Shown: positions 1 through 37,855 of the stretch, piece by piece
Layout of the letters: each line of letters begins with the position of its first letter
Position numbering within the stretch: the stretch's first letter is position 1
NCBI GenBank assembly: GCA_002698945.1
Contig: NZZV01000186.1
Location: 1-37,855 of the forward strand
Length of the DNA: 37,855 bases
Source of the DNA: Acidimicrobiaceae bacterium
Lineage (GTDB): Bacteria > Actinomycetota > Acidimicrobiia > Acidimicrobiales > Ilumatobacteraceae
Reading direction: 5' to 3'
The notes under the pieces: generated by a model
Told to the model about the DNA's origin: nothing
The model's database searches: none
The model's input: only the letters and a program-made list of their open reading frames with translations
Program-made: the position numbers and the translations under genes

Positions 1-1
1 C

Positions 2-1108
2 AACTTCAACACCGTGTGGACGTCGATCTTCGAGCCGCTCCCGACGTTCGGGTTCCTCGACCGGCTCGCCCGCGAGTCGGAGTGGGCGGCACGCCACGCG
101 CAGCCGTACCACATCATGGGATCCGACGCCTCCGGTGTCGTGCTGCAGGTCGGTTCGGCGGTGCGCAACTGGAAGCCGGGTGACCGGGTCACGGTCCACT
201 GCAATCACGTCGACGATCAGGACCACTCGGCCCACGACGACTCGATGCTCGCGGCCAACCAGCGCATCTGGGGCTTCGAGACCAACTTCGGCGGTCTCGC
301 CGACCTGTCGGTCGTCAAGGCCAACCAGCTGATGCCGAAGCCTGCCCACCTCACGTGGGAGGAGGCGGCGGTCAACGCGCTCTGCAACTCGACGTCCTAC
401 CGCATGCTCGTCAGCCACAACGGCGCCAACATGAAGCAGGGCGACACCGTGCTCGTCTGGGGCGCGACCGGCGGCATCGGCGGCTACGCAGTCCAGTACG
501 TGCTCAACGGCGGTGGCACCCCGATCGGCGTCGTGTCGTCGCCCGAGCGCGCCCAGCTCCTCAACGACATGGGATGCGAAGCGGTCATCGACCGTCGCGC
601 CGAGGGCTACGAGTTCTGGTCGGACGAGCACACCCAGGACGAGTCGGAGTGGCGCCGCTTCGGCAAGAAGATCCGCGAACTGGTCGGCGAGGACCCCGAC
701 ATCGTGTTCGAACACCCCGGCCGGTCGACGATGGGCGCCTCGATCTTCGCGGTCAAGCGTGGCGGCACCGTCGTCACCTGCGCCGCCACCTCGGGCTACA
801 TGGTCGAGTTCGACAACCGCCACTTCTGGATGAAGTTGAAGCGGCTGCTGTCGTCGCACTTCGCCAACTACGAGGAGGCGTGGGCGGCCAACAAGCTGAT
901 CAGCCAAGGCCGCATCCACCCGATCATGAGTGACGTCTACGCCCTCGAACAGGTCGGGCAGGCCTCGCTCGCGGTGCACCGCAACCAGGCGGAGGGCAAG
1001 CTCGGCGTGCTGTGCCTCGCCCCCGAGGAAGGTCTCGGCATCGACGACCCCGAGTTCCGCGAGCAGGTCGGCGAGGACAACATCACCCGCTACCGCACCA
1101 AGCGCTGA
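2..1108 (+). CDS. ccr: Crotonyl-CoA carboxylase/reductase, 3' part
   Basis: Partial gene: the reading frame is open at the left edge and 368 residues are visible. The product is a zinc-independent MDR-superfamily enzyme that reduces crotonyl-CoA with NADPH while fixing CO2 to give ethylmalonyl-CoA, in the cytosol, as part of the ethylmalonyl-CoA pathway or extender-unit supply. Family signatures are visible: a nucleotide-binding loop GATGGIGG at about residue 153 of the visible part, the WGFETNFGG segment with the Phe-Glu pair associated with CO2 binding in this family, and SSHFANYEEAW near the C-terminus with the matching His. The C-terminal ending RYRTKR is typical of the family. No other ethylmalonyl-CoA pathway gene is in the window. 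The call is firm; the missing part is the N-terminal third. Confidence 0.95.
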   Translation, partial: NFNTVWTSIFEPLPTFGFLDRLARESEWAARHAQPYHIMGSDASGVVLQVGSAVRNWKPGDRVTVHCNHVDDQDHSAHDDSMLAANQRIWGFETNFGGLADLSVVKANQLMPKPAHLTWEEAAVNALCNSTSYRMLVSHNGANMKQGDTVLVWGATGGIGGYAVQYVLNGGGTPIGVVSSPERAQLLNDMGCEAVIDRRAEGYEFWSDEHTQDESEWRRFGKKIRELVGEDPDIVFEHPGRSTMGASIFAVKRGGTVVTCAATSGYMVEFDNRHFWMKLKRLLSSHFANYEEAWAANKLISQGRIHPIMSDVYALEQVGQASLAVHRNQAEGKLGVLCLAPEEGLGIDDPEFREQVGEDNITRYRTKR

Positions 1109-1129
1109 CCCACCCCCGCCTCCGCCTTG

Positions 1130-1189
1130 CGGGTCGGGTGATCTCCGTGAACGCCGACTCCGTCGTCGTCCCCTCCGACACCCGACCCG
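1130..1189. terminator. Inverted repeat between convergent genes
   Basis: CGGGTCGGGTG (1130-1140) is matched by its exact complement CACCCGACCCG (1179-1189) across a 38-nt loop. It lies between the ccr stop and the stop of the convergent zinc-ribbon gene. There is no T-run, so a terminator role is only plausible. Confidence 0.35.
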
Positions 1190-1210
1190 GGAACGTCCAG
1201 GATCTGGGGG

Positions 1211-1402
1211 TCAGTCGTCTTTGAGGGCGACGGCGTTGGGGGTCACGTTCATCTTCGGCTCGTACTCGGCCAGCTCGACGACGCGACCCTCGCTGCGGAA
1301 CGCGTCGCGCAGCTGGTCGCGGCACGTTTCGCACGGCCCGTAGAACCGAGCTTCGACCGTCGACGCACAACGCGGGCACACGAACTCCACGACGGGCACC
1401 AT
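1211..1402 (-). CDS. Small zinc-ribbon protein
   Basis: 63-residue protein with two CxxC knuckles, CPRC (about residues 9-12) and CETC (about 24-27), spaced as in a single zinc ribbon, followed by a short acidic/basic tail. No other domain is visible. It starts 30 bp from the divergent gene at 1433, and an in-frame GTG at 1408 is an alternative start. It could be a small nucleic-acid-binding or metal-storage protein; I do not recognise a specific function. The frame continues open far upstream, but that extension lies antisense to the next gene and is not believed. Confidence 0.7.
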   Translation of the reverse strand: MVPVVEFVCPRCASTVEARFYGPCETCRDQLRDAFRSEGRVVELAEYEPKMNVTPNAVALKDD

Positions 1403-1419
1403 ATCCGTCACGGCGTTGC

Positions 1420-1425
1420 TACGGT
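1420..1425 (+). promoter_or_regulatory. -10 element for leaderless gene at 1433
   Basis: TACGGT followed by 7 nt and then GTG at 1433. This is one of a dozen TANNNT-N6/7-RTG arrangements in the window and it sets the start of the downstream gene. Confidence 0.6.
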
Positions 1426-1432
1426 TCGATGC

Positions 1433-2878
1433 GTGTCGGACGGGCCTGCCACCACTCCCGCGGACGGCGCCGAACGACCGCAACGGCGCCGCGCGATCCC
1501 CAAGCCGCCCAACTACGCGGCCCGGCGCATGCTCGTCGGCACCGGCATCGTCACCTTGTTGTTCGCTGCCGCCGTCGTCGGGTGGCGATGGTTCGGCGGC
1601 GGCGACTCGACGAACGATCGCGACCGCGTGGGCTGGAGCACGATCGCCGTGGTCGACCGCACGACCGGCGACGTCACCTATCTCGACGCCGACGGCGAGG
1701 TCGTCGGCGAGTCGCTCGACCACGGACGGACCGGCGCGATACATGCATACGACGGCACGGTGTCGTTGACGAACAGCCGAACCCTCACGGTCGTGCCGCC
1801 GCCCGGGAGCGACGCCGAGCCGCTGGTCGTCGAACTGCCCGACCGAGCCCAGGTCACACCGGTCCGAACCGGGGACGGCACCTTCCTCGCGACCGGCGAA
1901 CCCACCGGCGGCGACGTCTCCCTCGTCGACGTGTCGGCCGCCACCGTCGTCGACATCGGCGATCTGGCCATCGCGAACTCGCCCGTCGACCCGACCATGT
2001 TCGTGGCCACGATGCGGTGGAACGACGACGGCTCGCTGTTCGCGATCGCCGACGCCGCCAACTTCCAGACGATCGTCGTCCGGCCGGGCGACCCGGAGCC
2101 GATCTTCCTCGCCGACCAACCGATCGCCGTCGGCGACGACCTGATCGCCACGAGTCAGACCGTCGGTCTCCAGGCCGACGTTTCGCTGATGGGTCTCGAC
2201 CGGACGGCCCAGGCGACCGTGCCGACCGAGATCCCCGCCGGCAGCATCGGGGTCCTCCGCGACGACCGCCTCACCATGGTCGCCGTCGACGGTGGTGTCT
2301 ACCGCATCGAGTCGGGCGCCGACGCCGCCGAACGTATCGGCGCGGTGGCGGTCCCCGCCGGCGCCGCGATCGAATGGGTCGCGCCGATCGCCGGCGGTGA
2401 CCGGCTCGTCGTCGGTGGCGCCACCTTCGAGGTCGTCGTCGATCTCGACGGCCGCACGCTGTTCACCACGACGTTCGCCACCGCGGTCGATCCGACGCCG
2501 CCCGATCCGCTGTGGACCTGCCTGCCCGTCGGCGGCTCCGACGGCTATCACTCGATCGTCGACGTCGAGTCGGGAGAACAGCTGGCCGACCTGTCGGGCG
2601 TCGAGGCCATCGAGGGCGTCGCCGCCGACGGGTGCAGCGTGCTCGCCTCGATCGCCGGCGAGGCCGTCGTCATCGGGCCCGAGGGCACGGCGACGATCGG
2701 TGCGTACGACCGGGCGGTCCTCGGCCCCGACGGTGTGAGCGTCGTCCTGGTCACCGAGGACGGCACCGTCGAATTGCTCGTCGTCGACGTCGTGGACGAC
2801 GAGCTGGTGGTCGGTGACCCGGTCGACCTGTCGTCGCTCAGCGAACCGGACGATCTGATCGCCTTCGTCCCCGACTGA
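1433..2878 (+). CDS. Membrane-anchored beta-propeller-like protein, unknown function
   Basis: 481 residues. There is a charged, Pro/Arg-rich cytoplasmic N-terminus (1-30), one membrane segment (about 33-52), then a roughly 425-residue acidic extracytoplasmic domain rich in Val, Asp and Gly. That domain repeats short blocks of strand, turn and strand (for example DDGSLFAIAD, DDRLTMVAVDGGVYRI, GDRLVVGG, DGVSVVLVTEDGTVELL), which looks like a WD40/YVTN-type propeller. No catalytic motif is seen. The GTG start is chosen because a TACGGT -10 lies 7 nt upstream and because the gene would otherwise run into the divergent zinc-ribbon gene. It might be a solute sensor or a scaffold on the outer face of the membrane; the function is unknown. 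Confidence 0.75.
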   Translation: MSDGPATTPADGAERPQRRRAIPKPPNYAARRMLVGTGIVTLLFAAAVVGWRWFGGGDSTNDRDRVGWSTIAVVDRTTGDVTYLDADGEVVGESLDHGRTGAIHAYDGTVSLTNSRTLTVVPPPGSDAEPLVVELPDRAQVTPVRTGDGTFLATGEPTGGDVSLVDVSAATVVDIGDLAIANSPVDPTMFVATMRWNDDGSLFAIADAANFQTIVVRPGDPEPIFLADQPIAVGDDLIATSQTVGLQADVSLMGLDRTAQATVPTEIPAGSIGVLRDDRLTMVAVDGGVYRIESGADAAERIGAVAVPAGAAIEWVAPIAGGDRLVVGGATFEVVVDLDGRTLFTTTFATAVDPTPPDPLWTCLPVGGSDGYHSIVDVESGEQLADLSGVEAIEGVAADGCSVLASIAGEAVVIGPEGTATIGAYDRAVLGPDGVSVVLVTEDGTVELLVVDVVDDELVVGDPVDLSSLSEPDDLIAFVPD

Positions 2879-2961
2879 ACCGTCGGCGCAGCTCGCAAGC
2901 CAGATCGTTGACCAGTTCGCCGACCAGTTCGACCATCGCGCGGCGCGTGCGACCACCCGCG

Positions 2962-2967
2962 TAATCT
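2962..2967 (+). promoter_or_regulatory. -10 element for leaderless methyltransferase
   Basis: TAATCT then 6 nt, then GTG at 2974. This favours the second in-frame GTG over the one at 2968, which directly abuts the -10. Confidence 0.6.
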
Positions 2968-2973
2968 GTGGCC

Positions 2974-4377
2974 GTGCCCGATTCGAGCGTGCCCGCGCGC
3001 GCCCCACGCGCGACCGACGACACCGCTCGTCGTGCCACGACCACCTCGAACTTCGGCGTGTCCAAGCGCGAATCGCACGACGCGTCGGGCTTCTACGGCC
3101 GCTTCGAGGCGCCGGTGCTCGATGACGACGACACCGTCCTGACGCCCGTAGCGATCGACGAGCCACTGGTGTGCGGTGACGCCCGCGACATGCACACCCT
3201 CGTCGACGGGTCGGTGGCGCTGGTCGTGACGTCACCGCCGTACTTCGCCGGCAAGCAGTACGAGGAGGAACTCGAACGCGACGGCGTGCCGTCGTCGTAC
3301 CTCGAGTACCTCGAACTGCTCCACGACGTGTTCGCCGAGTGTGTGCGCGTGCTCGAACCGGGAGGGCGGATCGCGGTCAACGTCGCCAACCTCGGCCGGA
3401 AGCCCTACCGCTCGCTCGCTGCCGACGTCATCCACATCCTGCAGGACCGGCTCGGCCTGTTGCTGCGCGGCGAGATCGTCTGGCAGAAAGGCGCCGGTGC
3501 CAGCGGCAGCTGCGCCTGGGGATCGTTCCGCACGGCGACCAACCCGGTGCTGCGCGACGTCACCGAGCGGGTGATCGTGGCGAGCAAGGGCCGATTCCAA
3601 CGCGCCCTGTCTGCCGACCAGCGGGCGGCGCGCGGGCTGCCGCACCGGTCGACGATCGGCACGGAGGACTTCATGTCGCTCACCCTGGACGTCTGGCAGA
3701 CGCCGACCGAGTCCGCCAAGCGGGTCGGCCACCCGGCCCCGTTCCCGGTCGAGCTGCCCGAGAAGCTGATCGAGCTGTACACGTTCGAGAACGACCTCGT
3801 GCTCGACCCGTTCGTCGGGAGCGGCTCGACCCTCGTCGCCGCCTCTCGACTCGGCCGCCGCTACGTCGGCTACGACCTCGACCCCGGCTATCTGGAGCTG
3901 GCCGCGGCGCGGCTCGACGACGAAGGGCATCCGCTCGAGCTGATCGAGGACCGGCAGGCAGGATCCAAAGAGCGGGTCCAGCAGGTGCTGGAGGCCGCCG
4001 GCTTCGCGGAGGTCGAGGGTCCGGGTGTGCGGATCAAAGGGGTCGGGCTCACCGCGCCGTACGTCGCGACCGACCAGGCCGGTGGCCGCTGGGTCGTGCT
4101 GATCGGCGGCCCGTTCGTCCGCTATCGCGGCGGCCTGAACTCCGCCGACGCCGTGTGGCGCACGCTCGGCCACGCGCACGCGCTGCGCGGCGCGGGCGAA
4201 CGGGTGCTCGTGCTCACCTCCGACGTGCCGCGTCGACGGACCGAGTTCGACCAGGCGATCCGGTCGGCCGGGCCCGACGCATGCCACGACGTCATCGACG
4301 TGTTCGACGACGACGCGCTCGCCCGACTCACCCAGTACGCGGCCGGCAGGTACGAATCCCTGCCCGGCTTCTGGTAG
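2974..4377 (+). CDS. DNA (N4-cytosine or N6-adenine) methyltransferase with extra C-terminal domain
   Basis: 467 residues. Motif IV (SPPY, residues 87-90) precedes motif I (DPFVGSGST, about 278-286), the order of beta-class amino-methyltransferases. The following YVGYDLDPGYLELA is the acidic SAM-binding strand. The enzyme would transfer methyl from SAM to an exocyclic amine in a specific DNA site. A C-terminal domain of about 135 residues beyond the catalytic core contains hydrophobic strands such as RWVVLIGG and ERVLVLTSDVP. It resembles an alpha/beta, possibly nuclease-derived, fold, but I see no intact nuclease motif. No restriction gene is adjacent, so it behaves as an orphan methyltransferase. 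It converges on the protease gene with 37 bp between stops. Confidence 0.85.
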   Translation: MPDSSVPARAPRATDDTARRATTTSNFGVSKRESHDASGFYGRFEAPVLDDDDTVLTPVAIDEPLVCGDARDMHTLVDGSVALVVTSPPYFAGKQYEEELERDGVPSSYLEYLELLHDVFAECVRVLEPGGRIAVNVANLGRKPYRSLAADVIHILQDRLGLLLRGEIVWQKGAGASGSCAWGSFRTATNPVLRDVTERVIVASKGRFQRALSADQRAARGLPHRSTIGTEDFMSLTLDVWQTPTESAKRVGHPAPFPVELPEKLIELYTFENDLVLDPFVGSGSTLVAASRLGRRYVGYDLDPGYLELAAARLDDEGHPLELIEDRQAGSKERVQQVLEAAGFAEVEGPGVRIKGVGLTAPYVATDQAGGRWVVLIGGPFVRYRGGLNSADAVWRTLGHAHALRGAGERVLVLTSDVPRRRTEFDQAIRSAGPDACHDVIDVFDDDALARLTQYAAGRYESLPGFW

Positions 4378-4414
4378 CGGCCCACCCGTCGGTCACACCG
4401 GTCGGTCGCACCCG

Positions 4415-5086
4415 TCAGTCACACCGGTGCAGGTCGACGTCGCCGAGATCGGCGTCGACGAGCTGCGCATCGAGCCTCGACGTCCCCCGCGCGGCGTCGA
4501 TCGCGTACGCCACGTCACTGTTCCGCGTACTGCGCGCCCACAACACGCCGACCACGCCGTCGCCGGTGAGAATCGGCCCGCCCGAGTCGCCCGGCTCGAG
4601 CGTGGCACGCAACTCGAAGGCGGGGCGGACGGTGGCGCCCTCGACGTAGATGTCCTCGGTCTCGAGCCGGATCGCCCGGACGACGTCGACGTCGATCTCG
4701 ACGACGGTGCCGTCACGGACCGCCCAGGCGCGTGCCCGATCGAACCCGGGTTCACCGTCGTCGGCCCGAACGATCCCCGTCGGTCTGATGCCGGCAAGGT
4801 CGGCACGCAGATAGGCGAGATCGAGGTCGGGGTCGAACCCCACCACGCTCGCCTCGCGACGTTCCCGGCCCGCCTCGACGACCACGGACGTCGCACCTCG
4901 AAGCGTGTGGGCCGACGTGAGCACGAGGTCGTCGTCGACGACCACACCGCTCCCCGTCGTGCGTACCGACCCGCATCCGTCGACGACGATGCCGACCACC
5001 GAACTCGGCGGGTCGGCCGCGCATCCGGCGCCGGTAAAGGCACCCACGACACAGAGGGCGCCGAGCACTCGGAACGGCGCGTTCAG
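4415..5086 (-). CDS. Trypsin-like serine protease, probable lipoprotein
   Basis: 223 residues if translation starts at CTG 5086. A short n-region with one Arg and a hydrophobic stretch lead to Ala-Gly-Cys at 20-22, a lipobox. The catalytic triad is intact: His60 (LTSAHTL), Asp89 (DLDLAYL) and Ser168 (EPGDSGGP), as in secreted S1/DegP-type proteases, but there is no PDZ domain. The CTG overlaps the stop of the upstream acetyltransferase (CTGA) and has AAGGAG 5 nt upstream, so coupled initiation at CTG fits best. The next start, GTG 5068, would give a signal with no positive charge. It should act outside the membrane; the substrate is unknown. Confidence 0.8.
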   Translation of the reverse strand: MNAPFRVLGALCVVGAFTGAGCAADPPSSVVGIVVDGCGSVRTTGSGVVVDDDLVLTSAHTLRGATSVVVEAGRERREASVVGFDPDLDLAYLRADLAGIRPTGIVRADDGEPGFDRARAWAVRDGTVVEIDVDVVRAIRLETEDIYVEGATVRPAFELRATLEPGDSGGPILTGDGVVGVLWARSTRNSDVAYAIDAARGTSRLDAQLVDADLGDVDLHRCD

Positions 5087-5556
5087 CCCAGCTCCTTCGA
5101 CATCCAGATCGAGTCGTCGATCGTGAAGCCGGCGGCGGCGTACCACCGGCGTGCACGCTCGTTCGGGCGTTCCGTCTCGAGGAAGATCCGTTTGGCGCCG
5201 ACGCGACGGCACTCGGCCTCGACGGCGGCGAGCAACTCACCACCGACGCCGTGGCCGCGGGAGCGCACGTAGATCTCGTCGAGCACGACGTCGAGGCCGC
5301 CGACCTCGATCGACCAGCCCCACGACACGGCGGCGTAGCCGATCACGCCCGCACCGTCATCGCTTCCAACGTCATCGGAGCCGTCGTCGGCGACGAGCAC
5401 GAAGCCGTGGGTGTCGTCGAGCATCAGACCGCCGAACCCGGCGCGGACCGTCTGCTCGTCGAATCGATGCCCGTCGGCCGCGCAGTACTCGGCACCCAAC
5501 TCGACCAGCGCGTCGAGATCGGCGGCGACCGACCGGCGGATGTGGAGCGTCGACAC
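5083..5556 (-). CDS. GNAT-family N-acetyltransferase
   Basis: 157 residues with the GNAT acetyl-CoA-binding signature RSRGHGVGGELL in the middle (R-x-x-G-x-G/A) and the usual C-terminal motif (NERARRWYAAAGF). It would acetylate an unknown small molecule or protein amine in the cytosol. The start is taken at GTG 5556 because TAGCGT lies 7 nt upstream; a GTG at 5574 would add six residues. Its stop overlaps the CTG start of the protease gene, so the two form a coupled pair. Confidence 0.88.
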   Translation of the reverse strand: MSTLHIRRSVAADLDALVELGAEYCAADGHRFDEQTVRAGFGGLMLDDTHGFVLVADDGSDDVGSDDGAGVIGYAAVSWGWSIEVGGLDVVLDEIYVRSRGHGVGGELLAAVEAECRRVGAKRIFLETERPNERARRWYAAAGFTIDDSIWMSKELG

Positions 5557-5563
5557 GCGAGCG

Positions 5564-5569
5564 ACGCTA
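5564..5569 (-). promoter_or_regulatory. -10 element for leaderless acetyltransferase
   Basis: TAGCGT on the minus strand, 7 nt before GTG 5556. Confidence 0.6.
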
Positions 5570-5632
5570 CTCACCCTGTTCGCGTCGGACCGGTCGAGCC
5601 GCGACGAATGAGAGGCGGATGCGCCGGAACGG

Positions 5633-6919
5633 TCAGCCGAAGACGCGCTCGAGATAGGTGTTGGCGAAGGTCCGGTCCGGATCGAACCGGTCGCGCAACG
5701 CCATCGCGTCGTCCCAGCGGGGATACCGCTCTCGCAGCACGTCGGCGGTCTGCCCGTGCAGCTTGCCCCAGTGGGGACGCCCGCCGTAGTCGTCCATGAT
5801 GCGCTCGACCGTGTCGAAGTAGTGCTCGAACGGCATACCCGGATACTGGTGGACGGCGATCCAGCCGCTGTCTCGTCCGTACGCGGTCGAGAGCGGGAGG
5901 TCGTCGGCGGCCGAACACCGCACCTCGATCGGGAGGAGCACCGGATGATGGAGGGATCTGATCAGGGCCTGCACCCGCTCGACCGCCTCCGGTACGGCGT
6001 CGACCGGGATCCCGTACTCCATCTCGACGAACCGCACCCGCCGCGGGCTCGCGAACACCCGATCGGATCGATCGATCAGGTCGCGTTCGCTCGCCGCCGC
6101 TGCGAACGCGCCCGTGATGCGCGGGACCAGCGACGGCACCCGACGGCCGACGGCGCACGCCAGGCCGAACGCGACGTTCTCGAACAGGTACTTGTCGCGC
6201 ACATAGGCCGCCTTCGACGGCGGGCGAGGCGGCTCGTCGGTACGGCGATTGCGTTTGGTGAGCGCACGATCGTCGCCCGGGAAGAAGAAGAACTCGGCAT
6301 GGTCCGCGCCCGCGATGAATTCGCTCCACCTGCCCAGCACGTCGGCGAGCGGTTCGACGACCTCGTGGGCGTGCAGGTCGAACGACGGCACCGCGCGCAG
6401 AGTCACCTCGGTGACGATGCCGAACCCACCCACACCGACGGCCAACGTCTTCAGCGTGTCGGGGTCGGTGTCGAGATCGACCCGGTGCACGTCCCCGCGC
6501 CCGTCGACGAGTTCGAGGCCGACGATCGTGGTCGCGAGGTTGCCGAGTGCACGACCGGTGCCGTGGGTGGCGGTGGCGGTGGCCCCGGCCAGCGACTGGA
6601 CGTCGATGTCGCCGAGGTTCGGGAGGGCGAGCCCCTGATCGTGCAGTCGCTCGCTCAGCGCACGGAGCGTGATCCCGGCGCGGACCCGCACGAGATCCCC
6701 GTCGACCGCGAGCACCTCGTCGAGCCGATCGAGCGACACGGAAACGCCGTCGGTCATCGCAGCGCCGGTGAACGAATGTCCGGCGCCGATCGCCTTCACC
6801 CGTCGACCTGCTCCATGCGCGGCCGCGACGACCGCAGCGACCTGATCGGTCGACGTCGGACGCTCGATCACCGCCGGTGAACACGTCTGGTTCCGGGCCC
6901 AGTTGCGCACCTCCGTCAC
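5633..6919 (-). CDS. FAD-linked aldonolactone oxidase family protein (D-arabinono-1,4-lactone oxidase type)
   Basis: 428 residues, the usual length. The VAO-type FAD domain has the GAGHSF motif around residue 45, whose His normally carries FAD covalently. The C-terminal half has the HWGKLH motif conserved in aldonolactone oxidases (L-gulonolactone, arabinonolactone) and ends near ANTYLERVFG. The reaction would be oxidation of a sugar lactone with O2 or a cytochrome; the substrate cannot be read from sequence. The start is GTG 6919, placed by TAGCGT 7 nt upstream. An in-frame extension upstream crosses the dps terminator hairpin and is rejected. Confidence 0.85.
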   Translation of the reverse strand: MTEVRNWARNQTCSPAVIERPTSTDQVAAVVAAAHGAGRRVKAIGAGHSFTGAAMTDGVSVSLDRLDEVLAVDGDLVRVRAGITLRALSERLHDQGLALPNLGDIDVQSLAGATATATHGTGRALGNLATTIVGLELVDGRGDVHRVDLDTDPDTLKTLAVGVGGFGIVTEVTLRAVPSFDLHAHEVVEPLADVLGRWSEFIAGADHAEFFFFPGDDRALTKRNRRTDEPPRPPSKAAYVRDKYLFENVAFGLACAVGRRVPSLVPRITGAFAAAASERDLIDRSDRVFASPRRVRFVEMEYGIPVDAVPEAVERVQALIRSLHHPVLLPIEVRCSAADDLPLSTAYGRDSGWIAVHQYPGMPFEHYFDTVERIMDDYGGRPHWGKLHGQTADVLRERYPRWDDAMALRDRFDPDRTFANTYLERVFG

Positions 6920-6926
6920 CGCACGG

Positions 6927-6932
6927 ACGCTA
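6927..6932 (-). promoter_or_regulatory. -10 element for leaderless lactone oxidase
   Basis: TAGCGT on the minus strand, 7 nt before GTG 6919. Confidence 0.6.
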
Positions 6933-6945
6933 GCGGTCAGGGCGC

Positions 6946-6981
6946 GACGACGCCCCGGTCGCATCTGACCGGGGCGTCGTC
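6946..6981 (-). terminator. Strong hairpin downstream of dps
   Basis: A perfect 15-bp stem (arms 6946-6960 and 6967-6981, GACGACGCCCCGGTC and its complement) with a 6-nt loop, 39 nt after the dps stop. It has no T-tract, as is common in high-GC actinobacteria. It separates dps from the oxidase gene. Confidence 0.75.
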
Positions 6982-7020
6982 TGGACGGACGTGATCGGAG
7001 CTGATCGTCCGGGAGGGGGG

Positions 7021-7566
7021 TCAGTCGTGCTGTTCGGAGTTCCGGAACACGACGTCGCCCGAGGCGTCCTGGAGGTGGGCACGCACGAACCACTGGTACT
7101 GCTCGAGGTCGCGCAGCTGCCCGATCAGGAGATCCTCGGTGACCGGGTCGACGTCGGCCAACTTCTGCTGGGCAGCGCGATGGCTCTCGATCACGCCGCC
7201 GTAAACGGCGTCGAGCGCCGACAGGTGGCGAACGGTCGGGGCCCGGTTGAGGTCGTAGTCGTCCCACGAGCGGAACTTGGTGATGGCGCCGGGCGTGCCG
7301 AGCGGCGACCCGCCGAGGGTGGCGATGCGCTCCGCGACGTCGTCGCTCATCTCACGGATCGTGTCGACCTGCGGGTCGAGGAACTCGTGGACGGAGATGA
7401 AGTTCACACCCACGACGTTCCAGTGGATGTGCTTCAGTGTCAGCTGCAGGTCGAGGAGCGAGGCGAGGCGTTCCTGCAAAATCGAGATGGTCGTGACCGC
7501 CCGATCGCTGTCGAGCCCGGGCACGGTGACGAGGGGAGTATCGGGGGTATCGGTCTTCGTCGTCAT
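7021..7566 (-). CDS. dps: Dps-family ferritin-like DNA protection protein
   Basis: 181 residues. The Dps ferroxidase signature is present: LKHIHWNVVG (His) followed by EFLDPQVDTIREMSDDVAERI-type spacing (Asp and Glu), then GGSPLGTPG. The dodecameric protein would oxidise and store iron using peroxide and protect DNA in stress. The start at ATG 7566 is fixed by a sigma-B-like promoter whose -10 ends exactly 9 nt upstream, so the message would be leaderless. Upstream in-frame codons overlap that promoter. A strong hairpin follows the gene. Confidence 0.93.
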   Translation of the reverse strand: MTTKTDTPDTPLVTVPGLDSDRAVTTISILQERLASLLDLQLTLKHIHWNVVGVNFISVHEFLDPQVDTIREMSDDVAERIATLGGSPLGTPGAITKFRSWDDYDLNRAPTVRHLSALDAVYGGVIESHRAAQQKLADVDPVTEDLLIGQLRDLEQYQWFVRAHLQDASGDVVFRNSEQHD

Positions 7567-7575
7567 GACGAGCGA

Positions 7576-7601
7576 GTACCCGACGTGATCGGCGACCAAA
7601 C
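7576..7601 (-). promoter_or_regulatory. Sigma-B-type promoter of dps
   Basis: GTTT (7598-7601), 16-nt spacer, GGGTAC (7576-7581), 9 nt, ATG of dps. It matches the sigma-B/SigF consensus GTTT-N14/17-GGGTAT/C. Confidence 0.82.
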
Positions 7602-7628
7602 GGCGCGCGAACTCGACCCTGCCAAAGC

Positions 7629-8039
7629 TCAGGTGCCGGCGCGGGGCCGAAGCAACAACGTCGCGGTGACGACGAACGCGTCACCGTCGTGTTCGACCAC
7701 GAGTTCGTCGGCCAGGTGGCGGACGATGCCGAGGCCGCGACCGTTGAGGGCGTCAGGGTCGGCGACCCGCCACCTGGTCGCGGGACCGACGCCGGGCGTC
7801 GGCCCTCGACTGTCGACGGTCACGCTCAGGTCGTCGTTGCGTTGGCTGACCGCGATCTGGACCGTGTCGGCGACCCCGTGCTCGACGGCGTTGGTGAACA
7901 GTTCGCTCACGATCAGCTGCAGATCGTCGATCACCGCCGGGTCGTCGCACTCGGCGGCGAGCCGCACGAATCGACGGGCATGCGAGACCTGTGCCGGGTC
8001 CGCCTCCAACACGATCGATGTCGCTGCCCGTTCTCCCAC
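7629..8039 (-). CDS. RsbW-like anti-sigma factor / serine kinase (HATPase)
   Basis: 136 residues with all GHKL ATP-site boxes intact: N-box ELFTNAVEHG (about 57-66), G1 VTVDSRGP and G2 GRGLGIV. Such proteins bind a sigma-B-type factor or phosphorylate a STAS antagonist. It follows a LuxR-type response regulator and lies 9 kb from the sigma factor. The start is GTG 8039, 7 nt after TAACGT, whose first three bases are the stop codon of the upstream gene. It is therefore expressed both by read-through and from its own promoter. Unlike the HATPase next to the sigma factor, this one should be an active kinase. Confidence 0.88.
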   Translation of the reverse strand: MGERAATSIVLEADPAQVSHARRFVRLAAECDDPAVIDDLQLIVSELFTNAVEHGVADTVQIAVSQRNDDLSVTVDSRGPTPGVGPATRWRVADPDALNGRGLGIVRHLADELVVEHDGDAFVVTATLLLRPRAGT

Positions 8040-8046
8040 CATCACG

Positions 8047-8052
8047 ACGTTA
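8047..8052 (-). promoter_or_regulatory. -10 element of the RsbW-like gene, built on an upstream stop codon
   Basis: TAACGT on the minus strand, 7 nt before GTG 8039. Its TAA (8050-8052) is also the stop codon of the response-regulator gene. Confidence 0.55.
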
Positions 8053-8763
8053 CCGGTCCGCCCGCTCCGACGACAGCCGCTCGATGCGCGACGCCGGAGG
8101 CGCCAGGCCGTAGTCACCGGCGCGCAGGGCTGCCTGCGTACGGTTGTTCACCCCGAGCTTCTGGAAGAGCCGGCGGACGTATGTCTTGACGGTGTCGACC
8201 GACAGGTACAGCTCGCCGGCGATCTCGGCGTTCCGGTAGCCGAGCGCCAGCATCGCCAGCACCTCACGTTCGCGCATCGACAGCGGCTCACGGTTCGCGG
8301 CACCCGAGGCGCCTTCGGTCTGTGACAGTTCCACGTCATCTCCTTCAGCGACGCGCTCCAATGCGTCGACGAGGTCGGCGCCCGCCATCGATTTCAGGAT
8401 CACGGCCGAGACACCGGCCTCGCGTGCCTCCTCGAGGAACGCGTCGGTCGCGTCCCACGTGTACAGCACGATGTGGTCGACGAGCCCTTCCCGCACGATC
8501 TGCTCCGCGCGCTGGATCGCGTCGCGTCGTCCGGCGAACGTGTCGAACAGTGCGACGTCGGCGCGCCGATCGGGCGACGTGCCCACGTCGTGCTCGACGA
8601 TCGCGATCCGGTCGGAGAAGGGCTCGAGCATCGCGTGCAGTCCGCGCACGATGATCTCGTAGTCGTTCACGAGCGCGACTTCGAGGGGCAGTTCTCGGAA
8701 CGGATTCGTCCCGTTGCCGGTGTCGGCCGGTCGGGCTTCGTCGGAGCTGCGGTGCGGTGTCAT
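8050..8763 (-). CDS. LuxR-type response regulator
   Basis: 237 residues. An N-terminal receiver-like domain (about 27-145) begins EVALVNDYEIIV with acidic residues, has a candidate phospho-acceptor Asp in ADVALFD and the conserved Lys in VILKSMAG. A C-terminal GerE/LuxR helix-turn-helix spans about 172-230 (LSMREREVLAMLALG, SVDTVKTYVRRLFQKLGV). It binds DNA as a dimer; no histidine kinase is adjacent. Start ATG 8763 has GGAGAGGA about 11 nt upstream. A sigma-B-type promoter ends 33 nt before the start. It is the first gene of the operon with the RsbW-like kinase, so sigma-B would drive a regulator of its own circuit. Confidence 0.9.
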   Translation of the reverse strand: MTPHRSSDEARPADTGNGTNPFRELPLEVALVNDYEIIVRGLHAMLEPFSDRIAIVEHDVGTSPDRRADVALFDTFAGRRDAIQRAEQIVREGLVDHIVLYTWDATDAFLEEAREAGVSAVILKSMAGADLVDALERVAEGDDVELSQTEGASGAANREPLSMREREVLAMLALGYRNAEIAGELYLSVDTVKTYVRRLFQKLGVNNRTQAALRAGDYGLAPPASRIERLSSERADR

Positions 8764-8796
8764 TTCGAGGTGATCCTCTCCAGGTTGGTTGCGGAC

Positions 8797-8822
8797 GTAC
8801 CCACGCCCCGACGGAGCCAAAC
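8797..8822 (-). promoter_or_regulatory. Sigma-B-type promoter of the response regulator operon
   Basis: GTTT (8819-8822), 16-nt spacer, GGGTAC (8797-8802), then a 33-nt leader with a Shine-Dalgarno sequence before ATG 8763. Confidence 0.8.
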
Positions 8823-8914
8823 AGCGACGTGCGTCACCATCGCCGTCCGCCTCGAACGGGCACCCGACACGGCGCGATGCACGTGCACGTCCGCCTCCAC
8901 CATGACATCCGCCG

Positions 8915-10168
8915 CTACATCCAGGGCCGGATCAGGTTGGCGGCACGTTCGAAGGCCTGCTGACCGGCCCAACGACTGCGCCAGCGCGCCGGGTCGATCT
9001 TCTCGCTGCGTTCGAGGTCGGCGTCGAAGTCGGCGTCGAGTTCCGCCGTGACGTCGCGGTCGAACGCGACGATGTCGACCTCTTCGTCGAGTGATGTCGA
9101 CCGTTGGTTGAAGTTGGCCGAACCGATCAGCGTGACCAATCCGTCCAGGGTCATGATCTTGGCGTGCAACATCGACGGCTGGTAGCACCAGATCTTGATG
9201 CCGTGGTCGAGGAGACGGTCGTAGACCGCTTCGCCGGCCAGCTGCACGAAGCGCTTGTCTGCTCCGGGTCCGGGCAGCAGGATCTGGACGTCGACGCCAC
9301 GCTCCGCCGCTCGGCAGAGACGCAGTATCAGGTCCTCGTCCGGCACGAAATACGCGCTGGTCAATCGGATCTGTTCGTCGGCGAGCTCGATCAGGGCCCG
9401 CACCGTCATCGAGATGTCGTTCCACCCCGGCTCGGCCGTCCCCTTGATGATCTGCACCGGCACGTTGCCGTGGTGCTCGTGGGCAGGGAAGTGGTCGAAG
9501 GCCGACTCGAACAGGACCTGTTCGGTCTCGATCCAGTTGTCGAGGAAGGCACTGCGGAGCCCGGCAACACCCGGACCCTGCAGACGCACATGTGTGTCGC
9601 GCCAGTTGCCTTCGCTGCGCCCGTCGCCCATCCATTGGTCGGCGATGCCCACGCCACCGGTGAAGCCGACGGCTTCGTCGCAGATCATCACCTTGCGATG
9701 TGTCCGGTGCGACGCTCGGAACGGGTGGCGCGGATCGAGCGGACGGAAGTAGCGGACATCGGCGCCGCCGGAGCGCATCAACTCGACGTTCTCCTGGTCG
9801 ATCGGCTTGGCGCCGACGCCGTCGAGCAGCACCCGGACCCGGACACCGTCGCGTGCCCGCTGGGCCAAACGCTCGGCGAACGTCGCGCCGATCTCACCGG
9901 CCCAGTACACGTACGTCAACAGGTCGATCGATCGATCGGCTGCGTCGATCGCCTCGAGCATCGCGGGGAAGATCTGATCGCCGTTGCGCAGGACGTCGAG
10001 GCGGTTGCCCGGACTGATGGGCACACCGTTGATCGCGGTGACGGTCCGACACCACGACTCGAGCCGTTCCACGGTCGACGCCGCGGTGCGGTCGTCGTCG
10101 GTGGATCCGGTCGTGCTCGCGTCGGGGCGGTCGGCCCTGCTCCTGTCACTGCTCGTGTCGGTGGTCAT
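8915..10168 (-). CDS. Phospholipase D family cardiolipin synthase-like protein
   Basis: 417 residues with two HKD motifs: HRKVMICDEAVGFTGG (about residue 163) and HAKIMTLDGLVTLIGSAN (about residue 336). These form one active site that transfers phosphatidyl groups, as in ClsB/YwiE-type cardiolipin synthases. There is no N-terminal transmembrane pair; instead an acidic Ser/Thr-rich 35-residue leader, so the protein is probably peripheral. Start ATG 10168 has AAGGGAA just upstream. A weaker sigma-B-type promoter lies 139 nt upstream, which would fit membrane remodelling under stress. A nuclease of the same superfamily cannot be fully excluded. Confidence 0.88.
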   Translation of the reverse strand: MTTDTSSDRSRADRPDASTTGSTDDDRTAASTVERLESWCRTVTAINGVPISPGNRLDVLRNGDQIFPAMLEAIDAADRSIDLLTYVYWAGEIGATFAERLAQRARDGVRVRVLLDGVGAKPIDQENVELMRSGGADVRYFRPLDPRHPFRASHRTHRKVMICDEAVGFTGGVGIADQWMGDGRSEGNWRDTHVRLQGPGVAGLRSAFLDNWIETEQVLFESAFDHFPAHEHHGNVPVQIIKGTAEPGWNDISMTVRALIELADEQIRLTSAYFVPDEDLILRLCRAAERGVDVQILLPGPGADKRFVQLAGEAVYDRLLDHGIKIWCYQPSMLHAKIMTLDGLVTLIGSANFNQRSTSLDEEVDIVAFDRDVTAELDADFDADLERSEKIDPARWRSRWAGQQAFERAANLIRPWM

Positions 10169-10307
10169 CGGTTCCCTTTGTCCGGCCCACGGCGGGTGGG
10201 CACTGTCGTCCTCGTGGCTCGTCGTTGCGTGCTGTCGTCTGCGTGATCTCGTTCGGTGCCGGCAGCCGGGCGGACGGGGCGCTCCAGCTGTCGGACTGAC
10301 AGCCGCC

Positions 10308-10333
10308 GTACCACCCGGGGCATCACGTCAAAC
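10308..10333 (-). promoter_or_regulatory. Weak sigma-B-type promoter of the cardiolipin synthase gene
   Basis: GTTT (10330-10333), 16-nt spacer, TGGTAC (10308-10313), one mismatch from GGGTAC. It lies 139 nt upstream of ATG 10168 in the 214-nt gap between genes, where nothing else stands out. Confidence 0.45.
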
Positions 10334-10382
10334 CTTCGGGTGACACGCACCTCGGGTTCCCGACCGGCCGACTCGAACCGGG

Positions 10383-11372
10383 TCACGCGGGCCGTCCGGG
10401 CTCGGGTCGAGAGCGAGTCGATGCTGCGACGCCGCTCGAGGTCGTGCCGTTGCTGGTCGGGCGCAGACGCCGACCGAGGTACCACGGGACGTACTGGGCG
10501 ATCACACCGAAGACACCGAGTGCCAGGACGGCGAGGCGAGTCGCGGTGATCGCCGAGCCGACGTCGTCACGGCCCTCGCGGGCCAATCGCTCGGCGTCGA
10601 CGGCGGAGGTCCGGTACCGCTCGAGGAGGGACTGGCTCGAGTCGAGCGACGCTCGCGTTCGGTCGAGGTCGGCACGAACGGCGGACAGGTCACCGGACAG
10701 GTCCCCGGTGCCGTCGGCGAATGCCCCGAGTCGCTCTGCCAGCTCGCCGAGATCGCCACCGATGGGATCGAACGCCGCGCGCACGTCGGCGATCGCCTCC
10801 GGCAGCGGTGTCGCCGGGTCGTAATCGGGGCCGAGCGGGATCCGTGACGCCGCCCGCAATGCGCTGTCGATCGTCTCACCGAGCGACTCGACGGTCGCGA
10901 GGGCGGCATCGACGTCGTCGAAATCGTCGGGCAGGCGACCGGCGATCTCCGCAGCCGACGATGCGACGCCGCCGGTCGCCTCGGTCGTGGACGAGACGGT
11001 GTCGAGGGTTCGACCGAGGGTGTCGAGGCCGGCGTCCAGATCGGTGATCACCTCGTCGGCGACGTCGATCGTGTCGACGAGCGTCGCCGCCGCGTCCTCG
11101 CCGATCACCAGACTCTGTTCGAGGTTGCGGTCGAGGCTCGTCAGGAAGCGCCAGCCGACCACCGCCGCCACCACGGTGACGACGACGCCGAGCACCGCGA
11201 TCGCCTGCATCGCAGTGCCCGCTCGCGGGTCGACCGTCAGCACGGCTCGCTCGTCGCGCGAACTCGCATCCGAATCGTCCACGTACATCCGGCTGTTCCC
11301 CGCGCCGTTCGGCTGATCACCGGTCGGGTCACCAGTCGGGTCGCTGGTCGGGGCGGGCGGGTCGGAACTCAC
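10383..11372 (-). CDS. Two-TM protein with coiled-coil ectodomain, third gene of ABC exporter operon
   Basis: 329 residues. A Pro/Asp-rich cytoplasmic leader (1-50) is followed by membrane helix 1 (about 55-78), a roughly 190-residue extracytoplasmic region rich in Ala, Leu, Asp and Ser with heptad-like helices (LDAGLDTLGRTLDTV, DLDRTRASLDSSQSLL), helix 2 (about 280-300) and a basic tail. The topology resembles the ectodomain of YhgE/Pip-type proteins, but no family is recognised. The GTG start overlaps the stop of the permease (GTGA), so translation is coupled. I infer an accessory subunit bridging the exporter to the cell surface. Confidence 0.72.
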   Translation of the reverse strand: MSSDPPAPTSDPTGDPTGDQPNGAGNSRMYVDDSDASSRDERAVLTVDPRAGTAMQAIAVLGVVVTVVAAVVGWRFLTSLDRNLEQSLVIGEDAAATLVDTIDVADEVITDLDAGLDTLGRTLDTVSSTTEATGGVASSAAEIAGRLPDDFDDVDAALATVESLGETIDSALRAASRIPLGPDYDPATPLPEAIADVRAAFDPIGGDLGELAERLGAFADGTGDLSGDLSAVRADLDRTRASLDSSQSLLERYRTSAVDAERLAREGRDDVGSAITATRLAVLALGVFGVIAQYVPWYLGRRLRPTSNGTTSSGVAASTRSRPEPGRPA

Positions 11373-13042
11373 GCGTTGCCTTCCCGGCGCAGGCTGCGCG
11401 TGAGCGCCACGATGGCGCCCGCGCCGTACACCACCACGAGTGCCGAGAGGCCCACGATCGTCGCCTGCGCCGGTGGTTCACCGGCGAGCATGATGTCCTG
11501 CAGCCCGTCGATGCCGTACGTCACCGGGAGCAGCCAGGAGATGGCCTTGACCGGATAGCGCATCGTGTCGAGCGGCAGCACGAAGCCGCTGAAGAACAGG
11601 CCGGCGAGCAACGCCAGCATCGCGAACTGCACGGCTTGCGACTCGGTCTTGGACACGGTGGCGAGCACCATGCCGAGCGACAGCGACGACAGCAGCACGC
11701 CGAGCACGACCGCGGCGAGCCAGCCGATCGAGCCGGCGACGGCGACGCCCAGCGTGAACGTCGCCCCGCCGATCAGAACGACGGCGACGACGAGCCCCAC
11801 CAGCACATAGGCCAGGATCTTGCCGACCACGATCTCGATCGACGACAGCGGTCCGACCCGCATGAGCTCGAACAACCCCGTCCGCCGGTCGCGGACGAGC
11901 GAGAGGGCGGCGAAGGTCAATGCGAGGTGCTGCAGCAGCAGGGCGAGCGATGAGGGCGTGAAGTAGGCGGTCGGGGTGACGTCGGCGGGGCCGACGTTCT
12001 CCGTTTCGCTGCGGAACGGCCGCACCAACACGTCGGGGTCGAGCACGATCGTCTCCGACACCATCTCGCTGACGAGGGTGAGATCGGCCGCGAGTCGGTC
12101 GGCGTCGACGTCGTCGGAGCCGGCGTCGATCGCCGCCGCCGTGGCCGCTGCCTCGGCGACGGCGGCGCGGGTCTCGTCGAGTTGCGCACGGGTGTCCGGG
12201 TCCTCGGTCTCGAGCTGACCGAGCACGACGGCGGTGCCGTCCAAGGCAGCGGTGAGCTGCGACAGGTCCGCCGTCGCCATCTCGGCCGCCGACTCGGGAC
12301 TCGCGCCGGCGTCGGCAGCGAGCTCGGCGAACCGGTCACCGAACTGTTCGGCGGAGCGCAACTCGGCTTGGGCGTCGGCGGCCACCGTCGACAGCACGGT
12401 CGCATTGACCTCCTGGATCGCGAGGCGGGCCGCGACCTCGACCGCACCCGCCTGGATCGGGTCGATCTCTTCGTGCAGTACCCGAATGACCGCCCGTTCG
12501 CCACCGAGCACCGCACTGATCGGATCGTCGGGGAACACGACGACGACGTCGACGTCGCCGGCCTCGAGCATGCGTTCGGCCTCGGCCTCGGTCTCGACGA
12601 GTCCCTCCGATTGGATGAACTCGTCGAGCTGGTCTTCGTACCCGGACAGGACGTCGGCGTAGATCGAGTCCTCACCGCCGACGAAGACGGCCCGCTTCTC
12701 GAGCGAGTCGTCCCCGTACGCGAGACCGAACAGGACGAGCAGCGCGAACGGACCGATCACGAGCAACGCCAGCAGACGCGGCTGTCGAACGATCTCGACG
12801 ACTTCCTTGCGAACGAACGCGAACGACCTGATCACGACCGCCCACGGGGCGCGAACCGGTCGCAGGGTCGCCGCGATACGTCGGGATCGCTCGGGGTCGC
12901 GGCCGGAGTCGGCGGGTTCGCGACCGTCACGGCGTCCGCTGTCGTTGCGATCGTCCCGGTCGTCCCGGTCGTGCTGAACAGGCTGAGCACGGTCGGGCGT
13001 CGGGTCGACCGGTTCGGGGCGGGAGTCGTGTCGGAGGTTCAT
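11369..13042 (-). CDS. ABC-2 type transporter permease with large ectodomain
   Basis: 557 residues. A charged, Asp/Arg-rich N-terminus (1-60) is followed by TM1 (about 88-108), an extracytoplasmic domain of about 240 residues, and five C-terminal TM helices containing the ABC-2 signature region (LSLGMVLATVSKTESQ, FFSGFVLPLDTMRYPV, LLPVTYGIDGLQDIM). The fold is that of NatB/YhaP/DrrB-like exporters. It pairs with the ATPase encoded just upstream, with ATGA overlaps at both ends of the gene. The substrate is unknown; the family exports drugs, lipids or peptides. The operon has a sigma-B-type promoter ahead of the ATPase gene. Confidence 0.9.
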   Translation of the reverse strand: MNLRHDSRPEPVDPTPDRAQPVQHDRDDRDDRNDSGRRDGREPADSGRDPERSRRIAATLRPVRAPWAVVIRSFAFVRKEVVEIVRQPRLLALLVIGPFALLVLFGLAYGDDSLEKRAVFVGGEDSIYADVLSGYEDQLDEFIQSEGLVETEAEAERMLEAGDVDVVVVFPDDPISAVLGGERAVIRVLHEEIDPIQAGAVEVAARLAIQEVNATVLSTVAADAQAELRSAEQFGDRFAELAADAGASPESAAEMATADLSQLTAALDGTAVVLGQLETEDPDTRAQLDETRAAVAEAAATAAAIDAGSDDVDADRLAADLTLVSEMVSETIVLDPDVLVRPFRSETENVGPADVTPTAYFTPSSLALLLQHLALTFAALSLVRDRRTGLFELMRVGPLSSIEIVVGKILAYVLVGLVVAVVLIGGATFTLGVAVAGSIGWLAAVVLGVLLSSLSLGMVLATVSKTESQAVQFAMLALLAGLFFSGFVLPLDTMRYPVKAISWLLPVTYGIDGLQDIMLAGEPPAQATIVGLSALVVVYGAGAIVALTRSLRREGNA

Positions 13043-14190
13043 CGCGCCGCCTCCATGTCGTGGTCGGAGCGGTCGCCGGCGGCGGCCGGCCGGTCGAGGC
13101 GGTCGGGCTCATCCGTGGCGCCGGACGACGTTCGGTGTCGCTGGACGACCCGGAGGAATGCCTCGTCGTAGTCGACGAGGTGCTCGTCGATCTCGACGAT
13201 CGACGCGTCGCTGCGGTGGAGCGCATCGCCGATCAGCTGCATCGCGTGACCGGCGTCGTCGACGACGAACCGCAGACCGGTCGGGCCGGTGCGCTCGATC
13301 TGGCCGAGTACGAACGGTTCGTCGGACAGCTGCGTCAGCTCCGCATCGGTCAACGGACGGTCGAGCTGGACGTCGACGACCTCGCCGTCGAACGCCGCCC
13401 GACGTAGGTTCGTGGGCGTGTCGAGCAGCAACAGCTCGCCGTCGGACAGCAGCCCGACGAGATCGCACTGCCCGGCCTCGCCGACGTACTGGGTCGTCAC
13501 GACGAGGGAACGTCCGGCGTCGGCGACGTCGTGGAACCGTGTCCACAGCTTGTCGCGCAGGATCGGGTCGATGCCGGCGGTGGGTTCGTCGAGGAAGACG
13601 ACGTCGGGGTCATGGACGAACGCGGCGGCGAGCGCCAGCCGGCGCTGCATCCCGCCCGACGCGTCGACGACCCGCTTGGAGCGATGATCGGACAGCTCGA
13701 CCCAGTCGAGCAGCTGGTCGAGCCGATCCCGACGACGGAACCGCATGCCGTACATCGATGCATGGAAGCTCAGGTTCTCACCGAGTGAGAGCTCGGGGAA
13801 CAGCGCTGGGGTCTGGGGGAGGTAGCCGATCCGGGCTCGCTGCTTGGCGGTCAGCGAGCACGACTCGGTGCCGAAGACGGTCGCGGAACCCGCCGTCGGA
13901 CGCAACAGCCCGGTCATCAGACGGACCGTCGTGGTCTTGCCGCATCCGCTCGGCCCGATCAGGCCGACGATGGTGCCGGGCTCGACCTCGATGTCGACGC
14001 CCTTGATCACCTCGTCGTCACCGAACGATTTGCGCAGTCCCTCCGTACGGACGCCGCCGGATCGGGTTCTGGCAGGAGCCGCGTCGCGGCTCGTCGGACC
14101 CGTCTTCGTACCCGTCCTCGTCGGACCCGTCGTCGTACCCGTCGCGGTCACGGGCGCGACGTCCTGGTCGGTCGCGTCTGCTTCGGTCAT
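13039..14190 (-). CDS. ABC transporter ATP-binding protein
   Basis: 383 residues. Walker A GPSGCGKTT is at 79-87, the Q-loop YLPQ, an unusual signature SGGMQRRLALA, Walker B VVFLDEP and a switch region follow; the C-terminal 90 residues form a regulatory domain typical of ABC-2 exporters. The first 45 residues are a low-complexity Thr/Gly/Pro repeat encoded by a degenerate DNA repeat. Start ATG 14190 is chosen over ATG 14208 because GAGGAG lies 8 nt upstream of it. The gene leads the operon with the permease and the coiled-coil protein. The Gly-Gly-Met signature is found in related drug-resistance ATPases. Confidence 0.92.
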   Translation of the reverse strand: MTEADATDQDVAPVTATGTTTGPTRTGTKTGPTSRDAAPARTRSGGVRTEGLRKSFGDDEVIKGVDIEVEPGTIVGLIGPSGCGKTTTVRLMTGLLRPTAGSATVFGTESCSLTAKQRARIGYLPQTPALFPELSLGENLSFHASMYGMRFRRRDRLDQLLDWVELSDHRSKRVVDASGGMQRRLALAAAFVHDPDVVFLDEPTAGIDPILRDKLWTRFHDVADAGRSLVVTTQYVGEAGQCDLVGLLSDGELLLLDTPTNLRRAAFDGEVVDVQLDRPLTDAELTQLSDEPFVLGQIERTGPTGLRFVVDDAGHAMQLIGDALHRSDASIVEIDEHLVDYDEAFLRVVQRHRTSSGATDEPDRLDRPAAAGDRSDHDMEAAR

Positions 14191-14295
14191 GGGGATCTCC
14201 TCATGCATGCTTCGATCTCACGTTCCCTGGTGTCGCCGGCCGGCCGTCACCGACCTCGTCGGCACCCGGTGCCCCGGCCCGGGCGCCGATGGTCC

Positions 14296-14321
14296 GTACC
14301 CAACGCGCTCGGCGCGCAAAC
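14296..14321 (-). promoter_or_regulatory. Sigma-B-type promoter of the ABC exporter operon
   Basis: GTTT (14318-14321), 16-nt spacer, GGGTAC (14296-14301), 105 nt before ATG 14190. The 314-nt gap 14191-14504 holds this promoter, the opposite-facing promoter at 14446 and short GC palindromes (for example around 14261-14285), and no credible gene. Confidence 0.75.
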
Positions 14322-14422
14322 CGGTGGGATCACCACGTCGCCGGCGATGCCCGCGGGCCCCCGCGTTGCGGAGATCGGCCCGCTGACCAGCGGTGTTCCG
14401 TGGCCGCCGGATCGGCCGACCC

Positions 14423-14451
14423 TTTTCACGGGGTAGTGGCGCGACTACCAT
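14423..14451 (+). promoter_or_regulatory. Housekeeping-type promoter of the DUF4397 gene
   Basis: TTTTCA (14423-14428), 17-nt spacer, TACCAT (14446-14451). Transcription would start near 14458, giving a leader of about 47 nt. Confidence 0.45.
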
Positions 14452-14504
14452 GAGTGTTGACCAACGGCGTGGCCGGCGGACAACCACACACGAAGGGCAA
14501 GAAC

Positions 14505-15410
14505 ATGAAGAAGCTCCTGACCACCGTGGGCGCCGTGGCTGCGCTCATGTTCACCGCTGCGTCGGCCTCCGCCCAGGACGACACCGTGATCACGCTGGTA
14601 CACGGCATCCCCGGAACCACCGTCGACGTCGTCGTCGACGACTCGATCGTCATCGACAACTTTGCGCCGGGGACCACCGCCGACCTGTCGACGTACGCCG
14701 GCGAGACGCTCAGCAACGTCGAGGTGCTCGACAGCAGTGACGACTCGATCGTCATCGGCCCGATCGGGTCGCTCGAGATCCCCGACGCCGGTGATTGGAG
14801 CGTGGTGGCGATGCTCGACGACGCCGGGACCGCCCGCCTCGCCTCGTTCGAGAACAACACCGGCACGGTCGACGAGGGCAACGCTCGCCTGACCGTGCGT
14901 CACACGGCCGAGGCCGGACCGGTCGACGTCGTCATCGCCGGCCAGCGTCCGATCACCAACCTGAGGAACGGGCAGTCACAGGAGCTGATCCTCCCGGTCG
15001 GCACCGTCAGCGATGCCCAGCTCGCGCCGACGGGTGGTGATCCGATCGCCGACATCGGCGACATCGCACTCACCGCCGACACGAACACCGTGCTGTACGT
15101 GGTCGGCGCGGAGGACGCAGCGCTGTCGTTCATCCAGCAGGTCATCACGCTGCCGGCTCCGGCCGCCGCGACGACCACCACCACTGCGTCGGGTGAGACG
15201 ACGACGACGGTTGCCGGTCAGACGACGACCACGACGTCCAGTTCCTCGACCACCAGCACCAGCTCGACGAGTTCGACCGTCGTCGCAGTGCCGCAGGCCG
15301 TCAACACCGGCTCGCCGATCGACGACAACGGCACCTCGATCGCCCTCGTCGCGGTCGTGGGTGGCCTCGTCGTCGCCGGCGGCGCCTTCCTCGCTCGACG
15401 TCGGGCCTGA
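14505..15410 (+). CDS. Secreted protein with two DUF4397 repeats and a sortase-like C-terminal signal
   Basis: 301 residues. A signal peptide (1-23, MKKLLTTVG... ending ASASAQ) is followed by two DUF4397 repeats, the first beginning TLVHGIPGTTVDVVVDD and the second LTVRHTAEAGPVDVVIAG, each about 95 residues. A Thr/Ser-rich stalk (about 222-260) then leads to a C-terminal tail: a QAVNTGSP motif, a hydrophobic helix and RRR. That tripartite tail is a cell-wall sorting signal in layout, though not LPXTG. The next gene is a sortase, 33 nt downstream, so this is probably its substrate. Start ATG 14505 has GAAGGGCAAG upstream; a GTG at 14454 sits on the promoter and is rejected. Confidence 0.88.
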   Translation: MKKLLTTVGAVAALMFTAASASAQDDTVITLVHGIPGTTVDVVVDDSIVIDNFAPGTTADLSTYAGETLSNVEVLDSSDDSIVIGPIGSLEIPDAGDWSVVAMLDDAGTARLASFENNTGTVDEGNARLTVRHTAEAGPVDVVIAGQRPITNLRNGQSQELILPVGTVSDAQLAPTGGDPIADIGDIALTADTNTVLYVVGAEDAALSFIQQVITLPAPAAATTTTTASGETTTTVAGQTTTTTSSSSTTSTSSTSSTVVAVPQAVNTGSPIDDNGTSIALVAVVGGLVVAGGAFLARRRA

Positions 15411-15443
15411 TCCGCTCCGGCATCCCTGAGCAGCACTCGAACG

Positions 15444-16109
15444 ATGCCGCGACGACGCCGGTCCCCACTGCGCTCCTTGCTCGGCCTCCTCATGGTGGTC
15501 GGGATCGCGGTCGCCGTCGGGGCCGGCATCGTCGCGGTGCGTGACTATGTGAATCAACCGCCGATCGTGTTGTCGACCGATTCGGCCGTCGACGCCAATC
15601 CGCCCGACCCGCTCGACGCATCCCGCATGGAGCGGGTGCCGCCGGTGTCGATCCGGTACGAGTCGCTGCGGATCGACGACGAGATCATCTCGGTCGGACT
15701 CGACGAGGACAACGAGCTCGAGGTGCCGGGCGAGACCGAGGTCGGCTGGTGGAAGTTCGGGTCCGCTCCCGGCCTGCCGGGCGCCACGGTGATGGCCGCG
15801 CACGTTTCGTGGAACGATCGGGCCGGACCGTTTCATCAGCTCGGCAATGCCGAGATCGGCGATCGGCTCGAGGTCGACACCGGCGACGGGTACACCCTGA
15901 CCTACCAGATCGTCGAGCGGACGATGTACGGCAAGTCCGAGCTGCCGGCGGAACGCATCTGGCGGACGACCGGCCCGGAAACACTGGTGCTGATCACCTG
16001 CGGTGGCGACTTCAACCCCAACATCAACCGCTACCGCCACAACATCGTGGTGTACGCCATCCCGGTCGCTCAGCGCCTGACCGACGAGCCGGATTCGTTG
16101 GGGGCCTGA
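15444..16109 (+). CDS. Sortase (class E/F-like)
   Basis: 221 residues. A basic N-terminus and one membrane helix (about 12-32) are followed by the sortase beta-barrel. The catalytic residues are present: His120 (MAAHVSW), Cys186 (LITCGG) and Arg198 (NRYRHNIVVYA). It would cleave a sorting signal outside the membrane and attach the protein to the wall or to another acceptor. It follows the DUF4397 protein with no separate promoter visible, which suggests a dedicated pair. Its stop abuts the stop of the convergent sigma factor gene with no base between them (TGA 16107-16109, then TCA). Confidence 0.9.
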   Translation: MPRRRRSPLRSLLGLLMVVGIAVAVGAGIVAVRDYVNQPPIVLSTDSAVDANPPDPLDASRMERVPPVSIRYESLRIDDEIISVGLDEDNELEVPGETEVGWWKFGSAPGLPGATVMAAHVSWNDRAGPFHQLGNAEIGDRLEVDTGDGYTLTYQIVERTMYGKSELPAERIWRTTGPETLVLITCGGDFNPNINRYRHNIVVYAIPVAQRLTDEPDSLGA

Positions 16110-16883
16110 TCAGTCGAGGCCGGCTTCGGCCTCGTCGACCTCGTCCTCGCCGACGTACTCGTCTCGCAAGATGGCGAACGCCTTGCGCAGGAGTCGCGAC
16201 ACGTGCATCTGTGACACGCCGACACGCTCGGCGATCTCCGACTGGGACAGGTCGTCGTAGAAGCGCAACCGAACGATCTCCTGCTCGCGTTCGGGCAGGG
16301 AACTGATCAGTTGCTCGACGACCGCCTGGTTCTCGACGTCGCCGAACCCGCGATCACCGACCGACGTCGCGGCGTTGCGGTCGCTGGCGCCGTCGTCGTC
16401 GGGTCCCGGGTCGATGGTGCCGACCCGACGTGCGGTGCCGGCGGCCAGACCCGTGATGACGTCGTCCCGGTCGAGGTCGAGGTACTCGGCGACCTCGTCG
16501 ACGGACGGCGAGCGACCGAGCTGCACCGAGAGCTGATCGTTCGCCCGGCGGACCGCGACGTGAAGTTCCTTGGCGCCCCGTGGCACCTTGACCGCCCAGG
16601 TCGCATCACGGAAGTGCCGCTTGAGTTCCCCCTCGATCGTTCGTCCGGCGAACGCCGAGAACGGCACACCGACGTCGAGGTCGAACCGGTCGACCGCCTT
16701 CACCAGCGCGAGCATCGCGACCTGCTCCAGATCGTCATCACGCCCGACGCCAGCGTTGTAGCGGCGCGCGATGTGGATCGCCAGACCCATGTACTCCTCG
16801 ACGATCCGGTTGCGGACGCGGCGACGACCCGTTCGCCGGAGTTCGAGGAACAGATCGTCGACGTCGGACATGGCAGCGGTCAC
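16110..16883 (-). CDS. Sigma-70 factor of the sigma-B/SigF family
   Basis: 257 residues. Region 2 includes DLEQVAMLALVKAVDRFDL, followed by a region 3 segment (VPRGAKELHVAVRRAN) and region 4 with the helix-turn-helix QSEIAERVGVSQMHVSRLLRKA. There is no region 1.1 or sigma-54 feature. The layout is that of SigB/SigF/RpoF stress sigma factors, which recognise GTTT-N14/17-GGGTAT/C promoters, and such promoters are abundant nearby. Start GTG 16883 overlaps the stop of the anti-sigma gene (GTGA), implying coupled translation; ATG 16871 is an alternative. Expected control is by sequestration by the HATPase partner and release through the STAS protein. Confidence 0.93.
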   Translation of the reverse strand: MTAAMSDVDDLFLELRRTGRRRVRNRIVEEYMGLAIHIARRYNAGVGRDDDLEQVAMLALVKAVDRFDLDVGVPFSAFAGRTIEGELKRHFRDATWAVKVPRGAKELHVAVRRANDQLSVQLGRSPSVDEVAEYLDLDRDDVITGLAAGTARRVGTIDPGPDDDGASDRNAATSVGDRGFGDVENQAVVEQLISSLPEREQEIVRLRFYDDLSQSEIAERVGVSQMHVSRLLRKAFAILRDEYVGEDEVDEAEAGLD

Positions 16884-17251
16884 GCGCCGGAGTCGGCCCG
16901 CTTGACGACGGTGAACACCCCGCCGACGATCGCGTAGTCGTCGACGACGGCATCGAGGATGCGTCGTGCCAGCACGTCGAGGTCGCCGGGGTGGAGCTCG
17001 TCCGCGACGCCGCGGCGACTGCATCGAACCGTCACGGCGGTGTCGGACGCCTCGAAGGTGATCTTGATCCGAGCGTCGTCCCCGGCGTCGACGTCGGCCA
17101 GCAACGCCACCGCCTCGTTCACGCCGAGCCGCAGGTCGTCGATGGCGTCGACCGAGAAGCCGATGTCGGCGCACACGGCCGCGGCGACGGCGCGCACGGT
17201 CGAGGCGTGTCGGGTGTGGAGCGGAATCTCGATGTCGACGTGTTCGGCCAC
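16880..17251 (-). CDS. Anti-sigma factor, degenerate HATPase fold (UsfX-like)
   Basis: 123 residues immediately upstream of and coupled to the sigma gene. The alpha/beta layout of RsbW is recognisable (TRHASTVRAVAAAVCADIGF, then DDLRLGVNEAVALLAD), but the ATP site is eroded. The N-box Asn is replaced (NEAVALLAD instead of E-x3-N), the G1 motif D-x-G reads CSRRG, and no G2 GxGxG is present. It should still bind the sigma factor but is unlikely to be a kinase. Similar degeneracy occurs in some actinobacterial UsfX/SigF partners, from memory. Start GTG 17251 is set by a TTATGT/TATGTT -10 at 6-7 nt; upstream ATG 17281 lies inside a palindrome and before this promoter. Confidence 0.85.
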   Translation of the reverse strand: MAEHVDIEIPLHTRHASTVRAVAAAVCADIGFSVDAIDDLRLGVNEAVALLADVDAGDDARIKITFEASDTAVTVRCSRRGVADELHPGDLDVLARRILDAVVDDYAIVGGVFTVVKRADSGA

Positions 17252-17257
17252 CGGGGC

Positions 17258-17264
17258 AACATAA
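17258..17264 (-). promoter_or_regulatory. -10 element of the anti-sigma/sigma operon
   Basis: TTATGT (or TATGTT, shifted by one) on the minus strand, 6-7 nt before GTG 17251. It is housekeeping-like rather than sigma-B-like, so autoregulation is not evident here. Confidence 0.6.
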
Positions 17265-17270
17265 CGCACC

Positions 17271-17282
17271 GATGACGTCATC
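17271..17282. promoter_or_regulatory. Palindrome just upstream of the sigma operon -10
   Basis: GATGACGTCATC, a perfect 12-bp palindrome, sits 7 bp upstream of the -10 of the anti-sigma/sigma operon, in the spacer region. It is a plausible repressor operator; the binding protein is unknown. Confidence 0.4.
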
Positions 17283-17366
17283 GCTCGCCGAGGACCCGTG
17301 GCCGGGTCGTCACGGTCCCCACCCCGAGCCTTCCTCCTGGCCTCACCCCTGCAACAGCACCTCCCG

Positions 17367-17405
17367 ACAACACCTCGTGACAACAGCTCGTGACAACACC
17401 TCGTG
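17367..17405. repeat. Three tandem 13-bp repeats
   Basis: Three contiguous copies of ACAACACCTCGTG (the middle copy differs by one base), ending 10 bp before the -35 of the sigma-B-type promoter at 17415. A degenerate fourth copy may precede them. Confidence 0.75.
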
Positions 17406-17414
17406 ACCGGCCAC

Positions 17415-17440
17415 GTTTCGCCGGAACGGCGCTCGGGTAC
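17415..17440 (+). promoter_or_regulatory. Sigma-B-type promoter of the 24-aa membrane peptide
   Basis: GTTT (17415-17418), 16-nt spacer, GGGTAC (17435-17440), 9 nt, ATG 17450. It has the same geometry as the dps promoter. Confidence 0.82.
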
Positions 17441-17449
17441 CGGCCTGCC

Positions 17450-17524
17450 ATGTTGTACACGATCCTCATCGTCCTCGCCATCATCGCGTTGCTGTTGTTC
17501 ATCTTCGGACGACGCAGGGTCTGA
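17450..17524 (+). CDS. 24-residue single-helix membrane peptide
   Basis: ATG to TGA encodes 24 residues: MLYTILIV, a continuous Leu/Ile/Ala helix, then FGRRRV. It is one membrane span with a positive-inside tail. It is supported by a perfect sigma-B-type promoter placed 9 nt before the ATG and by the next gene beginning 12 nt after its stop. No family is recognised. It may act as a stress-induced membrane peptide or regulate a membrane partner such as the downstream protein. Confidence 0.65.
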   Translation: MLYTILIVLAIIALLLFIFGRRRV

Positions 17525-17535
17525 GGGTGATCGAC

Positions 17536-17916
17536 ATGAACACGTCACTCACCTCCGGCATCAACACCAGCTCCGTCACCGACACGATCTCCGATACGTT
17601 CACCGACACGGTGCCTCGCGCCATCGCCGAGGGACTCCACGAGGTCGGTTCGTATCTCGATGCCGTGCCCGACCTCGTCGTCGACAGCGTGGGCACGGGC
17701 GTGACCGAAGGACGGCGCTTCGCCCGTCGCGCTGCCGACCGGATCCCCGGTGTGACGACGTCGGGAACCGACCGCCGCTGGTGGATCGTCGCCGCGATCC
17801 TCGGCCTCGCCGCCGTGGCCGGCGTCGTCTGGTTCACTCGGCGCTCGTCCGACCAGCGGACCGACGCCGGCCAGGCCGACATCGCCGACATCGACGCTCG
17901 ACGTAGCGTCGCCTGA
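17536..17916 (+). CDS. Small membrane protein, unknown
   Basis: 126 residues: a Ser/Thr-rich N-terminus (1-30), an amphipathic region (about 31-75), one membrane helix (about 84-103, WWIVAAILGLAAVAGVVWF) and an acidic/basic tail. Start ATG 17536 has GAGGGTG about 8 nt upstream; GTG 17527 is an alternative. It follows the 24-aa peptide closely and is likely transcribed with it from the sigma-B-type promoter. A hairpin terminator follows. No known domain is recognised. Confidence 0.72.
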   Translation: MNTSLTSGINTSSVTDTISDTFTDTVPRAIAEGLHEVGSYLDAVPDLVVDSVGTGVTEGRRFARRAADRIPGVTTSGTDRRWWIVAAILGLAAVAGVVWFTRRSSDQRTDAGQADIADIDARRSVA

Positions 17917-17994
17917 CGCCGGACCGGCGACCGGCCGACGCACCACGTCGACGCACCGCGCCGGCCCACCCTCTCCCCCCGACCACCCCCGCTG

Positions 17995-18034
17995 ACGTGG
18001 GCCGGGTCACCCGTCCGGGTGATCCGGCCCACGT
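17995..18034 (+). terminator. Hairpin terminator after the small membrane protein operon
   Basis: Arms 17995-18012 and 18017-18034 pair over 18 bp with one mismatch around a 4-nt loop (GTCC). There is no T-run. It insulates the SpoIIE-like gene from upstream transcription. Confidence 0.75.
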
Positions 18035-18070
18035 TCGCGTTCGGGACGTGACCCCTCCGAGCGGCCGTTG

Positions 18071-18076
18071 TATCCT
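18071..18076 (+). promoter_or_regulatory. -10 element of the phosphatase gene
   Basis: TATCCT, 11 nt before ATG 18088; a very short leader is expected. There is no sigma-B-type element here. Confidence 0.4.
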
Positions 18077-18087
18077 TCGGTTCGACT

Positions 18088-19752
18088 ATGCGCAGAGGTC
18101 CGACCCGGCAGTCCTCACTGCGTACACGTCTCGGCATCATCACCGTCGTTTTCCTGGTGATGGTGCTCGTCGCCGTCGGACTGTCGGCACTGATGATCCG
18201 GTCCTGGGATCGGACGATGAGCGCCCGGGGAGAAGCGCGTGCCGCGGTCGCCGACGTCGCCCAACTCCGGCTGTCGTTCAGCGACCAGGAGGCGGGGATT
18301 CGCCTCTACCAGCTGACGGCCGACGACGAGGCGGTCGATGCCTATCGAGCCGCTGCCATCGTCGAGGTCGACATCGTCGATCGGCTACGTGAGCGCGACC
18401 TGGACGTCGCCGGTTTCGACATGCTCGTCACGCGCGCCGTCGACAGCGGTGAGCGGTGGCGCACCGAGGTCGCCGAGCCGATCCTGGCCGACGCGCCCGA
18501 CGTCTCCGAGACGATCGCCCGCCAACGGTTCGACGAGGTGCGTGTCGCGCTCGACGATCTCCAGGCCGCCGTCGTCGGCCAGACCGACGAGCTCGCCGAT
18601 CGTGCCCGACGCATGCAGCGGAGCGTGGTCGGCGTGCTGTTCCTCAGTGCGCTCGCGGCCGTCTTCGGCACGGCGCTCGCCGCCTCGCTGTTCCGGCGGT
18701 GGGTGCTCCAGCCCCTGTCGCAGATCAGCAGCGCGGCGCGAGCGCTCAGCCACGACGACACCACTCCCCTGCCGCACTTCGACGCACCCGAACTCCAGGA
18801 CGTGAGCGAGGCGGTCGGTCAGCTCCAACGAGCGTTGCGTTCGGCGCGCGACGAAGCGGTCGCCGCGTTGCACGGCATCGAGCAGAGCGCCGTGCTCGCC
18901 ATCCAGGTCCGGTCCGAGTTGGCCGACGAGATCGGCGAGATGCCCGACGGATGGGCCGCCCACACCCTGCTCGCCCCCGCGGAGGGCGTGGTGGCCGGTG
19001 ACTGTTTCGACATCGGCCTGCTCGACGCGCGACGCCTCTACCTCGTCTTGATCGACGTCACCGGACACGGTGCGTCGGCGGCACTCAACGCACTCAAGGC
19101 CAAGTCGCAGCTCCGTGCGGCGCTGCGGGCCCGCCTGTCGCCCGGCGCGGCACTCGACTGGTTGTCTCGCGAGATGATCAAGGACGACCACGCCGACCTG
19201 TTGACGGCCTCGGTGATCGTCGTCGATCTCGACTCGGGGCGCCTCACCTACGCGAACGCCGGACATCCGGCTCCGATCCTCACCGACGGCGAGACGTCGA
19301 TCGTGCTCGATCGTTCGGGGCCGCTGATCGGTGCGTTCCCCGCCAGGTGGTCGACGCACGAGGCCGAGATCCCCCCGACGTGGGCGTTGCTCACGTACAC
19401 CGATGGGCTGACCGACACGCTCGGTGAGCATCGCGAACGGTTCGGCGACGAGCGGCTGATCGAGTGCCTCACCACGACCGACCCGGTCGAGCTCCTCGAT
19501 CGCATCCACGCCGCGACCGACTCGTTCCGGGTCGGCGACCGGTGCGACGACGTCACCGCGATCGTCGTCCGACGCTCGTCTCCCGACGAGCCGAGCACGT
19601 GCCCGTCCGACGACCACGTCGATCATAACGAGCACCACGAGGTCACGACCGATCCACACGAAGCGGTAGCGACCGATCAACACGGCGCCGAGGCGCTCCA
19701 ACCACACGCGGCGCTGCCGCCCGACCGAGGAAACGGTACGATCACGCCATGA
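18088..19752 (+). CDS. Membrane SpoIIE/PP2C-type serine phosphatase with HAMP domain
   Basis: 554 residues. TM1 (about 17-38), an extracytoplasmic four-helix sensor-like region (about 40-175), TM2 (about 178-200), a HAMP linker (about 200-255), and a PP2C/SpoIIE catalytic domain (about 290-510). The metal-site motifs are GDCFDIG, LIDVTGHG and RCDDVTAIVVR. RsbU/RsbP-type enzymes dephosphorylate the STAS antagonist, releasing sigma-B. The STAS gene follows with an ATGA overlap, so this is an upstream sensor of the module. The last 45 residues form an odd His/Asp/Glu-rich tail (DDHVDHNEHHE and further His) not typical of the family. Confidence 0.93.
   Translation: MRRGPTRQSSLRTRLGIITVVFLVMVLVAVGLSALMIRSWDRTMSARGEARAAVADVAQLRLSFSDQEAGIRLYQLTADDEAVDAYRAAAIVEVDIVDRLRERDLDVAGFDMLVTRAVDSGERWRTEVAEPILADAPDVSETIARQRFDEVRVALDDLQAAVVGQTDELADRARRMQRSVVGVLFLSALAAVFGTALAASLFRRWVLQPLSQISSAARALSHDDTTPLPHFDAPELQDVSEAVGQLQRALRSARDEAVAALHGIEQSAVLAIQVRSELADEIGEMPDGWAAHTLLAPAEGVVAGDCFDIGLLDARRLYLVLIDVTGHGASAALNALKAKSQLRAALRARLSPGAALDWLSREMIKDDHADLLTASVIVVDLDSGRLTYANAGHPAPILTDGETSIVLDRSGPLIGAFPARWSTHEAEIPPTWALLTYTDGLTDTLGEHRERFGDERLIECLTTTDPVELLDRIHAATDSFRVGDRCDDVTAIVVRRSSPDEPSTCPSDDHVDHNEHHEVTTDPHEAVATDQHGAEALQPHAALPPDRGNGTITP
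19737..19742 (+). promoter_or_regulatory. -10 element for leaderless STAS gene
   Basis: TACGAT then 6 nt, then ATG 19749. It lies inside the last codons of the phosphatase gene, so the STAS gene may be made separately as well as by coupling. Confidence 0.5.
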
Positions 19753-20051
19753 CCCAGCCCGAGGACCTCTTGACGATCGAGACGTCCGACCACGGCCTCC
19801 GCGCCGTGGGCGAGATCGACGCACACACGGCGCCCACGTTGGCCGCCGCGATCGACGCTGCCGCACCCAATCCGCGACTCGACCTCTCCGGGGTCGAGTT
19901 CGTCGACTCCAGCGGCCTCCGCGTCCTGATCGACGCCCACCAGCGCATGCAGGAGGCGGGCGGGAAGCTGACGATCACCACGCCGTCGCCGGCGGTCCGA
20001 CGCCTGTTCGAAATCAGCGGCGTCGACGACTACCTGGCCGTCGACGGCTGA
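19749..20051 (+). CDS. STAS-domain anti-anti-sigma factor
   Basis: 100 residues, the usual RsbV/SpoIIAA size. The conserved phosphorylation motif reads VEFVDSSGLRVL, with the candidate Ser at about residue 54-55. In the dephosphorylated state it would bind the anti-sigma HATPase and free the sigma factor. Its ATG overlaps the stop of the phosphatase gene and has its own leaderless -10. It could be paired with the active kinase at 7629-8039 or with the degenerate HATPase next to the sigma gene. Confidence 0.92.
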   Translation: MTQPEDLLTIETSDHGLRAVGEIDAHTAPTLAAAIDAAAPNPRLDLSGVEFVDSSGLRVLIDAHQRMQEAGGKLTITTPSPAVRRLFEISGVDDYLAVDG

Positions 20052-20078
20052 CACCGCCACCGTTCGCGTCGACCGCTG

Positions 20079-21440
20079 TCACGCGCTCGACGATGCGTCG
20101 GGGAGTTCCGACAGCAGCTTCGAAAGTGCGCTCGCGAACACGTCGCCCATCGTCGGGAACGGGTACATCGACCGAACGAGTCGGGCGACCGGGACCTCAC
20201 CGTCGATGGCGACGATGATCGCGTGCACCAGTTCGTCGAACGACGGACCGATGCCGTGGGCCGCCACGAGCCGGCCGGTCGATCGGCTGGCCGCCAGCGC
20301 GAGCGCACCGTCCTGCTCATCGGTCGCTGCCCGGGCGGAGCTGTCGGCGACCCCGACCGCCACCCAGACGACGTCGCCGTCGTCGACCGTCTCGGCATGG
20401 CTCGGCCCCACCGTCATCATCGGCGGCAGCGTGAACATGCAGGCGGCGTCCACGACGTCGTCGAACCGGCGAGTGCCGGACCCGGTGAGGTGGTCGGCGA
20501 CCACACGACCGTGATGGTTCGCGGCGTGGGTGTATTGCGAGCGGCCGACGACGTCACCGATGGCCCACACCGATCCCTCGCACCGCACGCGGCCGCTGTC
20601 GTCGACGGGGAGTGGCGACTCCGGATCGAGCCCGACGTGTTCGAGGTGCAGGTCGTCGAGTTGTGGTCGCCGTCCGACGGCGAGGAGCAGGCGGTCGGCG
20701 CGGAACTCGCGGCGGTCGTCGGTGGAGAGGGCCACGCCGGTCCCGTGCGGCGACACCGCGACCGGTCGGGTGCCGAGCTCGAGGTCGGTGCCGGTGTCGC
20801 GGACGGTCTGCTCGACCGCCGCGATCACATCGGGATGCGACGTCTCCACCAGGTGCTCGTTCGGCTCGAGCAGGACTACCTCGGTGCCGAACGACGCGAA
20901 CAGCCGCGCGAACTCGCACCCCACGACACCGCCACCGGCGATCAGCAGCCGTTCGGGGGCTTCGGCAGCCCGGAGCGCATCAGCACTCGTCCACACGCGG
21001 TCGGTCCACACCGGGTCGGCGAGATCGTCCAAGCCATCGAGATCGGGGACGACCGCTGTCGCCCCCGTCGCCACCACGATGTGGTCGGCCTCGACGGTCA
21101 GCGACTCGGACACGACCCTGCCGGGGCCGGCGAACGCCGCCCGTTCGCGCACCAACTCGACGTCGCCCGCGTCGAGCAGTGATTCGGCGTGCCGAGTGTC
21201 GTCACGATGGTCGATCAGTGCTCGGCGCCGCGACGATGCCGTCGACCAGGCGCGCCCGAGCGCTCCGTCGTGAAGGAGTGCCTTGCTCGGGATGCATGCG
21301 TCGTACGGACAGTCGCCGCCGACCAACGACGGCTCGAAGACGACGACGGACGGGGTGCCGTCGAGCGCATTGACCAACGAGGTCGTCGCCGAACCGGCGC
21401 CGATCACGACGATGTCAGCGGATCGCGAACGCCGTGCCAT
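20079..21440 (-). CDS. FAD/NAD(P) disulfide-reductase-like flavoprotein
   Basis: 453 residues. An N-terminal FAD Rossmann motif (GAGSATTS from residue 14), a CPYDAC redox pair (Cys44, Cys49), a second nucleotide motif GGGVVGCEFA, VWAIGDV near 310, and a dimerisation domain. It belongs to the dihydrolipoamide dehydrogenase/mercuric reductase family. The C-terminal catalytic His-Glu dyad of that family is not present: the equivalent segment reads MYPFPTMGDVF. It may reduce a low-molecular-weight disulfide or a quinone rather than lipoamide. It lies 57 nt after the zinc-binding protein gene and may be in one transcript with it, with no promoter visible of its own. Confidence 0.85.
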   Translation of the reverse strand: MARRSRSADIVVIGAGSATTSLVNALDGTPSVVVFEPSLVGGDCPYDACIPSKALLHDGALGRAWSTASSRRRALIDHRDDTRHAESLLDAGDVELVRERAAFAGPGRVVSESLTVEADHIVVATGATAVVPDLDGLDDLADPVWTDRVWTSADALRAAEAPERLLIAGGGVVGCEFARLFASFGTEVVLLEPNEHLVETSHPDVIAAVEQTVRDTGTDLELGTRPVAVSPHGTGVALSTDDRREFRADRLLLAVGRRPQLDDLHLEHVGLDPESPLPVDDSGRVRCEGSVWAIGDVVGRSQYTHAANHHGRVVADHLTGSGTRRFDDVVDAACMFTLPPMMTVGPSHAETVDDGDVVWVAVGVADSSARAATDEQDGALALAASRSTGRLVAAHGIGPSFDELVHAIIVAIDGEVPVARLVRSMYPFPTMGDVFASALSKLLSELPDASSSA

Positions 21441-21497
21441 CAGTCGGTGCAGTCGGTGACGGTCGCTCGAAGCGTCACTGGTACGTCTCGCGGACCG

Positions 21498-21872
21498 CTA
21501 CAGCGCATCGGTGTCGAGGGCGGCGACGACGAGTGCGTCGTCCTCGGACGCCTCGGGGCCGAACCCGAGCACGACCGAACCGTGGGCCTCACAGTTCGGG
21601 CAAGCGGCCGCGACGACCCACAGTTCGTCGGACGGATCGGAAGCGCCCTCGAGTCGACGCGTCAGGGCCGGGTCGAGGCGCGCTGCGGACACCGTCTCGC
21701 GGCAGGTCGTGCACATCAGTTCGGCGTCCGGCCGGACGACGAAGGAGCTGGTGTACCCGTCGGCCTCGATCTCGTCGAGCACGGCGGTCAGGGTGGTGTT
21801 GTCAGAAGGGACGCCGGGTCGGCTCGGTGAACTCGGTGCGTCGTCGACGATCTCTCGGTCTGGCTCGTTCAT
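21498..21872 (-). CDS. Small zinc-ribbon protein, unknown
   Basis: 124 residues. An acidic N-terminus (1-40) is followed by two CxxC pairs, CTTC and CPNC, about 35 residues apart, then an acidic tail. A single treble-clef or zinc-ribbon fold is likely. Start ATG 21872 has GAGG about 11 nt upstream. It lies between the sigma-B-type promoter gene at 22314 and the flavoprotein, all on the minus strand with gaps of 82 and 57 nt, so it may be part of that operon. No function is assigned. Confidence 0.65.
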   Translation of the reverse strand: MNEPDREIVDDAPSSPSRPGVPSDNTTLTAVLDEIEADGYTSSFVVRPDAELMCTTCRETVSAARLDPALTRRLEGASDPSDELWVVAAACPNCEAHGSVVLGFGPEASEDDALVVAALDTDAL

Positions 21873-21954
21873 GATGAGGTCCTCACAGGGTCTCGGACGG
21901 CGCCGGTCGACGTCGTCGGTCGTGGTGCCGTTCGGTCGGTGCCGTCTGGTCGCG

Positions 21955-22314
21955 TCACGCTGCCGAGACGCTGGTCTCGTGTGGGCCGATCGGGCCGAGC
22001 AGGTCTTCCACGACCGATCGAGCGGCCCAATCGTCGTGCGCGGCGAACTCGTATCCATCGTCGCGCACCCAGAGGGTCTTCAGCGGTTCGGCGTTGGCGG
22101 TTCGGCGATCGTTGGCGATCGCCCACAGACCGGTGGCGAGGTGCCGGAGTCGTTCCGGGACCACACCATTGGTCTGGATCTCGTCACGGAACGAACGGAA
22201 CCAGAGCGCGAGCGTGTGCCGGTTCGTCCAGAGCAGCAGCGCGATGGCCGTGCGACCGAGGGGGAAGATGAGCTTGCGTACGGTTCGGGTGAACGCCGCC
22301 AAAGTCGTGAACAT
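21955..22314 (-). CDS. Unknown protein with sigma-B-type leaderless promoter
   Basis: 119 residues. An N-terminal hydrophobic/amphipathic stretch (about 15-45, RKLIFPLGRTAIALLLW) is followed by a charged, helical middle and a short acidic end. It could be membrane-associated. No family is recognised. Start ATG 22314 is fixed by the promoter GTTT-N16-GGGTAC ending 9 nt upstream. The small zinc protein and flavoprotein genes follow downstream, possibly as one stress operon. The frame extends upstream through the promoter, but that part is rejected. Confidence 0.7.
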   Translation of the reverse strand: MFTTLAAFTRTVRKLIFPLGRTAIALLLWTNRHTLALWFRSFRDEIQTNGVVPERLRHLATGLWAIANDRRTANAEPLKTLWVRDDGYEFAAHDDWAARSVVEDLLGPIGPHETSVSAA

Positions 22315-22323
22315 GGCGCCCGC

Positions 22324-22349
22324 GTACCCGGGTGACGATGTCGACAAAC
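22324..22349 (-). promoter_or_regulatory. Sigma-B-type promoter of the 21955-22314 gene
   Basis: GTTT (22346-22349), 16-nt spacer, GGGTAC (22324-22329), 9 nt, ATG 22314. Confidence 0.82.
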
Positions 22350-22386
22350 CCGACTCCCGACGACGCGTCCAACGCCGATCCACCAC

Positions 22387-22420
22387 CGACGTGAACCGAG
22401 ACGCGACGTGAACCGCGACG
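22387..22420. repeat. Two tandem 17-bp repeats
   Basis: Copies at 22387-22403 and 22404-22420 differ at one position. They lie between the divergent sigma-B-type promoter and the molybdoenzyme promoter. Confidence 0.65.
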
Positions 22421-22441
22421 AACCCCGCCCTCGACGACGCG

Positions 22442-22447
22442 TACGCT
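22442..22447 (+). promoter_or_regulatory. -10 element for leaderless molybdoenzyme
   Basis: TACGCT then 7 nt, then ATG 22455. Confidence 0.6.
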
Positions 22448-22454
22448 GGCGAGC

Positions 22455-24518
22455 ATGACCCGGACCGTCCACGGCACTTGCCATCACGACTGCCCCGACT
22501 CGTGCGGGTGGACCGTCACGGTCGACGAGTCAGGTCCGAACCCGGTTGCGGTCAAGCTGCGCGGCAACCCCGATCATCCGTACTCGTACGGCGAGCTGTG
22601 CCCGAAGGTCAACCGCTTCCTCGACCGCGTCTCCTCACCCGACCGCATCCTGCACCCGCTCCGACGCACGGGTCCGAAGGGACGCGGCCGATTCGAGACG
22701 ATCTCGTGGAGCGACGCGCTCGACGAGATCGGATCCCGTCTCCGCACCGTCCTCGACGAGTACGGCGGCAACGCGATCCTCCCCTTCAGCGACGCCGGCA
22801 ACCAGAGCCTGCTCGCCACCCAGGGCGTGTCCGAACGCTTCTTCAACGAGATCGGAGCCTGCCGACTGCTCCGGAACATCTGCGGCCCGACGGTCGGCGC
22901 CGGTGTGGCGATGACGAACGGGACCGGCCACGGCGCCGACGCGGTCGACCTGGAGCACTCGAAGCTGATCGTCCTGTGGGCGACCAACACCCGGCTGACC
23001 AACCGGCACCTCTGGCCCGTCATCGAGCGGGCCCGGGAGCGTGGCGCCGAGGTCGTCGTGGTCGACCCGATCCGAACGATCACGGCGGAGTCGGCCGACC
23101 GGTTCGTGCAGCCGCGCCCCGGCACCGACATCGCGATGATGCTCGCGATGATGCACGTCATCATCCGCGACGACCTGGTCGATCACGAATGGGTCGACGC
23201 GCACACGACGGGCTTCGACGAACTCGCGGCGTCGGTGCGCGAGGCGACGCCGGCCTGGGCGGCCGATCAGTGCGGTGTCGACGCCGAGGTGATCGAGCAC
23301 CTCGCCCGCGACTACGCCACGGTTCGCCCGGCCGCGATCCGGACCCTGATCGGGGCCGAGCACCACGAGAACGGGGCGATGTTCTACCGCACCCTCGCCT
23401 GCCTGCCGGCGCTGGTCGGTTCGTGGCGTGAGCGCGGTGGCGGGCTGATGCGCAGCGTCGGCGCCTACCAGGACGATCTCGTCGACGACGCCGCACTGCA
23501 GCGCCCCGACCTGCTGAACGGGCGAACGCCGCGGACGTTCAACATGAGCCGTCTCGGCGAGATCCTCCTGGACGAGGACGACCCGGTCCGCGCGATGATC
23601 GTCTGGAACTCGAACCCGTTGGTCATCGTGCCGAACGCCGAGCACGCACGGCGGGGGATGGAGCGCGACGACCTGTTCACCGTCGTCCACGAACAGTTCC
23701 TCACCGACACCGCCCACTACGCCGACATCGTCCTACCCGCGACCACACAGATCGAGTCGGTCGACGTGACCCTGGCGTGGGGTCACCTGTGGATGGGGTG
23801 GAACGAGCCGGCGATCCCGCCGGTCGGTGAGTCGGTGAGCAACACCGAGTGCTTCCGTCGCATCGCCCGAGCGGTCGGGCTCACCGAGCCGTCACTGTTC
23901 GACGACGACCTGACCATCCTGCGCCAGGCGTTGCCAACCGTCGACCTCGACCAGCTCCGTCGCGACGGGTGGCAGCGGGTGCCGTTCCCGGACGACGGCC
24001 GCCCGTGGGCCGACGGTGGCTTCCCCACGGCGTCGGGCAAGGTCGAGTTCGCCTCGACGACGCTCGAGCAGATGGGGCAGCCCCGGCTGCCGACGTTCGT
24101 GCCGCCACGAGAGGGCCCGCAGGGTCCGGACGCCGATCGATTCCCACTGCAGCTGATAACGCCGAAGCATCACGCCCGATTCCTGAACTCCAGCTACTCG
24201 CAACTCCCCAAGCACGGGCCGGCCGAGGGCGGTCCGTTCGTCGAACTCGACGCCGCGGACGCGGCGGCGCGCGGCCTCGCGGCCGGCGATCTGGCGAGGG
24301 TGTTCAACGACCGTGCGTCACTGCAGCTGCCGGTGAAGATCAGCGGTCGACTCCGACCCGGTGTGGCGTCGATCCCGTGGGGTTGGTGGCGCGAACAGCA
24401 CCCCGACGGCAAGGTCGCGAACAGTCTCACCAACGACACCCTGACGGAGTGGGGCGGCGGTGTCGCCTACAGCGACACACTCGTCCAAGTCGCGCCACTG
24501 GACGTCGAACCCGCCTGA
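22455..24518 (+). CDS. Molybdopterin-dependent oxidoreductase (DMSO reductase family)
   Basis: 687 residues. Four cysteines for a [4Fe-4S] cluster lie at 9, 13, 17 and 49 (CHHDCPDSC then ELCPK). The molybdopterin domains follow (for example LLRNICGPTVGAG, VVVDPIRTITAESAD, MIVWNSNPLVIVPN, IVLPATTQIES) and a C-terminal MoCo-binding domain (SYSQLPKHGP, ASIPWGWWREQ). It lacks a Tat signal, so it should be cytosolic. No electron-transfer subunit or molybdenum-cofactor gene is adjacent, so partner and substrate are unknown. Related proteins include biotin sulfoxide reductase-like and assimilatory enzymes. The leaderless start at 22455 is supported by TACGCT 7 nt upstream. Confidence 0.92.
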   Translation: MTRTVHGTCHHDCPDSCGWTVTVDESGPNPVAVKLRGNPDHPYSYGELCPKVNRFLDRVSSPDRILHPLRRTGPKGRGRFETISWSDALDEIGSRLRTVLDEYGGNAILPFSDAGNQSLLATQGVSERFFNEIGACRLLRNICGPTVGAGVAMTNGTGHGADAVDLEHSKLIVLWATNTRLTNRHLWPVIERARERGAEVVVVDPIRTITAESADRFVQPRPGTDIAMMLAMMHVIIRDDLVDHEWVDAHTTGFDELAASVREATPAWAADQCGVDAEVIEHLARDYATVRPAAIRTLIGAEHHENGAMFYRTLACLPALVGSWRERGGGLMRSVGAYQDDLVDDAALQRPDLLNGRTPRTFNMSRLGEILLDEDDPVRAMIVWNSNPLVIVPNAEHARRGMERDDLFTVVHEQFLTDTAHYADIVLPATTQIESVDVTLAWGHLWMGWNEPAIPPVGESVSNTECFRRIARAVGLTEPSLFDDDLTILRQALPTVDLDQLRRDGWQRVPFPDDGRPWADGGFPTASGKVEFASTTLEQMGQPRLPTFVPPREGPQGPDADRFPLQLITPKHHARFLNSSYSQLPKHGPAEGGPFVELDAADAAARGLAAGDLARVFNDRASLQLPVKISGRLRPGVASIPWGWWREQHPDGKVANSLTNDTLTEWGGGVAYSDTLVQVAPLDVEPA

Positions 24519-24612
24519 AACGCGACCCTGGCCCGCTCGGAGCGTCGACATGACGCCCCGGGCGGGCCCGGACGGATTCGTTTCGGTCATGGCCGAATCG
24601 GCCCAGGCCGGC

Positions 24613-24783
24613 TCAGTTCTTGTCGAGCTTGTCGCGGACCGAGTCCACGGCGTCGTCGAACTTCTCCTTGATCTTGCCGCTGGTCTCGTCGGCTTCGCCC
24701 TCGGCCTGCATTTCTCGGTCGCCGGTGAGGTCACCGACCGCCTTCTTGGCACGGCCCTTGGCCTGATCGAATTCTCCGCTCAT
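24613..24783 (-). CDS. CsbD-family stress protein
   Basis: 56 residues with the CsbD signature: MSGEFDQAKGRAKKAVGDLTG, with the Gly-Lys/Lys-Gly spacing and an acidic, helical C-terminus. CsbD of Bacillus is a sigma-B-controlled general stress protein, and here the gene has a sigma-B-type promoter 49 nt before the start. ATG 24783 has GGAG about 10 nt upstream. Its molecular role is not known in the family. Confidence 0.93.
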   Translation of the reverse strand: MSGEFDQAKGRAKKAVGDLTGDREMQAEGEADETSGKIKEKFDDAVDSVRDKLDKN

Positions 24784-24832
24784 GGTGCGAACTCCTCTCG
24801 TGTCGTCGACCGGTTTGTCGAACGTCCGAGCC

Positions 24833-24857
24833 GTACCCGCCCCACGGCACTCGAAAC
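24833..24857 (-). promoter_or_regulatory. Sigma-B-type promoter of csbD
   Basis: GTTT (24854-24857), 15-nt spacer, GGGTAC (24833-24838), a 49-nt leader, ATG 24783. It is divergent from the promoter at 24935. Confidence 0.8.
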
Positions 24858-24892
24858 GTGGACGAGGGGCGCGACGTGGACGAGGGGCGCGC
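24857..24892. repeat. Two tandem 18-bp repeats
   Basis: CGTGGACGAGGGGCGCGA occurs twice in a row (24857-24874, 24875-24892; the second copy ends in C). They directly abut the -35 of the csbD promoter and lie between it and the divergent promoter. Confidence 0.75.
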
Positions 24893-24934
24893 CCCCTTTC
24901 CACCTCCCCTGTGCCTTGTGGCCGGCACGCGACC

Positions 24935-24960
24935 GTTTCGGTCCCGTTCGCTCTGGGAAC
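24935..24960 (+). promoter_or_regulatory. Sigma-B-type promoter of the SDR-DUF2867 gene
   Basis: GTTT (24935-24938), 16-nt spacer, GGGAAC (24955-24960), 9 nt, ATG 24970. The -10 differs from GGGTAC at one base; the geometry is identical to dps and favours ATG 24970 over ATG 24961. Confidence 0.7.
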
Positions 24961-24969
24961 ATGGGTGAC

Positions 24970-26544
24970 ATGATCGCAGCCGGCCAGCACCGCCCCGACG
25001 GCGCGCCCCTCGTGCTGGTGCTCGGAGCGACCGGATACGTCGGCGGGCGGCTCGTTCCCGAACTGCTGGCCCACGGCCATCGCGTCCGCTGTCTGGTCCG
25101 CACCCCGCCCACCGGACTCCCCTGGGCCGACGACGTCGATCTGGTGCAGGGTGACCTGACCGACCCGCCGTCGCTGGAGGGTGCCTTCGACGACGTCGAC
25201 ACGGTCGTGTACCTCGTCCACTCGCTGAACGAGGACGGCTTCGAACGCACCGAGCTCCGTTCGGCCGCGAACGTGCGCGACGCGGCCGACGCAGCCGGGA
25301 TCGAACACATCGTCTACCTCAGCGGTCTCGGCGACGACGACGAGGATCTCTCGCCCCACCTGCGTTCACGACACGAGGTCGGGGCCGAACTCGCCCGCGG
25401 TGCCGTGGCGGTCACCGAACTGCGCGCTGCGATCATCCTCGGCGCCGGATCCGCCTCGTTCGAGATGTTGCGCAGCCTGACCGAGGTCCTCCCGGCGATG
25501 ATCGCGCCACGGTGGGTGTCGTCCACGCTCGTCCAACCGATCGCCATCGGTGACGCCCTCCGCTATCTCCGCTGTGCGATCGAACGCGGCCCCGCCGCAC
25601 AGCACGACAGCGAGCCCGACGAGGATCACGACTCGACGCATCACGACGTCGTCGAGATCGGCGGCCCGGATCAACTCACCTATCGCGACCTGATCCAGCT
25701 CTACGCCGAGGTGGCGAGGTTGCCTCGCCGACGGATCATCCCAGTCCCGTTCGTCACGCCCCGTCTGTCGACGCACTGGGTGAACCTCGTGAGCCCACTG
25801 CCGCGGCAGCTCGCGAAGTCGTTGATCGACAGCCTCCGCAACGACGTCGTCGTCACCGACGACAGCGCCTTCGAACTGAGCCGCCACATCCCGCTCACCG
25901 CGCGGGCCGCGATCGAGACCGCCATCTCGGCCATCCAGGACCTCGAGATCCCGACCCGCTGGTCGGGCGTGACCGACGAGGAGCGGGCCGGCCGACCCCG
26001 CCCGTGGGACCCCGAATGGGCGGGCGGCACGGTGTACCAATACATCACGAACATCGAGATCGACGCGTCACGGGATTCGGCCATGCGCACCGTGCGCGGG
26101 ATCGGTGGCGAGCGGGGCTGGTACGGGTTCGCGCTCTTGTGGGCGATCCGGGGCGCGCTCGACAAGCTGGTCGGTGGCGTCGGCCTGCGCCGCGGGCGTC
26201 GTCACCCCGACGAGATCGCCGTCGGTGAGGCACTCGACTTCTGGCGCGTCGACGCGATGGAGCCCGATGTGTTCCGGTTGCGTGCCGAGATGAAGCTCCC
26301 CGGCGAAGCCTGGCTCGAGTGGACGATGCACGAACGCCCGGAGGGGCGGACCTGCATCGAACAGAAGGCCCGCTACGTACCGCGTGGCCTGTTCGGCCGG
26401 CTCTACTGGTGGCCGCTCTGGCCCGTGCACGCCGTGCTGTTCCCCGTCATGTTGCGCCGGATCGGGCGCGAGGCCGAACGCCTCGACGCCCTCGAATCGG
26501 CGCATTCCGAGGCAACCGACGGCGATACCGCGCTCGCCGGCTGA
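24970..26544 (+). CDS. NAD(P)-binding atypical SDR fused to DUF2867
   Basis: 524 residues. An N-terminal extended/atypical SDR domain has the NAD(P) motif GATGYVGG (19-26) and continues to about residue 330. A C-terminal DUF2867 domain follows (VYQYITNIEIDASRDSAM, EAWLEWTMHERPEG, GRLYWWPLWPVHAVLFP), related to SRPBCC-type folds. The protein resembles UDP-glucose epimerase/complex-I-NDUFA9-like oxidoreductases of unknown substrate. It is probably sigma-B controlled. The two-domain architecture is common in actinobacteria, but a function is not established. It converges on an SDR gene with 47 bp between stops. Confidence 0.85.
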   Translation: MIAAGQHRPDGAPLVLVLGATGYVGGRLVPELLAHGHRVRCLVRTPPTGLPWADDVDLVQGDLTDPPSLEGAFDDVDTVVYLVHSLNEDGFERTELRSAANVRDAADAAGIEHIVYLSGLGDDDEDLSPHLRSRHEVGAELARGAVAVTELRAAIILGAGSASFEMLRSLTEVLPAMIAPRWVSSTLVQPIAIGDALRYLRCAIERGPAAQHDSEPDEDHDSTHHDVVEIGGPDQLTYRDLIQLYAEVARLPRRRIIPVPFVTPRLSTHWVNLVSPLPRQLAKSLIDSLRNDVVVTDDSAFELSRHIPLTARAAIETAISAIQDLEIPTRWSGVTDEERAGRPRPWDPEWAGGTVYQYITNIEIDASRDSAMRTVRGIGGERGWYGFALLWAIRGALDKLVGGVGLRRGRRHPDEIAVGEALDFWRVDAMEPDVFRLRAEMKLPGEAWLEWTMHERPEGRTCIEQKARYVPRGLFGRLYWWPLWPVHAVLFPVMLRRIGREAERLDALESAHSEATDGDTALAG

Positions 26545-26591
26545 GACGAGCACCAGGCCGCATGGCCGGCCCGCCGGGCCTCAGGCCCTGT

Positions 26592-27440
26592 TCATCCCAC
26601 GTCGTCGAAGTTCATCGACTCGGACAGATCGAGGTGGGCCGCGATCTCCGCTTCGAGCGTCTCGATCTTGCGCCGAGCGAGTTGCACCACATCGGACCCG
26701 GCGATGAAGCGGGTCGGTGGCGGCGACATCGCAGCCAGGCTGACGAGGGCGGCAGCGAGCTTGGCGGGGTCACCGGCCTGGCGGCCGTCCTGCGACGCCC
26801 ACCACGCGCGCTGGGCGGCGCTGCGTTCGCGGTAGTCGTCGATGTCGAGCTCCGGCCACACGAGTGACTCCGGGCCGGCGAGACCGGTCCGGAAGAAGCC
26901 CGGGTTCACGATCATCGTGTGGATGCCGAACGGGGCGACCTCCTGCGCCAGCGCACCCATCCAGCCTTCCAGCCCGGCCTTCGCAGCGGCATACACCGAC
27001 GAGTAGGCGAAGCCCATCAGGCCCGCACCGGAGGAGATCGCGACGACCAAACCCGCACGGCGCCGCCGCATCACCGGGAGTACGGCGCGCGTCACGTGCA
27101 TCGGACCCGACAAGTTGACCGCGAGCTGCTGGTCGACCTGGTCGACCGACATCTCCTCGAAGAAGCCCTTGAACGACGCACCGGCGCTGTTGACGACGAC
27201 ATCGATCCTGCCGAAGCGTCGGTCGGCGGCGGCCACGGCGCGGTGAGCGGCCGCGGGGTCGGTGACGTCGAGCTCGACGACGAGCACGTCGTCGGACGCC
27301 GCGATGTCGTCGGCGATGGTCTCGGTCCGGCGGGCCGTCGCGACCACGCCATGGCCGGCGCCGAGGGCGGCCCGGACGAACGACTCGCCCATCCCACGGT
27401 TGGCCCCGGTGATCATCCACACTTGCTGCTCGGACTCCAC
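26592..27440 (-). CDS. Classical SDR-family oxidoreductase
   Basis: 282 residues. The TGANRGMGE motif (from about residue 12) binds NAD(P), an NSAG motif follows, and the catalytic YAAAK is at about 155-159 with the preceding Ser. It reduces or oxidises an unknown alcohol/ketone. The start at GTG 27440 has GAGGGAG 5 nt upstream; GTG 27446 is an alternative and the further upstream extension is low-complexity and rejected. No sigma-B-type element is found on its strand. Confidence 0.88.
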   Translation of the reverse strand: MESEQQVWMITGANRGMGESFVRAALGAGHGVVATARRTETIADDIAASDDVLVVELDVTDPAAAHRAVAAADRRFGRIDVVVNSAGASFKGFFEEMSVDQVDQQLAVNLSGPMHVTRAVLPVMRRRRAGLVVAISSGAGLMGFAYSSVYAAAKAGLEGWMGALAQEVAPFGIHTMIVNPGFFRTGLAGPESLVWPELDIDDYRERSAAQRAWWASQDGRQAGDPAKLAAALVSLAAMSPPPTRFIAGSDVVQLARRKIETLEAEIAAHLDLSESMNFDDVG

Positions 27441-27491
27441 GGTCACTCCCTCGTCGCGTCGACGCCAGCTTCGCACCTGCCGCGGCGCACG

Positions 27492-27568
27492 TCGACCGGC
27501 ACGACCGGCGAGTCGACCGGCGAGACGACCGATGCGTTTGGCCGATGCGTTCGGTCGATGCGTTTGGC
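27492..27568. repeat. 12-bp and 13-bp tandem repeats ahead of a sigma-B-type promoter
   Basis: A degenerate run of 12-bp CGACCGGCGAGW units (about 27493-27529) passes into three contiguous 13-bp copies of CGATGCGTTTGGC (27530-27542, 27543-27555 with two changes, 27556-27568). The GTTT in the third copy is the -35 of the promoter of the 27597 operon. Confidence 0.7.
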
Positions 27569-27587
27569 CGGTGGCGGCGTCGGGAAC
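27562..27587 (+). promoter_or_regulatory. Sigma-B-type promoter of the SRPBCC operon
   Basis: GTTT (27562-27565), 16-nt spacer, GGGAAC (27582-27587), 9 nt, ATG 27597. Confidence 0.7.
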
Positions 27588-27596
27588 CGGAGATCC

Positions 27597-27866
27597 ATGG
27601 CCGACCACGTCAGCAGCACCCGTCGTGACGCCGCGCCGACCGAGTCCGCGAACTCCACCAACGGCCGCAACCCGTGGACGCGCGTGTTGGGCATCGTCGC
27701 GCTCGGGTCGATCGCCGCCGCCGCGCAGGCCGCCCGGCGCGGTCGACCGCCCGTGTCAGATGCCGGCACAGCGGGACGGGCGACCGCCCCCGAGACACCT
27801 GTCTCGACGACGCCTGGCTCCCCTCCTCGACCCGACGACGTGTTCGACGACGGGGTGGCGGCATGA
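27597..27866 (+). CDS. Small membrane protein, unknown
   Basis: 89 residues: a Ser/Asn-rich N-terminus (1-26), a short membrane helix (about 29-45, VLGIVALGSIAAAAQAA), then a Pro/Thr-rich tail. It is recognised as a gene by the sigma-B-type promoter 9 nt before its ATG and by the ATGA overlap with the SRPBCC gene. A much longer open frame upstream is antisense to the SDR gene and not believed. No function is assigned. Confidence 0.62.
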   Translation: MADHVSSTRRDAAPTESANSTNGRNPWTRVLGIVALGSIAAAAQAARRGRPPVSDAGTAGRATAPETPVSTTPGSPPRPDDVFDDGVAA

Positions 27867-28369
27867 CCACGTTCACGAGCCGAGACGTCTCCACCGCGGT
27901 CGTTCCGGCGGCCCGGGATGACATTTGGGCGCTCGTCTCCGACCCGGCCACCCTGGCCGACCTGACCCCGTTGATCGACTCGATCGAACGGTCGGGCGAA
28001 CGGTGGGTGTGGCAGCTCAAGGGCATCTCCGCGCTCGGGGTGTCGATCGCACCATCGTTCACCGAGCGGATGACGTTCGAGGCTCCGCACCTGATCGAGT
28101 ACGAGCACGTGCCGCCCGCCGATTCGAAGGAGCTCGCCGGAGCCCACGGCACCTACCGGCTCGTCGAGCTCGACCCGTCGTCGACCCGGCTCGAGATCGA
28201 CATCACGCTGTGCGCAGATCTCCCGCTCCCGTCCCTCGGTCGGCGTGCCGTCGAGAAGGTGATGGCGACCACGATGCGCAAGACCGGCGATGCGTTCGCG
28301 GCGCGCCTGTACGAGCGCCTCGGCATCGACGGCGCCGATTGGGTCGAACATCGAACGGTCGCCGCGTGA
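27863..28369 (+). CDS. SRPBCC/polyketide-cyclase-like protein
   Basis: 168 residues. The START/SRPBCC pattern is visible: the first strand and helix VSTAVVPAARDDIWALVSDPATLADLTPLID, then central strands and a long C-terminal helix (AVEKVMATTMRKTGDAFAARLYERL). It likely binds a hydrophobic ligand, or carries a lipid or cofactor. It overlaps both neighbours by ATGA and GTGA, so three genes are translationally coupled in the stress operon. Confidence 0.8.
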   Translation: MTTFTSRDVSTAVVPAARDDIWALVSDPATLADLTPLIDSIERSGERWVWQLKGISALGVSIAPSFTERMTFEAPHLIEYEHVPPADSKELAGAHGTYRLVELDPSSTRLEIDITLCADLPLPSLGRRAVEKVMATTMRKTGDAFAARLYERLGIDGADWVEHRTVAA

Positions 28370-29142
28370 CGACTCGATTCGCTGCGGTCACCGTGCTCGG
28401 GGGTCAGGGCGGCGAGGTACCACGCCCGCACACCACGCCCGTGGCGGCGGTCCGTCATGCCGGGCGATGGTGGTTCACGACCTCTCGAGGTGCGGCCAAG
28501 GTCACGTTCCTCCGCGACGAACCGGTCGCGTCCGTCACGGTCGCCGACCGAACCGGCTGGACGACGACGACCGGTGACGTGACCATTCTCGACCCCGCCG
28601 ATCCGCTCGCACTCGTCGGTCGACCGGCTGCTCTCTCGGCCTGGTCGGCAGCACTCGGTCTGCTCGGTGCCTACGCCCGTGACGTGGCCGGCTACCTGAC
28701 CCAGCTCCACACGATTCCCGCCGCCTGGGCTCCGCACCAGCGTGTGCTCGTCGCCGTCGAGGAGCAGATCGTCGAACATGCAGTCGAGCCCGAGGTGCGA
28801 CCACCCGACGCGTCGATGTGCATCGCCGGTTGCTCCGACGGTCATCGTCCCCTGGCGGTGCCGGGCTGGTTCGACGGTGACGAACTCCGGATCGCTGCGA
28901 CCGCACGCCCGATCTCGGCCGACGACGGGGTGGCGATCATGCTCGACACCGCGCTGCTCGACGACGACCCAGCGCGACCCACCGACCAACGCGGCGTCCT
29001 CGTCCGCGGTCGGTTGCTCGACACCGACGCACCCGGCCAGGTACACGACACGATCGCCGTCGTCGCCCGTTCGATCACCACCTGGAACGGTTTCACGACC
29101 GAGACCCGTCGCTTTCGCACCGATCCTGCGCGTGCGGCCTGA
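28366..29142 (+). CDS. Tandem split-barrel (pyridoxamine-phosphate-oxidase-like) protein
   Basis: 258 residues. The first half resembles an FMN-binding split barrel (TTPVAAVRHAGRWWFTTSRG, AKVTFLRDEPVASVTVADR). The second half repeats a similar strand pattern (PLAVPGWFDGDELRIAAT). The fold is that of PNPOx-like flavoproteins, some of which bind F420 or heme instead of FMN; the cofactor cannot be determined. The GTG start at 28366 overlaps the stop of the SRPBCC gene, so translation is coupled. It is the last gene of the operon from 27562. Confidence 0.6.
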   Translation: MTTRFAAVTVLGGQGGEVPRPHTTPVAAVRHAGRWWFTTSRGAAKVTFLRDEPVASVTVADRTGWTTTTGDVTILDPADPLALVGRPAALSAWSAALGLLGAYARDVAGYLTQLHTIPAAWAPHQRVLVAVEEQIVEHAVEPEVRPPDASMCIAGCSDGHRPLAVPGWFDGDELRIAATARPISADDGVAIMLDTALLDDDPARPTDQRGVLVRGRLLDTDAPGQVHDTIAVVARSITTWNGFTTETRRFRTDPARAA

Positions 29143-29188
29143 CGTTTCGCGGCGCGCCGACAGCCAGGGTCGCGCGCCGGGCGACGAG

Positions 29189-29194
29189 TAGCCT
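29189..29194 (+). promoter_or_regulatory. -10 element for leaderless MgtE-N/CBS gene
   Basis: TAGCCT then 7 nt, then ATG 29202. Confidence 0.6.
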
Positions 29195-29201
29195 GCGACA
29201 C

Positions 29202-30482
29202 ATGGCCGCCGAGCTGATCTACGCCTACCGGATCATGCGGCTCCCGCTCCTCGACGCCGGCGGCGCCGAGATCGGCAAGATCGCCGACATCGTGACGGTC
29301 GCCGGTCGCCCCGGTCAGCCACCGCGCGTCGTGGGATTCGTCGCCACGAGCCAGCGACGCCGGATCTTCGTCAACTCGGCGCGGATCGCCGAACTGAGCG
29401 TCGACGGTGTGCGCCTCCGCAGCTGGGACATCGATCTCAACCCGTTCAAGAAGCGACCCGGCGAGACCCTGATCGGCGAGCAGATCATGAACCATGCGCT
29501 GCCCGACGGCGAGTACGTCAGCGACGTCGGTCTGGAGGAGGCCCACGACGTCCGGTCGCGCTGGTGGAACGTGTCGAAGGTCCGCGTCGCGAAGCGCAGC
29601 GTGTTGCGGCGTCGACCGAGCTATCGCCTGGTCGACTGGCGTGAGGTCGTGCAGCTGTTCGCCGGGTCGTCGGCGATGGCGGCCGAGGCGGCGCGACTGC
29701 GCGACATGCACCCGTCCGACGTCGCCCACATCGTGCGCGCCATGCCCCTGACCCAACGTCGTCAGCTGGCGGCGTCGATGGACGACGAGCGATTGGCCGA
29801 CGTGCTCGAGGAGCTGCCCGAGTCGGAGCAGCTCCGCCTGATCGAAGGGCTCGATCTCGACCGCATGGTCGGCGTGCTCGACGAGATGGAGTACGACGAC
29901 CTGGCCGACCTCCTGGCCGAGATGCCGCGCCACCAACGCGAGGCGGTGCTCGAGGCGATGGACGAAGAGGAGGTCGAGGTGCTCACCCGCCTGCTGTCCT
30001 ACGAGGAGGCGACGGCGGGCGGCATGATGACCCCCGAGATCGTCATCCTCGGTCCGACCGACACCGTCGCCCACGCGCTCGCCGAGATCCGCGATCCCGA
30101 CTGGACACCGAGCATCGCCGGCCAGGTGTTCATCACCCAGCCGCCGTTCAAACCGCCCACCGGTCGGTTCCTCGGCGTGGTCTTCATGCAGCGCCTGCTA
30201 CGCGAGCAGCCGAGCACCGAGCTGCGTCACTGTCTCGCACGCGACGTGCCGACGGTTCGTCCCGACGTGATCGACCGCGCCGTATTTGAGGAGTTCGCGT
30301 CGTACGACATGTTGGCGATTGCCGTCGTCGACGAGGCGCAACACCTGCTCGGCGCCGTGTCCGTCGACGACGTCGTCGACCGCATGCTCGGATCGGGGTG
30401 GCGTCTGCGGCACCGTCGCCAGGACGGCGCTGTCGCCCCGCCGCAGCCCGTGCCGGACGCGGTAACGGAGGTGACCTCGTGA
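29202..30482 (+). CDS. MgtE N-terminal/CBS domain protein lacking the transport domain
   Basis: 426 residues. An N-terminal PRC-barrel-like part (about 10-115) is followed by the superhelical MgtE-N domain (about 150-270; repeats such as HPSDVAHIVRAMP, RLADVLEELPE, DDLADLLAEMPR) and two CBS domains (about 280-400, starting GGMMTPEIVIL). It has no transmembrane helices, unlike Mg2+ channels of the MgtE family, so it is a soluble regulator. It is translationally coupled to a DUF1003 membrane protein, which may supply the membrane component. The leaderless start is ATG 29202 after TAGCCT. Confidence 0.88.
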   Translation: MAAELIYAYRIMRLPLLDAGGAEIGKIADIVTVAGRPGQPPRVVGFVATSQRRRIFVNSARIAELSVDGVRLRSWDIDLNPFKKRPGETLIGEQIMNHALPDGEYVSDVGLEEAHDVRSRWWNVSKVRVAKRSVLRRRPSYRLVDWREVVQLFAGSSAMAAEAARLRDMHPSDVAHIVRAMPLTQRRQLAASMDDERLADVLEELPESEQLRLIEGLDLDRMVGVLDEMEYDDLADLLAEMPRHQREAVLEAMDEEEVEVLTRLLSYEEATAGGMMTPEIVILGPTDTVAHALAEIRDPDWTPSIAGQVFITQPPFKPPTGRFLGVVFMQRLLREQPSTELRHCLARDVPTVRPDVIDRAVFEEFASYDMLAIAVVDEAQHLLGAVSVDDVVDRMLGSGWRLRHRRQDGAVAPPQPVPDAVTEVTS

Positions 30483-31000
30483 AACGGCGCGGCGACCTGA
30501 GCCAGCCGCGCCCACGTGGCCGCTTCGACGTGTCGTACGACCCGGAAGCGTTCGGGCGGTTCAGCGAGTCGATCGCCCGGTATCTCGGCACGGCACGTTT
30601 CCTCGTCTGGCAGACGGTCGTCATCGTCGTCTGGCTGGCGCTCAACATCCTCCCGCCGGAGGACTGGCAGTTCGACCCGTGGGACCGTGGTCTCGTCCTG
30701 CTCACCCTCGTGCTGTCGCTGCAAGCCTCGTACGCGGCGCCGTTGATCCTGCTCGCCCAGAACCGGCAGGAACGCCGCGACCGCGTCGCCGCCGAGCACG
30801 ATCGCGAGGTCGCCGAGCGCACCCAGTCCGACACCGAGTTCCTGGCGCGCGAGATCGCCGGCGTGCGCCTCGCCCTCGCCGACGTGGTGACGGGTGAGGA
30901 GTTGCGCGACCAGCTCGACGGCCTGACCAAGGCGATCGACGACCTGACGTCGCGACTCGACGAACTCCACCCCGAGCCCTCCTCCCCCGCCGACGCCTGA
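30479..31000 (+). CDS. DUF1003 membrane protein
   Basis: 173 residues. A basic N-terminus (1-40) leads to two TM helices (about 45-67 and 76-98) with the DUF1003 pattern (TARFLVWQTVVIVVWLALNI, LVLSLQASYAAPLILLAQNRQ). A long acidic/basic coiled coil follows (about 100-170). The GTG start overlaps the stop of the MgtE-N/CBS protein, so the two are coupled. DUF1003 proteins are membrane proteins of unknown function; the pairing suggests a complex involved in divalent-cation homeostasis. Confidence 0.85.
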   Translation: MKRRGDLSQPRPRGRFDVSYDPEAFGRFSESIARYLGTARFLVWQTVVIVVWLALNILPPEDWQFDPWDRGLVLLTLVLSLQASYAAPLILLAQNRQERRDRVAAEHDREVAERTQSDTEFLAREIAGVRLALADVVTGEELRDQLDGLTKAIDDLTSRLDELHPEPSSPADA

Positions 31001-31045
31001 CGTCCTCGGGCGGCAGGTGACGGTCGGGATCCGCGCCCGGCACGG

Positions 31046-31786
31046 TCTCGGTGCATCCAGTTGCGAAGCCCGCACCCCAAGCCGCCGAGAAACCCCGCAC
31101 CACCCACCGCGACGCCGGACCCAGCGAGCTCGAGCCGCCGAGCACCGAGCGAACACCTAGCAACGCCCTCCCCAGTTCTCGGCGGACACCGGCCGGAATC
31201 CCGCACCACCGCCACCGAAAACCGCCGCGCCCGCCCGACCCCCCAGCATCTCGGCGGACCCTGGCCGGAAATCCGCACCCACAGCCACCGAGAACCTGCC
31301 AGCGCCCGGCACCCCCAGTTCTCGGTGACCCCAGTTGCGCAATCCGCACCCACAGCCACCGAGATCGTCCCTCCCCATGCGACGCACCCCAGGCCCAGCG
31401 ACCTCGAGCCGCCGAGCCCCGAACCAACAGCAAGCGATCGCCACCCCAGTTCTCGGTGACCCCAGTTGCGCAATCCGCACCCACAGCCACCGAGAACCCC
31501 CGCACCACCCTGACCACCCAACATCTCGGTGACCCCAGACCGACATCCCGCACCACCGCCACCGAGAACCCCCACACCACCCGGCCCACCCGAGATCTCG
31601 GCGGATCCAGACCGGAATCCCGCACCACCGCCACCGAGAACCCCCCACACCACCCGGGGCACCCAAGATCTCGGCGGATCCAGACCGGAATCCCGCACCA
31701 CCGCCACCGAGAACCCCCCACACCATCTGCGCACTCGAGATCTCGGTGAATCCAGGCGCGACAGTCGCAACCAACGCCGCCGAGAA
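31046..31786. repeat. Noncoding array of about eleven ~72-bp palindromic repeats
   Basis: This fills most of the 833-bp gap 31001-31833. Units begin with TCTCGG at 31046, 31177, 31249, 31320, 31451, 31524, 31596, 31669 and 31741 (period 71-73 bp), with two degenerate units near 31122 and 31397. Each has a ~46-bp core with imperfect inverted arms TCTCGG(T/C)G and C(A/G)CCGAGA, then a C-rich ~26-bp linker that also resembles the other linkers. Cores fall into two types: TTGCGCAATCCGCACCCACA and GACCGGAATCCCGCACCACC. The plus strand is strongly C-rich. Because the period is not exactly 72, no frame persists. The rest of the gap (31001-31045, 31787-31833) shows only the promoter of the next gene. 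Confidence 0.85.
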
Positions 31787-31820
31787 CGTTGGTGGGGCGG
31801 GGCGCCGGGCAGTGACCTGG

Positions 31821-31826
31821 CACCAT
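31821..31826 (+). promoter_or_regulatory. Candidate -10 of the S9 peptidase gene
   Basis: CACCAT, a variant with C in place of the first T of TANNNT, 7 nt before GTG 31834. It is weaker evidence than the other leaderless sites. Confidence 0.35.
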
Positions 31827-31833
31827 GGGGTGG

Positions 31834-33684
31834 GTGAGCACGCTTCCGTACGGCACGTGGCCGTCTCCGATCTCGCCCGAACACCTCACCGCCGGGGTGA
31901 CCAAGCTGATCGACGTGTGGGTCGACGGCGACCGCACGATCTGGCACGAGGGGCGTCCCGGCGAGGGAGGGCGTCAGACCCTCGTCGTCGCCGAGGCCGA
32001 CGGCACGACCCGCGACCTGCTCCATCCTCCCTTCAACGTCCGCAGCGCCGTGCACGAGTACGGCGGCGGTGCGGCCTGGGTCGAGTCCGACACGGCGTGG
32101 TTCGTCGACTGGGACGAACAGCGCGTCTGGCGGGTCGACCTCGACGGCGGCGACCCGGTGCCCCTCACGCCAGAGCCCGATCACCCACGTACCGTGCGCT
32201 ATGCCGACCTGCGCCCGTCGCCGGACCGTCAGTGGCTCGTCGCCGTGCAGGAGGTGCACGATGCCGACGACCCACATCGGGTCGTGAACCGGATCGTCGC
32301 GATGTCGGCGATCTCGCCGGGAGTGCCGCACGTGATCGACGCCGACCACGACTTCGTCATGTCGCCACGTTTCGTGGCGGCCGATCGCATCCGGTTCGTC
32401 GCCTGGAACCACCCCAACATGCCGTGGAACGACACCGAGCTGTACGAGTGCACGTTCGACCCGGTGCACGGCACGACCGGGCCGACCCAGGTCGTCGCCG
32501 ACGGTGCCTCGTTCATGCAGCCCGACGGCGACACCGTGATCAGCGATCGCGACGGGGTATGGAACCTGTGGGCCGTCGATGCCGACGGCGAACGGCCGAT
32601 CTCGACCGGGACCGACGAGGTCGGCGGCCCGGCCTGGGTCTTCGGTCTCCGCGACCACGTGACGCTCCCGGACGGCGGGCGGGTGTGGACCACGGCCGGC
32701 CGGCTCGTGGTGGAGGGCACGCCGATCGAGACCGGCGCCGCCGCACTCGAACAGCTGGCGCCCGGCGACGCCTCGGTGACCGCGATCGCACGCTGGGCCG
32801 ACCGGCCGTCGACCGTCACCCGCTTCGACCTCGACACCGGGCGCGGTATCGACGTGACGCCGGCCCCGGACACGCCGCTCCGACCCGGCGATGCGTCCAC
32901 GCCGGTGCGGATCGAGTTTCCGACGGGCGACGACGCCGTCGCGTACGGCTGGTTCTACGCACCCGCCAACGCCGACACTGATGGTCCATCGAGCGATCGA
33001 CCGCCACTGGTGGTCATGATCCACGGTGGCCCGACGTCGTGCGCTCGCCCGTGGTTCTCACTCGCCACCCAGTTCTGGACGACGCGCGGGTTCGCCGTCG
33101 TCGACGTCGATCACCGTGGCTCGACCGGGTACGGCACCGAGTATCGGAACCTGCTCGACGGCAACTGGGGTGTGGTCGACGTCGAGGACTGCATCGCCGC
33201 AGCGTCGTACCTCGCCGATCAGGATCTGGTCGATCGAGATCGGATGGCGATCCGCGGTGGGTCGGCCGGCGGTTTCACGGTGCTCGCCAGCCTGGCGTTC
33301 GGCGACGTGTTCGCCGCCGGCGCCTGCTCGTACGGCATCGCCGACCTGTCGGTCCTCGCGGCCGACACCCACAAGTTCGAGGCCCGGTACACCGACCGGC
33401 TCATCGGTCCGTGGCCCGAGGCGCGCGACGTCTACGAGGCCCGCTCGCCGATCCATCACCTCGACCGGTTCGACACCCCGTTGATCGTGTTCCAGGGGCT
33501 CGACGACAAGGTGGTGCCGCCGAACCAGAGCGAGATGATCGTCGAAGCGCTGCGCGCCAAGGGCGTCGAGTGCGACTACCACGCGTACGAGGGCGAAGGC
33601 CACGGTTTCCGCAACGCCGACACGATCATCCACCAGATGAACGCCGAACTGGCCTTCTACCGCCGCGTCCTCCGACTCGCCTGA
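31834..33684 (+). CDS. S9-family serine peptidase (prolyl oligopeptidase type)
   Basis: 616 residues from GTG 31834; ATG 31825 would add three. An N-terminal seven-bladed propeller (about 10-370) is followed by an alpha/beta-hydrolase domain. The catalytic triad is Ser477 (RGGSAGGF), Asp557/558 (GLDDKVVP) and His590 (GEGHGF), with the oxyanion HGGP segment at about 396. It hydrolyses small peptides, often after proline or a basic or acylated residue. It has no signal peptide, so it is probably cytosolic. The upstream repeat array ends 48 bp before the start. Confidence 0.93.
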   Translation: MSTLPYGTWPSPISPEHLTAGVTKLIDVWVDGDRTIWHEGRPGEGGRQTLVVAEADGTTRDLLHPPFNVRSAVHEYGGGAAWVESDTAWFVDWDEQRVWRVDLDGGDPVPLTPEPDHPRTVRYADLRPSPDRQWLVAVQEVHDADDPHRVVNRIVAMSAISPGVPHVIDADHDFVMSPRFVAADRIRFVAWNHPNMPWNDTELYECTFDPVHGTTGPTQVVADGASFMQPDGDTVISDRDGVWNLWAVDADGERPISTGTDEVGGPAWVFGLRDHVTLPDGGRVWTTAGRLVVEGTPIETGAAALEQLAPGDASVTAIARWADRPSTVTRFDLDTGRGIDVTPAPDTPLRPGDASTPVRIEFPTGDDAVAYGWFYAPANADTDGPSSDRPPLVVMIHGGPTSCARPWFSLATQFWTTRGFAVVDVDHRGSTGYGTEYRNLLDGNWGVVDVEDCIAAASYLADQDLVDRDRMAIRGGSAGGFTVLASLAFGDVFAAGACSYGIADLSVLAADTHKFEARYTDRLIGPWPEARDVYEARSPIHHLDRFDTPLIVFQGLDDKVVPPNQSEMIVEALRAKGVECDYHAYEGEGHGFRNADTIIHQMNAELAFYRRVLRLA

Positions 33685-33727
33685 CGAGACCGCCAGCAGG
33701 ATCCGACACCAATCGCGGAGGGCGGCG

Positions 33728-34654
33728 TCAGGGTTGGGGGATGCCGGTGAACTCTTGGAGCCGGACACCGACGGCTTCGACCCGAGACAGCAGTTCGACC
33801 GTGGGGAGCTCAGCGTCGCCGGCGACCACGAGGCCCTCGTGGACCAGGCCGTCGAGCACGCCGGTCACGAACGCCGCCGCGGTGGCCGCGGCCGCGGTCC
33901 CGACGAGTTCGGCGATACCGGCGATCGCCACCTGGCGTGCGCCACGCTCGTCGGCGCCTCGGACCTCGACACGGAGCCCCCCGACACCACCCTCGGGGTG
34001 TGGGGCGCGCAGCATCGGGAGCCAGGCGGTGAAGCGGTCGCGGCGGCGGGCCGAGCGGCGAGCACTGATGCGCGACACGTCGCCGAACGCGTGCTGCAAC
34101 ACGTACGGCGACGAGATCCGGGCGCGGTAGCAGTCCTTGGCGCCGATCGGTTCGGGGAACCAGCACAGTTCGCGCCCGCTTCCGCCGACGAAGTCGATCC
34201 AGTCGCCGTCGCGATAGCCGGGTGACAAACCGCTGAGAGAACGGTGATGGACACGGGCGCAGGCCGGGCCGGCGGTGCCGTGAATCGCGACATGGATCTC
34301 GTCGACCGTCGCCAGCTGGTTGGCCAGGTGGCGGGCGATCAGTCCCGACAAGCCCGGTGACATCGCGGCGCCGAGCACCAGGCTGGTCCCGAGGTGCTCG
34401 GGCGGATCGTGCAGCAGGTCGAGAGCGTCGGTCGGCGAATCACCGACCGTGACGACGTGGAGGCCGCGGGCGACCAGCTGGCGAACCCGGTCGGCGACGT
34501 CACCGCCGTGGGCGAGTACGACGACGTCGCCCGGCGACGTCCCCGTGATGTCGTGCCAGCGGCCCTCGTGCACCATGACCGGTCGACGACCCGACAGCAG
34601 ACGGTGCAGACGCACCCCGACGATGCCACGTCCGACGACGTGGACGGTCGTCAT
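33728..34654 (-). CDS. Saccharopine-dehydrogenase-like NAD(P)-binding protein
   Basis: 308 residues with an N-terminal Rossmann motif (TTVHVVGRGIVGVRL) and a C-terminal region resembling the saccharopine dehydrogenase/homospermidine-synthase-like fold (LGAAMSPGLSGLIA, DFVGGSGRELCWFPEPIG). It is shorter than classic saccharopine dehydrogenase and the substrate is unknown. Start ATG 34654 overlaps the stop of the upstream small membrane protein (ATGA), so it is coupled to it. The 43-bp gap after its stop holds nothing obvious. Confidence 0.75.
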   Translation of the reverse strand: MTTVHVVGRGIVGVRLHRLLSGRRPVMVHEGRWHDITGTSPGDVVVLAHGGDVADRVRQLVARGLHVVTVGDSPTDALDLLHDPPEHLGTSLVLGAAMSPGLSGLIARHLANQLATVDEIHVAIHGTAGPACARVHHRSLSGLSPGYRDGDWIDFVGGSGRELCWFPEPIGAKDCYRARISSPYVLQHAFGDVSRISARRSARRRDRFTAWLPMLRAPHPEGGVGGLRVEVRGADERGARQVAIAGIAELVGTAAAATAAAFVTGVLDGLVHEGLVVAGDAELPTVELLSRVEAVGVRLQEFTGIPQP

Positions 34655-34788
34655 CGCTCGTCGGGCAGTTCGAGCGGACGCCAACCGCCGCGCTGGGGCG
34701 GGACGCCGCCCGTCCCCTTGAGCCGGATGCCACCGGCGACGGTGCCGGCGATGACGAGCGCCCCCAGGATCCGGCGCAGCAGCTTCAC
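34651..34788 (-). CDS. 45-residue membrane protein
   Basis: GTG 34788 to TGA: MKLLRRILGALVIAGTVAGGIRL..., one membrane helix (about 5-22) then a Pro/Gly-rich tail. It is preceded by an 8-codon micro-ORF whose stop overlaps this start (GTGA) and is followed by the dehydrogenase with an ATGA overlap. No family is recognised; it may be an anchor for the dehydrogenase. Confidence 0.65.
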   Translation of the reverse strand: MKLLRRILGALVIAGTVAGGIRLKGTGGVPPQRGGWRPLELPDER

Positions 34789-34811
34789 GATCCCACCCCG
34801 TCGACGGCCAT
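34785..34811 (-). CDS. Leaderless 8-codon micro-ORF coupled to the 45-aa membrane protein
   Basis: ATG 34811 to TGA 34785 encodes MAVDGVGS and then stop. A TAGGAT -10 lies 6 nt upstream, so ribosomes would load on the message end and reach the overlapping GTG 34788 by termination-reinitiation. It is likely a regulatory leader ORF rather than a functional peptide. Confidence 0.45.
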   Translation of the reverse strand: MAVDGVGS

Positions 34812-34817
34812 CGCAGC

Positions 34818-34823
34818 ATCCTA
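34818..34823 (-). promoter_or_regulatory. -10 element for the leaderless micro-ORF operon
   Basis: TAGGAT on the minus strand, 6 nt before ATG 34811. Confidence 0.5.
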
Positions 34824-34889
34824 CGGGCATCGTGACGCCCGTTCCGGAGCGTGCCGGGAGTGGTCTGGGACAGCCACGTCGAAACCGAC

Positions 34890-34895
34890 CAGAAT
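34890..34895 (+). promoter_or_regulatory. Candidate -10 of the arylsulfotransferase-like gene
   Basis: CAGAAT, 6 nt before ATG 34902, a near-consensus leaderless arrangement. Confidence 0.4.
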
Positions 34896-34901
34896 GTCCG
34901 G

Positions 34902-36746
34902 ATGCGTTCGCTGCGTTTGTTGGCCGTCGTTCCCCTGCTCCTCGTCGCCGCGTGCGCCGGCGACGACGATTCCGGCGGCCCTGATCCGACGAGTGCGACC
35001 GAGACGACCGAGACGACCGAGACGACCGAGGCGACCGAGGCGAGCGACGACTCGTCGTCCACGACGCCGACCAGCGCCCCGACGACGGTCGAGACCACGG
35101 AGCCCGAAGAGGCGGCGCCGACGACGGTGGCCGACCCGGTGGTCGGAGCAGCAGCGCTGACCCCGGCCGAGTTCGCTCCACTGGCCGCCGAGGTGACGGT
35201 CGAACTCGACACGCCTGCCCAGCTCAGGCTCGTCGCGACCACCGATGGCCATGAGGTGACGACGCCGTTCACCACCGAGGCCGACACCTCGTTCGCGCTC
35301 CCGCTCGCCGGCCTCTACAGCGACCGGTCGTACGACGTCGCCGTCCACGCGCTGGTCGACGGCGACGAGATCACGCTCGACACCCCCGAACCGCTCGTCT
35401 TCGACACACCCCCGCTGCCCGACTGGATGCCTGCGCACACCGTCGAGAGCGACCCGACGCGGGTGTCGCCCGGCTACGTCCTCGTCGAGTCGAGTCCGAA
35501 CCAGATCGACACCGGCCAGGAACCCGACCCGGACGCCGACCCCGTGTACCCGACCAATGTCAGCATCGTCTACGACGAGGCGGGCGAGATCGTCTGGTAC
35601 TACACGAACCAGGGTCTCGGTGGCGTCGAACAGACCACCGACGGGACCTTCGTCGCGCACTACGGCCCCTTCGGCGCCCGCGAGTTCGACGTGCTCGGCA
35701 ACGTGATCGGCCACTGGCGACCGGCGTTCGCCGAGGGTGTCGGTTCCCAGACGCCCGGCGCGCTCCCCGACGGCAACCCGGGAGACGCGGCGCCGCTCAC
35801 CGTCGACGCGCCGTGGACCGAGCTGCGTTCGTTCCACCACGAGGTCCGCCCGATGGGCAACGGCAACCTGATCGCACTGTCGGCCGCACTCCACGACCTC
35901 ACGCCCGAACAACGCGAAGCGATCTGTCCCGGCGACGACCTCGAGTTCAAGGCGGTGAGCGACGTGATCGTCGAGTTCACCCCCGACGGTGAGGTCATCC
36001 GCACCTGGGATCTGTGGGACGTCGTCGACATCGTCGAGGTGCCCGGCAGCGACATGTGCTTCACCGACGGCGGACTCTTCGCAACCGAGATCAACCGCGA
36101 CTGGACCCACGCCAACTCGGTCATCTACGACCCGACACGGGACGCGATCGTGATCTCGGCGCGCCACACCGACCAGATCATCGCCCTGGATCACCTCGAC
36201 GACGAGGGCCCGCAGTCGCAGCTGCGCTGGATCATCGGCGCCGGCGGCACGATCCCGTTCGAGGGCGACCTGCCGTATCACCAGCACGCCGTCGAACTGA
36301 TGGACAACGGCGACTACATCTTCTACGACAACGGCAACGACCGTCCCGGCACCGATCCCGACGATCCGGCCAACCCGCCGTACAGCCGGGCGGCGGTGTA
36401 CTCCGTCGACGACTCGAGCGACGATCCGGCGGACTGGACGGCGACGCAGGTGTGGGAGCACATCGACGTCGAGGAAGACGGCACGCCGGTGTTCACCTCG
36501 TTCATCAGCGACGCCGACATCCTCGCCAACGGCAACGTGCTCATCACCCACGGCGGCATCGGTCCGTTCCCGCCCTCGCCCGAGTTCCCGCTCCGCGCCC
36601 TCGTGGTCGAGGTCGTGAAGGGCGGCGAGGACGAGGGCGACGTCGTCTGGCGGCTCGACAGCGACCCGTTCCAGTCCCACACGATGTACCGCAGTGAGAA
36701 GGTCGAGACCTTCTACGTCGGCGACGAGTGGTCGACCGACAGCTGA
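34902..36746 (+). CDS. Arylsulfotransferase-like lipoprotein
   Basis: 614 residues. A lipoprotein signal peptide (1-19, lipobox AAC) is followed by a Thr/Glu/Asp/Ser-rich linker with an ETT repeat (about 28-70). The large domain has family-typical motifs: SFHHEVRPMGNGNLI (about 308), DWTHANSV (about 402), YHQHAVELMDNGDYI (about 460) and SHTMYRSEKV near the C-terminus. These His and Arg positions match the PAPS-independent arylsulfate sulfotransferase family, a six-bladed propeller that transfers sulfate between phenols outside the cell. The family and location are well supported; donor and acceptor are unknown. Confidence 0.86.
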   Translation: MRSLRLLAVVPLLLVAACAGDDDSGGPDPTSATETTETTETTEATEASDDSSSTTPTSAPTTVETTEPEEAAPTTVADPVVGAAALTPAEFAPLAAEVTVELDTPAQLRLVATTDGHEVTTPFTTEADTSFALPLAGLYSDRSYDVAVHALVDGDEITLDTPEPLVFDTPPLPDWMPAHTVESDPTRVSPGYVLVESSPNQIDTGQEPDPDADPVYPTNVSIVYDEAGEIVWYYTNQGLGGVEQTTDGTFVAHYGPFGAREFDVLGNVIGHWRPAFAEGVGSQTPGALPDGNPGDAAPLTVDAPWTELRSFHHEVRPMGNGNLIALSAALHDLTPEQREAICPGDDLEFKAVSDVIVEFTPDGEVIRTWDLWDVVDIVEVPGSDMCFTDGGLFATEINRDWTHANSVIYDPTRDAIVISARHTDQIIALDHLDDEGPQSQLRWIIGAGGTIPFEGDLPYHQHAVELMDNGDYIFYDNGNDRPGTDPDDPANPPYSRAAVYSVDDSSDDPADWTATQVWEHIDVEEDGTPVFTSFISDADILANGNVLITHGGIGPFPPSPEFPLRALVVEVVKGGEDEGDVVWRLDSDPFQSHTMYRSEKVETFYVGDEWSTDS

Positions 36747-36796
36747 CCCGCACCGGGCCGGGACCTGCTTGGATTCTGGGTGGCCGAGACGCGAGG

Positions 36797-36840
36797 AAGC
36801 CCCAGGTCTGATGCTCGAAATGGCTCCTGACCTGGGGCTT
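36797..36840. terminator. Hairpin terminator between the lipoprotein gene and tRNA-Ile
   Basis: A perfect 12-bp stem (36797-36808 AAGCCCCAGGTC with 36829-36840) and a 20-nt loop. It can serve both converging transcripts; a short T run follows on the plus strand (CTTTG). Confidence 0.7.
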
Positions 36841-36846
36841 TGCCGG

Positions 36847-36920
36847 TGGGGCTACCTGGAATCGAACCAGGGACCTCCGCCTTATCAGGGCGGCGCTCTA
36901 ACCGACTGAGCTATAGCCCC
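36847..36920 (-). tRNA. tRNA-Ile(GAT)
   Basis: A 73-nt cloverleaf (36848-36920 on the minus strand) plus discriminator A at 36847; CCA is not encoded. Acceptor stem GGGGCTA/TAGCCCC, D arm GCTCAGTCGGTTAGAGC, anticodon arm CCGCC-CTGATAA-GGCGG with anticodon GAT, and T arm CCTGG-TTCGATT-CCAGG all pair fully. The plus-strand right end reads CTATAGCCCC. The position after DUF3566 (and presumably gyrA) is the conserved actinobacterial arrangement. Confidence 0.97.
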
Positions 36921-36932
36921 GGCAGGGATGCG

Positions 36933-36938
36933 AGGCTA
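36933..36938 (-). promoter_or_regulatory. Candidate -10 of tRNA-Ile
   Basis: TAGCCT on the minus strand, 12 nt before the tRNA 5' end; no clear -35 element. Confidence 0.35.
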
Positions 36939-36991
36939 TCGCCCCGTTTTCCAATTCCGACCACGGGTTCCACCGAGCTCGTGGTGTCGAG

Positions 36992-37078
36992 GCACGGATG
37001 GTGTCGGATCCCTTCCGTGCATCGACCTGGGCGGTGGCACGACGTGCGGGCACGGAAGGGATCCGACACCATCCGTGC
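36992..37078. repeat. 29-bp perfect inverted repeat
   Basis: Arms 36992-37020 and 37050-37078 are exact complements over 29 bp, separated by a 29-nt loop. Each arm also folds on itself (GCACGGA with TCCGTGC), and the loop contains a third GCACG/CGTGC hairpin. It begins 9 bp after the DUF3566 stop, so it may be a terminator or processing signal for the gyrA-DUF3566 transcript, or a remnant of a small palindromic element. Confidence 0.85.
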
Positions 37079-37087
37079 GGTACGTGG

Positions 37088-37855
37088 TCAGTCGACGGAC
37101 CAGGTGGCGGCGCGTCCGTTGGCGTCACCGTTGGCGTTGGCGTCACCGTTGGCCGGGGCCGGGTCGTGGGTGGGCGACCGGTCGGTCGCGGTGTCGGTCG
37201 GTGCGTCGTCGTCGACCGACCAGGCGGGGGCACGACGCTGGGTTGCGCCTGCGGACGGATTGCGCACCACGTAGCGACGGGTCGACGAGATCGTGCGCTC
37301 GACGACCTCTTCTTCGAGCACCGTCATCCGCACGCCGCCGACGATGTCGCTGACCAGGTTGAACAGGGTCACCAGGAGCACGGCGGCGCCGGTCGCGAAC
37401 ACGACGCCGAACAGGCCGATGACCCAGGCGTTGTGGAAGATCTCTCCGCCCTTCAGCTCGAACGTCTCCCAGCCGAACTGGGTGAACCATCGCTCGACGT
37501 TGTCGAGCGTGCCGGTGGCGTCGGCGACGCGCCACAGCAGGACGCCCGAGGTGAGCGCGACGACGTAGGCGACCGCACTGAACAGCAGTGCGATCTTGAA
37601 GGTGCTCCACGGATCGATGTGTCGCAGCACGCGGGTCACTCGGCGAACTCGCGGGCGACGACTCGGTGCCCGCAGATTGCCGGCGACCGGTGTGGCGACG
37701 GTCGCCGTCGGCATGTGATCGCCCCACGACGTCGCGGGCGCTGTCGCCGGTGCCGGCGCCGGCGCAGCGGGCGCTGGGGCGGGTGCCGGCTCGGTCGCCG
37801 GCGCCGCGGTCGATCGGCCCGGAGCCGTCGGTTCACCAGCGGATCGGTCCGCTGG
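37088..37855 (-). CDS. DUF3566 membrane protein, 5' part outside the window
   Basis: 255 residues visible, and the frame is open to the right edge with no start codon before ATG 37714. The N-terminal stretch is Pro/Ala-rich (as in actinobacterial DUF3566 proteins), then a basic segment (RRPRVRRVTRVLRHIDPW), two TM helices and the family core (LFNLVSDIVGGVRMTVLEE). The C-terminal tail has repeats of Ala-Asn-Gly-Asp and Trp-Ser-Val-Asp. The family gene normally lies between gyrA and tRNA-Ile and may act in cell-wall or division processes. ATG 37714 is an alternative start but would lose the typical N-terminus. Confidence 0.88.
   Translation of the reverse strand, partial: PADRSAGEPTAPGRSTAAPATEPAPAPAPAAPAPAPATAPATSWGDHMPTATVATPVAGNLRAPSRRPRVRRVTRVLRHIDPWSTFKIALLFSAVAYVVALTSGVLLWRVADATGTLDNVERWFTQFGWETFELKGGEIFHNAWVIGLFGVVFATGAAVLLVTLFNLVSDIVGGVRMTVLEEEVVERTISSTRRYVVRNPSAGATQRRAPAWSVDDDAPTDTATDRSPTHDPAPANGDANANGDANGRAATWSVD

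Follow-up and report, generated by a model that had tools for sequence, protein, structure and literature searches.

Results

Genes of the sigma factor locus

The window analysed here, a stretch of 37,855 nt from an actinobacterium of the Ilumatobacter group, encodes a SigB/SigF-type sigma factor (16113–16871, minus strand) in which sigma-70 regions 2, 3 and 4 are all present (Pfam Sigma70_r2, Sigma70_r3 and Sigma70_r4). Its score against the NCBIfam SigBFG model TIGR02980, 228.2 bits, falls 6 bits below the cutoff of 234.35, and the protein is therefore named only SigB/SigF-type; the SigF model NF005514 gave 234.2 against a cutoff of 372, and the narrower SigB, SigF and SigG models listed also stayed under their cutoffs. 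The best PDB matches were 8x6g and 1l0o. Directly before the sigma gene, and separated from it by 8 nt, lies a gene for an RsbW/UsfX-like anti-sigma factor (16880–17251, minus strand; start taken as GTG), the gene order expected of SigB/SigF/SigG sigma factors. As a single sequence the RsbW-like protein matched no Pfam (including HATPase) or NCBIfam family, and a profile of 14 members matched RsbW (6m36, E = 4.9e-12) and the anti-sigma-F RsbW (8jzt/8ih8, E ~6e-10). Taken together, these matches and the preceding RsbW-type gene agree with the original prediction, which had placed a sigma-B-family factor amid the promoter cluster.

The RsbU-RsbV-RsbW partner-switching set is complete at the locus, in that a SpoIIE-type, RsbU-like phosphatase (18088–19752, plus strand; SpoIIE E = 6e-39, with weak HAMP and CHASE3 matches both under cutoff) is followed by an RsbV-like STAS anti-anti-sigma factor (19749–20051, plus strand; STAS_2 E = 2.1e-20, TIGR00377 above cutoff). 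A second RsbW-like kinase is encoded at 7629–8117 (minus strand; HATPase_c_2 E = 1.2e-16; start uncertain) and scores well under the cutoffs of the RsbA and RsbW models.

SigB-type promoters and their genes

Nine SigB-type promoter sequences had been proposed around the sigma gene, six exact and three with one mismatch in the -10, each upstream of and pointing at a gene; all nine were located, and each faces a start codon. The six exact GTTT-N15/16-GGGTAC copies, five with N16 and one with N15, occupy the predicted positions, and the variants comprise two GGGAAC sites and one TGGTAC site, the latter read by eye from the sequence.

At five of the nine sites the start codon lies exactly 9 nt past the -10. 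One of these, an exact copy at 7576–7601 (minus strand), precedes a gene for a Dps ferritin-like protein (7021–7566, minus strand; Ferritin E = 2.2e-24); its counterparts read GGGTAT in the related genome G004 and GGGTAG in G001, both with the 9-nt spacing, and in G002 the stretch examined shows the -10 alone (GGGTAG, 9 nt). A second exact copy (17415–17440, plus strand), whose geometry recurs in five other genomes, precedes a gene for a predicted 24-residue peptide (17450–17524, plus strand), and the gene for a 129-aa protein that follows (17527–17916, plus strand; no Pfam or NCBIfam family above cutoff, counterparts in G001 and G004) is likely carried on the same transcript. The third, at 22324–22349 (minus strand) and conserved in G001, precedes a gene for a 119-aa protein (21955–22314, minus strand; no Pfam or NCBIfam family), downstream of which, on the same strand, lie a frame at 21498–21866 and a pyridine nucleotide-disulphide oxidoreductase gene (20079–21440). 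Of the two GGGAAC sites, that at 24935–24960 (plus strand; conserved with 9-nt spacing in G001) faces the ATG of a gene for an NAD(P)-binding plus DUF2867 protein (24970–26544, plus strand), and that at 27562–27587 (plus strand; conserved with 10-nt spacing in G001) the start of a gene for an 89-aa protein (27597–27866, plus strand; no Pfam or NCBIfam family above cutoff).

The remaining four promoters are leadered. An exact copy at 8797–8822 (minus strand; conserved in G001 and G004) precedes the gene for a LuxR-type regulator (8050–8763, minus strand; GerE E = 7.1e-19) and the second RsbW-like gene. The TGGTAC site (10308–10333, minus strand), found as GTTT-N16-TGGTAC also at L083:3968 and L088:4354, lies upstream of a gene for a cardiolipin synthase-like protein (8915–10168, minus strand; PLDc_2 E = 4e-40; TIGR04265 268 bits against a cutoff of 290). 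Another exact copy (14296–14321, minus strand; conserved in G001 at L083:195) heads an ABC exporter operon (10383–14208, minus strand) encoding an ABC ATPase, an ABC-2 permease and a 329-aa protein that matched no family. The N15 copy (24833–24857, minus strand), conserved in G001, G005 and G009, precedes a gene for a CsbD-like protein (24613–24795, minus strand; CsbD E = 2.5e-16). In keeping with dps and csbD being typical members of such regulons, each of the two genes lies behind an exact and conserved promoter.

Frequency and conservation of the motif

The exact motif was absent from 100 dinucleotide shuffles of the window, and the form GTTT-N14/17-GGGWAY occurs at eight sites against 0.12 expected, so that the motif is far above chance, as had been claimed. 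A genome-wide scan, which the original prediction had called for, found 16 exact sites in the 4.36-Mb draft (three with a reversed-pattern control), six of them in the window, and 21 GGGWAC sites (four with the control), eight of them in the window; these counts are lower bounds since the draft is 82% complete. The binomial probability of at least eight of 21 GGGWAC sites falling within 20,012 b is 3.8e-14, and that of at least six of 16 exact sites within 17,282 b is 3e-11. Among the 13 GGGWAC sites outside the window, 11 lie ahead of a plausible gene start and two (L010 and L019) do not; the genes concerned include one for a Usp and, by eye, ferredoxin-like and hemerythrin-like genes.

Each of the nine promoters has a counterpart ahead of the orthologous gene in one or more relatives, and in G001 (one contig, 99% complete) all nine are matched. 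Between species the core is retained and the spacer and flanks have mostly diverged. The same comparison bears on the idea that the motif copies spread by duplication of one segment, which would make the cluster a set of repeats and not the product of selection on a regulon: the locus does contain two RsbW-like and two SDR-type genes, but, by eye, the nine sites resemble one another in neither spacer nor flanks, and the cores persist between species, and we have set this explanation aside as highly improbable. Clustering of the sites becomes fainter beyond the closest genomes, and L090 is without any such site.

We infer from this conservation around the sigma gene, and from the co-occurrence of sites and sigma gene, that the nine sites are candidate targets of the locus sigma factor. 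They could instead be read by another SigB/SigF paralogue, with the locus sigma factor not being their master. Several matches to the sigma factor do occur in some relatives (two in G002, three in G009), and paralogues in Streptomyces coelicolor are described as having promoters in common (PMC8346170); against this, the host genome and G001, which has all nine promoter counterparts, hold a single match each at E ≤ 1e-30, and although a second SigB-type sigma factor could be missed in the host because its genome is 82% complete, we regard this alternative as quite unlikely.

Probable promoter of the rsbW-sigB operon

No SigB-type promoter was found before rsbW-sigB when a loose pattern was searched in four divergent regions from the window and its relatives. 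Directly before the rsbW GTG there is instead a housekeeping-type -10 (TATGTT) with a 6-nt spacer (17252–17263, minus strand). The TANNNT motif recurs at N6 as TATCTT in G001 and TAGGTT in G004, and in G005 as TACGAT at N7 from an in-frame GTG. We therefore dropped the notion of a SigB-type promoter driving this operon; the TANNNT site is probably its leaderless, housekeeping-type start.

At the level of sequence, then, rsbW-like and SigB/SigF-type genes sit together behind a conserved TANNNT, and conserved promoters of SigB type precede nine genes or operons nearby.

Leaderless geometry

The 9-nt spacing seen at five of the nine window promoters is shared by 11 of the 21 sites genome-wide (P = 3.9e-12). 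With a -10 that ends precisely 9 nt ahead of the start codon, the RNA should begin at or beside that codon, i.e. be leaderless, although the predicted start could be one base off, since SigB-family start sites in S. coelicolor are described as lying mostly 8–11 nt past the -10 (PMC8346170). Of 133 sites tallied in 61 genomes of the family, 45 had a spacing of 9 nt, more than any other; 10 nt came next (n = 13). A C stood before the ATG at 43 of the 45 9-nt sites; in a 420-kb sample of G001 this was so for 2536 of 7750 ATGs. Geometry and C-A step together predict that mRNAs from 9-nt sites should be leaderless. Behind these sites in family genomes lie genes for Usp and, by eye, Dps-, ferredoxin- and superoxide dismutase-like proteins.

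The 17 sigma-positive genomes held 40 of the 9-nt sites (12 with at least one) versus five in 44 sigma-negative genomes (four with at least one; Fisher P = 4.3e-6), a comparison confounded by the smaller average size of the sigma-negative genomes (2.4 versus 4.5 Mb). Sites at 9 nt are absent from five of the 17 sigma-positive genomes, and in sigma-positive G023 only one of 12 tallied sites is at 9 nt. A scan of 149 genomes of the phylum matched the 9-nt form 68 times, in 31 genomes, compared with 20 times, in 18 genomes, for a 12-nt control; the host's own family (20 versus 0, seven genomes) and family f45 (16 versus 0, five genomes) account for the excess, with 32 versus 20 in the remainder.

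The housekeeping pattern TTGA-N17-19-TANNNT yielded only three sites in 420 kb, too few to compare. Leaderless spacing was found at 11 of 18 or 11 of 21 SigB sites (the smaller denominator dating from before L001 was counted among the sites ahead of a gene) versus 25 of 162 first-of-unit genes with housekeeping TANNNT-N6/7 (Fisher P = 6e-5 and 3e-4, respectively), but the denominators are unlike, and we do not conclude that leaderless spacing is commoner among SigB targets than among other genes.

A conserved small peptide

The 24-residue peptide is hydrophobic and probably a membrane peptide, and none of the Pfam or NCBIfam models matches it above cutoff. An alignment of six sequences of 22–24 aa has 14 invariant columns. 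A search of 198 genomes of the class gave matches at E ≤ 0.001 in three, all of the host's own genus; two of the six peptide matches are weak (E ~8e-4 and ~9e-4), and that of G000 lies within a DUF6131 protein. The peptides of G004, G005 and G017, genomes absent from those listed with a search match, were located by position.

Conservation of the peptide begins at the Met placed 9 nt past the -10. This matters for the alternative that the 9-nt start codons are unused, transcripts being leadered and translated from a downstream start. Start codons are indeed predictions, and the frame that begins at the 9-nt ATG is very short in two genomes (L140, 10 aa; L141, 28 aa); yet the spacing peak is sharp, the C-A step falls where the start is expected and the peptide is conserved from this very Met, so that we consider unused starts unlikely.

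Discussion

We consider it probable that the window holds a general-stress locus, at which a partner-switched sigma factor would fire nine local promoters, about half of them leaderless. The local stress regulon originally predicted is supported in sequence, and we infer that the promoter-bearing genes belong to it; that prediction had, however, not anticipated a sigma operon before which no such promoter was found or the eleven gene-start sites elsewhere, and it had overlooked the leaderless geometry. At rest, RsbW would hold the sigma factor; under stress, the SpoIIE phosphatase would become active and dephosphorylate the STAS protein, which would then draw RsbW off the sigma factor. Once free, the sigma factor would drive the nine promoters of the locus as well as roughly eleven others in the genome. 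In about half of these cases transcription would begin with the first base of the start codon or right beside it, giving mRNAs that may sidestep the Shine-Dalgarno route. The LuxR-RsbW2 operon, being putatively sigma-driven, is a candidate feedback arm.

The system is alike to SigB of Bacillus subtilis in having RsbW, an RsbV-like STAS protein and a SpoIIE-type phosphatase. The B. subtilis sigma operon has a SigB-type promoter and, to our knowledge, leaderless geometry is not a feature of its regulon, whereas at the window locus no SigB-type promoter was found at the sigma operon and leaderless geometry is present. The B. subtilis promoter is quoted as GTTTAA-N12-14-GGG(A/T)A(A/T) (PMC8346170), and the S. 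coelicolor SigB-family promoters, of GNNT/GTTT plus GGGTAY type according to the same source, are like those of the window. In S. coelicolor, transcription of the SigF-dependent sspA is published as starting at the start codon (PMC4282423); in family f40 (genomes of 8–10 Mb), the 9-nt form occurs in none of three genomes. In Mycobacterium, as here, the anti-sigma gene (rsbW/usfX) directly precedes sigF and several RsbW homologues exist, the SigF promoter being given as GGWWT-N16-17-GGGTAY (PMC7693655). Mycobacterium smegmatis is reported to have a SigF-independent promoter immediately upstream of rsbW (PMC7693655), but the operon of Mycobacterium has a SigF-dependent promoter as well, whereas none was found in the divergent region examined here; the window locus further differs in its SpoIIE and STAS genes and in the nine target promoters around the sigma gene.

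Regulons of this kind are known; what is new here is the predicted leaderless wiring. Leaderless transcripts reportedly make up 24% of the total in M. smegmatis (PMC6448022), and in the mycobacterial leaderless literature covered no tie of leaderlessness to a SigB/SigF-type regulon was found. A search by titles and abstract openings, with most subscription papers outside its reach, found no leaderless SigB/SigF regulon and no study of an Ilumatobacter sigma system. We tentatively suggest, with slightly more doubt than belief, that in the Ilumatobacter group the general-stress sigma factor is coupled to leaderless translation: with -10 and start codon fixed 9 nt apart at roughly half of its promoters, switching it on would shift translation to Shine-Dalgarno-independent ribosomes, and one product would be the conserved stress membrane peptide of 22–24 residues, likely overlooked by annotation.

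Why bacteria retain leaderless mRNAs is an open question. Reporter work in Mycobacterium tuberculosis, in which a leaderless reporter was described as more stably translated under stress (PMC8485053), suggests steadier translation of such mRNAs under these conditions, and the layout seen here may keep stress genes translatable under stress. A single sigma factor with leadered and leaderless targets in a 20-kb locus would make a clean test system, and the promoter pattern could guide the search for stress genes and very small proteins in a bacterial group with little genetics. The host is itself a little-studied actinobacterium, and its general-stress switch shares one 20-kb stretch with the nine genes or operons that the switch probably turns on.

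Promoter motifs in the window and in related genomes

The genome holding the window is a 4.36 Mb draft, 82% complete, in which the window is contig C208. Its placement in the Ilumatobacter group rests on the sigma protein, which is 94% identical to that of the metagenome-assembled Ilumatobacter sp. HKST-UBA13, the closest named relative by this protein. The six exact SigB-type sites (GTTT-N15/16-GGGTAC) and two GGGAAC sites reported in the window were confirmed and are far above chance expectation. A genome-wide motif scan of the draft returned only 16 exact sites, and 21 in the GGGWAC form, while reversed-pattern controls gave 3 and 4, respectively; eight of the 21 GGGWAC sites are packed into one 20-kb part of the window (P = 3.8e-14). 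The TGGTAC site (10308-10333) is the weakest of the nine by sequence, but two relatives have GTTT-N16-TGGTAC ahead of their cardiolipin synthase genes. The finding is real, and its original interpretation as a local stress regulon, a function predicted from sequence, holds.

The regions around the sigma gene were compared among related genomes (G001, G009, G002, G004, G005, G021, G023 and G017, plus one other stretch of G050), and the window proteins were mapped onto them. For each of the nine promoters in the window, one or more relatives have a corresponding site ahead of the orthologous gene. Counterparts of the dps, luxR and cardiolipin synthase promoters occur in G001 and G004, those of the ABC operon, 119-aa protein, DUF2867 protein and 89-aa protein promoters in G001, that of csbD in G001, G005 and G009, and that of the 24-aa peptide in G001, G004, G005, G009 and G017. 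The promoter cores are kept and the spacers and flanks have mostly diverged, except at the 119-aa gene, where the spacer is also largely retained. The dps -10 reads GGGTAT in G004 and GGGTAG in G001, and the core is therefore not frozen. The cluster is tightest among the closest genomes; the G017 stretch (L092) has two sites near the sigma gene, and none were found near it in the G021 stretch (L090). SigB-type sites directed at a DUF4397 gene occur in G004 (L088:7993) and G009 (L084:14171), and the motif scan detected none at such a gene in the window. Elsewhere in this genome, the gene of a 51-aa DUF6131 protein (L002:1336-1491, minus strand) has a predicted leaderless SigB-type promoter, as does, by sequence resemblance, one in G023 (L125).

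A fixed distance between promoter and start codon

The regulon as such is of a known kind; one new point, read from sequence, is a fixed promoter-to-start distance. The window promoters at 7576, 17415, 22324, 24935 and 27562 have a start codon exactly 9 nt past the -10. Among the other 13 genomic GGGWAC sites, six show this spacing (ATG in five, GTG in one); at one the distance is 10 nt and at another, with a GTG, 11 nt, three are leadered and two have no assigned start. Genome-wide, counting also the three leadered GGGWAC promoters of the window, 11 of 21 such sites have the 9-nt spacing (P = 3.9e-12, against a 0.029 chance, in the G001 sample, that any one given offset holds an ATG or GTG). 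Across 61 family genomes, at least 133 sites have an ATG within 34 nt; among the sites listed, 45 lie at 9 nt, 13 at 10 nt and at most six at any other distance, the remaining 75 being scattered. Searching for the 9-nt form itself likewise gave 45 sites.

A C immediately precedes the ATG at 43 of these 45 sites (2536 of 7750 for any ATG of the G001 sample), and transcription usually starts at a pyrimidine-purine step. Published start sites tabulated for the S. coelicolor SigB family, with the columns as interpreted here, lie mostly 8-11 nt beyond the -10. The natural reading of these observations is that transcription from the 9-nt sites would start on the A of the ATG, one base either side being possible.

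The 9-nt form co-occurs with the sigma factor. Sigma-positive genomes (match at E<=1e-30; 17 of 61) hold 40 such sites, in 12 of the 17, and sigma-negative genomes five, in four of the 44 (Fisher P = 4.3e-6), an association for which genome size is a confounder. Per Mb, this amounts to 0.53 versus 0.047 sites, whereas other spacings differ far less (0.78 versus 0.48). The geometry is not universal, since G023, though sigma-positive, shows the 9-nt spacing at only one of its 12 tallied sites. In the sigma-negative G019 (L131), a 9-nt site precedes a gene whose product looks, by eye, like a superoxide dismutase, so a more distantly related sigma factor may serve some of the sigma-negative genomes. 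In another family (genomes of 5-7.5 Mb), the 9-nt form was found 16 times in five genomes against none for a 12-nt control, so this wiring may be older than the genus. Leaderlessness is not claimed to be special to SigB-type targets: housekeeping genes of this organism also seem to use leaderless starts, as TANNNT lies 6-7 nt ahead of the candidate start in 44 of 240 called genes of the G001 sample, with a sharp peak there.

The rsbW-sigB genes and their surroundings

The sigma gene (16113-16871, minus strand) encodes sigma-70 regions 2, 3 and 4. The protein scores 228.2 bits against the general SigB/SigF/SigG model of NCBIfam, just below the cutoff of 234.35, hence the name SigB/SigF-type. 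The preceding anti-sigma gene (16880-17251, minus strand) gave no family match as a single sequence; a 14-sequence profile matched the RsbW structure 6m36 (E 4.9e-12) and the anti-sigma-F RsbW structures 8jzt and 8ih8 (E about 6e-10). The SpoIIE phosphatase and STAS protein genes lie on the strand opposite rsbW-sigB, and a second RsbW-like kinase gene follows the LuxR regulator gene downstream of a SigB-type promoter.

No SigB-type site directed at rsbW was found in the stretch that separates rsbW-sigB from the divergent 24-aa gene. TATGTT, TATCTT or TAGGTT stands 6 nt ahead of the rsbW GTG in the window, G001 and G004, and TACGAT 7 nt ahead of an in-frame GTG in G005. A putative housekeeping-type start of the operon is counted among the new points. 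Similarly, in M. smegmatis, PMC7693655 places a SigF-independent promoter immediately 5′ of rsbW, with an additional SigF-dependent one farther upstream.

The promoter at 17415 runs directly into a 24-codon frame (17450-17524, plus strand), which is below usual gene-finder limits. Five other genomes have counterparts 22-24 residues long, all behind this promoter at an identical spacing; 14 positions, among them the first five, are invariant between these and the window copy, and G009 carries elsewhere a second copy, identical in protein to that of the window, behind a 9-nt SigB-type promoter. No family match above cutoff was obtained for this candidate peptide, another of the new points; its hydrophobic residues point to a membrane peptide.

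Between the 129-aa gene (17527-17916, plus strand) and the SpoIIE gene (18088-19752, plus strand) lies a near-perfect inverted repeat (17995-18034), likely a terminator that sets the phosphatase gene apart from the SigB-driven transcript; by eye, G001 and G004 have similar hairpins of changed sequence in the same place. At 18071-18090, TATCCT precedes the SpoIIE ATG by 11 nt, and by 10 nt in G001 and G004; here, too, the start looks housekeeping-type, with only a very short leader. An extra SigB-type promoter, followed 9 nt later by an ATG, is located between the sortase and sigma genes in G004 (L088:9849-9886) and G001 (L082:18343, minus strand); in the window these genes are only 3 nt apart, so a small gene between them would be missing. 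Between the DUF1003 and S9 peptidase genes (31000-31800), a minus-strand frame of the intergenic DNA yields repeated similar peptides, which suggests a degenerate DNA repeat array.
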